DNA of 43,072 nt from Pseudofrankia coriaricola (GTDB lineage Bacteria > Actinomycetota > Actinomycetes > Frankiales > Frankiaceae), in NCBI RefSeq assembly GCF_001854805.1, contig NZ_MBLO01000050.1:1-43072 (forward strand), read 5' to 3'. The notes below the pieces were generated by a model. The model was not told the origin of the DNA. It did not search any database and saw only the letters and a program-made list of their open reading frames with translations. Each line of letters opens with the position of its first letter. Positions within the stretch are counted from its first letter, which is position 1. Below, in pieces: positions 1-43,072 of the stretch. Made by a program: the position numbers and the translations under genes.

Positions 1-308
1 TGCTGCGCGCGGTCGCCGGGCGGCTGCGCGGCGCCGTCCGCCAGGAGGACCTCACCGCCCGCCTCGGTGGCGACGAGTTCGCCGTCCTGATGCATGACCC
101 GTCCGACGATCCGCGCGCGACCGGCGAGAGCACCGCGTGGCGCATCCAGGAGGCGATGCGCCCGGGGTTCCAGGTGCACGGGCGGCGACGCGACGTCCAG
201 GCCAGCATCGGCGTCGCCGTCGCCGAGGCCGGCTCCCCGGCCACCAGCACCGAGGAGCTGCTCCACCGCGCCGACCAGGCCATGTACGCCGCCAAGAACC
301 GCCGCTGA
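1..308 (+). CDS. Diguanylate cyclase (GGDEF domain), 3' end only
   Basis: This is the C-terminal part of a GGDEF domain, which makes cyclic-di-GMP from two GTP. The gene starts outside the window; the reading frame begins at base 3. The GGDEF signature is at 66-80, preceded by RL. An RxxD motif (RQED, 39-50) lies exactly five residues before it, the position of the allosteric product-inhibition I-site. The end of the domain is also visible: an SIGVAV strand and the final RADQAMYAAK helix, followed directly by the stop codon, so the GGDEF domain is the last domain of the protein. The upstream sensory part cannot be seen. The motif is intact, so activity is expected. A GAF-EAL protein of the opposing activity is encoded at 7545-8810. 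Confidence 0.9.
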   Translation, partial: LRAVAGRLRGAVRQEDLTARLGGDEFAVLMHDPSDDPRATGESTAWRIQEAMRPGFQVHGRRRDVQASIGVAVAEAGSPATSTEELLHRADQAMYAAKNRR

Positions 309-366
309 CAGGTTCAGCCAGACCCGGCGACAGCCATCGATCTGGCCCCGTTGCGACCCACTGGTC

Positions 367-410
367 GGGCGGCTCCGGCGCACCGGCGCACCGGCGCACC
401 GGAGCCGCCC
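367..410 (+). terminator. 12-bp perfect hairpin after the GGDEF gene
   Basis: GGGCGGCTCCGG (367-378) is exactly complementary to CCGGAGCCGCCC (399-410). The 20-base loop consists of repeated CGCACCGG units. It lies 58 bases after the GGDEF stop codon. No T-run follows, which is usual for actinomycete terminators. Terminator function is inferred. Confidence 0.5.
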
Positions 411-768
411 AGCCCGAGCCTCGCCGGCGGGATTCGATCGCGCCCCGGGCCACGGGCTCGAACCGCCAGTCCGACCCGCCAACCTGCCGTTCACCGCCGT
501 GTGACCACTCCGATGGGACAGTCCCGCAGGCGACGAAGGCGAAGGCGGTGACCGGGAATGTCTGACCGGGGGCGCTTCGGAAGGCAACGAGCGGTCGAGC
601 CGATACCCTCGGGCCAGTCATGGAGACCAGGTCAGCCGGCGGGTTCGCCGCGCGGCGGGCCTGAACGCGAGGTACAGGCAAGATGCGTGAGTGGGCGGGT
701 CCCGGCGAGCTGCTTCCGTGCCCGATTCGCCTCGTTGACGGATGAGGGAGCCGCCTGACGATCGGTTG
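411..768. other. Non-coding stretch
   Basis: Open frames occur here on both strands, but they are rich in Arg, Pro and Ala and show no recognisable protein motif, as expected from chance in high-GC DNA. It lies between the GGDEF gene end and the end of the minus-strand ABC operon, so it is a region between converging genes. Confidence 0.5.
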
Positions 769-1638
769 TCATGGTGGCGGGCGCTGTCCGGTTTCGTGCC
801 ACGGCCCGGTGATCAGTGTCGCGAGTAGGCCGAAAAACCAGAATACGACGAGGCCGAAGAGGGAGGCGATGATGACCGTGGCGAACAGCGGTCCGGAGTC
901 CAGGCTATGTGTGTAGTCGTCGATGAGTCGGCCGATTCCTGGGTCGCCCTGACGGAAGAAGAAGTCCCCGACAATGGCGCCGATCACTGAGAGGCCGGCG
1001 GAGATGCGTAGCCCCGCAAAGACGGCAGGAAGGGCGCTGGGGAGTTCCAGCCGGACGAGTCGTCGCCATCTTCTGGCGTGGCGGAGGGTGAAAAGATCAT
1101 GGTGGCTGGAGTCGACGGACTGGAGACCGAAAAGCGTGTTTGTAGTGATGGGGAAGATGGCGATCAGGATGCACACGACGGTCCTGGACCAGAATCCGTA
1201 GCCGAGCCAGAATCCGATCAGTGGGACGATCGCCAGGATGGGGATGGTCTGGAGTACCACGGCCCACGGGTAAAACGAACGTTCGACCCAGCGCGCCCAA
1301 TTCATTAGGATAGCGAAGGCTACGCCCAGTGCCGCCGCTACACCCAGGCCAACGAGCGCGACCTTTGCGGTCCCACCCAGCGCGGAAAGGATCTCGTCGC
1401 GGATGGTTCGGTCCAGGAAGCCATCGGTCACCACTTGATGCGGGGGCGGTAGCAGAAACCGTCGGCGGGGGGCGAGGAAGGCGTAGGTGACCAGGTACCA
1501 GACACCGATCACGGCTACGAAGACAGCGAACGGGGGTAGCACCATACTGCCGACCCGGGCCAGCCGGGGGAGCGCCCGCGGGGAGGGCTTCACGGGGGGC
1601 GCTATCTCTACTGGGCTTGAACCGTCGACGGCGGTCAC
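769..1638 (-). CDS. ABC transporter permease, NitT/TauT (SsuC/TauC) type
   Basis: This 289-residue inner-membrane permease has about six hydrophobic segments (near residues 33-54, 88-112, 123-144, 150-170, 203-226 and 252-277). The loop around residues 187-215 (RHARRWRRLVRLELPSALP) is the EAA-type motif that docks on the ATPase; its LPSALP ending is typical of permeases for sulfonates, taurine, nitrate or similar small ions and amines. The GTG start at 1638 overlaps the stop of the upstream ATPase gene by four bases (GTGA), so the two are translationally coupled. No binding-protein gene follows. The nearest candidate is the lipoprotein at 3733-4911, on the other strand. The substrate cannot be read from the sequence. 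Confidence 0.88.
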   Translation of the reverse strand: MTAVDGSSPVEIAPPVKPSPRALPRLARVGSMVLPPFAVFVAVIGVWYLVTYAFLAPRRRFLLPPPHQVVTDGFLDRTIRDEILSALGGTAKVALVGLGVAAALGVAFAILMNWARWVERSFYPWAVVLQTIPILAIVPLIGFWLGYGFWSRTVVCILIAIFPITTNTLFGLQSVDSSHHDLFTLRHARRWRRLVRLELPSALPAVFAGLRISAGLSVIGAIVGDFFFRQGDPGIGRLIDDYTHSLDSGPLFATVIIASLFGLVVFWFFGLLATLITGPWHETGQRPPP

Positions 1639-2414
1639 GTGAACGACTCTCGCAACGCGTCGGAGACGGACCGCGCGACGCGGCCGAACGCCGTGTCGAA
1701 CTGCAACCCGCCGCCCCGCGGGTAGTCGAACGGCACCTCGATCTCGGCGAGGACCCGGCCCGGCCGGGCAGAAAGAACGGTGACTCGGCGGGCGAGTCGA
1801 ACCGCTTCCACGACGGAGTGCGTGACGAACAACCCGGCGAACTGCTCCCGCAGGTACAGCCGTAGCAACTCGTTCCCGAGGCGTTCCCGGGTAATCTCAT
1901 CGAGTGCGCCGAACGGCTCGTCGAACAGGAACAACGACGGGCGTACAGTAAGCGCGCGAGCAAGCGAAACCCGCATGCGCATGCCACCGGAAAGCGCCCT
2001 CGGTCGGTGCCGTTCGAATCCTGTCAACCCGGCCAGCAATATCGCGTCGGCCACCAGTCGGCGCCGTTCCTCCTTCGGCACACCGTCGAGTTCGGCGAGC
2101 AGGCCGACGTTCGCCTCGACGGTCCGCCATGGCAGCAGTGTCGGGTCCTGGAAGACGTATCCCGGAAGCTCCGATCCCACCGCCACCGACCCGGCGGACG
2201 GTTCGGTCAGACCGGAGGCAATCCGTAACAGCGTCGACTTTCCCGAGCCTGAGGGCCCGACCACCGCCACGAACTCACCATCACCGACGGTCAGAGACAC
2301 ATCATGCAGTGCCTGCGTCCCATCCGGGAAGGTTTTTCCGATGCGGTGGAACGACAGTGCGGTACCTGTCGGGGCGGGTCTCACGGATGAGTCCGGCTTC
2401 TTCCAGGTAGTCAC
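1635..2414 (-). CDS. ABC transporter ATP-binding protein, NitT/TauT (SsuB/TauB) type
   Basis: This is the cytoplasmic ATPase partner of the permease that follows it. Counted from the GTG at 2414 (259 residues), it has a Walker A motif GPSGSGKST (53-61), Q-loop Gln89, signature LSGGM (141-145), Walker B LFLFDEP (161-167) and switch His199, so it should hydrolyse ATP. The frame stays open upstream to a TTG at 2549, but the extra 45 residues are low-complexity and unlike the family. The GTG at 2414 gives the usual family length, although its ribosome site is weak. It ends in a four-base overlap with the permease gene. Subfamily is judged from the compact NitT/TauT-like sequence; the substrate is unknown. 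Confidence 0.88.
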   Translation of the reverse strand: MTTWKKPDSSVRPAPTGTALSFHRIGKTFPDGTQALHDVSLTVGDGEFVAVVGPSGSGKSTLLRIASGLTEPSAGSVAVGSELPGYVFQDPTLLPWRTVEANVGLLAELDGVPKEERRRLVADAILLAGLTGFERHRPRALSGGMRMRVSLARALTVRPSLFLFDEPFGALDEITRERLGNELLRLYLREQFAGLFVTHSVVEAVRLARRVTVLSARPGRVLAEIEVPFDYPRGGGLQFDTAFGRVARSVSDALRESFT

Positions 2415-3732
2415 GCCGGGTTCCGGTCGGGTCTGTCCGTTGAGGCTCGGCTCCCGGAACCGGCCGCCACCGGACTTCTCATCGTCGCCAAGCGAGCGAC
2501 CATGGGGCGCGCTGACCCACCCTGTGCCCGGACCGGGGTGGGCGGGCAACCCGCCATCGTTACCACCGCGGTCCTTCCGGCCGAAACCTGGAGCGATCTA
2601 GCGCTGTGCCACATCTGATCGGCATGGTAGCCCTGTCCTGCTCGTCTCAAGAAATCTCGCCACTGAGTAGCAGTTCCGCACACCAGCGCGTTGCCAGCCC
2701 TAGTGCCGCCTCTCCGCGGTCCGCGCCACGTACGAACGCCGCCTCGCCACGAACAACCAGCCTATCGCGGGCCTCGGCACCGGATCGTCAGAGGTTCACG
2801 CCGGCCTCATTACCGCCGGCTGACGTGACCACGGCTGTACTTCTCCGCCTACTGCGTGGCCTACTGCGTGGCGTAGCGCAGCTCCCCGGGAGCTCGCGGT
2901 CGGGTTCCTGGAGACACCGCCGCGGGTCAACCAGCGCCCGACGGAACCGCACGACCTTGGCGTGTCCAGCAAGATCGATGTCACGTCCGATCACCTTGGC
3001 CGCCACTACGCCCGGACTTCAGCGCCTTTGGCAGCTTCGCTCGGTCGTGGCGGGCTCGGGCCGCGTTCGGCAACGCTTCGTCCGACGCTCTTCGGCTGTG
3101 AGCTCGTGCACGGCGGCCCGCTCCTCGTGCGAGCTTGGGGTCGACCAGCAGGTCGGCGATCAGGGACGGGTGCTGGCGCTACCGCCGTTGGCGGAGGTCG
3201 AGGTGTGGTGCTGGCCGGCGGCACCACCCGGGGCAGCAGCGTCCGCTGTGCCCTGATGGGAGCCCGCGATGCCCACTGACCGGACTGCTTCGGCGCGTCC
3301 TTCGGCTCCCAACTGTCCTCGCTGGCGGAACGGGTCGAGCCTCTCTCATTCCATGTGGGCCTAGCGCCTCCCCTCGTAGCCCGCATCCCGGGCATGGAAT
3401 CCTGAAGCGGGACGAGATGCTCGGACTGGACAGCAGGCCGTTCCCGCCGAGGGAGACGGGAGGGATCCGGTGTGGTGAAGCGGTACAGAACGCTCGCTGC
3501 CGCCGCCTGGATGTGCTGCACGCCGGCCCGGGGGCATCGGCGTCTGTTTTTCGCCGGTGTGGCTGACCCAATCCCCGCGGCTGGGACCTCGGCCCGCCGC
3601 GGTCGTCGTCCCGTCGCTCTCGCTCGGCCGTGTTCTGGCTGCCCCGTCATCGCACCTGTTTGTCGCGGCGGCCTGTGAATCGACGCCGCGGCCGCCCACA
3701 GGACCTGCTTTGTTGCCCGTGAAGGAGAGCTA
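2415..3732. other. 1.3-kb region without a convincing gene
   Basis: This region separates the minus-strand ABC genes from the plus-strand lipoprotein gene, and should hold the promoters of both. Long open frames exist on both strands (for example 2606-3256 plus and 3006-3920 minus), but their translations are Arg/Pro/Ser-rich and look like chance. A short tandem repeat of CCTACTGCGTGG lies near 2848-2872. A good ribosome site, GAAGGAGAG at 3721-3729, belongs to the lipoprotein gene. Confidence 0.5.
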
Positions 3733-4911
3733 GTGCGCGCGTCCCGTGTTCGCCGTCCTAGGCTGGCCGCCGGTGCGTGCGCCGCCGCGTTGGCCTTGGG
3801 CGTGGCTGCATGCTCCGATTCCGGAGGCGCGTCGGGTGACGTGCCCTCGACCGGCGCGGGGCATGTGCCTTCCTCCAGGTACACGACGCCGCTGAAGGGG
3901 ATCTGCCCAGACCAGGTCATCGTCCAGGCGGGCTGGTGGCCCGAGATCGACGACGGGTTCCTCTATCAGCTCCTTGGGCCGAACCCGACGATCGACAAGG
4001 GCAAGAACCGGGTTTTCGGGCAACTCGGCGGCACGGGTGTCACGCTCGAGATCCGGGCCGGGGGCCCGGCCGTGGGCTTCCAACCGGTCTCCTCGCTGAT
4101 GGCCCAGGACGACGACATCCTGGCCGGCGTGGTGGGCATGGACGAGGCGGTCCAGCACTCCGGCAGCCAGCCGACGGTCGCGGTCTTCGCGTCGTACGAG
4201 AAGTCCCCGCTGGCGTTCATCTGGGGTGACCCGGCATGGAACTTCACCAGCATCGCCGACATCGGCCGGGCGGACGCCCCTGTGCTGGCCAGCACAGGGG
4301 CCGCCTACCTGGACGTCTTTGAACGGGAGGGGCTGCTGAACTCCTCGCGGATCGACACCTCCTACCAGGGCGACCCTGCTCGTTTCGTCGCCGCGGACGG
4401 GAAGATCGTGCAGCAGGCGTTCATCACCAACGAGCCCTACCGGCTCCAACATGACGTGAAGGCGTGGGGCAAGCCGGTGAAGTACCTTCTCCTGGGCGAC
4501 GAGTACCCGGTGTACCTGCCCTCGCTCGCCGTCCCAGCGGACAAGCTGACAGCCAACCGCTCCTGCCTCGGCAAGCTCGTGCCCCTGTTCCAACAGGCAC
4601 AGCGTGATTACGTCACCGACCCCGGCCCCACCAACCAGCTCCTGCTGCGGGCCGTCGCGACATTGAACACGAGCGGGTTCACCTTGTCCCCAGGTCTGCT
4701 CGCGGACGGCAACGCCAAGCAGAAGAGCCTCGGCCTGATCGCCAACGGAAAAGACGGGGTACTGGGCAGCTTCGACACCGCCCGAGTACAGAAGCTGATC
4801 GGCCAGCTGACACCGGTCTTCGAGGCCAAGGGCACCGAGCCGAAACCAGGGCTGGCGCCGTCGGACTTGGCGACCAACGAGTTCCTCGACAAGTCGATCT
4901 CCCTGGGCTGA
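3733..4911 (+). CDS. Substrate-binding lipoprotein, NMT1/SsuA-like (copy 1)
   Basis: This 392-residue protein begins with a lipoprotein signal peptide: Arg-rich n-region, Ala-rich h-region and lipobox LGVAAC with the lipidated Cys at residue 27. The GTG start at 3733 follows a strong ribosome site (GAAGGAGAG) four bases away. The mature part looks like the periplasmic-binding-protein-2 fold of ABC importers for nitrate, taurine or thiamine precursors, with segments such as GPAVGFQPVSSLMAQ and GKIVQQAFITNEPY. A close paralogue is encoded at 21420-22601 in inverted orientation, with the lipobox at the same residue. Neither copy has a permease beside it on the same strand; 769-2414 could supply one. 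The methyltransferase gene downstream is conserved beside both copies. Ligand unknown. Confidence 0.85.
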   Translation: MRASRVRRPRLAAGACAAALALGVAACSDSGGASGDVPSTGAGHVPSSRYTTPLKGICPDQVIVQAGWWPEIDDGFLYQLLGPNPTIDKGKNRVFGQLGGTGVTLEIRAGGPAVGFQPVSSLMAQDDDILAGVVGMDEAVQHSGSQPTVAVFASYEKSPLAFIWGDPAWNFTSIADIGRADAPVLASTGAAYLDVFEREGLLNSSRIDTSYQGDPARFVAADGKIVQQAFITNEPYRLQHDVKAWGKPVKYLLLGDEYPVYLPSLAVPADKLTANRSCLGKLVPLFQQAQRDYVTDPGPTNQLLLRAVATLNTSGFTLSPGLLADGNAKQKSLGLIANGKDGVLGSFDTARVQKLIGQLTPVFEAKGTEPKPGLAPSDLATNEFLDKSISLG

Positions 4912-4943
4912 CAGGACCGTGACGACCCCGGAGGCGGGGAGGT

Positions 4944-4973
4944 GAGGGCGTGGCCACCGTTTGTCGCGCCCTC
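4944..4973 (+). terminator. Short hairpin after the lipoprotein gene
   Basis: GAGGGCG (4944-4950) pairs with CGCCCTC (4967-4973) around a 16-base loop, 33 bases after the lipoprotein stop. The stem is only 7 bp, so it could be a weak terminator, an attenuator or chance. Confidence 0.3.
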
Positions 4974-5153
4974 CGGTTCCGCTGCAAGGCGGTGCACACA
5001 TCGGCGGACACACAGCGTACACGCCGAGTTGCTGCGAGCTGCCCGAAGGGAGATCAATGATACCCAGCGCGGCCGGGCACATGTGATCTTGTAGTGTGAT
5101 GCCTAGGACAGCCACCATGACAACGCTGGCCACCGCCTGCGAGGAGTGACCCG

Positions 5154-5969
5154 GTGAACGACGGCCCGCCACCCATGCTGGACATCGCCAAGCCACACTC
5201 GGCGCGGGTCTGGAACTATTTTCTTGGCGGCAAGGACTACTATCCCGCCGACCGCGAGTTCGCTGAGCAGGTTTACGAGTCCTACCCCGAAATAATTGAG
5301 GTGGCCCGCGCGGCCCGAGCCTTTCTCGGCCGCGCTGTCCGGTATCTGGCCGGCGAGGCGGGCATCCGACAGTTCCTGGACATCGGCACCGGTCTGCCGA
5401 CCGCTGACAACACACACGAGGTCGCGCAGCGGATCGCACCTGGGTCCCGCATTGTCTACATCGACAATGATCCCCTCGTACTGGTACACGCCCGCGCGTT
5501 GCTGACCAGCACCCCGGAGGGCGCCACCGCCTATATCGAGGCCGACGTACGCGACCCCGACAAGATTCTTGCGGGTGCAGCCGATGTCCTGGACTTCACC
5601 AAGCCGGTTGCGCTCATGCTGCTGGGGGTCATGGGGAACGTCGCTGACCTCGACGAGGCATACCGCATTGTGGGCCGACTCCGGGACGCATTGCCCTCTG
5701 GCAGCTACCTCGCCGTTCAGGACGGTACCCGCGTCGTCATGAGCGAACAGGAAGCAAAGACCCAGCAGGCCCTCAGCGAAGACATCGGGTACGGCTACCA
5801 GCTCCGCACCCCCGAGCAGATCGCCGGTTTCCTCGCCGGCCTCGAACTCGTCGAGCCCGGCGTGGTCTCGAGCCCACTGTGGCGGCCCGACCCCAACCCC
5901 GCTGGTCCGCCCGCGGAGGTGGACGAGTACTGCGGCGTCGGACGCATACTGGGTTCGAGCGTGCCGTAG
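5154..5969 (+). CDS. S-adenosyl methyltransferase, PF04672 (Methyltransf_19/DUF574) type (copy 1)
   Basis: This 271-residue protein belongs to an actinobacterial family of Rossmann-fold SAM-dependent methyltransferases whose substrates are mostly unknown. It has the family N-terminal hallmark HSARVWNYFLGGKDYYPADR (15-34), motif I DIGTGLPT (76-83) followed by NTHEVAQ, and motif II VYIDNDP (101-107), whose Asp104 should bind the SAM ribose. The GTG start at 5154 follows GAGGAG at 5141-5146. The paralogue at 20411-21208 is roughly two-thirds identical by eye and sits in an inverted copy of the same neighbourhood. The gene ends facing an XRE/DUF5753 regulator gene, a common partner in actinomycetes. 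The methyl acceptor cannot be inferred. Confidence 0.88.
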   Translation: MNDGPPPMLDIAKPHSARVWNYFLGGKDYYPADREFAEQVYESYPEIIEVARAARAFLGRAVRYLAGEAGIRQFLDIGTGLPTADNTHEVAQRIAPGSRIVYIDNDPLVLVHARALLTSTPEGATAYIEADVRDPDKILAGAADVLDFTKPVALMLLGVMGNVADLDEAYRIVGRLRDALPSGSYLAVQDGTRVVMSEQEAKTQQALSEDIGYGYQLRTPEQIAGFLAGLELVEPGVVSSPLWRPDPNPAGPPAEVDEYCGVGRILGSSVP

Positions 5970-5995
5970 ATCGTCGCGGTCGCAAGCCGGGGGTT

Positions 5996-6017
5996 AGCCC
6001 GCTCACTCGCGCGGGCT
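5996..6017. terminator. Hairpin between convergent methyltransferase and XRE genes
   Basis: AGCCCGC (5996-6002) and GCGGGCT (6011-6017) form a 7-bp stem with an 8-base loop, 26 bases after the methyltransferase stop. Its place between two converging genes suggests a two-way terminator. Confidence 0.4.
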
Positions 6018-6113
6018 CGGACTCCTCGGCGCGCACCGCATCGTCCACCTCCCGAGAGAACACGAGCGCGCCGTTCGGGCAATGCGAGCGTGACTCGGGA
6101 CCGGCCCCGCGGT

Positions 6114-6995
6114 CTACAGGGCGGCGGCAATCTTGCGGAGTATGACGGCTGTCTTGTCTGGAGTGCTGCTGTAGATGCACAGCTGGTCCATGGCGATCGT
6201 GTACTGATGCACGTCCTCGGGCTTGTCCAGGTAGGCAGCCCCGGTCAGCCGTTCAAGGTAGACAATGTCCGTCAGGCCGGGGTCGGGAAAACGCAGAATG
6301 CTGAACGCCCCGCCGTCGGCCGCGTGGCTACCGACGTCGAACGGTACCACCTGCACGACCAGCCGCGGCTGGTCGATCAGCTCGAGGAGATGCCTGATCT
6401 GCGCCCGCGCGATCCTTGGCCCGCCGATCCGCCGGCGTAGCGCGGCCTCGTCGATCACCATCCACAGGCGCGGGGCGTCCGGCCGTGCCAGCAGCTTCTG
6501 CCGGCGCATCCGGACGTCGACCCGACCGTCGATGACGTCCTGGGACATCCCCGGCCTGCCCGACATGACCGCGCGGGCGTAGTCCTCGGTCTGGAGAAGT
6601 CCAGGAATGAACTGGAGCTCGTAGCTCCGGATTTGCGAGGCTGACTCCTCCAGGTCGATATACGGCTGGAACCAGTGGGGAAGGACGTCGGAGTAGGGCT
6701 GCCACCAGCCCTGCTGGTTGGCCTCGCGGGCCAGTGTCAGCACCTGCTCCAGTTCGGCCCGGTCGGTCACGCCGTACAGCGTGAGCAGGTCCTCGACGTC
6801 GCGATTCTTGAAACTGACCCGACCCAGCTCGAGCCGGCTGATCTTCGACTCGGAGGCGCGGATGTGGTAACCGGCGTCCTCACGGCTGATCCCGCTACGT
6901 TCCCGGAGCCGCCGTAGCCGGGAACCGAGCAGGATACGACGCACGGTCGGCCCACTACCAGCCGAAACAGTCACGCCTGGCTCCCTCGATCCCAT
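6114..6995 (-). CDS. XRE-family regulator with DUF5753 sensor-like domain
   Basis: This 293-residue cytoplasmic protein has an N-terminal helix-turn-helix of the lambda-repressor/XRE type (about 24-77, LGSRLRRLRERSGISREDAG) and a C-terminal DUF5753 domain (about 105-285). Family features of the latter are the WFQPYIDLE segment, QFIPGLLQTEDYARA, the RMRRQKLLARP stretch and the ending AAYLDKPEDV. In Streptomyces such proteins resemble BldB/WhiJ-linked regulators, often paired with small DUF397 proteins; no DUF397 gene is visible here. It is transcribed towards the methyltransferase gene, an arrangement repeated in decayed form at 19980-20383. The ATG at 6995 is used; an internal GTG (VTVSAG) eight codons in is possible. 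Target genes are unknown. Confidence 0.88.
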   Translation of the reverse strand: MGSREPGVTVSAGSGPTVRRILLGSRLRRLRERSGISREDAGYHIRASESKISRLELGRVSFKNRDVEDLLTLYGVTDRAELEQVLTLAREANQQGWWQPYSDVLPHWFQPYIDLEESASQIRSYELQFIPGLLQTEDYARAVMSGRPGMSQDVIDGRVDVRMRRQKLLARPDAPRLWMVIDEAALRRRIGGPRIARAQIRHLLELIDQPRLVVQVVPFDVGSHAADGGAFSILRFPDPGLTDIVYLERLTGAAYLDKPEDVHQYTIAMDQLCIYSSTPDKTAVILRKIAAAL

Positions 6996-7544
6996 TCGCT
7001 AGCAGTAGGTCAGCCTATTGGAGCGTCATCGTTCCTCTGTCACCACCAGCACCACCGGAAGCGCCGGAAGCGCCGGGCTGGTCACAGGATAGGCGGCTGT
7101 GACCACCAATGGCCAACCCGGTCGCGCGAACGCGCATCCGGCCCGCGGCTGAAAGCGGTCGGGCACACCGGCACGGTCAGTGCCGTCTCGCAGGTGCTCG
7201 GGTCCTCTCCGATCGAGGACTGAACGATCGAGCGCTGAACCAGAGGACGGCCCCGGCGCGCGTCTGCCTGCCGACTAGTGCTCGTCTTCAGCGCCACATA
7301 CTCACCGGCATCCGGTGCGGTGGCTGCGCGGCCGAGTAGTCCCGGCATCCGGGAGGCGAACAGATGCCGCGGCACTCGGCCTATCTGGGATCGCCGCCGT
7401 GCGGTCAGCGAATGGGCGCCCGGGGCCTGTTCGCCGCGGCCGTGTCACGCTCGCGGACATCAGGCACGAGGTCACCCCGCCCGTATGGCTCGGTCAAGCC
7501 GGTCGCCCTGGAATCGGCGCCATGAATCGGACGCCGGGCTACGG
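6996..7544. other. Non-coding stretch upstream of the XRE gene
   Basis: No protein-like frame was found on either strand. A short direct repeat (GGAAGCGCC twice, near 7057-7075) lies close to the XRE gene start. The XRE promoter should be at its left end. Confidence 0.45.
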
Positions 7545-8810
7545 TCATGCCTTCAGGGTCTCTGTCCTGTGCAGGGTGGGGGCGAGCAGGGGTGGGTTGG
7601 CGGGCGTCTGGCAGGCGGTTGCCAGGTTGGGGGTGGGGCGGCCGAGGAGGTAGCCCTGGCCGTAGCGGATGCCGGCGTTGCGGGCGGCGGTGAGGTCGGC
7701 GGTGGTTTCGATGCCTTCGGCGACGACCCAACTTCCGATCTCGCCTGCGATGGTGGTGATCCCGGCGGCGACGGCGCGGTGGGCTAGGTCCCTGCTCATG
7801 GTCTGGATGATGAACCTGTCGATTTTGATGACGTCGGGGCGTAGGTAGAGCAGGAGTTCCAGGCCGGAGTAGCAGGTACCGAGATCGTCGACGGCGATGA
7901 GGACGCCGTGGCGGCGGAGCATGCCGACGGCTGCGAGCAGGCGCGGGTTGTCGCGGGCCTGCTCGTATTCGGTGATCTCGACCGCGAGCTGTTCGGGGTG
8001 GCCGGTGTCAACGAGGAGGTCGACGAGCCCATCGGTGACCGTGGAGGGCGCCGCGTTGACAGCGAGGCGGACATCGGCGGGCAGGTCGGGCAGGGCCGCC
8101 AGTGCTCGCTGGATCGTGGCGGTTTCCAGCTCTGGGCCCAGGCCGGCCGCCGCCGCGTCCCTGAACAGGGCAGCCGGTGATCGTGCCGGGTCGGGGAGGC
8201 GAGTCAGCGCCTCGAGGGCGGCGGTCCGCCCGGCGACGAGGTCGACGATGGGCTGATAGAAGATCCATAGCCCGTCGGAGTCGATCAGGTCGTGCACGCG
8301 GTGCCAGACCCGGCTACGGACTTCCCACATCCTGTGCAGGTCGGAGACGTAGTCGGTGAGGAATCCTGCGAGTAGATGCAGGAATCTCAGGTCACGTCGG
8401 CCGAGTGACGGCTGTGGTCTTCGGTGGAGGCAGCCAATCAGACCGTAGATGTCGCCGTCGGTGTCGAGGATGGGTGTCGCCACGTAGGCGCCGATACCGA
8501 GGTCGCGCACCGAGGAGGTGCCAGCGGTGCGTGGGTCGCGTCGGGTGTCGGGGATGAGTTCGGGCAGCTCACCGGTCAGGACCCGTCCGAACAGCCCGTT
8601 CTCGCGGCGGATGCTGCACCCGGGAGTCAGGCCGAACGGGTGGACGTTCCCGCAGAGTGTCTGAAGGATCAGCAGGTTGCCGTCGAGCCGGCCAAGCCAG
8701 GCGACCTCCATCCGCAGTCGCCGTCGTAGCAGGTCAACCAGGTCCAGCAGGGCGTAGCTGGATGCGCACACCTCGCTTCGCGGTCCCAGACAGGCCGGGC
8801 ATCCGGACAT
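7545..8810 (-). CDS. GAF-EAL protein, probable cyclic-di-GMP phosphodiesterase
   Basis: This 421-residue soluble protein has a GAF sensor domain (about 15-155) and a C-terminal EAL domain (about 170-400) that would linearise cyclic-di-GMP. The metal and catalytic residues of active EAL domains are all visible: Glu200 in the LEAL motif, Asn252 (VNAAPST), Glu278 (VEITEYE), Asp308/Asp309, Lys329 (VIKIDRF), Glu365 (VVAEGIET) and Gln385 (YGQGYLLGRP). The usual DDFG reads DDLG (loop 6), a mild change. A CPAC pair lies at residues 4-7. No membrane segment is present, so it should sense a cytoplasmic signal. A purine-rich ribosome site (GGGGGGAGAGGA) abuts the ATG at 8810. It may oppose the GGDEF enzyme at the window start. 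Confidence 0.9.
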   Translation of the reverse strand: MSGCPACLGPRSEVCASSYALLDLVDLLRRRLRMEVAWLGRLDGNLLILQTLCGNVHPFGLTPGCSIRRENGLFGRVLTGELPELIPDTRRDPRTAGTSSVRDLGIGAYVATPILDTDGDIYGLIGCLHRRPQPSLGRRDLRFLHLLAGFLTDYVSDLHRMWEVRSRVWHRVHDLIDSDGLWIFYQPIVDLVAGRTAALEALTRLPDPARSPAALFRDAAAAGLGPELETATIQRALAALPDLPADVRLAVNAAPSTVTDGLVDLLVDTGHPEQLAVEITEYEQARDNPRLLAAVGMLRRHGVLIAVDDLGTCYSGLELLLYLRPDVIKIDRFIIQTMSRDLAHRAVAAGITTIAGEIGSWVVAEGIETTADLTAARNAGIRYGQGYLLGRPTPNLATACQTPANPPLLAPTLHRTETLKA

Positions 8811-8929
8811 TCCTCTCCCCCCGACTCCGGGCTACCCAAGCGGCCATCGCGCACACCTGGCTGAAGGGCCCCGGCGGCGTGCTCACAGCCCGGTGACCGG
8901 ACACGTCGGAGCGACCGCATGATCACGCG

Positions 8930-9253
8930 GTGTCGGCGCCTCCCGACCCCGCTGCCGAGGCTGAGGCCGCCGAGTTCGAGCGCGGCCTGCACGCGATCAG
9001 GGTTCATGCGGCTGGCCATGGCACCACCGAGGTGCCCCATGGCTACGTCGACGAGTCCGGGTTCCCGCTCGCCGTCTGGGTCGCGGTCCAACGTGAGGCG
9101 CACCTGGAGCAGCGGCTCGGGGACGCTCGACGGGCGGCACTTGTGCGGCTTCCGGGGTGGCGGTGGCTGTGGCGGTTGTCTGCCCGACTCGATCGCTGTG
9201 ACCTTTTGCGTCCCCACTCCGAACTGGAAAACGACTCATCGCAGGCCAGGTAG
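8930..9253 (+). CDS. Small helicase-associated (HA) domain protein, possibly a fragment
   Basis: This 107-residue ORF contains one recognisable helicase-associated domain (PF03457-like): HGTTEVPHGYVDESGFPLAV, then Trp, an Arg-rich stretch, and the closing LPGWRW. In the family these repeats follow superfamily-2 helicases in long actinobacterial proteins. Here no helicase part is present on either side, so the ORF is either a free-standing repeat or the end of a lost gene. The GTG at 8930 has no good ribosome site. The stop lies ten bases before the carbonic anhydrase start, so the two could share a transcript. The product call rests on a short motif. Confidence 0.5.
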   Translation: MSAPPDPAAEAEAAEFERGLHAIRVHAAGHGTTEVPHGYVDESGFPLAVWVAVQREAHLEQRLGDARRAALVRLPGWRWLWRLSARLDRCDLLRPHSELENDSSQAR

Positions 9254-9263
9254 GTTGCTGCGC

Positions 9264-9899
9264 ATGCCCGACCTCGCACCCGCCTCGCCCGCCGACGCGT
9301 ATGCGGCCCTGCTGGAGGGCAACGCGCGGTTTGTGCATGGGGAACGGCTTCATCCCAATCAGGACGCCGACCGCCGATCAGCGGTGGTGCCGCGGCAGCG
9401 CCCGTTCGCGGTGCTGTTCGGATGTTCCGACTCCAGGCTCGCCGCCGAGATCATCTTTGACCGGGGGCTGGGCGACCTGTTCGTGGTCCGTACCGCTGGC
9501 CATGTCGCGGGCCCCGAGGTGCTGGGCAGTATCGAGTACGGCGTCCATGTGCTGGGGGCGCCACTGGTCGTCGTCCTTGGTCATGACTCGTGCGGCGCCG
9601 TCACCGCCGCATCCGAGGCTGACCGCGACGGGGTGGCGCCGGCTGGCTATATCGGAGACGTGGTGGAACGGGTCATGCCCAGCATCCTGTGGGCGCGCGC
9701 GGCGGGATGCACCGACATCGACCAGTTCGTCCTGGCCCACATCCGCCGGACGGTCGACGGGCTGGTGGGACGGTCGGCCCTGCTGGCGACCGAGGTCGCG
9801 GCAGGCCGGTGCGCGATCGTCGGACTGTCCTACCGTCTGGCGGACGGCACCGTCAGCGCCGTATCCCGTAAGGGGCCTCTCCCCGAGGTGGTCCGATGA
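9264..9899 (+). CDS. Beta-class carbonic anhydrase
   Basis: This 211-residue enzyme interconverts CO2 and bicarbonate in the cytoplasm. Zinc ligands Cys54 (FGCSDSR), His107 and Cys110 (GHDSCGAV) are present, as is the Asp56/Arg58 dyad, so it should be active. The length is usual for a bacterial beta-carbonic anhydrase. The frame is open upstream to 8919, but the extra residues are low-complexity. The ATG at 9264, preceded by AGGTAGG eight bases away, is the sensible start. It is convergent with the nitrate-assimilation genes. Bicarbonate supply for carboxylations or pH control is the likely role. Confidence 0.92.
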   Translation: MPDLAPASPADAYAALLEGNARFVHGERLHPNQDADRRSAVVPRQRPFAVLFGCSDSRLAAEIIFDRGLGDLFVVRTAGHVAGPEVLGSIEYGVHVLGAPLVVVLGHDSCGAVTAASEADRDGVAPAGYIGDVVERVMPSILWARAAGCTDIDQFVLAHIRRTVDGLVGRSALLATEVAAGRCAIVGLSYRLADGTVSAVSRKGPLPEVVR

Positions 9900-9989
9900 T
9901 CCACGCGAGCGCCCCGATCTGCGCGAACGATCGAGCGCCCGGCCGGCGGGAGCGGTGTCCGCTGGCCGCGCCGGGGGGCAGACCGGACA

Positions 9990-10136
9990 GCCTTGGATGC
10001 TGTGAACAGGGTCTGACCGGGCATGCCGACGATCGCGGTTGTCATCGATGACCTGGCCGAACTGATCGATCGCCCGGTAGAGATGGGTCCACCGGCCGGC
10101 GACCCTCAGATGCAGGATGCGTTGCCGGGTGTGCAT
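9990..10136 (-). pseudogene. IS6-family transposase remnant
   Basis: A short minus-strand stretch translates to LRVAGRWTHLYRAIDQFGQV followed by ID. This matches the core of IS6/IS26-type DDE transposases, where a G-x-W-x-Y-L-Y-R-A-[IV]-D-x-x-G segment contains a catalytic Asp. The frame then degenerates, and no start, flanking helix-turn-helix or inverted repeats can be seen. It is a dead fragment in the gap between the convergent carbonic anhydrase and nirD genes. Confidence 0.6.
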
Positions 10137-10187
10137 GTGGTGCAGACTGATCGGTGGATGGTCGGGGATGTAGCGCTCGACGGAGGG

Positions 10188-10541
10188 TCAGTATTGACCG
10201 ACGGCGACCTCGATGATTCCGTCGTCGCTGACCCGGATTGGGTAGCAGGTCAGGGGCGGCGCTCCGCTGGGTGATGTGCCGGTGGCCAGGTCGAAGGTGT
10301 TGCTGTGCAGGGGGCAGATGACGATCGTTTCGTCGGTTTGGCCGTCGGCGAGTGGGCCGCCGGCGTGTGGGCAGGACGCGTCGGTCGCCTGTAGCCGGCC
10401 GGAGCGCAGCCGGAAGACGGCGATCTGCTGGCCGGCCGCCGCGTAGGCTCGGGCCTCACCGATCGGGATCTCGGACAGTGGGCCGAGGCGGTGGAAGACG
10501 CCGTCCGGGCTGGTGTGGGTTGTTTCGGTGGTCGGGTTCAT
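10188..10541 (-). CDS. nirD: Nitrite reductase [NAD(P)H] small subunit (Rieske-type)
   Basis: This 117-residue protein is the small subunit of assimilatory nitrite reductase, which with NirB reduces nitrite to ammonium. It has a Rieske-like fold with CPHAGGPL (Cys57, His59) and CPLHSNTFDL (Cys76, His79). These give a full C-x-H...C-x2-H set, so unlike many NirD proteins it may still bind a [2Fe-2S] cluster. Its ATG at 10541 overlaps the nirB stop in an ATGA, so translation is coupled. It is the last gene of the minus-strand order nasA-nirB-nirD. Confidence 0.92.
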   Translation of the reverse strand: MNPTTETTHTSPDGVFHRLGPLSEIPIGEARAYAAAGQQIAVFRLRSGRLQATDASCPHAGGPLADGQTDETIVICPLHSNTFDLATGTSPSGAPPLTCYPIRVSDDGIIEVAVGQY

Positions 10542-13048
10542 CGCATTGGCACTTTCGGCAGTTCGACCAGTGGCAGGGAGGTCTGGAACTGGCCCGGTGT
10601 GGCCGGGTCGCGGCCCTCCAGCCACGGGTCGGTGTAGGCGTCGATCGCCTGCTGCATGCGGGCGTCGAGATCGGCGGCGATGCCGTCGCTGTCCCCGACG
10701 ACGATGGCGCGGATCTTGTCGATTCCGAGGCGGGGGACGAAGCTGTAGGTCCGTTCCAGCCATTTCGCGTTTTCGCGGTAGTACTGCAGGAACCGTCCGG
10801 TGAGCGTGATGACTTGCTCGGGGGTGTCGACGGTGGCGAGCAGGTCGCCTTTGCGGACGTGCGCTCCGGCGGCGCCGCCGACGTAGATCTGCCACTGGCC
10901 GCCCTCGATCGCGACCGCGCCGAGGTCCTTGACCAGGGCCTCGGCGCAGTTACGGGGGCAGCCGGTGACGGCGAGTTTCAGCTTTGCCGGACTTTCCAAT
11001 CCCTGGAAGCGTTTTTCGATGGCGATGCCCAGCGCGGTGGAGTCACCTAGCCCGTAGCGGCAGAACTCCAGCCCGACGCAGGTTTTCACGGTGCGGAAGC
11101 TCTTGCCGTAGGCGTAGCCCGAGGGCATGTCCAGGTCGGACCACACCTTCGGGAGGTCTTCCTTGCGGACGCCGAGCAGGTCGATACGCTGCCCGCCGGT
11201 GATTTTGACCATGGGGATGTTGTACTTGTCGGCTACGTCGGCGATCCGTCGCAGCTGGGCCGGGGTGGTGACGCCGCCGGCGATCTGCGGGACGACGGAG
11301 AACGTGCCGTCTTTCTGGATGTTGGCGTGGACCCGGTCGTTGATGAACCGGGCATCGCGTTCGTCGATGTAGTCGCGGCCCCACACGGTACGCAGCAGGG
11401 AAGTCAGCGCCATCTTGCTGCCCGCGTCCTCCTGGCCGCCGGGGGCGAGCGCGTCGAATACCGCGGACACCGAACGCAGCTCGCGTTCCCGCAGCGCGGT
11501 GATGAGCGTCGGCTTGTCCATGGGGATGGCCGGCACGTACCAGTCCGCCGACTCGTCCCGTTCGACGGCGCCGCCGGCGGCCCATTCCACGATTTGCGCG
11601 ACCAGGGTCTTGCAGGAGCCGCAGCCTTTGCCGGCTCGGGTGGTGGCCATCACCCCGCTCACGGTCTTCTGACCGGAGGTGACGCAGGCGACGAGGGAGG
11701 CTTTGGTCACCCCGTTGCAGTTGCAGACCTGGGTGTCGTCGGCGAGTTCGGCGGCCCCGACCGCCTCTGGCGGGGTACCGAGATCGAACAGCATCTCGAG
11801 GCGGGCTTCGGGCAGCGGTAGGCCCCGGTCGAACGCCTGGATGAGGAAGGCGGCCTTGCGGACGTCGCCGAGCAGGGTGGCGCCGACGAGTTTCCCGTCC
11901 CGGATGACGATGCTCTTGTACACGCCGTGTTTCGGTTCGACGAACCGGACGATCTCGTCGTCGGCGTGTTCGGGTTCCTTCAGTCCCATGGACGTGACGT
12001 CGACGCCCGCGACCTTGAGCTTTGTAGCGATCTTCGACCCGTGGTAGGTGGCGGCCGGATTCGTGCCGGTGACGTGGTCGGCGAGCACGATTGCCTGTTC
12101 CCACAGCGGGGCGACCAGCCCGTACACCTCGCCGCGGTGCTGGGCGCACTCGCCGACGACGTAGATGTCGGGGTCGTCGACGGCGCGCATCTGGTCGTCG
12201 ACGACGATCGCTCGCTCGACGTCCAGGCCGGCGTGGGCGCCGAGTTCGCTGTTGGGCCGGATACCGGCGGCGATCACCACCATGTCCGCGGGGATGTGGG
12301 TGCCGTCCGCGAGGGTGACCCCGACAACCGCATCGTCGCCGAGTACGGCGGTCGTCATCGCCAGGGTGTGCACCGTGATGCCGAGGGCCTCGACGCCGCG
12401 CCGCAGGATCTGTCCGGCCTCCGCGTCGAGCTGGGCGTTCATCAGGGTTGGTGCGGCGTGCAGCAGGTGGACGTCCAGGCCGTGGTTCTGCAGCCCGCGG
12501 GCTGCCTCCAGACCGAGGAGGCCGCCGCCGATCACGACGGCGGCGCGGTGGCCTCGGGCGGCGGCGATCATCTGCCGGCAGTCATCCAGGGTGCGGAACG
12601 CGAAGACCCCCGGCGTGAGCCCGCCGTCGGGCTGGTACACGCCGTCGATCGGGGGGATGAACGCCCGGCTACCGGTCGCGATCATCAGCTTGTCATAGCC
12701 GACAGCGGTGCCGTCGGCGGCGAACACGGCTTTCGCGTAGCGGTCGATCCGGGTGACACGGACCCCGGCGTGCAGCCGGATGCCGTTCGAGCGGTACCAG
12801 TCGAGCGGGTTGAGGAAGATCTCCTTCTCGTCCTCTATCCCGGCGAGGACGTTCGACAGCAGGATCCGGTTGTAGTTGCCGTATGGCTCGTCGCCGAAGA
12901 CGGTGATGTCGAACAGGCTCGCGCCGCCGCGGGTGAGGATCTCCTCGATCGTCCGGACGCCGGCCATCCCGTTGCCGATCACGACGAGGTGCTGACGGGG
13001 TGGTTCGGTGGGCTGCCGCTGGGCCGGCATGGACGTGATGGTGGTCAT
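10538..13048 (-). CDS. nirB: Nitrite reductase [NAD(P)H] large subunit
   Basis: This 836-residue siroheme enzyme transfers six electrons from NAD(P)H to nitrite, giving ammonium. Domains in order: an FAD/NAD(P)H oxidoreductase with VVIGNGMAG (22-30) and a second dinucleotide site VVIGGGLLGLEAA (171-183); a BFD-type [2Fe-2S] module with Cys442, Cys444, Cys476 and Cys479; a ferredoxin-like half domain; and the siroheme/[4Fe-4S] site TCVGLEFC (Cys657, Cys663) and TGCPRNC (Cys697, Cys701). All cofactor ligands are present and the length is normal. The gene starts five bases after the nasA stop and overlaps nirD by four bases, so the three genes form one operon. Confidence 0.95.
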   Translation of the reverse strand: MTTITSMPAQRQPTEPPRQHLVVIGNGMAGVRTIEEILTRGGASLFDITVFGDEPYGNYNRILLSNVLAGIEDEKEIFLNPLDWYRSNGIRLHAGVRVTRIDRYAKAVFAADGTAVGYDKLMIATGSRAFIPPIDGVYQPDGGLTPGVFAFRTLDDCRQMIAAARGHRAAVVIGGGLLGLEAARGLQNHGLDVHLLHAAPTLMNAQLDAEAGQILRRGVEALGITVHTLAMTTAVLGDDAVVGVTLADGTHIPADMVVIAAGIRPNSELGAHAGLDVERAIVVDDQMRAVDDPDIYVVGECAQHRGEVYGLVAPLWEQAIVLADHVTGTNPAATYHGSKIATKLKVAGVDVTSMGLKEPEHADDEIVRFVEPKHGVYKSIVIRDGKLVGATLLGDVRKAAFLIQAFDRGLPLPEARLEMLFDLGTPPEAVGAAELADDTQVCNCNGVTKASLVACVTSGQKTVSGVMATTRAGKGCGSCKTLVAQIVEWAAGGAVERDESADWYVPAIPMDKPTLITALRERELRSVSAVFDALAPGGQEDAGSKMALTSLLRTVWGRDYIDERDARFINDRVHANIQKDGTFSVVPQIAGGVTTPAQLRRIADVADKYNIPMVKITGGQRIDLLGVRKEDLPKVWSDLDMPSGYAYGKSFRTVKTCVGLEFCRYGLGDSTALGIAIEKRFQGLESPAKLKLAVTGCPRNCAEALVKDLGAVAIEGGQWQIYVGGAAGAHVRKGDLLATVDTPEQVITLTGRFLQYYRENAKWLERTYSFVPRLGIDKIRAIVVGDSDGIAADLDARMQQAIDAYTDPWLEGRDPATPGQFQTSLPLVELPKVPMR

Positions 13049-13053
13049 CGGGC

Positions 13054-13401
13054 TCAGACCTCGATGAGGCCGAGGTCGACGACCGCCGTGCCGGTGACCC
13101 CTTCGGGTGCGGCCAGGTGCACGTCTATGCGGGTGTCACCGAGGAGGTCCTCCACCACCCGGAGAGGGACGTGGGTCTCGCCCTTGGCGCCGATCGGGAA
13201 GTAGCGCATCGGCGCCCCGTCCCGCAGTATCACGATGTAGATCAGCTCGTCGGTGGAGTTGCCGCCACGGAAGTACACCGGCTGGGTGGTGGCGCCGGGC
13301 GGGACCACGTAGCTCAGCGAGGGGTCGAGAAGAAACGGCTTCTGCAGACCGTGGCCCTCGAAAGCGAAGACGCCGTGGAGGAAACGTGGCGTACTGTGCA
13401 T
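13054..13401 (-). CDS. Internal in-frame ORF: C-terminal domain of the nasA frame, possible separate product
   Basis: The last 115 codons of the nasA frame begin with an ATG at 13401 preceded by GGAAGGA seven bases upstream, a much better ribosome site than expected inside a gene. The segment (RFLHGVFAFEGHGL, YFRGGNSTDELIYIVILRDG, PMRYFPIGAKGETHVPL) reads as a compact beta-rich domain of its own and is not part of the molybdopterin fold. Thus it may be made both as a fusion tail and as a free protein. Alternatively, two genes were joined by loss of a stop codon or by a sequencing error. I do not recognise its function; its place suggests a nitrate-reductase accessory role. Confidence 0.5.
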   Translation of the reverse strand: MHSTPRFLHGVFAFEGHGLQKPFLLDPSLSYVVPPGATTQPVYFRGGNSTDELIYIVILRDGAPMRYFPIGAKGETHVPLRVVEDLLGDTRIDVHLAAPEGVTGTAVVDLGLIEV

Positions 13402-15600
13402 GCGGCGGTCCTTCCGGATCGGTGCGGACGTTGGAGCCGGAGCGCTGTCAGCAGGCGGCCGGGTCGCCGTGCCGATATCGGCCAACGGCACGGTTGCGCC
13501 GGTCGGCAGGGTGTCGCCACCGTCGGGCAGGCCGTCCAGGCGGCGGATCGCGACCGCGCACGCCTTGAACTCCGGCATCCGGGACGTGGGGTCCAGCACC
13601 GGATTGGTCAGCACGTTGGCGGTGGACAGCCCACCCCAATGGAACGGGGCGAACAGTGTGTCGGGGCGGATGGTGTCGGTGACCCGGGCACGGAACACCG
13701 CCCGGCCTCGCCGGGAGGTCACCTCGACCAGGTCCCCGCCGGCGATCCCGTGCCGGTGCGCGAGCGTCGGGTGGATCTCGACGAAAGGGTCCGGGTCGGC
13801 CGTCAGCAACGCCCGTACCCGGCGAGTCTGCGTGCCGGACTGGTATTGCTGCATGGTTCGCCCGGTGGTCAGGTAGTGCGGGTAGTCCTGGTCAGGCTGT
13901 TCCACGGCTCCCCGGTGGCGGACCGGCACGAAACGGGCCCGCCCGTCGGCGGTGGCGAACCGGTCGGCGAACAGCCGAGGGGTGCCCGGGTGATTGACGT
14001 CGGGGCACGGCCAGAACACCCCGCGTTCGGCGGCGATGCGTTCGTAGGTGATTCCCGCGTAGTCGGCGAGGCCGCCGGCGCTGGCCCGGCGCAGCTCGTC
14101 GAACACCTCCCGCGGCGAGTCGGTGAAGAACTGCCCGCGGCCGAGCCGGCTCGCGAGGTCGGCGAACACCTGCAGGTCGGTCCATACCCCAGGTGGTGGT
14201 GGCAGGGCGGCGCGGCGCAGCAGGACCCGGCCCTCCAGGTTGGTCATCGTCCCCTCCTCTTCCGCCCACTGCGCGGTCGGCAGCACCACGTCGGCGAGCT
14301 GCGCGGTCTCGGAGAGGAAGAAGTCGGACACGGCGAGGAAATCCAATGCGGCGAGCCGGCGGGCGACCCGGTTGGCGTCCGGGGCGGACACCGCCGGGTT
14401 GGATGCGACCACCAGCAGTGCCCTCACCCCGCCGTCGGTACCCAGCGCGTCGAGCATCTCGAACGCCGACAGGCCGGGCTCGGGCAGCTCGTCCGGGTCG
14501 ACGCCCCAGACCGCGGCGACGTGCGCCCGGTCCGCCGGGTCGGACAGTTTCCGGTAGCCGGGGAGCTGGTCGGCTTTCTGGCCGTGTTCCCGGCCGCCCT
14601 GCCCGTTGCCCTGGCCGGTGACCGTGCCGTAGCCCGAGAAGGGCCGCCCGGGCAGCCCCAGCGCGAGCGCCAGGTTGATCCACGCGGTCGCCGTGTCAGT
14701 ACCGGACGCGGACTGCTCGGCGCCCCGCGCGGTGAGCACCATCGCGCTGTCCGCCTCGGCCAGCACGCGGACGACCTGACGGAGGTCCGCCTCGGGCACG
14801 CCGGTGATCCGTTCCACCCGGCCCGGCCAGTAGGCGACGACCGCCTGGCGTACCGCGTCGAACTCGACAGTCCGAGCGGCCACGTACTCGTCGTCGACCA
14901 GGCCGTCGCGGATCGCGATGTGTAGCAGCCCGTTGGCCAGCGCCAGGTCGCTGCCCGGGGTGTTCTGCAGGTGCAGGAACGCCCCGCGGGCGGTCGCGGT
15001 GGCGCGCGGGTCCACGACGATGTGCTGGGCTCCGGCCGCCCGGCCGGCGTCGAACCACTGCATCGCCGGTGGCATGGTGTCCGCCGGGTTGCTGCCGACG
15101 AGCAGCACCGCCTGCGCTTCGGCGATGTCGGCGACCGGGAACGGCAGCCCCCGGTCGATCCCGAATGCCCGGCCGCTGGCGGCGGCGGCGGAGGACATGC
15201 AGAATCGGCCGTTGTAGTCGATCGACCGGCTACCCAGGCCCACCCGGACGAACTTGCCCAGCGTGTAGGCCTTCTCGTTGGTCAGTCCACCTCCGCCGAA
15301 GCAGCCGACGCTGTCCGGGCCGTACCGGGACTGACAGTCCTGGATCGCCGCGGTGATCCGGCCCATGGCCTCATCCCACGACGCCGGGCGCAGCTCGCCG
15401 GGCCGGTCACGGACCAGCGGTGTCGTCAGCCGCTCCCCGTGGTCGAGCAGGTCCGCCGCCGTCCATCCTTTCGAACACAACCCGCCCCGGTTGGTCGGGA
15501 AGTCGTCCTGCGGCGTGAGGGTCACCGACACCGGGCCTGGGCGAAGCTCGATCCCGCACTGCAGCGAGCAATAGGGGCAGTGCGTCGCGGTGGCAGTCAT
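13054..15600 (-). CDS. nasA: Assimilatory nitrate reductase catalytic subunit with extra C-terminal domain
   Basis: This 848-residue molybdopterin oxidoreductase reduces nitrate to nitrite. Near the N-terminus HCPYCSLQC plus Cys42 form the [4Fe-4S] site (Cys8, Cys11, Cys15, Cys42). The molybdopterin-binding body and the molydopterin-dinucleotide-binding domain (ending near LDGLPDGGDTLPTGATVP) follow. The enzyme would normally end about residue 700-730. Here the frame continues through a Pro/Ala-rich linker into an unrelated 115-residue domain (see 13054-13401). The BFD-like [2Fe-2S] tail of some NasA proteins is not present. A GGGGAG ribosome site precedes the ATG. It heads the minus-strand operon nasA-nirB-nirD and is divergent from narK. 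Confidence 0.92.
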   Translation of the reverse strand: MTATATHCPYCSLQCGIELRPGPVSVTLTPQDDFPTNRGGLCSKGWTAADLLDHGERLTTPLVRDRPGELRPASWDEAMGRITAAIQDCQSRYGPDSVGCFGGGGLTNEKAYTLGKFVRVGLGSRSIDYNGRFCMSSAAAASGRAFGIDRGLPFPVADIAEAQAVLLVGSNPADTMPPAMQWFDAGRAAGAQHIVVDPRATATARGAFLHLQNTPGSDLALANGLLHIAIRDGLVDDEYVAARTVEFDAVRQAVVAYWPGRVERITGVPEADLRQVVRVLAEADSAMVLTARGAEQSASGTDTATAWINLALALGLPGRPFSGYGTVTGQGNGQGGREHGQKADQLPGYRKLSDPADRAHVAAVWGVDPDELPEPGLSAFEMLDALGTDGGVRALLVVASNPAVSAPDANRVARRLAALDFLAVSDFFLSETAQLADVVLPTAQWAEEEGTMTNLEGRVLLRRAALPPPPGVWTDLQVFADLASRLGRGQFFTDSPREVFDELRRASAGGLADYAGITYERIAAERGVFWPCPDVNHPGTPRLFADRFATADGRARFVPVRHRGAVEQPDQDYPHYLTTGRTMQQYQSGTQTRRVRALLTADPDPFVEIHPTLAHRHGIAGGDLVEVTSRRGRAVFRARVTDTIRPDTLFAPFHWGGLSTANVLTNPVLDPTSRMPEFKACAVAIRRLDGLPDGGDTLPTGATVPLADIGTATRPPADSAPAPTSAPIRKDRRMHSTPRFLHGVFAFEGHGLQKPFLLDPSLSYVVPPGATTQPVYFRGGNSTDELIYIVILRDGAPMRYFPIGAKGETHVPLRVVEDLLGDTRIDVHLAAPEGVTGTAVVDLGLIEV

Positions 15601-15809
15601 CGTCTCCCCACCGCCGCATCCGTGGCCACAGACGACATGGTCGGATCCACCGGTTTCGTCGCCGTGCCCCGCGTGTTACCTACCGCTACAGGGATCCGGC
15701 CTCCAGCCGTCGACCGCACCTGCATGCGAGCCCGGCGCAGTTGACCCGCGACCGACCGCGACACCCATGGTCTGACGGTGCGCCAGGCAATCCGATACCC
15801 ATACGGCTT

Positions 15810-15837
15810 GTTACACGCGTGCCATGGGCGACGTAAC
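15810..15837. promoter_or_regulatory. Candidate operator in the nasA-narK divergent promoter region
   Basis: GTTAC (15810-15814) and GTAAC (15833-15837) form an inverted repeat around a central palindromic GCCATGGGC, 51 bases upstream of the narK start. GTTAC resembles the first half-site of actinobacterial GlnR boxes (gTnAc-n6-GaAAc), but the second half-site is poor. A further GTTAC is at 15675-15679, nearer nasA. Nitrogen control by GlnR would be expected for these genes; the site itself is tentative. Confidence 0.3.
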
Positions 15838-15887
15838 GGAGCGCACCTACCGTGATCGGACCGGCCCGACCTCGGAGGAACGCGCCT

Positions 15888-17270
15888 ATGAGCACCTCGC
15901 TGGATGATGTTCCGCCGTCCGGATCCGTCACCATTCCTGCCCAACGTGGCCGGTGGATCGAGGACTGGCGGCCCGAGGACACCACATTCTGGTCCGGTGG
16001 CGGCGCGACGGTCGCGCGACGAAACCTGATCTTCTCCATCGTCTCGGAACACATCGGCTTCTCGATCTGGAGCCTGTGGTCCGTCCTCGTGCTGTTCCTC
16101 GGCCCAGAATATCATATCGACGCGGCCGGGAAATTTCTGCTGACGACGGTTCCCACCCTCGTCGGGGCGGTGCTTCGGCTGCCCTACACCTTCGCCGTGG
16201 CAAGGTTCGGCGGCCGGAACTGGACCATCTTCAGCGCTTCGGTGCTGCTGGTCCCGACCGTTCTGGCCGCGATCGTGCTCAAACCCGGCGTCTCCTACAG
16301 CACCCTGATCATCGTGGCGGCGGTCGCCGGTGTCGGCGGCGGCAACTTCGCCTCGTCGATGACGAACATCAACGCCTACTTTCCCGAGCGACTCAAGGGG
16401 CGCGCCCTCGGCCTCAACGCCGGCGGCGGCAACATCGGCGTCGCCGCCGTCCAACTCGTCGGCCTGCTCGTGCTCGCCACCGCAGGCAAAGGCCACCCCC
16501 GGGTCGTGCTCGCCATCTACATCCCACTCATCGTCCTCGCCGCGCTCGGCTCCTACCTGTTCATGGACAACCTCACCTCCGCCCGGAACGACAAACGAGC
16601 CATGCGCGACGTCTGCCGGGACGGCTACACCTGGATCATGTCTGTGCTCTACATCGGCACCTTCGGCTCGTTCATCGGCTTCGGCTTCGCCTTCGGCCAG
16701 GTACTGCAGGTCCAGTTCAAATCCGACTTCTCTACCCCGATCAAGGCCGCCTACCTGACCTTCCTGGGACCGCTGCTGGGATCGTTGGTCCGGCCGGTAG
16801 GCGGCGCCATGGCCGACCGTGTCGGCGGCGCCAAGGTGACCTTTTGGAACTTCGTCGCGATGGCCGTCAGCGCGGCGCTGGTGCTGATCGCCTCATTGGA
16901 GAAATCGCTGGCGCTGTTCCTGGCCGGGTTCATCGCGCTGTTCGTCTTCAGCGGCGTAGGGAACGGCTCGAGCTACAAGATGATCCCGGCTATCTTTCGG
17001 GCGAAATCGAAGCTGCTCATCGCCGATGGGGCGGACGCGACCATCTCCGACCGGGAGGCCCGCCGGCTGGCTGGTGCCCTCATCGGCATCGCCGGGGCGA
17101 TCGGCGCCTTCGGCGGAGTCCTGGTCAACCTCGCCTTCCGCCAGTCCTTCCTCACCTACAAGACCGGAAACGGCGCCTACATCGCCTTCATCGCCTACTA
17201 CGCAATCTGCTTCGCCCTCACCTGGTACACGTTCCTCCGGCCTTCACCGAAGAAGCTCGCCGGAATCTGA
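15888..17270 (+). CDS. narK: Nitrate/nitrite transporter, MFS (NarK/NasA-permease type)
   Basis: This 460-residue twelve-helix major-facilitator protein belongs to the nitrate/nitrite porter group. It carries two Gly-rich nitrate signatures: GVGGGNFASSMTNINAYFP followed by RLKGRALGLNAGGGN in the first half, and SGVGNGSSYKMIPAIF in the second. The ATG at 15888 is chosen because GGAGGAA lies seven bases upstream; the longer frame from 15852 lacks such a site. An insertion near residue 385 (SKLLIADGADATISDREARR) in the loop before the tenth helix is typical of actinobacterial members. It is divergent from nasA-nirB-nirD and presumably brings in the nitrate they reduce. Confidence 0.93.
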   Translation: MSTSLDDVPPSGSVTIPAQRGRWIEDWRPEDTTFWSGGGATVARRNLIFSIVSEHIGFSIWSLWSVLVLFLGPEYHIDAAGKFLLTTVPTLVGAVLRLPYTFAVARFGGRNWTIFSASVLLVPTVLAAIVLKPGVSYSTLIIVAAVAGVGGGNFASSMTNINAYFPERLKGRALGLNAGGGNIGVAAVQLVGLLVLATAGKGHPRVVLAIYIPLIVLAALGSYLFMDNLTSARNDKRAMRDVCRDGYTWIMSVLYIGTFGSFIGFGFAFGQVLQVQFKSDFSTPIKAAYLTFLGPLLGSLVRPVGGAMADRVGGAKVTFWNFVAMAVSAALVLIASLEKSLALFLAGFIALFVFSGVGNGSSYKMIPAIFRAKSKLLIADGADATISDREARRLAGALIGIAGAIGAFGGVLVNLAFRQSFLTYKTGNGAYIAFIAYYAICFALTWYTFLRPSPKKLAGI

Positions 17271-17294
17271 CAGCACCCAACGCCTACATCCACG

Positions 17295-17477
17295 GAGCAC
17301 GACCGGCTGTGTGAGCTGGAGGCACGGCGGCTGGTCGCGCGGGCCGAGCTGGCGGGGTTCCCGCCGCGCACCCGCTACACCCTCACGCCCGCCGGCGAGG
17401 CACTGCGCCCTCTGCTCATCAGCCTGTGCCGGACGGGGACGGCGATCCAGCACGCGGTGGCGACTCACCGGCCGTAG
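17295..17477 (+). pseudogene. HxlR-type winged-helix regulator fragment
   Basis: Without any start codon, the frame reads EHDRLCELEARRLVARAELA, then GFPPRTRYTLTPAGEALRPL and a stop at 17475-17477. This is the wing and final helix of an HxlR/DUF24-type DNA-binding domain (leucine-rich helix, then P-x-R-x-x-Y-x-L-T-x-x-G). The front half is missing. It lies directly after narK, so an ancestral regulator gene appears to have been cut here. The rest of the gap up to 17752 shows no protein-like frame. Confidence 0.6.
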
Positions 17478-17752
17478 CGCTGCCGCCGGCCAGGGCGACC
17501 CCTCGCCTTCCGGTCCGCACCGCGGTCTGCGCTTCCGCGCTCGGGTGGTCGACGAGCCGATCACTCGCCCTGGACCCTCGCGCGTCTCGAACTCCAGGCC
17601 CGCGTCAACACCGGCACAGATCATCGCCTGGGCTGGCCAGCCTGCCGGTGCCGTACTCGGCGGACTTGACAATCCAGCGGCCGCGAAGCCGGGCGGCCAC
17701 GCCGGACATCGGCGGAAAGGCCAGGCCAGCCAGATCTCGATGTCGGGAACGG

Positions 17753-18637
17753 TCAGTGGTCGCCGGGTCTGCCGAACTCCTCGATCAGCACCGGATACTG
17801 CTCCCCACCATGTCCGGCGGCGATCGAGCGGTCGGCCATCGCCTTGATCAACCTGGGCAGTTCGGCGTTGACTCCCACCGCCTCGCTCTCCTCGATCAGG
17901 TGCGCCATCGCCCGCGCGTCGGTCTCCAGGGCCGACACCTCGGCGGGGAAGGAGCCGCTGTCGATCTGCTCGGCATACCCGGGCAGCCATTCGGCCACGC
18001 CGGCAGCGATCTGCTGGGCGAACGGCGCGTACGTCGCGGCGTCGACACCGGCCGTCCTGAGCAGGGCAGTGCCCTGGAGCCAGGCGTTCAGGACGCTCCA
18101 CATCATGGCCAGGCCGGCCACGTCGTACAGGGACGCCAGCCCGTGGTCCGAGCCGAGGTAGGTGACGGTGCCGAGCGCGTCGAGTGTTGGCCTGTGTGCC
18201 TCGAAGTCCGACCGCGGCCCGCTGTGCAGAATCACCGCCTCGGCGGTCCCGATCGCCGCCGGGATGGCCATGATGGCGCCGTCCAGGTAGTGCGCGCCGC
18301 GCTGCTCGGCCAATCGGGCGGCTTCCCGGGCCTGGGCCGAGTCGCCCGAGGTAAGGTTGATCAACATCGTGCCGTCCAGCTCGATGTCGCTCGCGGCGAG
18401 CAGCTCGTGCATGGCTTGGTAGTCGGTGACGCAGATGACCGTCAGGGAACCTGTGCTGAGCGCGTCATCGACCGTCGGCGCGAGCCGTGCGCCCTCGGCC
18501 ACCAGCTGATCGGCCTTGGAGGTCGTGCGGTTCCACACGGTTGTGGGATGCCCGGCTTTCAGGAACGAACCGGCGAGTGCCTGGCCCATCCGTCCGAGTC
18601 CGATGACTGTCACGGGTGTGTCGGGGCTGTCGTCCAT
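17753..18637 (-). CDS. NAD(P)-dependent dehydrogenase, imine-reductase / 6-phosphogluconate-dehydrogenase-like
   Basis: This 294-residue protein has an N-terminal Rossmann fold with GLGRMG (13-18) and an Arg/Thr-rich loop (NRTTSKA, 37-43) after the second strand, which favours NADPH. A helical C-terminal half contains LASLYDVAGLAMMW (168-181); Asp172 is where imine reductases carry their proton-donor Asp. Length and pattern fit the imine reductase / beta-hydroxyacid dehydrogenase superfamily. The frame extends 29 codons upstream, but the ATG at 18637 fits the fold. It is divergent from a MerR gene across 49 bases and is probably controlled by that regulator. The natural substrate is unknown. 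Confidence 0.8.
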   Translation of the reverse strand: MDDSPDTPVTVIGLGRMGQALAGSFLKAGHPTTVWNRTTSKADQLVAEGARLAPTVDDALSTGSLTVICVTDYQAMHELLAASDIELDGTMLINLTSGDSAQAREAARLAEQRGAHYLDGAIMAIPAAIGTAEAVILHSGPRSDFEAHRPTLDALGTVTYLGSDHGLASLYDVAGLAMMWSVLNAWLQGTALLRTAGVDAATYAPFAQQIAAGVAEWLPGYAEQIDSGSFPAEVSALETDARAMAHLIEESEAVGVNAELPRLIKAMADRSIAAGHGGEQYPVLIEEFGRPGDH

Positions 18638-18686
18638 GGCAGCATCGTCAACGTTGAGACTGGTGTGAAGGTCAAGCGAGGTTTCG
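18638..18686. promoter_or_regulatory. Divergent promoter with a candidate MerR operator
   Basis: Only 49 bases separate the dehydrogenase and MerR genes. They contain TTGA (18654-18657) and TCAA (18672-18675) as outer arms of a 22-base imperfect dyad. The minus strand reads TTGACC, usable as a -35 element. MerR proteins act on such compact, over-long spacers. No clear -10 was found. Confidence 0.3.
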
Positions 18687-19094
18687 ATGCGGATCGGGGA
18701 GCTGAGTCGTCGGACGGGCGTCAACGCCCATCAGCTGCGCTACTACGAGGCCCAGGGCCTGCTGGAGGCAGACCGCGGCGCGAACGGTTACCGCGAGTAC
18801 GGCGACAACGCTGTGCTGCGGGTGACTCAGATCCGGCACCTGCTTGGGGCCGGTCTGTCGTCCGAGGACATCGCGTACCTGCTGCCCTGCGCGGTCGGAG
18901 AGGCCCCGGAGCTGCCCGGGTGCCCGGAGCTGCTGGCCGCGATGCGCTCCCGGCTGCGGCGACTGAACGACCAGATAGACAGGCTCGCACAATCCCGCGA
19001 CGCGCTCGCCACCTACATCGACGCGGCCGAGGGAATGGGTAGCGAGAGCTATCCACCCTTTGACAATGCTGGCCTGGAGCCCGCCCCTGCCTAA
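18687..19094 (+). CDS. MerR-family transcriptional regulator
   Basis: This 135-residue protein has the MerR N-terminal winged helix-turn-helix: MRIGELSRRTGVNAHQLRYY, then EAQGLLEADRGANGYREY. The domain is followed by the IRHLLGAGLSSEDIAYLL helix pair and a coiled-coil dimer helix (about 75-115). Two Cys residues (CAVGEAPELPGC) lie just before the coil, but the ligand-binding C-terminus is short and does not match a known metal or redox MerR. AGCGAGG precedes the ATG. The divergent dehydrogenase gene is the obvious target. Confidence 0.9.
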   Translation: MRIGELSRRTGVNAHQLRYYEAQGLLEADRGANGYREYGDNAVLRVTQIRHLLGAGLSSEDIAYLLPCAVGEAPELPGCPELLAAMRSRLRRLNDQIDRLAQSRDALATYIDAAEGMGSESYPPFDNAGLEPAPA

Positions 19095-19226
19095 CCGCAG
19101 GCGATCTCCGGCCGCAGGATCAGCCACACGGTGCACGCGGCGACGACGGCAGCGGGCAGTCCGACTTGCCGCTCGGGTGAACCCGGGCGGTGTTTGTTGG
19201 GGCCGTTGAGGGGTCCGGTCGTTATT

Positions 19227-19260
19227 GGCGCCTGTCGCCGGCAAGCCGGCGACAGGCGCC
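19227..19260. terminator. 34-base perfect palindrome, probable two-way terminator
   Basis: GGCGCCTGTCGCCGGC (19227-19242) and its exact complement GCCGGCGACAGGCGCC (19245-19260) are separated by only AA. It lies between the MerR gene end and the end of a decayed minus-strand frame whose TAG (19265-19267) is four bases away, so a terminator for converging genes is likely. No T-run is present. Confidence 0.6.
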
Positions 19261-19264
19261 GCTC

Positions 19265-19423
19265 CTACCAGGCGATCGAAGGCGCGCTGGGTGCGTCCGC
19301 GGGAGGCGGAACGTGGGTGACCTTGCCGGTGGCGAGGTCGATGCGGGCGAGTGCGCCTTGGAAGTTCGCGGCCATCGGCTCCGTCCCGGCAGGGTCTCGC
19401 GCCAAAATTGTGGCGGTCAGCTC
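19265..19423 (-). pseudogene. Short open remnant ending at the palindrome
   Basis: A 52-codon minus-strand frame with no start of its own, bounded upstream by a TAA, reads as ordinary protein (ATILARDPAGTEP, ANFQGALARIDLATGKVT) and stops directly before the 34-base hairpin. The Leu-Ala-Thr-Gly-Lys pattern resembles a beta-propeller repeat, but I do not recognise the family. The intact terminator beyond its stop suggests it is the end of a deleted gene. Confidence 0.3.
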
Positions 19424-19979
19424 TTAGTCAGCTACAGAACTCGTTCGCCCACGACCGCTCATGCCGATGAACGTGTGTTCCGAGTGGCAGTGAGCTCGTG
19501 TGCATCGTCGCTGTCTGTATGCGACGTCGTGGCCGAGGCCGAGCCAGATGATCGGGAGGCCATCGCGTCGGATTTCCTCCGTTCTCGCAGCTGCTCCCAC
19601 CTACTGGAAGAGACTCGCCGCGGGAGAGATCCCCCTTATTCGGGGGTGAGATATTCGCTGCCGGCAGAGCGTCTGGGCGTTAGCGAACGAGCATCGGCGG
19701 GAGCGGGTTCCTGGCCGCCACGCACGGCACGTGGATCGCCCGCGCGCTCCTCGCTCTTGGCCTTGCGATTGACTGTGCCTTCTGGCTGTCGATGCCGATG
19801 CCCGCGATCTACACGCTCAGCTTCGACGGCCCTCACCTGCGCCACGCGCTCGGCCCGGGTCTCGAGGCCGGAGGGTGACGCAACCGGCCCCACCCGCCAG
19901 GCGGAACCTGGTCAGGCGGTGGCGTGGGTGGCGCAGGTGTGGGCGAGGCGGTAGGAGTCGCTGCCCGTCTCGATTGAGT
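19424..19979. other. Gene-poor stretch with possible decayed ends
   Basis: No complete gene is seen. A plus-strand open segment without start (19684-19878) reads THGTWIARALLALGLAIDCA and onward as one hydrophobic helix plus a short tail; it may be the last part of a lost membrane protein. A small hairpin CCCCC-TTATTC-GGGGG lies near 19631-19646. Base composition is slightly more AT-rich than the neighbours, in keeping with old non-coding DNA. Confidence 0.35.
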
Positions 19980-20383
19980 CGGCAGGCCATTCTCGACCGG
20001 CCAGATCCGCCCCGGGCATGGGCGGTGATTGACGGGGCGGCACTGCGGCGCCCGGTCGCCGGGCCGGCCGTCATGCAAGGCCAGCTCGAACACCTGATCG
20101 CCCTGAACGAGAACCCGAACATCACCATCCAGGTGTTTCCGTACAACGTCGGCCCCCACCCCGCCGAGGGAGGCGCGTTCAGCATTCTGCGGTTCGGCGG
20201 CCGGACATCGCCGACGTCGTCTACCTGGAGCACCTCACGGGCGCCATCTACCTCGACAAGCCGGAAGACGTCACCCGCTACATGCTCGCCATGGACAACC
20301 TGGCGCTCAAAAGCACGGCGCCCGACGACACGGTAAAGGTCATCGAAAAAATCGCCTCGCACCTCTCACACCACGCCACGTGA
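19980..20383 (+). pseudogene. XRE/DUF5753 regulator remnant, N-terminus lost and frameshifted
   Basis: From 19980 the frame gives RQAILDRPDPPRAWAVIDGA and continues to AEGGAFSILRF, matching residues 165-236 of the intact regulator at 6114-6995 (RQKLLARPDAP; ADGGAFSILRF). Around 20195-20201 the frame shifts by one base. The second part, PDIADVVYLEHLTGAIYLDK then PEDVTRY, resumes the homology and ends at the TGA at 20381-20383. The helix-turn-helix and the first half of DUF5753 are absent. It is convergent with the methyltransferase gene, as in the intact module. No function is expected. Confidence 0.85.
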
Positions 20384-20410
20384 CGTCCGCCCCCGACCGG
20401 ACGACGGACG

Positions 20411-21208
20411 TCAGGGCTTCCGGCCGACGCCACACAGGTCGTCGATCGGCAGGGGCGGTTCGGCCGAGGGGCCGGGCCGCCACAACGGCGTCGAGACCAG
20501 ACCCGGCTCGACGAGTTCGAAACCGTCGAGGAAACGGGCCACCTGCTCGGGGGTGCGCATGTGGTACGGGTATTTCTCGTGCTCGTTGAGACGGTGGATG
20601 GCGTCGGCGCGGTCCTTGCCCATGACGGCGTAGGTGCCGTCCTTGAACATGAGGTAGCTGCCGGAGGGAAGGGAGTCGCACAGTTCGCGCACGATCGCGT
20701 ACGCCTCGTCGAGGTCGGTCACGTTTCCCATGATCCCGAGCATGATCAACCCGATCGGCTGGGTGAAGTCCAGGGTCTCGCGGGCGGCCTTGAGGATCTT
20801 CTTCGGCTCGCGGACGTCGGCGTCGACGTAGTTCGTGGCCCCCTCGGGCGTGCCGACCAGCAGGGCCCGCGCGTGCACCAGGACCAGCGGATCGTGGTCG
20901 ACGTAGACGATCCGTGAGTCGGGGCCGATCCGCTGCGCTACCTCATGGGTGTTGTCGGCCGTCGGCAGGCCGGTACCGATGTCGAGGAACTGCCGGATAC
21001 CCACCTCGCCGGCCAGGTAGGTGACTGCGCGGCCGAGAAAGGCCCGAGCCTGCCGGGCGAGCTGCACAATCTCGGGGAGCAACTCGTAGAGCCGGTCGCC
21101 GAACTCGCGGTCGACCGGATAGAAGTCCTTCCCGCCCAGCCAGTAGTTCCACACCCGCGCCGAGTGCGGCACGGTGATGTCGACAACGGGTGACGAACCG
21201 TCGTTCAT
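20411..21208 (-). CDS. S-adenosyl methyltransferase, PF04672 (Methyltransf_19/DUF574) type (copy 2)
   Basis: This 265-residue paralogue of the protein at 5154-5969 has the same marks: HSARVWNYWLGGKDFYPVDR, motif I DIGTGLPTADNTHEVAQR and motif II VYVDHDP. The two differ mainly in the middle and the C-terminus. The ATG at 21208 matches the start of copy 1 (MNDG) and has GAAGGGA about ten bases upstream; a GTG at 21247 is possible. It lies downstream of lipoprotein copy 2 on the minus strand, with an XRE remnant converging from the other side, so the whole neighbourhood is an inverted copy of 3733-6995. Target unknown. Confidence 0.88.
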   Translation of the reverse strand: MNDGSSPVVDITVPHSARVWNYWLGGKDFYPVDREFGDRLYELLPEIVQLARQARAFLGRAVTYLAGEVGIRQFLDIGTGLPTADNTHEVAQRIGPDSRIVYVDHDPLVLVHARALLVGTPEGATNYVDADVREPKKILKAARETLDFTQPIGLIMLGIMGNVTDLDEAYAIVRELCDSLPSGSYLMFKDGTYAVMGKDRADAIHRLNEHEKYPYHMRTPEQVARFLDGFELVEPGLVSTPLWRPGPSAEPPLPIDDLCGVGRKP

Positions 21209-21419
21209 GGGTAACGTTCCCTTCGCAGCCTTCGCAAGGGTGGCCACAAGACCCCGATGCTCATCATAGGGACCGTCCAGGGCGGGGCCGCCCCGGACGT
21301 CGCCCGTCTTCCGCCGCCGTTCCGGCCGGTCACCCGGCCCGCCACCTCGCCGGGCAGGAGTGCCGGGCGGGTGCCGCCCCGGCCGGCGCGGCCCCGCCCA
21401 TCCCTTACTGCAAAGCCCT

Positions 21420-22601
21420 CTACTTCAACGTCACCGTCTTGTCGAGGAACTCGTTGGTCACCAGGTCCGAAGGAGCCAGCCCCGGCTTCGGCTCGCTACC
21501 CTTCTCGGTGAAGACCGGGACCAGCCGGCCGATCAGCGTCCCTACCCGGGCCGTGTCGAAGCTGCCCAGCACTCCGTCACTGCCGTCGGCGATCAACCCG
21601 AGTTGCTTCTGTGTGGCGTTGCCGTACGCGAGCAGCCCCGGCGAAAGGGTGAACCCGCCCGTGTGCAGCGTACTGACGACCTTCAGCAGGAGCTGGTTCA
21701 CCGGCGCCGGATTGGCGACGTAGTCCCGCTGCGCCCGCTGCAACAGCGGCACCAGCTTGGCCAGGCAGGCGCGCTGGGTCGACACCTTGTCCGGCCGAAC
21801 GGCCAGCGCGGAGATGTACGCCGGGTATTCGTCCTGCAAAAGCAGGGACTTCACCGGCTTGCCCCACGCCTTGACGTCGTGCTGGAGCAGATAGGGTTCG
21901 TTGGTGACGAACGCCTGCTGCACGATCTTGCCATCGGCGGCGACGAACCGGTCCGGGGATCCCTGATAGGAGGTGTCGACCTGGGACTTGGTCAGCAACC
22001 CCTCCCGGATGAAGACGTCGGGATAGGACGTCCCGCTCGCGCTGGCCAGCACCGTCGCGCCCGACTGGCGGATCTCGGCGACGTTGGTGAAGTTCCACGC
22101 CGGGTTGCCCCAGATCAGCGCCAGCGGAGACTTCTCGTAGGGCGCGAAGACGGCGACCGTCGGCTGCCCCCCGGAGGCCTGCACGGCCTCGTCCGTTCCC
22201 ACATAGCCGGCCAGGATGCTGTCGTCCTGAGCCAGTAGCGAGGTCACCGGCTGGAAACCCGTCGCCGGCCCGCCTGCGCGCAGCTGGAGCCTCACGCCGG
22301 TAGCGCCCAGCTCTCCCTCGACCCGGTTCTTGCTCACGTCGATCGTCGGGTTCGGGCCGAGAAGCTGGTACAGGTACCCGTCGGGAAGGCCGGGCCACCA
22401 GTTCGACTGAATGACGACCGTGGACGGGCAGATCCCCTTCAGCGGCGTCGTGTAACGCGACGCGGCGGCGGACCCCGTGGCGGATGCGCTCACCCCACCG
22501 GACCCGCTCGACGAGTCGGAACAGGCGGTCAGGCCGAACGTCAGCGCCGCGGCGCATCCGCCGACCGCCACCCAACGGCGGCGAAACCTCGAAACTCGCA
22601 C
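21420..22601 (-). CDS. Substrate-binding lipoprotein, NMT1/SsuA-like (copy 2)
   Basis: This 393-residue paralogue of the lipoprotein at 3733-4911 is similar over the full length: both share SRYTTPLKGICP, YQLLGPNPTID, FVAADGKIVQQAF and the C-terminal KPGLAPSDL. The lipobox FGLTAC places the lipidated Cys at residue 27, as in copy 1. The GTG at 22601 is chosen over the longer frame to 22655 because it aligns with copy 1 and has GAGGAG ten bases upstream. The spacer between lipobox and fold is Ser/Gly/Ala-rich. No transporter genes are adjacent. It may use the ABC proteins at 769-2414 or act as a sensor of an extracellular ligand. Confidence 0.85.
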   Translation of the reverse strand: MRVSRFRRRWVAVGGCAAALTFGLTACSDSSSGSGGVSASATGSAAASRYTTPLKGICPSTVVIQSNWWPGLPDGYLYQLLGPNPTIDVSKNRVEGELGATGVRLQLRAGGPATGFQPVTSLLAQDDSILAGYVGTDEAVQASGGQPTVAVFAPYEKSPLALIWGNPAWNFTNVAEIRQSGATVLASASGTSYPDVFIREGLLTKSQVDTSYQGSPDRFVAADGKIVQQAFVTNEPYLLQHDVKAWGKPVKSLLLQDEYPAYISALAVRPDKVSTQRACLAKLVPLLQRAQRDYVANPAPVNQLLLKVVSTLHTGGFTLSPGLLAYGNATQKQLGLIADGSDGVLGSFDTARVGTLIGRLVPVFTEKGSEPKPGLAPSDLVTNEFLDKTVTLK

Positions 22602-23034
22602 CGGTCCAGATCTCCTCAACACTGTGAAACATGCGAACACCGGCGGTGAGAACACCAGGCTTTCGATGCTCCTGACTTCACGGCGGGCCGTCTCGGCCCA
22701 CCGTCAGGATTCCACACCGCCGGAGACAGGACGGCACGAGGTATCAGTTCCCCGAAGACTCGCCCACAAGGGGATATAGGACGCCTCCGCCACCCCACCA
22801 GGCGACGGCGGCGGCCAGGGGAGTGTCAGGCTGTTATTTCGGGCCCCGCGTCGGAGGCCGGGCGGGCACTTCGAGGTTCTCAGCCTGAGTTGCCCGGGTC
22901 TGACCAGAACTCCTGGGCGGTGACGGGCAGCTCCGTTGGCCAGGGTCGGTCGCATAGGCCGGGGAGCGGTGCGGAACGCCCGGTTGAAGGCGGGCCTCGT
23001 CTGGCCGCTGGTCGCGCATTCACTGGCTCTGTCG
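22602..23034. other. Non-coding stretch
   Basis: No convincing gene. It should hold the promoter of lipoprotein copy 2 at its left end. The open frames present are compositionally chance-like. Confidence 0.45.
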
Positions 23035-23571
23035 CTACATCTGGCTCTGCTGACGTGGGTCGGTGACCTCTTCGGCGAGGCGGCGCAGGTAGTGGCCGAG
23101 CCGGGCGGCGTCCTCGGGCTGCCAGTGGGCGGTGAGGGCGGCGAACTTCTCGTCCTGCCAGGCGTGGGCACGGGTGAGGAGATCCTGTCCGGCTTCAGTG
23201 ACGACGAGGACCGCGCGGCGGCCGTCGCGCGCCGATGGCACACGCCGCAGGTAGCCGTGCCCGGCCGCGTCGGCGATGAAGCGGCTCGCGCCGGACCGGT
23301 CGATGCCCAGCTGGTGGGCGACGTCGCTGACGGACACCTCGGTCGTGGCGCGCGCCGCCGCGTTCATCGCTTCGAGGACCTGCACGTCCTGCACCCGCCG
23401 CAGCTCGCCGGTCAGCTCGTCGGGCACGGCCGCGGTCCCGCGTCGGGACCAGAACCGGACGAGCTGGAACATGGCGGCTCCCGCGCCGGCGAACTCCGAC
23501 TTCGGTCCGTCCGCGGCGCCGATCTCGTCCGACGGGTTGCGTCCGTCCGGACTGTCGGCGTGAAGGATCAC
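23035..23571 (-). CDS. MarR-family transcriptional regulator
   Basis: This 178-residue protein has a winged helix-turn-helix of MarR type: TEVSVSDVAHQLGIDRSGAS, then RFIADAAGHGYLRRVPSARD with the wing DGRRAVLVVTEAG. The GTG at 23571 is preferred because GAGGAGG lies four bases upstream and because the alternative ATG at 23598 would sit inside a palindromic operator (23585-23607). It is divergent from an MFS exporter gene only 49 bases away, the classic arrangement in which MarR represses both genes until a small molecule binds. Confidence 0.88.
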   Translation of the reverse strand: MILHADSPDGRNPSDEIGAADGPKSEFAGAGAAMFQLVRFWSRRGTAAVPDELTGELRRVQDVQVLEAMNAAARATTEVSVSDVAHQLGIDRSGASRFIADAAGHGYLRRVPSARDGRRAVLVVTEAGQDLLTRAHAWQDEKFAALTAHWQPEDAARLGHYLRRLAEEVTDPRQQSQM

Positions 23572-23584
23572 TGTCCCTCCTCGC

Positions 23585-23607
23585 TTGTGTGTGCGCATCG
23601 CACACAA
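23585..23607. promoter_or_regulatory. Palindromic MarR-type operator
   Basis: TTGTGTG (23585-23591) and CACACAA (23601-23607) are perfect arms of a 23-base imperfect palindrome centred between the divergent MarR and MFS genes. Size, symmetry and location fit a MarR dimer site. A related TGTGCGATATGCAC lies at the MFS start. Confidence 0.6.
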
Positions 23608-23620
23608 TAGCCTGTGCGAT

Positions 23621-25156
23621 ATGCACGCATCTGTGGCGGTGAACCCGGCCACCACCACAGGGGCCACGCGGGCGTCGTTCGCCGCGCTGTTGCTGGCCAT
23701 GCTGATGGCTCAACTCGACACCTTCATCGTCGTCGGCGCCTTGCCGACCATCGGAGCCGAACTCGGGGCGGCCGACGCCGTCGCCGGCGTCACCGCCGTC
23801 TACCTCCTGACCGTCACGATCTCCACGCCGGTGCACGGCAAGCTCGGCGACCTGCTCGGCCGGCGCACCGTGTTCATGATCTCCGTGGGCCTGTTCGCGG
23901 TCGGATCGCTGCTGTGCGCGCTCGCCCCGTCGTTCACGTTCCTGGTCGTCGCCCGCGCCGTGCAAGGACTCGGCGGCGGCGGCCTGGTGGTCACCGCCGT
24001 GAGCGTGCTGGGCGAGATGTTCGACCGGGCGGAGTTGGTGCGCCGCCAGATCTGGCTCACCGGCACCTTCACCGTCTCCTCGCTCGCGGGCCCACCACTG
24101 GGCGGCCTGCTCGCGGCCGGGCCCGGCTGGGAGTGGATCTTCCTGGTGAACCTGCCGGTCTGCGTCGTCGCGGTGGTTCTCGGCGTCCGGGGTCTTCCGT
24201 CGCGCGGCCGCGGTGGTGGGCTCGCCGGATTCGACGTCACCGGCACGCTACTGATCACGGTCGGTGGCAGCGCTGTGGTCGCACTGGGCTCGTCGGACGC
24301 CTTGGCCGCCAGCCCGTGGTGGGCACCGTTGCTCCTCGTCGTCGCCGTGACCGCCAGTGCCGCGTTCGTCCTCGTCGAGCGACGCGCCACGGCACCCCTG
24401 ATCCCGCCGTCGCTCGTCGCGGTGCCGGCGCTGGCCCGCGCGATCGGCGCCAACACGATCACCGGGATCGCGCTGTTCGGCACCTTCGCATTCATCCCGC
24501 TGGCCGTAGCCGCCGGCACCGGCGCGGACACATCCGGTACCGCCACGCTGCTCATCGCCCTGACCGGCGGTCAGCTGTCGGTGACCCTCACGTTCTCGAT
24601 CCTGGCGCGTCGCTGGAGCCGGATGGTTCCGTGGGGCCGCGCCGGACTCGCGATCGGCATTGTCGGGCTCGGGACGCTCGCCGTGGTACCGCACCTGCAC
24701 TCGGCCGGAACACCGGTCGCCGTCACCACGGCGGTGGTCGGCATGGCGCTGTCAGGTGCGGCGCTCGGTCTTTCCATGCAGGCCTACACCCTGCTCGGGC
24801 AGAGCAGCGCGCCCCGTGACGACATCGGCGCGGCCATGGCCACGCTCACCTTCGCCCGGCAGCTCGGCGGATCGCTCGGTGCCGCCGGGCTCGGATGGAT
24901 CCTGCTCATCGTCGCCGACCCGGCGACAGGGCTGTCCACCGTGCTCGCCGTAGCGGCGGCCGTACTCGCCGTCGGGCTGGTGCTCGCTCCGCGCAGCCGG
25001 CACGAGACAGTGCGACCCTCGCACAACACTGATCCAGTGAGACATGCCATTTCAAACGAGACGCCAATCCTCCGCGAAAGCGGCAAGGCGGGTCATGCGA
25101 CCCCGGACATTGACCATGTCATCCGAGATCTGCCCAGACCTGCCACCGATCAATGA
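23621..25156 (+). CDS. MFS multidrug exporter, DHA2 (EmrB/QacA) type, 14 helices
   Basis: This 511-residue proton-driven exporter has the DHA2 pattern: AQLDTFIVVGALPTIGAELG in helix 1, GKLGDLLGRRTVFMI (loop 2-3, motif A), ARAVQGLGGGGLV (motif B) and TVSSLAGPPLGGLLA (motif C, the antiporter motif). Fourteen hydrophobic segments can be counted. The last 50 residues (HETVRPSHNTDPVRHA onward) are a hydrophilic tail unusual for the family. The ATG at 23621 has no ribosome site, so the mRNA may be leaderless or start at the nearby GTG. Control by the divergent MarR protein is likely. The drug or metabolite exported is unknown. Confidence 0.9.
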   Translation: MHASVAVNPATTTGATRASFAALLLAMLMAQLDTFIVVGALPTIGAELGAADAVAGVTAVYLLTVTISTPVHGKLGDLLGRRTVFMISVGLFAVGSLLCALAPSFTFLVVARAVQGLGGGGLVVTAVSVLGEMFDRAELVRRQIWLTGTFTVSSLAGPPLGGLLAAGPGWEWIFLVNLPVCVVAVVLGVRGLPSRGRGGGLAGFDVTGTLLITVGGSAVVALGSSDALAASPWWAPLLLVVAVTASAAFVLVERRATAPLIPPSLVAVPALARAIGANTITGIALFGTFAFIPLAVAAGTGADTSGTATLLIALTGGQLSVTLTFSILARRWSRMVPWGRAGLAIGIVGLGTLAVVPHLHSAGTPVAVTTAVVGMALSGAALGLSMQAYTLLGQSSAPRDDIGAAMATLTFARQLGGSLGAAGLGWILLIVADPATGLSTVLAVAAAVLAVGLVLAPRSRHETVRPSHNTDPVRHAISNETPILRESGKAGHATPDIDHVIRDLPRPATDQ

Positions 25157-25205
25157 GCCAAGGACTATGTTGATCAATGACGGTCCAGGTCGGGGTGCTG
25201 ATCAA
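25148..25205. promoter_or_regulatory. Repeats upstream of the LAL regulator gene
   Basis: GATCAATGA occurs at 25148-25156 and again at 25172-25180, and TTGATCA (25170-25176) forms an inverted repeat with TGATCAA (25199-25205). The cluster lies 90-140 bases before the chosen LAL start and could be an operator. The first copy includes the stop codon of the MFS gene. Confidence 0.3.
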
Positions 25206-25292
25206 ACGGTTCGAGTCCTCAGCCAGTCTCTCGACTGTGGCTACGGACGGGTGGTGGCCGAGCAGGCGTTCGTTCGGTGTACTGGTGACGTG

Positions 25293-28136
25293 GTGTCCAC
25301 CGTGCGCGACGCGCCGACCGTCGGCCGGGCCGCTGAGCTGGCCGGCGCGTACGGCCTGGTGGACGGTGTCGCCCGGCGTGGGGAAGGCGCTTTGCTGGCC
25401 GTCGCCGGCGAGGCCGGGGTGGGGAAATCCCGCATCCTCGACGAGGTGGCCGCCCGGGCTCGCGCGGTCGGGACGAGGGTGTTCACCGGGCGCGCGGTGC
25501 CAGGCGGCGGCACTTACCGCGCGATCGCCGAGGCGCTGGTCGGCGGCTTGCGCGACGACCGGTACCCGGCCGCCGACGAGCTGCGCCCCTACCGTGCCGC
25601 GCTTGGCCGCGTCCTGCCGGGCTGGGCACCGGTCGAGTCCGGTGACCGGCCGGACCTGACGGTCGACCCGACACTGCTGCTCGGCGAAGGGGTGCTCCGA
25701 CTGCTGCGCCAGCTCGGCGGCGACCGAGGCTGCCTGCTCGTCCTGGAGGACCTGCACTGGGCGGACGCCGACACCTGGGCGGTCGTCGAATACCTGGCGG
25801 GCACGCTGGCTGGCTGGCCCTTGCTGGTCGCGGTGTCGGCGCGCGACGACGAGGACGAGGCGATACCCGGCCTCGTCCGCCGTCTCGGCCGGCAACCCGC
25901 CGTCACGACCATGCGGTTGGGGCGGCTGGACGCGGCCACCGTCGCGGCGCTGGCGGCCGCCTGCGCCGGGGACGCGTTGTCGGACCGGGCCCTGCGCTAC
26001 GTCCTTGAGAAGTCCGACGGGCTTCCATTCCTCGTCGAGGAACTCGTCGCGGCGGTCGCCGCCGAGGGCGTCACCGAGGACGCTGCCGAGGGCGTCGCTC
26101 GCGAGCCAGCCGAATCGCTGCCGCACACGCTCGCCGACCTGGTCGCGCACCGGCTCGCGGCACTGACGGCGCGGCAGCGCCGGGTGGTCGAGGCTGCCGC
26201 CGTGCTGGGGGCCGGACGGGACTGGGCGCTACTCGGTCCCCTGCTCGGCCTGACCGACGCCGAGGTGCTCGACGCGCTGCGGGCCGCGCATCCCAGGCTG
26301 CTGGTGTCCGACGGGGCCACGCTGCGCTGGCGGCACGCGCTGACCCGAGATGCCGTCCTGGCCTCGCTGTTGCCGCCGGAGCGCGCGGCGCTCGCCCGCC
26401 GGGTGGCCCAAGGGCTGCGTACCAGCGGCCGGTCCGACGACGAGGCACGGGCCGGCGACTTGCTGGTGAGCGCCGACGAACCCGATGAAGCAGCCGCGAT
26501 CTTCCTTCGACTCGCCCGGCGCGACCTCGCCCGGGCGGCACCACGCAGCGCCGAGGAACTACTGGCGCGGGCGGCGGCGACCGGTGCGCGGCCGGCAGAG
26601 GTCGCGATCGAACGAGCCCGGCTGCTCACCCTGTCGGGACGGGCGTTGGAGGCGTTGGATGCCGGCGCCGCGGCCCTTGCCACCGTCACGGGAGACCGGC
26701 ACGCGGACCTCTGCCTTGTCATGGCGGATGCGGCGGTCGTCGCCGGCCGGTGGGCTGAGGCCGAACGCCTCGTCGAACGTGCCGGACGGGCCCACGAACC
26801 GGGCAGTCTGGCGCTCGCCGCGGACGCGGCGTTCGGTGGCGGTGACCCGCGGCGAGCCGCCAGGCTGGCCGACGAGGCCGTCACCCGAGCGGCCAGGGGC
26901 GGCGACTGGACGGCGCTCGTCCACGCATCGACGACCCTCGCCCGCTGCACCGCGCGGGAGGACCCGGACGCCGCACTCGCGGCGTTCCGCCGGGCAGCGG
27001 CCATCGCGGCGGAGCACGGGCTGACCCGGTTGCGCGTGACAGCGCTGATCGGCGTCAGCACCGTGGAGTTCTTCGACCGCGCATCGTCGCCCGCCCTGCT
27101 CGAGGCCCGCGACGTCGCGCTCGACGCGGGTCTGCTCGCGCAGGCCATCTCGGCGGACCTGATGCTCGCGGACGGTAGGTCGACCGCCGAGGGGCCGCGG
27201 GCAGCCGAGGACCTGGCGCGGCACGCGGCCGACCAAGCGCACCGCCTCCGGCTGTCGGCGCTGCGAGGACTAGCGGAGATCTTCGTCGCCACTGGCCGGG
27301 CCGCCGCAGGGGACACCCGCGGGATGGAGGTGGTGCTCACCGCCGCTGTCGGCCGGTCGGACACCTCACCGGAGGTCGCCGCACTCGCCCCGGCGGTCCG
27401 CGGCCTGCGGCGGGTGCTGGCCCATGACCTGCGGGGCGCCACCGCCCTGTTCGACACCAGCATCGAGCTGCTGCGAGAGCACGCGAGCGCGGCTCCGGTC
27501 CATATCTGGGGCCTGTGGGCGCTGTTGCGGACCGTGACGGCTGACCGCGACGCGGCCTCCCGCGACCTGCTGCGGCGCTCCGACGCGCTGCCGAGGTCGC
27601 TCAACCGTGGCGGCCTGCGCTACGCCGAGGCGGTCGCCGCCGGCCGGGACGGCGAACCAGAGCGGGCCGAGGCGCTGTTCGACTCGGCGGACGCGATTCT
27701 CGCCGAGCAGCACTGGTGGCGGCGTCTGCTGCGGCTACTCGCCCTCGAAGCGGCGGTCGCCGACGGTTGGGGTACCCCCGTGCCCGCGCTGCGAGCCGAT
27801 CTCGACGCCCATGTCGCGGGCGGCGACGACCTGCTCGCGCGCACCTGCCGTGACCTGCTACGCCGAGCTGGCGCGCCCACCCGGCGAGGACGCGGCCGTG
27901 GCACCGTCCCCCCGCGGCTTCGCGCGCTCGGTGTCACCAGCCGGGAGATGGACGTCCTCGGACTGCTCGTCGACGGGCTGACCAACCGGGAGATCGCCGA
28001 GCGGCTGTTCGTCTCGCCCCGAACGGTCGACACCCACGTGGCTAGCCTGCTCGCCAAGACCGGCGCGCCCGACCGGATCCGGCTGCGCGCCCGGCTGTCG
28101 GGCCAACTGGCCGATACCCGGCCGCCGCCTCGGTAG
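25293..28136 (+). CDS. LuxR-family ATPase regulator (LAL type)
   Basis: This large regulator (947 residues from the GTG at 25293) has an N-terminal AAA/STAND-type ATPase with Walker A GEAGVGKS (39-46) and Walker B LLVLED (148-153, then LHWAD), a long TPR-like helical middle, and a C-terminal LuxR helix-turn-helix (TSREMDVLGLLVDGLTNREI, then AERLFVSPRTVDTHV). Such LAL proteins activate specialised-metabolism, maltose or steroid-degradation genes. The frame is open back to 25044, overlapping the exporter gene; the GTG is chosen where family homology begins (APTVGRAAELAG), so the start is uncertain. Flanking genes on the same strand (an exporter before; a VOC protein and another exporter after) are possible targets. 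Confidence 0.85.
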   Translation: MSTVRDAPTVGRAAELAGAYGLVDGVARRGEGALLAVAGEAGVGKSRILDEVAARARAVGTRVFTGRAVPGGGTYRAIAEALVGGLRDDRYPAADELRPYRAALGRVLPGWAPVESGDRPDLTVDPTLLLGEGVLRLLRQLGGDRGCLLVLEDLHWADADTWAVVEYLAGTLAGWPLLVAVSARDDEDEAIPGLVRRLGRQPAVTTMRLGRLDAATVAALAAACAGDALSDRALRYVLEKSDGLPFLVEELVAAVAAEGVTEDAAEGVAREPAESLPHTLADLVAHRLAALTARQRRVVEAAAVLGAGRDWALLGPLLGLTDAEVLDALRAAHPRLLVSDGATLRWRHALTRDAVLASLLPPERAALARRVAQGLRTSGRSDDEARAGDLLVSADEPDEAAAIFLRLARRDLARAAPRSAEELLARAAATGARPAEVAIERARLLTLSGRALEALDAGAAALATVTGDRHADLCLVMADAAVVAGRWAEAERLVERAGRAHEPGSLALAADAAFGGGDPRRAARLADEAVTRAARGGDWTALVHASTTLARCTAREDPDAALAAFRRAAAIAAEHGLTRLRVTALIGVSTVEFFDRASSPALLEARDVALDAGLLAQAISADLMLADGRSTAEGPRAAEDLARHAADQAHRLRLSALRGLAEIFVATGRAAAGDTRGMEVVLTAAVGRSDTSPEVAALAPAVRGLRRVLAHDLRGATALFDTSIELLREHASAAPVHIWGLWALLRTVTADRDAASRDLLRRSDALPRSLNRGGLRYAEAVAAGRDGEPERAEALFDSADAILAEQHWWRRLLRLLALEAAVADGWGTPVPALRADLDAHVAGGDDLLARTCRDLLRRAGAPTRRGRGRGTVPPRLRALGVTSREMDVLGLLVDGLTNREIAERLFVSPRTVDTHVASLLAKTGAPDRIRLRARLSGQLADTRPPPR

Positions 28137-28251
28137 GTGCCGCGCGGACTAACTCGGTAGGTCTCACCGATGCCGGCCGATCGCCCCGCGCCGATGCTCG
28201 TCACACGGAAGTGACGGGCACGACGACCACGGCGAGCTAAGGACGGCCACG

Positions 28252-28797
28252 ATGAGCCTCGATACCACGACGAACGCAACCGACGCATCCCACCCGGCGG
28301 CCCAGGGAAGCACCCTCCAGCCCGGGGATATCACCGGCGTTCTCGTCGCGATGCTCCCGGTCAGCGACCTCGCGGTCAGCGTCGCCTGGTATCGCGACCT
28401 GCTCGGGATGCACTACCGCCGCGAGTTCAGCCGGGACGGCGTCGTGACGGGGTGCGCGCTGGGCAGCGACGCCGGCTTCGCCATCTCCTTCCGGCTGCGC
28501 TCGACGACAGCCGGCACCGCGGATCTACGCGGCGAGCACCCGATCATCCTGAACGTGCCGGACCCCGACGCGCTCGCCCGCATCCGCGCGCACGCCGAGC
28601 GGCTGGGCTACAACCCGGTGGCCGGCGAGCACGCCGACGGTACATGGGTAGAGGTCATCGACCCGGACGGGATCTCGACCCGGTTCATCCACGGCACGGG
28701 CGACTGGAGCCGGTTCACCGGCGTCGCCTTCCATCCCGGTGGGGAAGCCACGTTCTACCCGTCCCCGCGCCTGATCCTCACCGCGCCGCGACGCTGA
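28252..28797 (+). CDS. VOC (glyoxalase/bleomycin-resistance/dioxygenase) superfamily protein
   Basis: This 181-residue protein has paired beta-alpha-beta-beta-beta units of the vicinal-oxygen-chelate fold: MLPVSDLAVSVAWYRDLLGM, then the second half VPDPDALARIRAHAERLGY and WVEVIDPDGISTRFIH, with Glu in the usual metal-ligand place of the last strand. A 30-residue polar N-terminal extension precedes it. AAGGA upstream supports the ATG at 28252. It may be a lyase, a dioxygenase or a drug-binding protein. Position between a LAL regulator and an exporter suggests a resistance or detoxification role. Confidence 0.78.
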   Translation: MSLDTTTNATDASHPAAQGSTLQPGDITGVLVAMLPVSDLAVSVAWYRDLLGMHYRREFSRDGVVTGCALGSDAGFAISFRLRSTTAGTADLRGEHPIILNVPDPDALARIRAHAERLGYNPVAGEHADGTWVEVIDPDGISTRFIHGTGDWSRFTGVAFHPGGEATFYPSPRLILTAPRR

Positions 28798-28879
28798 CGA
28801 TCTCCACCGACGCTTGCGGCAACGAAGCTCACCGACATCAGCGCCGGCTACCCAGCATGGCCCGAGGCCGGCACAGCCG

Positions 28880-28955
28880 GCTGATGGACACCTTCGCCGG
28901 TCGGACCAGCCGGGGCGGCGCGAATCCTCGCCGCGGTCGGCGATGTGGCCCGGTT
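28880..28955 (+). pseudogene. IS110-family transposase remnant
   Basis: A short plus-strand segment gives LMDTFAG in one frame and, after a one-base shift, GPAGAARILAAVGDVARF. This matches the C-terminal transposase_20 domain of IS110 elements, where a G-I-G-P-x-x-A-x-x-[IL]-L motif is diagnostic. The frame then runs into unrelated sequence and stops at 29017. The rest of 28798-29232 contains no recognisable gene. Confidence 0.6.
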
Positions 28956-29232
28956 CGTGCCATTCGCGCAGGAGGAGATCAACACACAGCTCGCTGCGCC
29001 TGTGACCGAGCCGGGGTAAGCCGAAACCGACAGCTTGCTGCGCCGTGCCGGAAACCGGTCTCTTCGCCATGAGGAGCTCATTCCGCTGTTTCGGACCACC
29101 GGAGATGCGGGGACGCTCCCGCGCCGGGAGGCTGTGGTTCACCGCCTGGTCGGCGGTGGCCGGACGGTCGTCGTCGATGGCTAGGTGCGGTCGAAAGGGA
29201 GCCATGCCAAGCAACAGGGCGGGAGCGGGGTG

Positions 29233-30885
29233 ATGGCACGCCGGACTTCCGGGAAACAGAACTCCGGGGCCGAGCCGGGAACGGTCACAGCCGGCAGGGC
29301 ACTTCTCCCCACACTGGCGGCGGCGCAGTTCCTCATGACCCTGGACAGCTCGGTTATGAACGTGTCGATCGCCACCGTCGCCGCGGACGTCGGTACCACG
29401 GTGACCGGAATCCAGACCGCCATCACCTTCTACACCCTGGTGATGGCCGCGCTCATGATCACTGGAGGTAGGCTGGGGCAGCTCCTCGGGCATCGGCGTG
29501 TGTTCACCATCGGCTGCGTCATCTATGGCTGCGGGTCACTGACGACCTCCGTCGCCAGAAATCTCGCCGTCCTCACGTTCGGCTGGTCATTCCTCGAGGG
29601 AGTCGGCGCCGCGCTGATCATGCCCGCTGTCATCGCCCTCATCGCGTCGAACTTCTCCCCGGCGGACCGGCCGCGCGCCTACGGGCTGGTCGCCGCCGCC
29701 GGCGCGATCGCGGTCGCCGCGGGTCCGCTCGTCGGCGGCCTGTTCACCACCTATCTGTCTTGGCGCTGGGTCTTCGCGGGCGAGGTCCTCGTGGTGGCCG
29801 TCATCCTGCGACTGACCCGGGGGATGGCAGGCACACCTCCGACAGCGGGCGGACGTCTCGATCTCGTGGGCACCGCGCTGTCCGCGACCGGCCTGGCTCT
29901 CGTCGTGTACGGCGTCCTCCGATCGGGGAGCTGGGGCCTGGTCCGGTCTGCACCCGGCGCACCCGTCTGGCTGGGACTCTCCCCCGCGATCTGGCTGATC
30001 CTCGCTGGCGGAACCATCCTGTGGCTCTTCGTCTGGTCGCAGGACCACAGGCTCGCCCGAGCCGCCGTCGTGCTGCTCGATCCGACGCTGCTGCGCAACC
30101 GGACGCTGCGGGCCGGGCTAACGTCGTTCTTTTTTCAGTACCTGCTCCAGGCGGGTCTCTTTTTCGTGGTACCGCTGTATCTCTCGGTGGCGCTGGGGCT
30201 CTCGGCGGTCGCGACCGGCGTCCGCCTACTGCCGCTGTCCATCGCCCTGCTGGTGGCCGCCGCCGGCATTCCGAAAGCCTTCCCACATGCCTCGCCCCGG
30301 CGCGTCGTCCGCGGCGGTTTCCTCGCCCTGTTCGCCGGTATCACGATCATGATCGTCGCGCTCGACGCCGGCGCCGGACCGGAGATCGTGACGTGGCCGA
30401 TGCTGCTCGCGGGCCTCGGGGTGGGCGCCCTCGCGTCGCAGCTCGGCAGTGTCACCGTGTCCGCGGTCGCCGACGAGCACAGCGGCGAGGTCGGTGGGGT
30501 GCAGAACACTGTGACGAACCTGGGCGCCTCGATCGGTACCGCGGCGGCCGGAGCGGTACTCATCTCCGTACTGTCCACGTCGTTCTTCACCGGCGTCCGC
30601 CAGGACCCCGCCGTGCCGGCAGGCCTGACCACGCACGCTGAGGCGCGGCTGGCCGAAAACATCCCCTTCTTGTCCGACCGGGACCTGAAGATCCGGCTCG
30701 ACGAGGCCGGAGTGTCGCCGGATACCGCCAAGGCCATCACCACCAACAACGCGGATGCCCGCATCGACGGTCTGCGAGCATCTCTGTCGCTGCTGGCCGC
30801 CATCGCCCTGACCGCGCTGATCCTCACCCGTCAGATCCCGTGCCAGCAGCCCGCCCCGGTACCGGCGCCCGGCCAGGCCACCTGA
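29233..30885 (+). CDS. MFS exporter, DHA2 (EmrB/QacA) type, 14 helices
   Basis: This 550-residue proton-coupled exporter shows AAAQFLMTLDSSVMNVSIAT in helix 1 (motif D1), GRLGQLLGHRRVFTIG (motif A) and AAGPLVGGLFTTYLSWRWVF (motif C). A long extracytoplasmic loop (about residues 455-515, Asp/Glu-rich) lies before the last helix, as in several actinomycete antibiotic exporters. The ATG at 29233 is chosen: it follows GGGAGCGGGG and gives a normal N-terminus; the frame is open to 29185. It is more distant from the exporter at 23621-25156 than a recent duplicate would be. Substrate unknown. Confidence 0.9.
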   Translation: MARRTSGKQNSGAEPGTVTAGRALLPTLAAAQFLMTLDSSVMNVSIATVAADVGTTVTGIQTAITFYTLVMAALMITGGRLGQLLGHRRVFTIGCVIYGCGSLTTSVARNLAVLTFGWSFLEGVGAALIMPAVIALIASNFSPADRPRAYGLVAAAGAIAVAAGPLVGGLFTTYLSWRWVFAGEVLVVAVILRLTRGMAGTPPTAGGRLDLVGTALSATGLALVVYGVLRSGSWGLVRSAPGAPVWLGLSPAIWLILAGGTILWLFVWSQDHRLARAAVVLLDPTLLRNRTLRAGLTSFFFQYLLQAGLFFVVPLYLSVALGLSAVATGVRLLPLSIALLVAAAGIPKAFPHASPRRVVRGGFLALFAGITIMIVALDAGAGPEIVTWPMLLAGLGVGALASQLGSVTVSAVADEHSGEVGGVQNTVTNLGASIGTAAAGAVLISVLSTSFFTGVRQDPAVPAGLTTHAEARLAENIPFLSDRDLKIRLDEAGVSPDTAKAITTNNADARIDGLRASLSLLAAIALTALILTRQIPCQQPAPVPAPGQAT

Positions 30886-30895
30886 TCGCTCCACC

Positions 30896-30910
30896 GCCGG
30901 CGATGCCGGC
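30896..30910. terminator. Small hairpin between convergent genes
   Basis: GCCGGC-GAT-GCCGGC forms a 6-bp stem with a three-base loop in the 58-base gap between the convergent MFS and hydrolase genes. Location supports a terminator; the stem is short. Confidence 0.35.
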
Positions 30911-30943
30911 TTGCGGCCGCCCTTACGTCCCCCGGGAACCTAC

Positions 30944-32371
30944 CTATTGGCGCCGGCTGTCCGGTTGGACGATGTTGAGGTCGCCGTAGCTGGACAGCGT
31001 GTCGGCCATGTCGCCGGGCTTGCCTCGGAGCGCGTGGTCCAGGAAGGCGATGCAGGCGCCAGCGGTGACCCGCGGGCCCCCGGTACGGCCCAGTGAGCCG
31101 ACGATCGAGGGCACGGGCGGGAGGTAGAGGGGAGCGTCCGTGAAGGTGAGATGCGCGGCGCCTGGGACGGTGAGCAGGTAGCTGGTCTTGGTGCTGAGGC
31201 TGAGGACTTTGGCGAGGCGGGGGATGTAGTCGGGGCTGGGTTTGCCGATGGTCGAGGTGAGGGCGAGCGCCGGCTGGTGGTAGGGGCGTGGGGTGGGGTC
31301 GTGGGAGTAGCCGTCCATGTCGATGACGGCCGCGAACCGGGGGTCCTGGTGGGCTGCCTGTAGTGCGGCGCTGCCACCGAAGGAGTGGCCGGTCACCGCT
31401 ACCCGCGCGGTGTCGAGACGTCCGGTCAGTGGGCCAGGGATCTGTCCGTGCTCTACCCGGTTCAGCTGGGTGAGGACGAAGCTGAGATCGGTGGCGCGGA
31501 TCCCGGTTGCCTCGGCCGCTTGCTTTTCGCCCTCTGCCTGGTCGTCGGTGGCGGCGAGCCTGGTATCGATCGTGTGGCCGTTGGTGAGAACCACGGCGGC
31601 GGAGTCGTAGGGGTGGTCGAGGGCCGCGACGACATAGCCGTGGCTGGCCAGCTCCTCCGCCCATGCCGTGTTCTGTGTTCGTACTCCTCCCGCCCCGGGA
31701 GAGAACAGCACGACGGGGAACAGTTCGCGTCCGGGGGCCGGCGGGGCGTCGGGCACCGCGTGCGTGCGCACCCGCGGAAGGCCGTCGAGCAGGAAACCGG
31801 GGACGCCGACGTAGCGCGCCAGCGCGTCGGAGACGGTGCGCGCCTCACCCTGCGTGCGCCCCAGGTACGGGGCGCGCTGCGCGCCTGCGGGGCTCTGCCG
31901 CGCGGGGTACCAGAGCTGGACCACGACCGTGCGCCGGTCGCGGGGGTCGGCCGTGGCGGTCTCGGCGCGGGCCGGGTCCGTCCACTGCACCACGCTGGTG
32001 CCGACAGCGGAGTTGCCCGACGGCTCGGGGAACACCGGCCTGGGCAGCGCCCAGGCCGCCGCGGGGCCCGAGGCGATCAGACCGAGGCACAGCGCCGATC
32101 CCGGCAGCGCGAGCCACCACCGGGCCCTGCGCGGCGAGCGGCCACCGCGCGGGGGGAGCAGCGGAGCGACGGCGAACGGGAGGACCACAGCCGCGCCGAC
32201 GAGTACGGGCACCAGCTGCCAGCGCAGCCCCACCACGCCCAGCACCATTCCGGAGAGCACGACGGCTGCCACGGCGCCGAACGTCAGTGGGCGACGGGCA
32301 GCCGGAGGGAGCCAGCGCGCCAACACCAGGGCGACGGCGCCAAGCACAAGCAGGATTTCCAAGGGGGACAT
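30944..32371 (-). CDS. Membrane-anchored alpha/beta hydrolase, PAF-acetylhydrolase-like
   Basis: This 475-residue protein has four N-terminal hydrophobic segments (about 4-20, 30-48, 52-72 and 87-110) and a C-terminal alpha/beta-hydrolase domain (about 145-455). The nucleophile elbow GHSFGG has Ser330; Asp353 (DMDG) and His407 (GAAHLTF) complete a plausible triad; FSPGAGG (223-229) supplies the oxyanion hole. The pattern resembles platelet-activating-factor acetylhydrolase isoform II and related lipases. The ATG at 32371 is preferred over 32455 because GAGGGG lies six bases upstream. The membrane part probably places the catalytic domain outside the cell. The substrate, an ester or lipid, is not determined. 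Confidence 0.82.
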   Translation of the reverse strand: MSPLEILLVLGAVALVLARWLPPAARRPLTFGAVAAVVLSGMVLGVVGLRWQLVPVLVGAAVVLPFAVAPLLPPRGGRSPRRARWWLALPGSALCLGLIASGPAAAWALPRPVFPEPSGNSAVGTSVVQWTDPARAETATADPRDRRTVVVQLWYPARQSPAGAQRAPYLGRTQGEARTVSDALARYVGVPGFLLDGLPRVRTHAVPDAPPAPGRELFPVVLFSPGAGGVRTQNTAWAEELASHGYVVAALDHPYDSAAVVLTNGHTIDTRLAATDDQAEGEKQAAEATGIRATDLSFVLTQLNRVEHGQIPGPLTGRLDTARVAVTGHSFGGSAALQAAHQDPRFAAVIDMDGYSHDPTPRPYHQPALALTSTIGKPSPDYIPRLAKVLSLSTKTSYLLTVPGAAHLTFTDAPLYLPPVPSIVGSLGRTGGPRVTAGACIAFLDHALRGKPGDMADTLSSYGDLNIVQPDSRRQ

Positions 32372-32677
32372 CTGCAGCCCCTCAACGATCTCGGTCACAG
32401 GCACCATGCTGGATTCACATGCACGCCGCCGCGTCAGCCGCCAGATCGAAATCATGTGCTACCTGGGGCTGACGAAGGTCTGCTCGACATCCGCCTCAGT
32501 GCGTACTCCGGTGAACGGTGTGGCGTGGAGTCCAAATGGGTCGCCGATCCTGACCGCCAGCAACTTCGGCTCGGCGCGGGTCTGGGATGCCGGGTTGTTG
32601 CGACGGCGAACTGGCGGTGATCTGCGCGCGCCCGCCCGTGTGGTCCGACGACGAGGCGAGGAACGGTTTGCGCCGCT

Positions 32678-32708
32678 GTGCCGATCCCGCTTACCGCGGG
32701 ATCGGCAC
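32678..32708. repeat. Perfect hairpin A (13-bp stem, 5-base loop)
   Basis: GTGCCGATCCCGC (32678-32690) and GCGGGATCGGCAC (32696-32708) are exact complements around TTACC. The design is the same as hairpin B, 225 bases away, and both begin GTGCCG. It could be a palindromic repeat (REP-like), a transposon end or a terminator. Confidence 0.65.
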
Positions 32709-32933
32709 GCGTCTCGACCACGCCAGGAATGACGGTGTCGTCCACCAGATACGGGCCTATACGGAGTGGAGTGCGCGCGGCGGCCTGGTAGACGTGCCGC
32801 ACTGTGCCCAGCACCTGCTCGGGTGTCGAGCCGAGGTGGAGCTGATCGTCGTGCCGGACCCGGCACCGCGCCTCACTGTCTTGTATTCGCGCGTCGCGGT
32901 CGGCTGGTCGTCTCTGTCAGTAGTCACGCCCGT

Positions 32934-32964
32934 GTGCCGGTCCGGGCTGGGCCCGGACCGGCAC
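32934..32964. repeat. Perfect hairpin B (13-bp stem, 5-base loop)
   Basis: GTGCCGGTCCGGG (32934-32946) and CCCGGACCGGCAC (32952-32964) are exact complements around CTGGG. The arms differ from those of hairpin A at only a few positions, each change being compensated on the other arm, so the pairing is conserved. Confidence 0.65.
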
Positions 32965-33132
32965 TGGGCGTTGGTCCGTGTGTTGCGAGGGGGACGAGTG
33001 GGCTAGACCGTGACGGGTTCCAGGTTCGCCCGGGTGGTCGGCGCGTCCGCTGAGACTGCCCGCAGTGTGGAGTGGCGCTCTGTGGGCGATCAGTCGGGGG
33101 CTGGCCGGTCGCCGGCGCCAGGGCTCGCGATC

Positions 33133-33400
33133 AACGGCCCGTCGCGCTGGGGCCAGCCCTCCATCGAGCGGATGCGCGCCGCCACCCGACCGCGACCCTC
33201 GTCCACCTACCCGTCCACGCCAGCTGGCGCAACCAGGTCGAGGTCTACTTCTCGATCCTGCGACGCAGGGCCATCGAGCGCGGTGACTTCGCCGACCTCG
33301 ACGCGCTCGCCGCCCGGTCGTGGCCTTCCAGACGCTCTACAACCAGACCGCCAGACAGTTCGACTGGAAGTTCTGGGTAGGGCGGGATGCTCTGGATAAA
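33133..33400 (+). pseudogene. IS630-family transposase remnant with frameshifts
   Basis: Three successive frames together give the C-terminal end of an IS630-type DDE transposase: INGPSRWGQPSIERMRAA, then HPTATLVHLPVHASWRNQVE with VYFSILRRRAIERGDFADLD, then FQTLYNQTARQFDWKF. The W-x-N-x-x-E segment contains the catalytic Glu. Shifts fall near 33180 and 33318. The N-terminal part is missing. Its last bases run up to the start of the SDR gene, whose ribosome site (GGAG, 33403-33406) lies at or beyond its edge. Confidence 0.82.
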
Positions 33401-33410
33401 GTGGAGCTAT

Positions 33411-34205
33411 ATGGCCGCGTTCCGCACTCACATGCCGCATGGGCCGTGGGCTGTCGTCGCTGGGGCCTCCGAGGGCCTCGGCGCTGCCTGGGCCGAGGCC
33501 CTCGCCCGGCGCGGCCTGCACGTCCTGGCGGTCGGGCGCCGCCCCAAGCCGCTCGAACAGACGGCACAGCGCCTGGCCGCCAAGCACGAGGTCGAGGTGC
33601 GCACGCTGGCCGCCGACCTCGCCGAGCCGGGCTTCGCGGACCGCCTCGCCGCGGCCGGCAGCGGGCTCGAGATTGGCACCGCCGTTTACAACGCGGCCTT
33701 CTCCTTCACGGGCCTTCTGCTGGACCATCCACCGCAGCACGCCCAGCGCCTCGTCGATGTCAACGTTCGCGGCCCGCTGGCCCTCATCCACCAGCTCGTC
33801 CCCGCGATGATCGAGCGCCGCCGCGGCACGCTCGTCCTGATGTCCTCGCTCGCCGGCAACCAGGGCGGCCCGGGCCTTGCCGCCTACGCCGCCAGCAAGG
33901 CTTTCACCACGTCCCTGGCCGAGAGCCTGCATGCCGAGCTGCGCCCCGTCGGCGTCGATGTCCTCGCATGTGTGGCCGGCGCTGTGCGCACGCCCGGCTA
34001 CGCCACGACCGTCGGGCGTGACGCGCCAGGCACCCTCGATCCCGACCAGGTCGTCGAGGCCGCCCTCGCGGGCTTGGGCCGGATGGCGCTCGTGACCCCG
34101 GGCCGCGCGAACAAGCTCGCCGCGTTCGTCATGCGCCGTCTGCTGCCGCGCGCCACCACCACCGCCATCATGGGTCGCGCGGTGAAGGGCTTCGACGTAC
34201 CGTGA
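33411..34205 (+). CDS. Short-chain dehydrogenase/reductase (SDR)
   Basis: This 264-residue classical SDR has the cofactor motif GASEGLG (18-24), Arg43/Arg44 after strand 2 favouring NADPH, an NAA in place of NNAG (94-96), catalytic Ser145/146 and the Tyr159-x3-Lys163 pair (YAASK). Its closest look is to the 3-ketosteroid/3-ketoacyl reductase type (17-beta-hydroxysteroid-dehydrogenase-12-like, with GLAAYAASKAFTTSLAESLH). The ATG at 33411 is used with GGAG four bases upstream. The stop overlaps the start of the sterol-reductase-like gene in a GTGA, so both are made together and probably act in one pathway. Confidence 0.88.
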   Translation: MAAFRTHMPHGPWAVVAGASEGLGAAWAEALARRGLHVLAVGRRPKPLEQTAQRLAAKHEVEVRTLAADLAEPGFADRLAAAGSGLEIGTAVYNAAFSFTGLLLDHPPQHAQRLVDVNVRGPLALIHQLVPAMIERRRGTLVLMSSLAGNQGGPGLAAYAASKAFTTSLAESLHAELRPVGVDVLACVAGAVRTPGYATTVGRDAPGTLDPDQVVEAALAGLGRMALVTPGRANKLAAFVMRRLLPRATTTAIMGRAVKGFDVP

Positions 34206-35272
34206 TCCTTGGCTTCTTTCTACCGTGGATCATCTTCGGTGCCATCCTCGCCCTGCACGTCGCCCTCCCCGCCCGCTGGATCGACGGCTACGTGCGCGAC
34301 GATCACTACCGGCCGCTGCGCTACCGACTCAACGGCCTCGTGGTCCTTCTGGCCGCCGTCGGGATCGCCGTGGTGCTCGTCGCCGTGCACGCGGCGCCGG
34401 CCGACGAGCTCTGGCGTCACCGCTGGGCCGAACTCGCCGGCGCATGCGTCTTCGGCCTGCTGTTCACCGCCGCGCTCGTCCTGCCCGCCCCGCCGACCGG
34501 CAGGCCGCCCGTCGCCGACCTCTACCTCGGCCGCCGCGAGAACCCGCGCTGGCGCGGCGGCACGGTCGATGCGAAGATGTGGCTCTACTTGGCGGGCGCG
34601 GTACTGCTCGAGCTCAACGTTCTGTCCTTCGCCGCCCACCAGCATCTCGCGATCGGCCACCTCAGCGCTGCCGTCGCGCTCTCGGCGGGGCTGCTGACCT
34701 ACTTCGTCGTGGACTACCTCACCTTCGAATACGTCCACCTCTACACATACGACCTCTTCGCCGAGCGCGTGGGCTTCAAGCTCGGCTGGGGCTGTCTGGT
34801 CTTCTACCCGTACTTTTACTGCGTGGGCCTCTGGGCGCGGGCTGACGAGCCCGACCCGCACGCGCCGGCCTGGCTGCTGGTCCTCGCCGGCGTCGTCTTC
34901 GCCGCCGGCTGGACGCTCGCGCGCGGGGCGAACATGCAGAAGTTCCTCTTCAAGCGCGATCCCTCTGCCCGCGCCTTCGGCCTGTTCGAGCCGCGCGCGA
35001 TCGGTGACGGTGAGCGCACGCTGCTCTGCGGCGGCTTCTGGGGCGCCGCCCGCCACATCAACTACCTCGGCGAGATCCTCATGGCCGTCGGCATCACACT
35101 CGCCCTCGGCACGCCCGGCGACCCCGTGCCCTGGCTGTACCCCCTCTATTACGTCGGCCTGCTCGTGCCGCGCCAGATCGACGACGACCGCCGCTGCGCC
35201 GCCAAGTACGGCGCGCTCTGGGACGAGTACCGCGCTCGCGTGCGCTGGCGGATCGTCCCTGGGATCTACTGA
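34202..35272 (+). CDS. ERG4/ERG24-family (sterol C14/C24-reductase-like) membrane reductase
   Basis: This 356-residue polytopic membrane protein is similar to eukaryotic delta-14 and delta-24(28) sterol reductases. Recognisable segments in order are LGRRENPRWRGGTVDAKMW (109-127; family G-R-x-x-N-P-R...D-x-K), FEYVHLYTYDLFAERVGFKL (175-194), LLCGGFWGAARHINYLGE (274-291) and DDDRRCAAKYGALWDEY (327-343) ending RIVPGIY. These include the NADPH- and sterol-pocket residues of the family. About nine hydrophobic helices are expected. Related isoprenylcysteine methyltransferases share only the last part, so the reductase call is favoured. It is coupled to an SDR gene by a four-base overlap. Substrate could be a sterol, a hopanoid-related lipid or another polycyclic alkene. 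Confidence 0.82.
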   Translation: MILGFFLPWIIFGAILALHVALPARWIDGYVRDDHYRPLRYRLNGLVVLLAAVGIAVVLVAVHAAPADELWRHRWAELAGACVFGLLFTAALVLPAPPTGRPPVADLYLGRRENPRWRGGTVDAKMWLYLAGAVLLELNVLSFAAHQHLAIGHLSAAVALSAGLLTYFVVDYLTFEYVHLYTYDLFAERVGFKLGWGCLVFYPYFYCVGLWARADEPDPHAPAWLLVLAGVVFAAGWTLARGANMQKFLFKRDPSARAFGLFEPRAIGDGERTLLCGGFWGAARHINYLGEILMAVGITLALGTPGDPVPWLYPLYYVGLLVPRQIDDDRRCAAKYGALWDEYRARVRWRIVPGIY

Positions 35273-35649
35273 GCGTCATCGCTAGCGGTGCCGTCCCGGG
35301 CGTCGCCGCACTCCTACCGCCCTGACCGATAGGTCGAACCTATTTGCCCAGGTCGTGTGCCACGAACGCTGAAGGAGGCGTGGTTGTAGGAGCTCCTGGA
35401 AGCGGTTCTGTGCAGGTGATGGAGGTAGGTCCTCCGGGGTCGCCCTGCAGGGGGAGGTCTCAAACCACCGCAAGCTGCGTCGGTTAAGTGCCGGGGTGGT
35501 GAGCGTTGCGGGAAAAGGCGCGACGTGATCGCGTCAGGTGCGGGTCAGGAAGGCGAGCGTGAGCGAACCGCTGATATCCTCACGATTCGTGATGGCCGCG
35601 TGAGCGTTGTGCGCACTTTGATCGCGCCTGAAACGGCCGCGTGATGCAT
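35273..35649. other. Non-coding, structure-rich stretch; possible group II intron 5' fragment
   Basis: No protein-like frame is found. The sequence (about 35340-35620) is purine-rich with many short complementary segments, such as CCTCC/GGAGG near 35429-35457 and a perfect TCACGA-T-TCGTGA hairpin at 35580-35592. It reminds me of the ribozyme part of bacterial group II introns, but no reverse transcriptase follows. The assignment is from memory of sequence style and weak. Alternatively it is simply the terminator region of two converging genes. Confidence 0.25.
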
Positions 35650-38391
35650 TTACTGCGCCGGGCCGAGCTGTGCGTGGGCGAGTTGGCGGCGCGAGGTGAG
35701 GCCGAGCTTCCGGAAGATCTTCCGGAGGTGGTAGTCGACGGTGTAGGGGCTGAGGTAGAGATGGGCGGCGATCTCCGCGTTGGTCGCGCCCGTGGCAGCC
35801 AGTCTGGCTACCTGGTCTTCCTGCGGCGTGAGGTCAGTTTTGGGGCCCGGGGCCGCTCGGGCCGGGCGGGTCTCGCCGGCTGCGGCGAGCTCGCCGCGGG
35901 CGCGCGCGGCGAAGCCCTGCGCGCCGACGTCCTCGAACAGTTGGTACGCCTGGCGCAGGGCGGCGCGGGCGTCTCGAGGCCGGCGGGCCCGCCTGAGCCA
36001 TTCGCCGTAAAGGAGCTGGCTGCGCGCGAGGTGGGCGGGTCCGGCTGAGCGTGTGTGCTCGTCGACGGCTTCGCGGTAGAGGTCGTCGGCGTCCGGACTG
36101 TCTGCCGCGGTGAGGGCGCGGACGCGGGCCAGAAACCCGAGCATGACCGGGCTGGGGGTGTCGGCCGCCAGCGTGCCTAGCTGACGGGCGATGCTCTCGG
36201 CGGCGCCGCGGTGACCGGAACGCGCGGCCGCCTCGGCGAGATCGGGCAAGGCGAACTTGAGCTGCGAGGTACCAGCGATGCCGGAGGGGTAGCTGGCATA
36301 GGCGGCGTCGTAGCGGCCCTGCCCGAGTTCCACGACGCAGCGCGCGTAGCTGGCAAACACGAGCTGGTATCCCTGCCCCTGGCGGGCCGCTTCCGCGGCG
36401 ACCAGGTCGAGGAGGGCGTAGGCCTGCCGAGGCGGCCCGCTCCAGGCCGTCAGCAGCAAGGATCCGAGGCTCCAGGGTTGGCCCCGGGCATCGGCCAGAG
36501 CGGTCATCTCACTGAAGCACCGCCGGGCTTCGGCGAGGTCTCCGGCGAACAGGCCCCAGGCTCCTGCATGGCTGAGGGCCAGCGCCAGGGAGAGCATGGT
36601 CCCGTGCTGCCGGGCCGCGGTTTCCATGCGGTGGCTCAGCTCGCGCAGCGTGGGTTCGTCCCCGAGGATCGTGGCGTCTTCGCAGGCGGCGGCGAGCAGG
36701 TGGAGCGTCTCCGGGGAATCCGGGTCGCCGCGTCGCACGGTGTCGATCGCACGGCGTAGAGCGGGCCGGGCGACGTCCAAGCCGTGCAACTGCAGGGCGG
36801 TGTCGGCGTCGAGCAGCAGGTCGCCGACGGTGGCGGTCATCCCGGCGGGCAGTGGTAGCGCCAGCGCCGCGCGGGCCACGTCGGCCCGGGTGGCTCCCTC
36901 GGGCGCGAGCTGGTCGTTGATCTGTGCTTCCACAGCGGCCTCGACCAGGATGTCGCGGGCCAGCCGGATGTCGACCGGACCGAGGCTGGCTGCGGCGGCG
37001 AGCAGGTCGCGGGTCGCCTTCGCGGGCTGGCGTTGCGCGTGGTGGATGCGGCCCTGAACCCGCCGGGTGAGGCAGAGGTGGCGCGGGTCGTCATGGTAGG
37101 TGGCGGCGGCGTCGAGCTCGGCTTGCGCGCGGTCGAGGGCACCCGAGCCGCAGCTCGCCTCGGCGGCGGCGAGCATCCGGCGGCTGCGGGCCGCCTGGCC
37201 GGTGGTGAGGGTCGCCGCGCGGCGGAAAAGCGCGGCAGCCGCGCTCCAACCGCCGCGGCCACGGGCTCGCTCCCCGGCGCGCTCGAGTTCGGCGGCGACC
37301 TTCTCGTCCGGGCCGGTGACCGCTTGAGCCAGGTGCCAGGCGCGCTGGTCCGGATCGCCCGGGCCGACTGCCTCGGCCAGGACGGCATGGATCTGCTGGC
37401 GCTCCGCGAAGGTGGCCCCGTAGTACACCGCCGATCGGATCAGCGGGTGGCGGAAGCGGACCGCACGGCGGATGGTGATGAGCTGGCGGTCTTCGGCCGC
37501 CGCGGCGGCGTCCACGGTGAAGCCCAGCTTCTGGCCGACCTGCGCGAGCAGGCTGGTGTCACCGGTGGGCTCGGCGGCCGCGGCGAGCAGCAGGGACTGG
37601 GTCTCCGGCGGAAGTTGCCGGATTTCTCGCAGGTAGCGCTGCTCGAGCCGACGGCCCAGCGGTAGCGGCTCGGCCGGGAACGGGTCGCCCTCCAGCCGGC
37701 CGGCGGCGATTTCCTGGCCGATCTCGATGAGTGCCAGGGGGTTGCCGGCCGTCTGTGCGATGACCCGGTCGGCCACAGGGCGGCGTAGCCGTGACCCGGA
37801 CACGGCCGCGAGTAGGGCGCGGGCGTCCTCCTCCGCCAGCCCGGCTAGGCGGAGCTCGGGCAGCTCGGCGAGCCGGTCCGGGGGCGGGGCGGGCTCGCGG
37901 ACGGCGAACACGACGGCGACGGAGTCGGCGTGCAGGCGCCGGGCCACGAACGCGAGAACGTTGGCCGATTCTGGATCCAGGCAGTGCGCGTCATCGACCA
38001 GGCACAGCAGAGGGCGACGCGCGGCCTGCTCGGCCAGCAGCCCGAGCGTGGCCAGGCCCACGAGGAAGGGATCGGGCGCCCGGCCCTCCGCCATGCCGAA
38101 GGCAAGCTTCACCGCCGCGCGCTGCGGAGCCGGCAGCACGTCGAGATCGGACAGGAACGGCCGCAGCAGCTGGTGCACGGCCGCGAAGCTGAGCCCCATC
38201 TCGCTTTCGACGCAGTCGATGCGCACGACCCGCAGGTCCGCCGCGGCCGCCTGCGCGGCGTCCAACAGGGCTGTCTTGCCCACGCCCGGCTCGCCCCGAA
38301 GCACGACAACGCCGCTCGCTCCGTGGCGGGCGCCGGCCACGATCTGACCGAGGCGGCGCTGTTCTTCGTCCCGCCCGAGCAGGCCCGTCAC
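35650..38391 (-). CDS. LuxR-family ATPase regulator (LAL type)
   Basis: This 913-residue regulator has an N-terminal ATPase with Walker A GEPGVGKT (33-40) and Walker B LLCLVDD (128-134), a winged-helix/TPR-like middle with many Ala-rich helical repeats, and a C-terminal LuxR helix-turn-helix (about 848-905: [20 protein letters not shown], then [20 protein letters not shown]). It is only distantly similar to the LAL protein at 25293-28136. The GTG at 38391 starts exactly where the family begins ([10 protein letters not shown]), though its ribosome site is weak. It is divergent from the tautomerase gene, a possible target. The effector is unknown. Confidence 0.92.
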
Positions 38392-38590
38392 GGGACAAAC
38401 CTACTGCCCGGCGCACCCGCGTCGGCCAGACCAGCACGTCCACCACGTGGCGGCCCGGCTGACAGGACTACGAGCACCGCGGGATGCCGGTCAAACCGAC
38501 GGTGGGGAACCGTACGGAACCACCGGAGCCGGCGGCGGCCACCGAGCAAGGGACTGCCGCCCACCCGAGGAGCCGGACAGGGAGACGGTC

Positions 38591-39016
38591 ATGCCGATGA
38601 TCGATGTTTATGCCGCCGCGGGAACGTTCGCCAGCAAGCGTGATCTCGCGCAGCAGCTGGCCGCGGCGGTGATGCGCTGGGAGCAGGTGCCTCCCATCGC
38701 GCTTTTCGAGAACAACACGGCTGCTTTCATCCACGACCTGGACAGCGACGCGGTGTCCAACGTCGCCGGCGACAGCACCTATGTCCGGGTCCAAGTCCTC
38801 ACGCCGGCCGGGGTACTGGACCGCGACAAACAACTGGGTGTGGTCCGGGAACTCACCGAGATTGTCGCCGCTCAGGCCCGTGACGTGACGCTCGTCGACC
38901 GCACCTGGGTGCTGATCGCCGAATCGCCGGACGGCGGCTGGGGCATCGCCGGGCACGCCTACACCGGCGCTGAAATTGCCGAGGCGGCGCGCCGTGAGCT
39001 GGGCCAGAAGCTGTGA
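38591..39016 (+). CDS. Tautomerase (4-oxalocrotonate tautomerase superfamily)
   Basis: This 141-residue protein begins MPMIDVYAAAGTF. After removal of Met, Pro would be the N-terminal catalytic base that defines the tautomerase/MIF superfamily. The length is about twice a 4-OT unit, like the fused (cis-CaaD, MSAD or DUF1904-like) members; the second half (VVRELTEIVAAQARDVTLVD, TWVLIAESPDGGWGIAG) repeats the beta-alpha-beta plan. The ATG at 38591 has GGGAGA upstream; the frame open to 38447 gives a long non-family tail. The substrate is probably a small keto acid or halogenated acrylate, not determined. Confidence 0.8.
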   Translation: MPMIDVYAAAGTFASKRDLAQQLAAAVMRWEQVPPIALFENNTAAFIHDLDSDAVSNVAGDSTYVRVQVLTPAGVLDRDKQLGVVRELTEIVAAQARDVTLVDRTWVLIAESPDGGWGIAGHAYTGAEIAEAARRELGQKL

Positions 39017-39136
39017 ATCCGCGTCCGCGGTCATGAAACGGCCGCCCTGACCGTGCCAGGAACGCTGGTCGGCAAACCCCTTCTCGGGTGTGCCGAGCGG
39101 TCCCAACCACGGCCTCCGGGGAATATCGTGCCGGGC

Positions 39137-39172
39137 CGACCTGCCGCCGGACGTCAGTCCCGCGGCAGGTCG
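39137..39172. terminator. 11-bp hairpin between convergent genes
   Basis: CGACCTGCCGC (39137-39147) is exactly complementary to GCGGCAGGTCG (39162-39172) with a 14-base loop. It lies midway between the convergent tautomerase and hypothetical genes, as expected for a two-way terminator. Confidence 0.6.
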
Positions 39173-39220
39173 CTGACGACCGGACATGCCGTCGGCGACG
39201 TAGCCGCAGGGGCGGGCGGG

Positions 39221-39691
39221 TCATGGGAGCCAGTCCTCGGTGTGCCGATGCCGGCCGAGGTCCACCGAGTCGAACTCGTCGTGGACGCCCTCGCGGGTGA
39301 CACCTACCCACGCGAGTGCCTGGGAGATCGGCGTGCCATCCACCGGCACCAGCTGGCCTTCGCCAAGCGCCACGGGTCCAAAGACGAGGGCGCCGCCGCT
39401 CCAGACGGCGGCGCGCTGGCTGCCGACACCGCCGAAGAACTCCGCTTCGACATAGGCGAGCGGACCAGCGCCGGACCAGCCGCGCAACAGACGATCGAAG
39501 CCACCAGGAAACCGCCAGAACCCGAGTGACGCGGCCGATCCGCCGCCGGCCACCTCGTCGACGAGCCGGTCCGTCACCGGGACGAGGCCCATGCCCTGCC
39601 GCAACGGCACCACGACGGCGCTCACCACGTCCCGAGCGACCAGCGACAGCGCCGCCGTCGGCCCGACAATCGCCTCAAGCGAATACCCCAC
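39221..39691 (-). CDS. Conserved hypothetical protein of actinomycetes
   Basis: This 156-residue protein resembles an uncharacterised family common in Streptomyces and relatives. Its conserved pattern is VVVPLRQGMGLVPVTDRL near the start, then GPLAYVEAEFFGGVGSQ with AAVWSGG, GTPISQALAWVGV, and the C-terminal DEFDSVDLGRHRHTEDW. No signal peptide, membrane helix or known catalytic motif is seen. The GTG at 39691 with GGGAAG upstream is chosen as the start; the frame remains open to 39742. Function is unknown; I recognise the pattern from memory only. Confidence 0.7.
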   Translation of the reverse strand: MGYSLEAIVGPTAALSLVARDVVSAVVVPLRQGMGLVPVTDRLVDEVAGGGSAASLGFWRFPGGFDRLLRGWSGAGPLAYVEAEFFGGVGSQRAAVWSGGALVFGPVALGEGQLVPVDGTPISQALAWVGVTREGVHDEFDSVDLGRHRHTEDWLP

Positions 39692-39983
39692 GACCGTGAT
39701 CTTCCCGCAGTTCCCCTCCAACACCCCACGGGCCTGGCCCACGCCGCACAGCGATCACCGAACCTATCGGGACGTCCCCGCCGGACCCACCACCTCGGAC
39801 ATCGTCGAGCTGTTCACCCGTTCGGTGCTCCCTCGGGTTCAGGCCCTGCACTGACGGACACACACCGCGCCAGCCGAAACCTCGCCCTCGCGGGCACTGG
39901 GCAGCGCCCCGTTGGTTCTGGGGGCCGGCGTTGGCCGGCCACGTGGGGCGAGGAACTCAGCACGTCCTACAGACGTGCAGTGG

Positions 39984-41234
39984 TCAAGCTTCCGTGCGGG
40001 GGCGGAAGCGGACCGGGAGGTGGGCCAGCCCGCGCAGAAGGATGTTCGGCTTGTACGCCGGCCGCTCGGTCATCAGCTCCATCGTCCCGACCCGCCTGAT
40101 CAGCGCGGTGAGCAGGATCTGCATCTCCAGCAGCGCCAACGGCGCCCCCAGGCAGTAGTGGTGGCCGAGGCTGAACGACAGGTGCCGGGCGACGTCGCCC
40201 CGCGCGTAGCGGCGGAGGTCGAGCCGGTCGGGATCGTCGAAGACGGCGGGATCGCGGTTGGCACAGGCGATGAGGGCGACGACTCCCTCACCGGGGGCGA
40301 ACACCCGCCCGCCGACCTCCATCTCCCGCTTGGCCGAACGAGTGTTCATATGGATCGGAGAGTCGTAGCGCAGCAGCTCCTGCACCGCGCTGGGGATCAG
40401 CTCGGGGTGCGCGCACAGCTCGGCGAACTGGTCGGGATGGCGCAGCAGGGCCAACATCCCGTTGCCGACCAGGTTCACCGTCGTCTCGTGGCCGGCGATC
40501 AGCAGGGTGATGCACGTGCCGAGCAGCTCGTCCTCGGTCAGCCGGTCGCCCTGCTCCTCCACCCGCGACAGCACGCCGATGATGTTGTCGCCGGGGCTGC
40601 GGCGCTGCGCCCGGACGAGATCGCGGAAGTAGTCAAGGAATGCCGGGATGGCCGCGTTGCGCGCGTCAAGTTCCTCCGGCCGCACGAGTACGTCCGGGTC
40701 GAAGGAGCGAGCCAGCGGCTGGGACCACTCCTGTACCTGCGGGTGGTCCGCCCCGGGCACGCCGAGCAGCTCACAGACGACCGTCAGCGGCAGCGGGTAG
40801 GCGATCGTGTCGATCAGGTCGAACTCTCCGGCGGCGAGCGAATTGTCGATCAGGCCGTCGACCAGCGCCTCGATCCGAGGTCGCAGCCCGGCGACGTGGC
40901 GTGGAGTGAACCCCTTGCTGACCAGGCCGCGCAGCCGGGTGTGGTCCGGCGGCTCCATCCACAGGAACGTCGACGGGAAGTCGCTGGGGGAAACGTTCGG
41001 GTGAAGCTGTTCGAGCTCCTGGTCGTGGCCCCAGTCGGCGTTCGACAGGATGGCCACGCAGTCCTCGTACCGGTTCGCCAGCGGTAGGCCGAAGGGTGAC
41101 GGATGCAGCGGCGCCATTTCACGCATGACGTCGTAGCGGGAATAGGGATCGTCGCGGTAAGCGGGATCGAAGAACTCGGCGACAGCCTGCTCTGCCCGTG
41201 CCGCTCCGCTGGTAAGGACGTCGGTCGGTCCCAT
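39984..41234 (-). CDS. Cytochrome P450
   Basis: This 416-residue soluble bacterial P450 is a heme monooxygenase. The I-helix oxygen-activating motif AGHETT (247-252), the K-helix ELLR (Glu286, Arg289) and the heme loop FSLGHHYCLG with ligand Cys361 are all intact. General form (EPPDHTRLRGLVSKGFTPRH) is that of CYP105/CYP107-like class I enzymes, which need a ferredoxin; none is encoded nearby. The ATG at 41234 is used, with GGAAGGGG seven bases upstream. It is divergent from an FAD oxidoreductase gene, across 242 bases, as in many tailoring-enzyme pairs of specialised metabolism. Confidence 0.94.
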   Translation of the reverse strand: MGPTDVLTSGAARAEQAVAEFFDPAYRDDPYSRYDVMREMAPLHPSPFGLPLANRYEDCVAILSNADWGHDQELEQLHPNVSPSDFPSTFLWMEPPDHTRLRGLVSKGFTPRHVAGLRPRIEALVDGLIDNSLAAGEFDLIDTIAYPLPLTVVCELLGVPGADHPQVQEWSQPLARSFDPDVLVRPEELDARNAAIPAFLDYFRDLVRAQRRSPGDNIIGVLSRVEEQGDRLTEDELLGTCITLLIAGHETTVNLVGNGMLALLRHPDQFAELCAHPELIPSAVQELLRYDSPIHMNTRSAKREMEVGGRVFAPGEGVVALIACANRDPAVFDDPDRLDLRRYARGDVARHLSFSLGHHYCLGAPLALLEMQILLTALIRRVGTMELMTERPAYKPNILLRGLAHLPVRFRPRTEA

Positions 41235-41476
41235 GCTGTGCCCCTTCCTGCCGCCGGCCGGCGGCGCCTGCCCTCGTACCCTGAACACTTCAACGCGGGC
41301 GGCTGAACGCGACGGTAACTACACATTTCCGTTGCGTGAATACTATGCTGCGACATTTATTGCGATCGGGACGCTGAATCGTCCGATCGAACTGGCCGGC
41401 GCCGCCTTGACGAATTCCGGCAAGACTTCGAACAATGTCCGTTGAACAGGCCTGTCGACGTCCGTGAAGGAGGGAC

Positions 41477-42886
41477 ATGGCAGACGCGCGGGGTCGTCGC
41501 GCCGTCGTCCTCGGCGGCGGGTTCGCGGGCCTGCTGGCCGCCCGTGTGCTGTCCGAAGAGTTCGACCGGGTGACCATCGTCGAGCGGGACCCGACGCCGA
41601 GCGACGAGTACCGGCGTGGCGCGCCCCAAGGTCGCCACCTGCACGGCCTGCTGGAGCGCGGCCGGCAGATCCTCGACGAGTTCTATCCCGGATTCACCGA
41701 GGAGCTCGTGGACCGGGGCGCGCCGACGACGGAGGTTCTTGTCGGCTCCCGCTGGTACTTCGCCGGCCGGCGGGCCTGGCCGCGCCCGACCGGGCTCACC
41801 ACCGTGCTGGCCAGCCGGCCCCTGCTGGAGACCGTGCTGCGGGAGCGGACGATGGCCCTCCCGGGTGTGCATCTGATGCTTGGCGTATCGGCCGTCGGCC
41901 TCGTCGTGGAGCCCGTGGCCGGCGGCGCGGGACGCGGCCAGGCCCGCGTCATCGGTGCCCGGGTGACGGCCGGCGCCGACGCGCCGCCGGATGGCGTGCC
42001 CGGGACGATCGAGGCTGACATCGTCGTCGACGCGACGGGCTGGGGCACGCGGGCGCCGCACTGGCTGGCCGCGCTTGGCCTCGCCCACCCGCCCGAGGAA
42101 CGCTTCGAGGTCGACCTTGGTTACGCCTCCCGGCTCTACCGGCGTGAACCCGGCCACCTCGGCGGCGACCTCAGCGTGATCATGGCGGCCGTGCCGCGCA
42201 CCCGCGGCGGCGGCGCGATCGCCCTGGACAGCGACCGCTGGCACGTGACGCTCGCCGGGATGCTCGGCGACCACCCACCGATCGACCCCGCCGGCTTCGA
42301 GGCGTTCAGCGCCACTCTGCCGGGCCCGGAGATCCACGACCTCATCCGGACGGCGGTGCCGCTGACCGATCCGGTCCCGCACCGGTTCGCCGCCTCCGCA
42401 CGGCGCCGCTACGAACTTCTGCCCACCGCGCCCGACGGGTTCGTCGCCTTCGGTGACGCGCTGTGCAGCCTCAACCCGCTCTACGCGCTGGGCATGACCG
42501 TGACCGCTCAGCAGGCGCTGGCGTTGCGCGCGAGCATGGCCGGCGGCGCCGGACGTGCCGGCAGGGTGGACGGACTGGCCCGCCGCTTCCACCGGCGGGC
42601 GGCCGCCGTGATCGACATAGCGTGGACGATGACGACCGGGTCCGATCTGCGCTACCCGGCCGTCGCCGGCCGCCGGGACGCGCGCACTCGGCTGGTCAAC
42701 GCCTACGTGGCTCGGGCCCAGGTCGCGGCGCACCGGGACCCCGCCGTCGCGCTCGCGCTCGTCCGCACCAGGGTGCCGTCAAAGTCCCTTTTCGCTGATC
42801 AGGCCGATGATCTGGAGGACGCGTTCGGGCTGGCGGGCGGTGGCTCGCAGGGCTTTGGCGATGCTTCTGTGTCCGGTGAGGCGTAG
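41477..42886 (+). CDS. FAD-dependent oxidoreductase, halogenase/epoxidase-like, 3' end replaced
   Basis: This 469-residue flavoprotein has an N-terminal FAD-binding VVLGGGFAGLLAARVL (10-25) and the later GDALCSLNPLYALGMT motif of group-A flavin monooxygenases, halogenases and geranylgeranyl-type reductases. The segment QGRHLHGLLERG is common to the actinomycete FAD-dependent oxidoreductases near modular pathways. Homology ends near LVRTRV at 42775. The last 36 codons (PSKSLFADQADDLEDAFG onward) are simply the opposite strand of an ISAs1-type transposase, so the native C-terminus has been lost. Activity is uncertain. A GAAGGAGG ribosome site precedes the ATG at 41477. Confidence 0.88.
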   Translation: MADARGRRAVVLGGGFAGLLAARVLSEEFDRVTIVERDPTPSDEYRRGAPQGRHLHGLLERGRQILDEFYPGFTEELVDRGAPTTEVLVGSRWYFAGRRAWPRPTGLTTVLASRPLLETVLRERTMALPGVHLMLGVSAVGLVVEPVAGGAGRGQARVIGARVTAGADAPPDGVPGTIEADIVVDATGWGTRAPHWLAALGLAHPPEERFEVDLGYASRLYRREPGHLGGDLSVIMAAVPRTRGGGAIALDSDRWHVTLAGMLGDHPPIDPAGFEAFSATLPGPEIHDLIRTAVPLTDPVPHRFAASARRRYELLPTAPDGFVAFGDALCSLNPLYALGMTVTAQQALALRASMAGGAGRAGRVDGLARRFHRRAAAVIDIAWTMTTGSDLRYPAVAGRRDARTRLVNAYVARAQVAAHRDPAVALALVRTRVPSKSLFADQADDLEDAFGLAGGGSQGFGDASVSGEA

Positions 42887-43072
42887 CGCGCTGATGGCGG
42901 TGTCGCGGGCGATCGCCCAGGCCAGGGGCGCGTTGCCGGTGCGGACGGTGTGGCGGTCCTCGTCGAGGACGCGGTCGCGGACGTGGTGGACCGCTTCGAC
43001 CGTCCAGTGCCCGCGTGCCCGTGCCGCGAGGTCCCGTGGGTGGGCCTGTTCGGCGGGCAGGCTGGTGACCAG
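42779..43072 (-). mobile_element. ISAs1-family transposase, C-terminal end (runs off the window)
   Basis: The minus strand encodes the last 97 residues of a DDE transposase: RGHWTVEAVHHVRDRVLDED, then HTVRTGNAPLAWAIARDTAI and GHRSIAKALRATARQPERVL, with its TGA at 42779-42781. The H-W-x-[IV]-E-x-x-H-x-x-x-D...E-D motif and the R-x-G-N-x-P segment are typical of ISAs1 transposases. The element end may be the CAGGG at 42769-42773, which would place its border inside the FAD oxidoreductase gene. The visible part is in one open frame, so the copy may be intact beyond the edge. Confidence 0.85.

Follow-up and report, generated by a model that had tools for sequence, protein, structure and literature searches.

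A conserved unit of binding lipoprotein, ABC importer, PF04672 methyltransferase and XRE/DUF5753 regulator, present as two copies of different descent on one contig of Pseudofrankia coriaricola

What could a surface lipoprotein have to do with a methyltransferase and an XRE-family regulator, and why do the genes for all three occur twice, in opposite orientation, in one stretch of 43,072 nucleotides of the Pseudofrankia coriaricola genome (contig NZ_MBLO01000050.1; this whole stretch is referred to as the window)? The original prediction, made from the letters of the window, had described an inverted duplicate of a three-gene unit. All six genes lie where it had placed them (Table 1), gene order, relative strand and spacing are indeed alike in copy 1 and copy 2, and the XRE gene of copy 2 is, as it had said, decayed, being a DUF5753 remnant with a broken frame and no HTH. 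The unit that we find is larger and consists of a binding protein, a permease, an ATPase, a methyltransferase and an XRE regulator; its computed support comes from co-occurrence, largely parallel trees, a binding-protein fold and a methyltransferase fold. No description of this combination was found in the literature searched.

Table 1. Positions of the module genes and associated features in the window
Feature	Position	Strand	Remarks
ABC importer permease, beside copy 1	769..1638	-	PF00528, 92 bits
ABC importer ATPase, beside copy 1	1635..2549	-	PF00005, 93.8 bits
Copy 1 lipoprotein, substrate-binding protein	3733..4911	+	lipobox Cys27
Copy 1 PF04672 SAM methyltransferase	5154..5969	+	344.9 bits vs gathering cut-off 26
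Copy 1 XRE/DUF5753 regulator, Sco1979 family	6114..6995	-	NF058600, 392.4 bits; PF19054, 202.8 bits
Perfect 9-bp inverted repeat, candidate operator	7079..7105	.	upstream of copy 1 XRE; picked post hoc
Copy 2 block, sharply bounded, common to congener G031	19975..22821	.	93.3% over 2850 aligned columns
Copy 2 XRE remnant	19975..20383	+	HTH half missing; frame broken near 20195-20201
Copy 2 PF04672 methyltransferase, open frame	20411..21208	-	334.2 bits vs cut-off 26; dN/dS 0.305 vs G031
Copy 2 lipoprotein (substrate-binding protein), open frame	21420..22601	-	dN/dS 0.307 vs G031

Descent of the two copies

In pairwise alignment, the lipoproteins of the two copies are identical at 276/392 positions (70%) and the methyltransferases at 178/264 (67%), and at the DNA level the copies pair as inverted arms (600, 561, 590 and 99 nt; 74-83%). 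The two look-alike blocks are real, but to call one a duplicate of the other is misleading, and the idea that one block had been copied and inverted in place is not supported. In the lipoprotein tree, copy 1 is joined by a third copy, from contig C79 of the same genome (100/100), and copy 2 falls within a clade of the congener G031 and Frankia (99/96), and the methyltransferase tree returns the same grouping (100/99 and 98/94). A local inverted duplication was therefore rejected, the copies not being each other's closest relatives in either tree; on this phylogenetic reading they are different, older lineages of one conserved unit. Between copy 2 and G031 the lipoproteins are 95% identical, and the DNA match of the two loci stops at the same boundaries when positions 15600-28200 serve as the query, among the matches listed. 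Judged by these sequences, copy 2 is an orthologue of the G031 locus cut off inside the XRE gene. It would be the remnant of an orthologue of the congener's complete locus; with its end inside the XRE gene, it lacks the HTH half of that gene and, further on, the ABC genes.

The protein trees, proposed at the outset as a check, largely agree: all five show largely the same groups, the methyltransferase departing in one group. The XRE tree was built without the XREs of the six split loci, and the two copy 2 XRE pieces have long branches in it, both having been extended beyond their own frames; the lipoprotein tree includes nine outgroup rows, some with long branches.

Do the genes between the copies belong to the same story? 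The copies bracket c-di-GMP and nitrate genes, as was claimed (a GAF-EAL gene and nitrite-reductase and molybdopterin-oxidoreductase genes lie between them). A tie of these genes to the module found no support in the search of eight congeneric genomes with 15600-28200, a segment that takes in only part of the surroundings and leaves out the EAL and nitrite/nitrate genes; the long non-module matches, among those listed, were in an MFS gene, away from the modules. As to spread by plasmids, 72,556 plasmid records held one distant match (29.3%). A role in anti-phage defence was rejected, no specific PADLOC model being matched in a scan of P0001, P0002, P0003, P0005, the permease and the ABC ATPase; for the ATPase there are four matches, each to part of a PADLOC ATPase model.

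Importer, methyltransferase and regulator

The three genes of the originally proposed unit stand, but its extent does not, the ABC permease and ATPase genes that adjoin copy 1 having been overlooked. These two genes (BPD_transp_1 and ABC_tran) adjoin copy 1 only, copy 2 and the C79 copy having no such gene to a distance of 6 kb, and they back the import function suggested at first. The lipoprotein combines a lipobox, whose Cys27 is invariant across the five paralogues of the same genome, with a predicted type II binding-protein fold that is closest to thiamin- and pyrimidine-binding proteins. Its earlier designation as NMT1-like is borne out as a similarity of fold and not as an NMT1/THI5-type Pfam match, the lipoproteins of both copies matching no Pfam family at E<=1; a sequence comparison with the PDB likewise gave no match at E<=1. 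Together with the permease and ATPase, the lipoprotein makes up a NitT/TauT-like importer as its binding protein, an importer that, by homology, would take up its ligand at the expense of ATP. Such importers (TauABC, SsuABC, NrtABCD, and thiamin/FAMP binding proteins) share with the module the type II fold, PF00528 and PF00005; the module differs from them in its lipoprotein, which is without a Pfam match, in its NCBIfam scores and in its methyltransferase and XRE regulator. The best NCBIfam scores of the module include TauB, NtrCD, NtrB, SsuC and TauC, no cut-off being reached; for the permease, the best models are SaoP, NtrB, SsuC and TauC, every one under its cut-off. The named taurine, nitrate and sulfonate equivalogs TauB, NtrB and SsuC were ruled out, since their curated cut-offs were missed (174.6 of 357, 64.2 of 209.05 and 60.1 of 347, respectively). 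The runner-up of the same kind in the genome reaches 53% for the permease and, among the 150 of 326 candidates scored, 62% for the ATPase. In most of the close homologues of the ATPase the alignment begins at about residue 55, and its true start may be near 2384.

Both methyltransferases far exceed the gathering score of PF04672 (Methyltransf_19; Table 1), a family with 29 matches in this genome, and they belong by sequence and fold with the PF04672/DUF574 proteins 3giw (SAV_2177) and 2qe6 (Tfu_2867); 3giw is described as a protein whose function is unknown, with an unknown ligand that resembles phenylalanine (PMC2954221). In trees that included 16 paralogues from the same genome and left out broken or partial ones, the methyltransferases of G008 and G024 stand apart from the rest of the module enzymes as a separate PF04672 branch, whereas the paralogues L009, L011 and L012, together with the second methyltransferases of C79, G001 and G004, are placed among them; on this branching, the methyltransferase gene has probably been swapped or recruited more than once.

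The copy 1 regulator consists of HTH_31 and DUF5753 in Pfam scans and exceeds the curated cut-off of 350 for the Sco1979 family NF058600 in a scan of this protein. The copy 2 remnant retains DUF5753 (89.4 bits for 19980-20195) and no HTH. The two domains of the copy 1 regulator are reported for SCO1979 as well (PMC10364602). In the Streptomyces pairs SCO1979/SCO1978 and Scr1/Scr2, however, the XRE regulator is partnered by a DUF397 protein, whereas in the module its neighbour is a PF04672 methyltransferase; DUF397 (PF04149) occurs at eight places in the P. coriaricola genome, none of them on C50 or C79. Among XREs at least 50% identical to that of copy 1, 12/25 have a PF04672 gene or fragment within 1 kb (11/25 without fragments, which were counted for the P. 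coriaricola genome only), as against 0/31 of the less similar DUF5753 XREs, and these counts speak in favour of the original suggestion that the XRE protein may be the switch and methylation the output. Upstream alignments yielded lineage-specific blocks only and no conserved operator; the palindrome upstream of the copy 1 XRE gene, a pattern picked post hoc with an expected count of 0.02, occurs nowhere else in the window. No thiamin riboswitch was found at the gathering threshold in the five sources scanned (the window, L144, L036, L063 and L078).

Gene neighbourhoods across the Frankiaceae

Does the association hold elsewhere? Across 35 Frankiaceae genomes, every locus of the lipoprotein clade (25/25) has a PF04672 methyltransferase within 4 kb, in 23 of them directly downstream of the lipoprotein, and the two genes are co-directional at a spacing of 61-246 bp in 23/25. 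With this adjacency, which the original prediction had proposed to examine, and with trees that largely agree, the association is not chance. The 57 loci outside the clade carry a permease (55), an ATPase (54) and an amidohydrolase (53), but in none is there a PF04672 methyltransferase within 4 kb or an XRE gene within 6 kb, even though the looser identity limits were applied to this group, the one where methyltransferase and XRE were not found (30% for methyltransferase, XRE and permease, 40% for ATPase and 25% for amidohydrolase, as against 50% for the methyltransferase and 45% for the others at module loci). In one such locus, L072, a methyltransferase lies about 6.7 kb away. The amidohydrolase ABC operons (C230 of the same genome, Nocardia, Modestobacter and others) have a lipoprotein, permease and ATPase homologous to those of the module, which holds a methyltransferase and an XRE regulator where these relatives hold an amidohydrolase. 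The related systems of this binding-protein family are not uniform, since the C240 paralogue of P. coriaricola is accompanied by a Rieske-type oxygenase, with no amidohydrolase detected.

The transporter genes are less constant. An ATPase gene lies within 6 kb in 11/25 clade loci, and no transporter gene does so at copy 2, C79, G018a or G020a; the permease match of G024 is in two pieces. Six loci lack an XRE gene; each of the six genomes concerned has one elsewhere, next to the cognate ATPase gene of a second locus, and in the single pair compared this ATPase is constrained (dN/dS 0.149). The cognate ATPase was not found in G006, G007 or G030 (in G030, among the 150 of 294 candidates scored), although a related one (~60%) is present in all three. 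Of the cognate ATPase, only the last ~23 residues are left in G006/G007, where purifying selection nevertheless acts on permease, lipoprotein, methyltransferase and XRE (dN/dS of 0.13-0.28, with 0.281 for the permease).

Possible functions of the unit

How might these parts work together? The reading that we favour, to which we give about an even chance, is that the lipoprotein, permease and ATPase import a small molecule, that the methyltransferase modifies it and that the XRE protein controls the unit. As ligand we would expect a small N-heterocycle that resembles a pyrimidine or a nucleobase; the PF04672 enzyme would use SAM to methylate the imported molecule or a product of it, and the Sco1979-type XRE/DUF5753 protein, responding to ligand or product, would control expression. 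The three binding-protein/methyltransferase pairs of P. coriaricola (copy 1, copy 2 and C79) would share one cognate permease and ATPase, if any, namely those beside copy 1. Several observations count against this reading: the cognate ATPase not found in G006, G007 and G030, although the permease of G006/G007 is constrained; the four loci free of transporter genes within 6 kb; the lipoprotein's want of a Pfam match; the probable swapping or recruitment of the methyltransferase gene; and the unevenness of the related systems.

Other readings have to be weighed against it. Methyltransferase and XRE might be an independent regulatory pair that merely lies beside an importer, the enzyme acting on another substrate. 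In 7/8 congeneric genomes there are eight XRE-methyltransferase pairs that have neither lipoprotein nor permease, the methyltransferase being in some cases broken or partial. These pairs speak for independence, as does the large paralogous family to which the enzyme belongs; yet the methyltransferase stays beside the lipoprotein in the six loci that lack an XRE gene, so that the tie is one of lipoprotein and methyltransferase and not only of XRE and methyltransferase. With the close, co-directional spacing added, we consider an independent pair rather unlikely. Could the cluster, alternatively, have no joint function and simply hitchhike on a mobile segment? The sharp bounds of copy 2, whose break abuts short repeats that occur elsewhere, would fit, and when G031 is compared with Frankia G001, the module has diverged less at synonymous sites (0.16-0.25) than one related ABC locus (0.36-0.44), a difference that suggests transfer. 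Gene order, however, is held across genera, the trees run largely parallel, ATPase and XRE stay together at split loci and the genes are under purifying selection, and hitchhiking is strongly disfavoured, to the point of being barely credible.

The uneven record of the ATPase raises a further question: is transport needed at all? Binding protein and permease might sense a molecule outside the cell, with methyltransferase and XRE relaying the signal and uptake being secondary. The constant core of binding protein and methyltransferase, the reduced ATPase of G006/G007 beside four constrained genes, and the XRE-methyltransferase pairs that do without lipoprotein or permease would all suit a receptor of this kind; against it stand the cognate ATPases at second loci in six genomes, the related ATPase that could serve in G006, G007 and G030, and Pfam scans that found no signalling domain in these proteins. 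We regard it as quite unlikely. Its more specific form, a transporter-derived environmental sensor in which a dedicated methyltransferase/XRE pair would learn of an N-heterocyclic signal outside the cell through lipoprotein and permease, without an ATPase of the unit's own in G006, G007 and perhaps G030, appears very unlikely.

For the biology of these organisms, the locus places a Sco1979-type XRE beside a methyltransferase and not beside the usual DUF397 partner, and a permease that persists in two Frankia genomes although its ATPase has decayed poses the question of ATPase sharing versus transport-free sensing. The sources consulted for this analysis assign no function to PF04672, a large family of actinobacterial methyltransferases; through its strict tie, in these genomes, to a single lineage of binding proteins, the substrate of the enzyme becomes testable via the ligand of the lipoprotein.

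Association of the lipoprotein with the methyltransferase

The original prediction joined the lipoprotein, read here as the substrate-binding protein of a NitT/TauT-like importer, to a PF04672 methyltransferase (MT), and the two do occur together: among 35 Frankiaceae genomes, a lipoprotein threshold of E<=1e-100 returned 25 loci in 21 genomes, all with a PF04672 gene within 4 kb. In 23 of the 25, this gene lies directly downstream on the same strand after a gap of 61-246 bp; in genomes G008 and G024 it stands past the ABC genes on the opposite strand. Within 6 kb of the 25 lipoproteins, an XRE gene was found 19 times, a permease 19 times and an ATPase 11 times, and in G012 and G002, where the locus is close to a contig end, a cognate permease is on a different contig. 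The 25 lipoproteins form one clade (support 99/97, in a tree with nine outgroup rows), beside which a Chloroflexota MAG protein branches next.

The search of genome contigs found 65 loci of the lipoprotein family, eight of them module and 57 non-module loci. The latter carry a permease (55), an ATPase (54) and an amidohydrolase (53), and neither an MT nor an XRE was found at any of the 57 (47 with at least 6 kb on each side); at one, L072, an MT lies about 6.7 kb off. The ATPase and amidohydrolase of the type on contig C230 of the P. coriaricola genome are 97% and 94% identical to their Pseudofrankia asymbiotica counterparts. Across 393 genomes of the class, with up to four lipoprotein candidates scored per genome, 12 outside Frankiaceae have a lipoprotein at E<=1e-50, each of these at most 46% identical; within the sample, the module would thus be known from Frankiaceae only. 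Every part of it is a member of a known family or fold, and no description of the combination surfaced in the literature searched, the coverage of which was partial.

The predicted agreement of the protein trees is borne out in large part, since mostly the same groups recur: copy 1 with the set on contig C79 of the same genome; copy 2 with the congener G031, G015 and Frankia; G008 with G024; G026 with G018a and G020a; and G017, G019, G021, G022, G018b and G020b with G030. The departures are in the MT tree, where the enzyme of G008 and G024 stands on a PF04672 branch of its own and certain paralogues are interleaved with the module MTs. Lacking ABC genes at the locus, C79, G018a and G020a inform the lipoprotein, MT and XRE trees only; the XRE tree left out the XREs of divided loci.

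Copies in the genome and their origin

All six genes originally named in the window were found in place, and the matching order, strand and spacing of the two blocks were upheld, their DNA pairing as an inverted repeat. The lipoproteins are 70% and the MTs 67% identical, and a Pfam profile scan places both MTs clearly in PF04672. The copy 1 XRE combines HTH_31 with DUF5753 and scores above the cut-off of the Sco1979 family model in NCBIfam; its copy 2 counterpart is, as predicted, a decayed remnant, with DUF5753 in part only and split over two frames.

Features of the module copies and their surroundings
Feature	Stretch	Position (strand)	Remark
Permease, copy 1	window	769-1638 (-)	
ATPase, copy 1	window	1635-2549 (-)	
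Lipoprotein, copy 1	window	3733-4911 (+)	
MT, copy 1	window	5154-5969 (+)	
XRE, copy 1	window	6114-6995 (-)	
GAF-EAL protein	window	7545-8810	adjoins copy 1
Carbonic anhydrase	window	8919-9899	adjoins copy 1
Short repeat	window	19709-19867	adjoins copy 2 break at 19975; 84-88% in G030-G033, among matches listed
Second short repeat	window	19910-19974	at copy 2 break; present in C62 (same genome), among matches listed
XRE remnant, copy 2	window	19975-20383 (+)	
MT, copy 2	window	20411-21208 (-)	
Lipoprotein, copy 2	window	21420-22601 (-)	
Match to G031	window; L144	19975-22821; 9180-12023	93.3% identity, 2850 columns
Group-II-D1D4-2 intron match (Rfam)	window	35421-35539 (+)	112.3 bits
Decayed PF04672 gene divergent from open XRE frame	C114 (same genome); L178	31037-32721; 6041-7722	
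Second PF04672 gene	C79 (L035)	5824-6603	beside third module copy
Fragment of another PF04672 gene	C79 (L035)	6896-7063	beside third module copy
Second PF04672 gene	L160, Frankia	11958-12707	upstream of module
Second PF04672 gene	L162, another Frankia genome	12714-13463	upstream of module

No reverse transcriptase match was obtained among the scanned ORFs neighbouring the intron match.

One end of the match of copy 2 to G031 falls inside the XRE gene, the opposite end about 220 bp upstream of the lipoprotein gene. Because the G031 locus extends past it, into the ATPase and permease, copy 2 is left without half of the XRE and without the transporter. Its lipoprotein and MT frames are open, with dN/dS of about 0.3 against G031. 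The repeats at 19709-19974 are possibly the scar of a mobile element. The third set, on C79, is closer to copy 1 (lipoprotein 84%, MT 90%, XRE 82% identical), and no ABC gene was found on this 12.8-kb contig, the ends of which resemble, by eye, transposase ORFs. For its three binding proteins this genome has a single cognate permease, with the runner-up at 53%, and a single cognate ATPase, with the runner-up at 62% (150 of 326 candidates scored).

Free-standing XRE-methyltransferase pairs

In eight congeneric genomes, a PF04672 gene or fragment lies within 1 kb of 12 of the 25 XREs at least 50% identical to that of copy 1, and of 0 of the 31 less similar DUF5753 XREs. Eight of the 12 cases, from seven genomes, are divergent pairs 429-527 bp apart, some with broken or partial MTs, and the 4.4-15 kb inspected round each yielded no module-type lipoprotein or permease; the other four are module loci. 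Among 29 MT matches examined in the P. coriaricola genome, six have an XRE within 1.5 kb, and each of the six belongs either to one of the three lipoprotein loci or to the decayed pair on C114. The XRE frame of that pair shares 76% identity with the XRE of copy 1, and the pair is a relic of a free-standing XRE-MT pair. DUF397 occurs at eight places in this genome, none of them on C79 or on C50, the contig of the window.

Divided and reduced loci, and exchange

Six module loci (G017, G019, G021, G022, G018b and G020b) lack the XRE and the ATPase. Each of these genomes has one homologue of the copy 1 ATPase, at 67-75%; because an XRE gene adjoins it in all six, ATPase and XRE stay together despite the divided locus. 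Neither lipoprotein nor MT was matched on the stretches fetched round them.

In the sister Frankia genomes G006 and G007, all that is left of the ATPase is roughly the final 23 residues, preceded by the same short start, this tail sitting between XRE and permease (L158 and L159, respectively). The remaining genes are nonetheless under purifying selection between the two (dN/dS: lipoprotein 0.194, MT 0.134, XRE 0.229, permease 0.281). Either a related ATPase (about 60%) serves the permease, or the role of the unit is independent of ATP hydrolysis.

For the five module genes, synonymous divergence between G031 and Frankia G001 amounts to 0.16-0.25, against 0.36-0.44 in the case of three genes from a single related ABC locus; the comparison suggests, without proving it, that the module was exchanged between genera.
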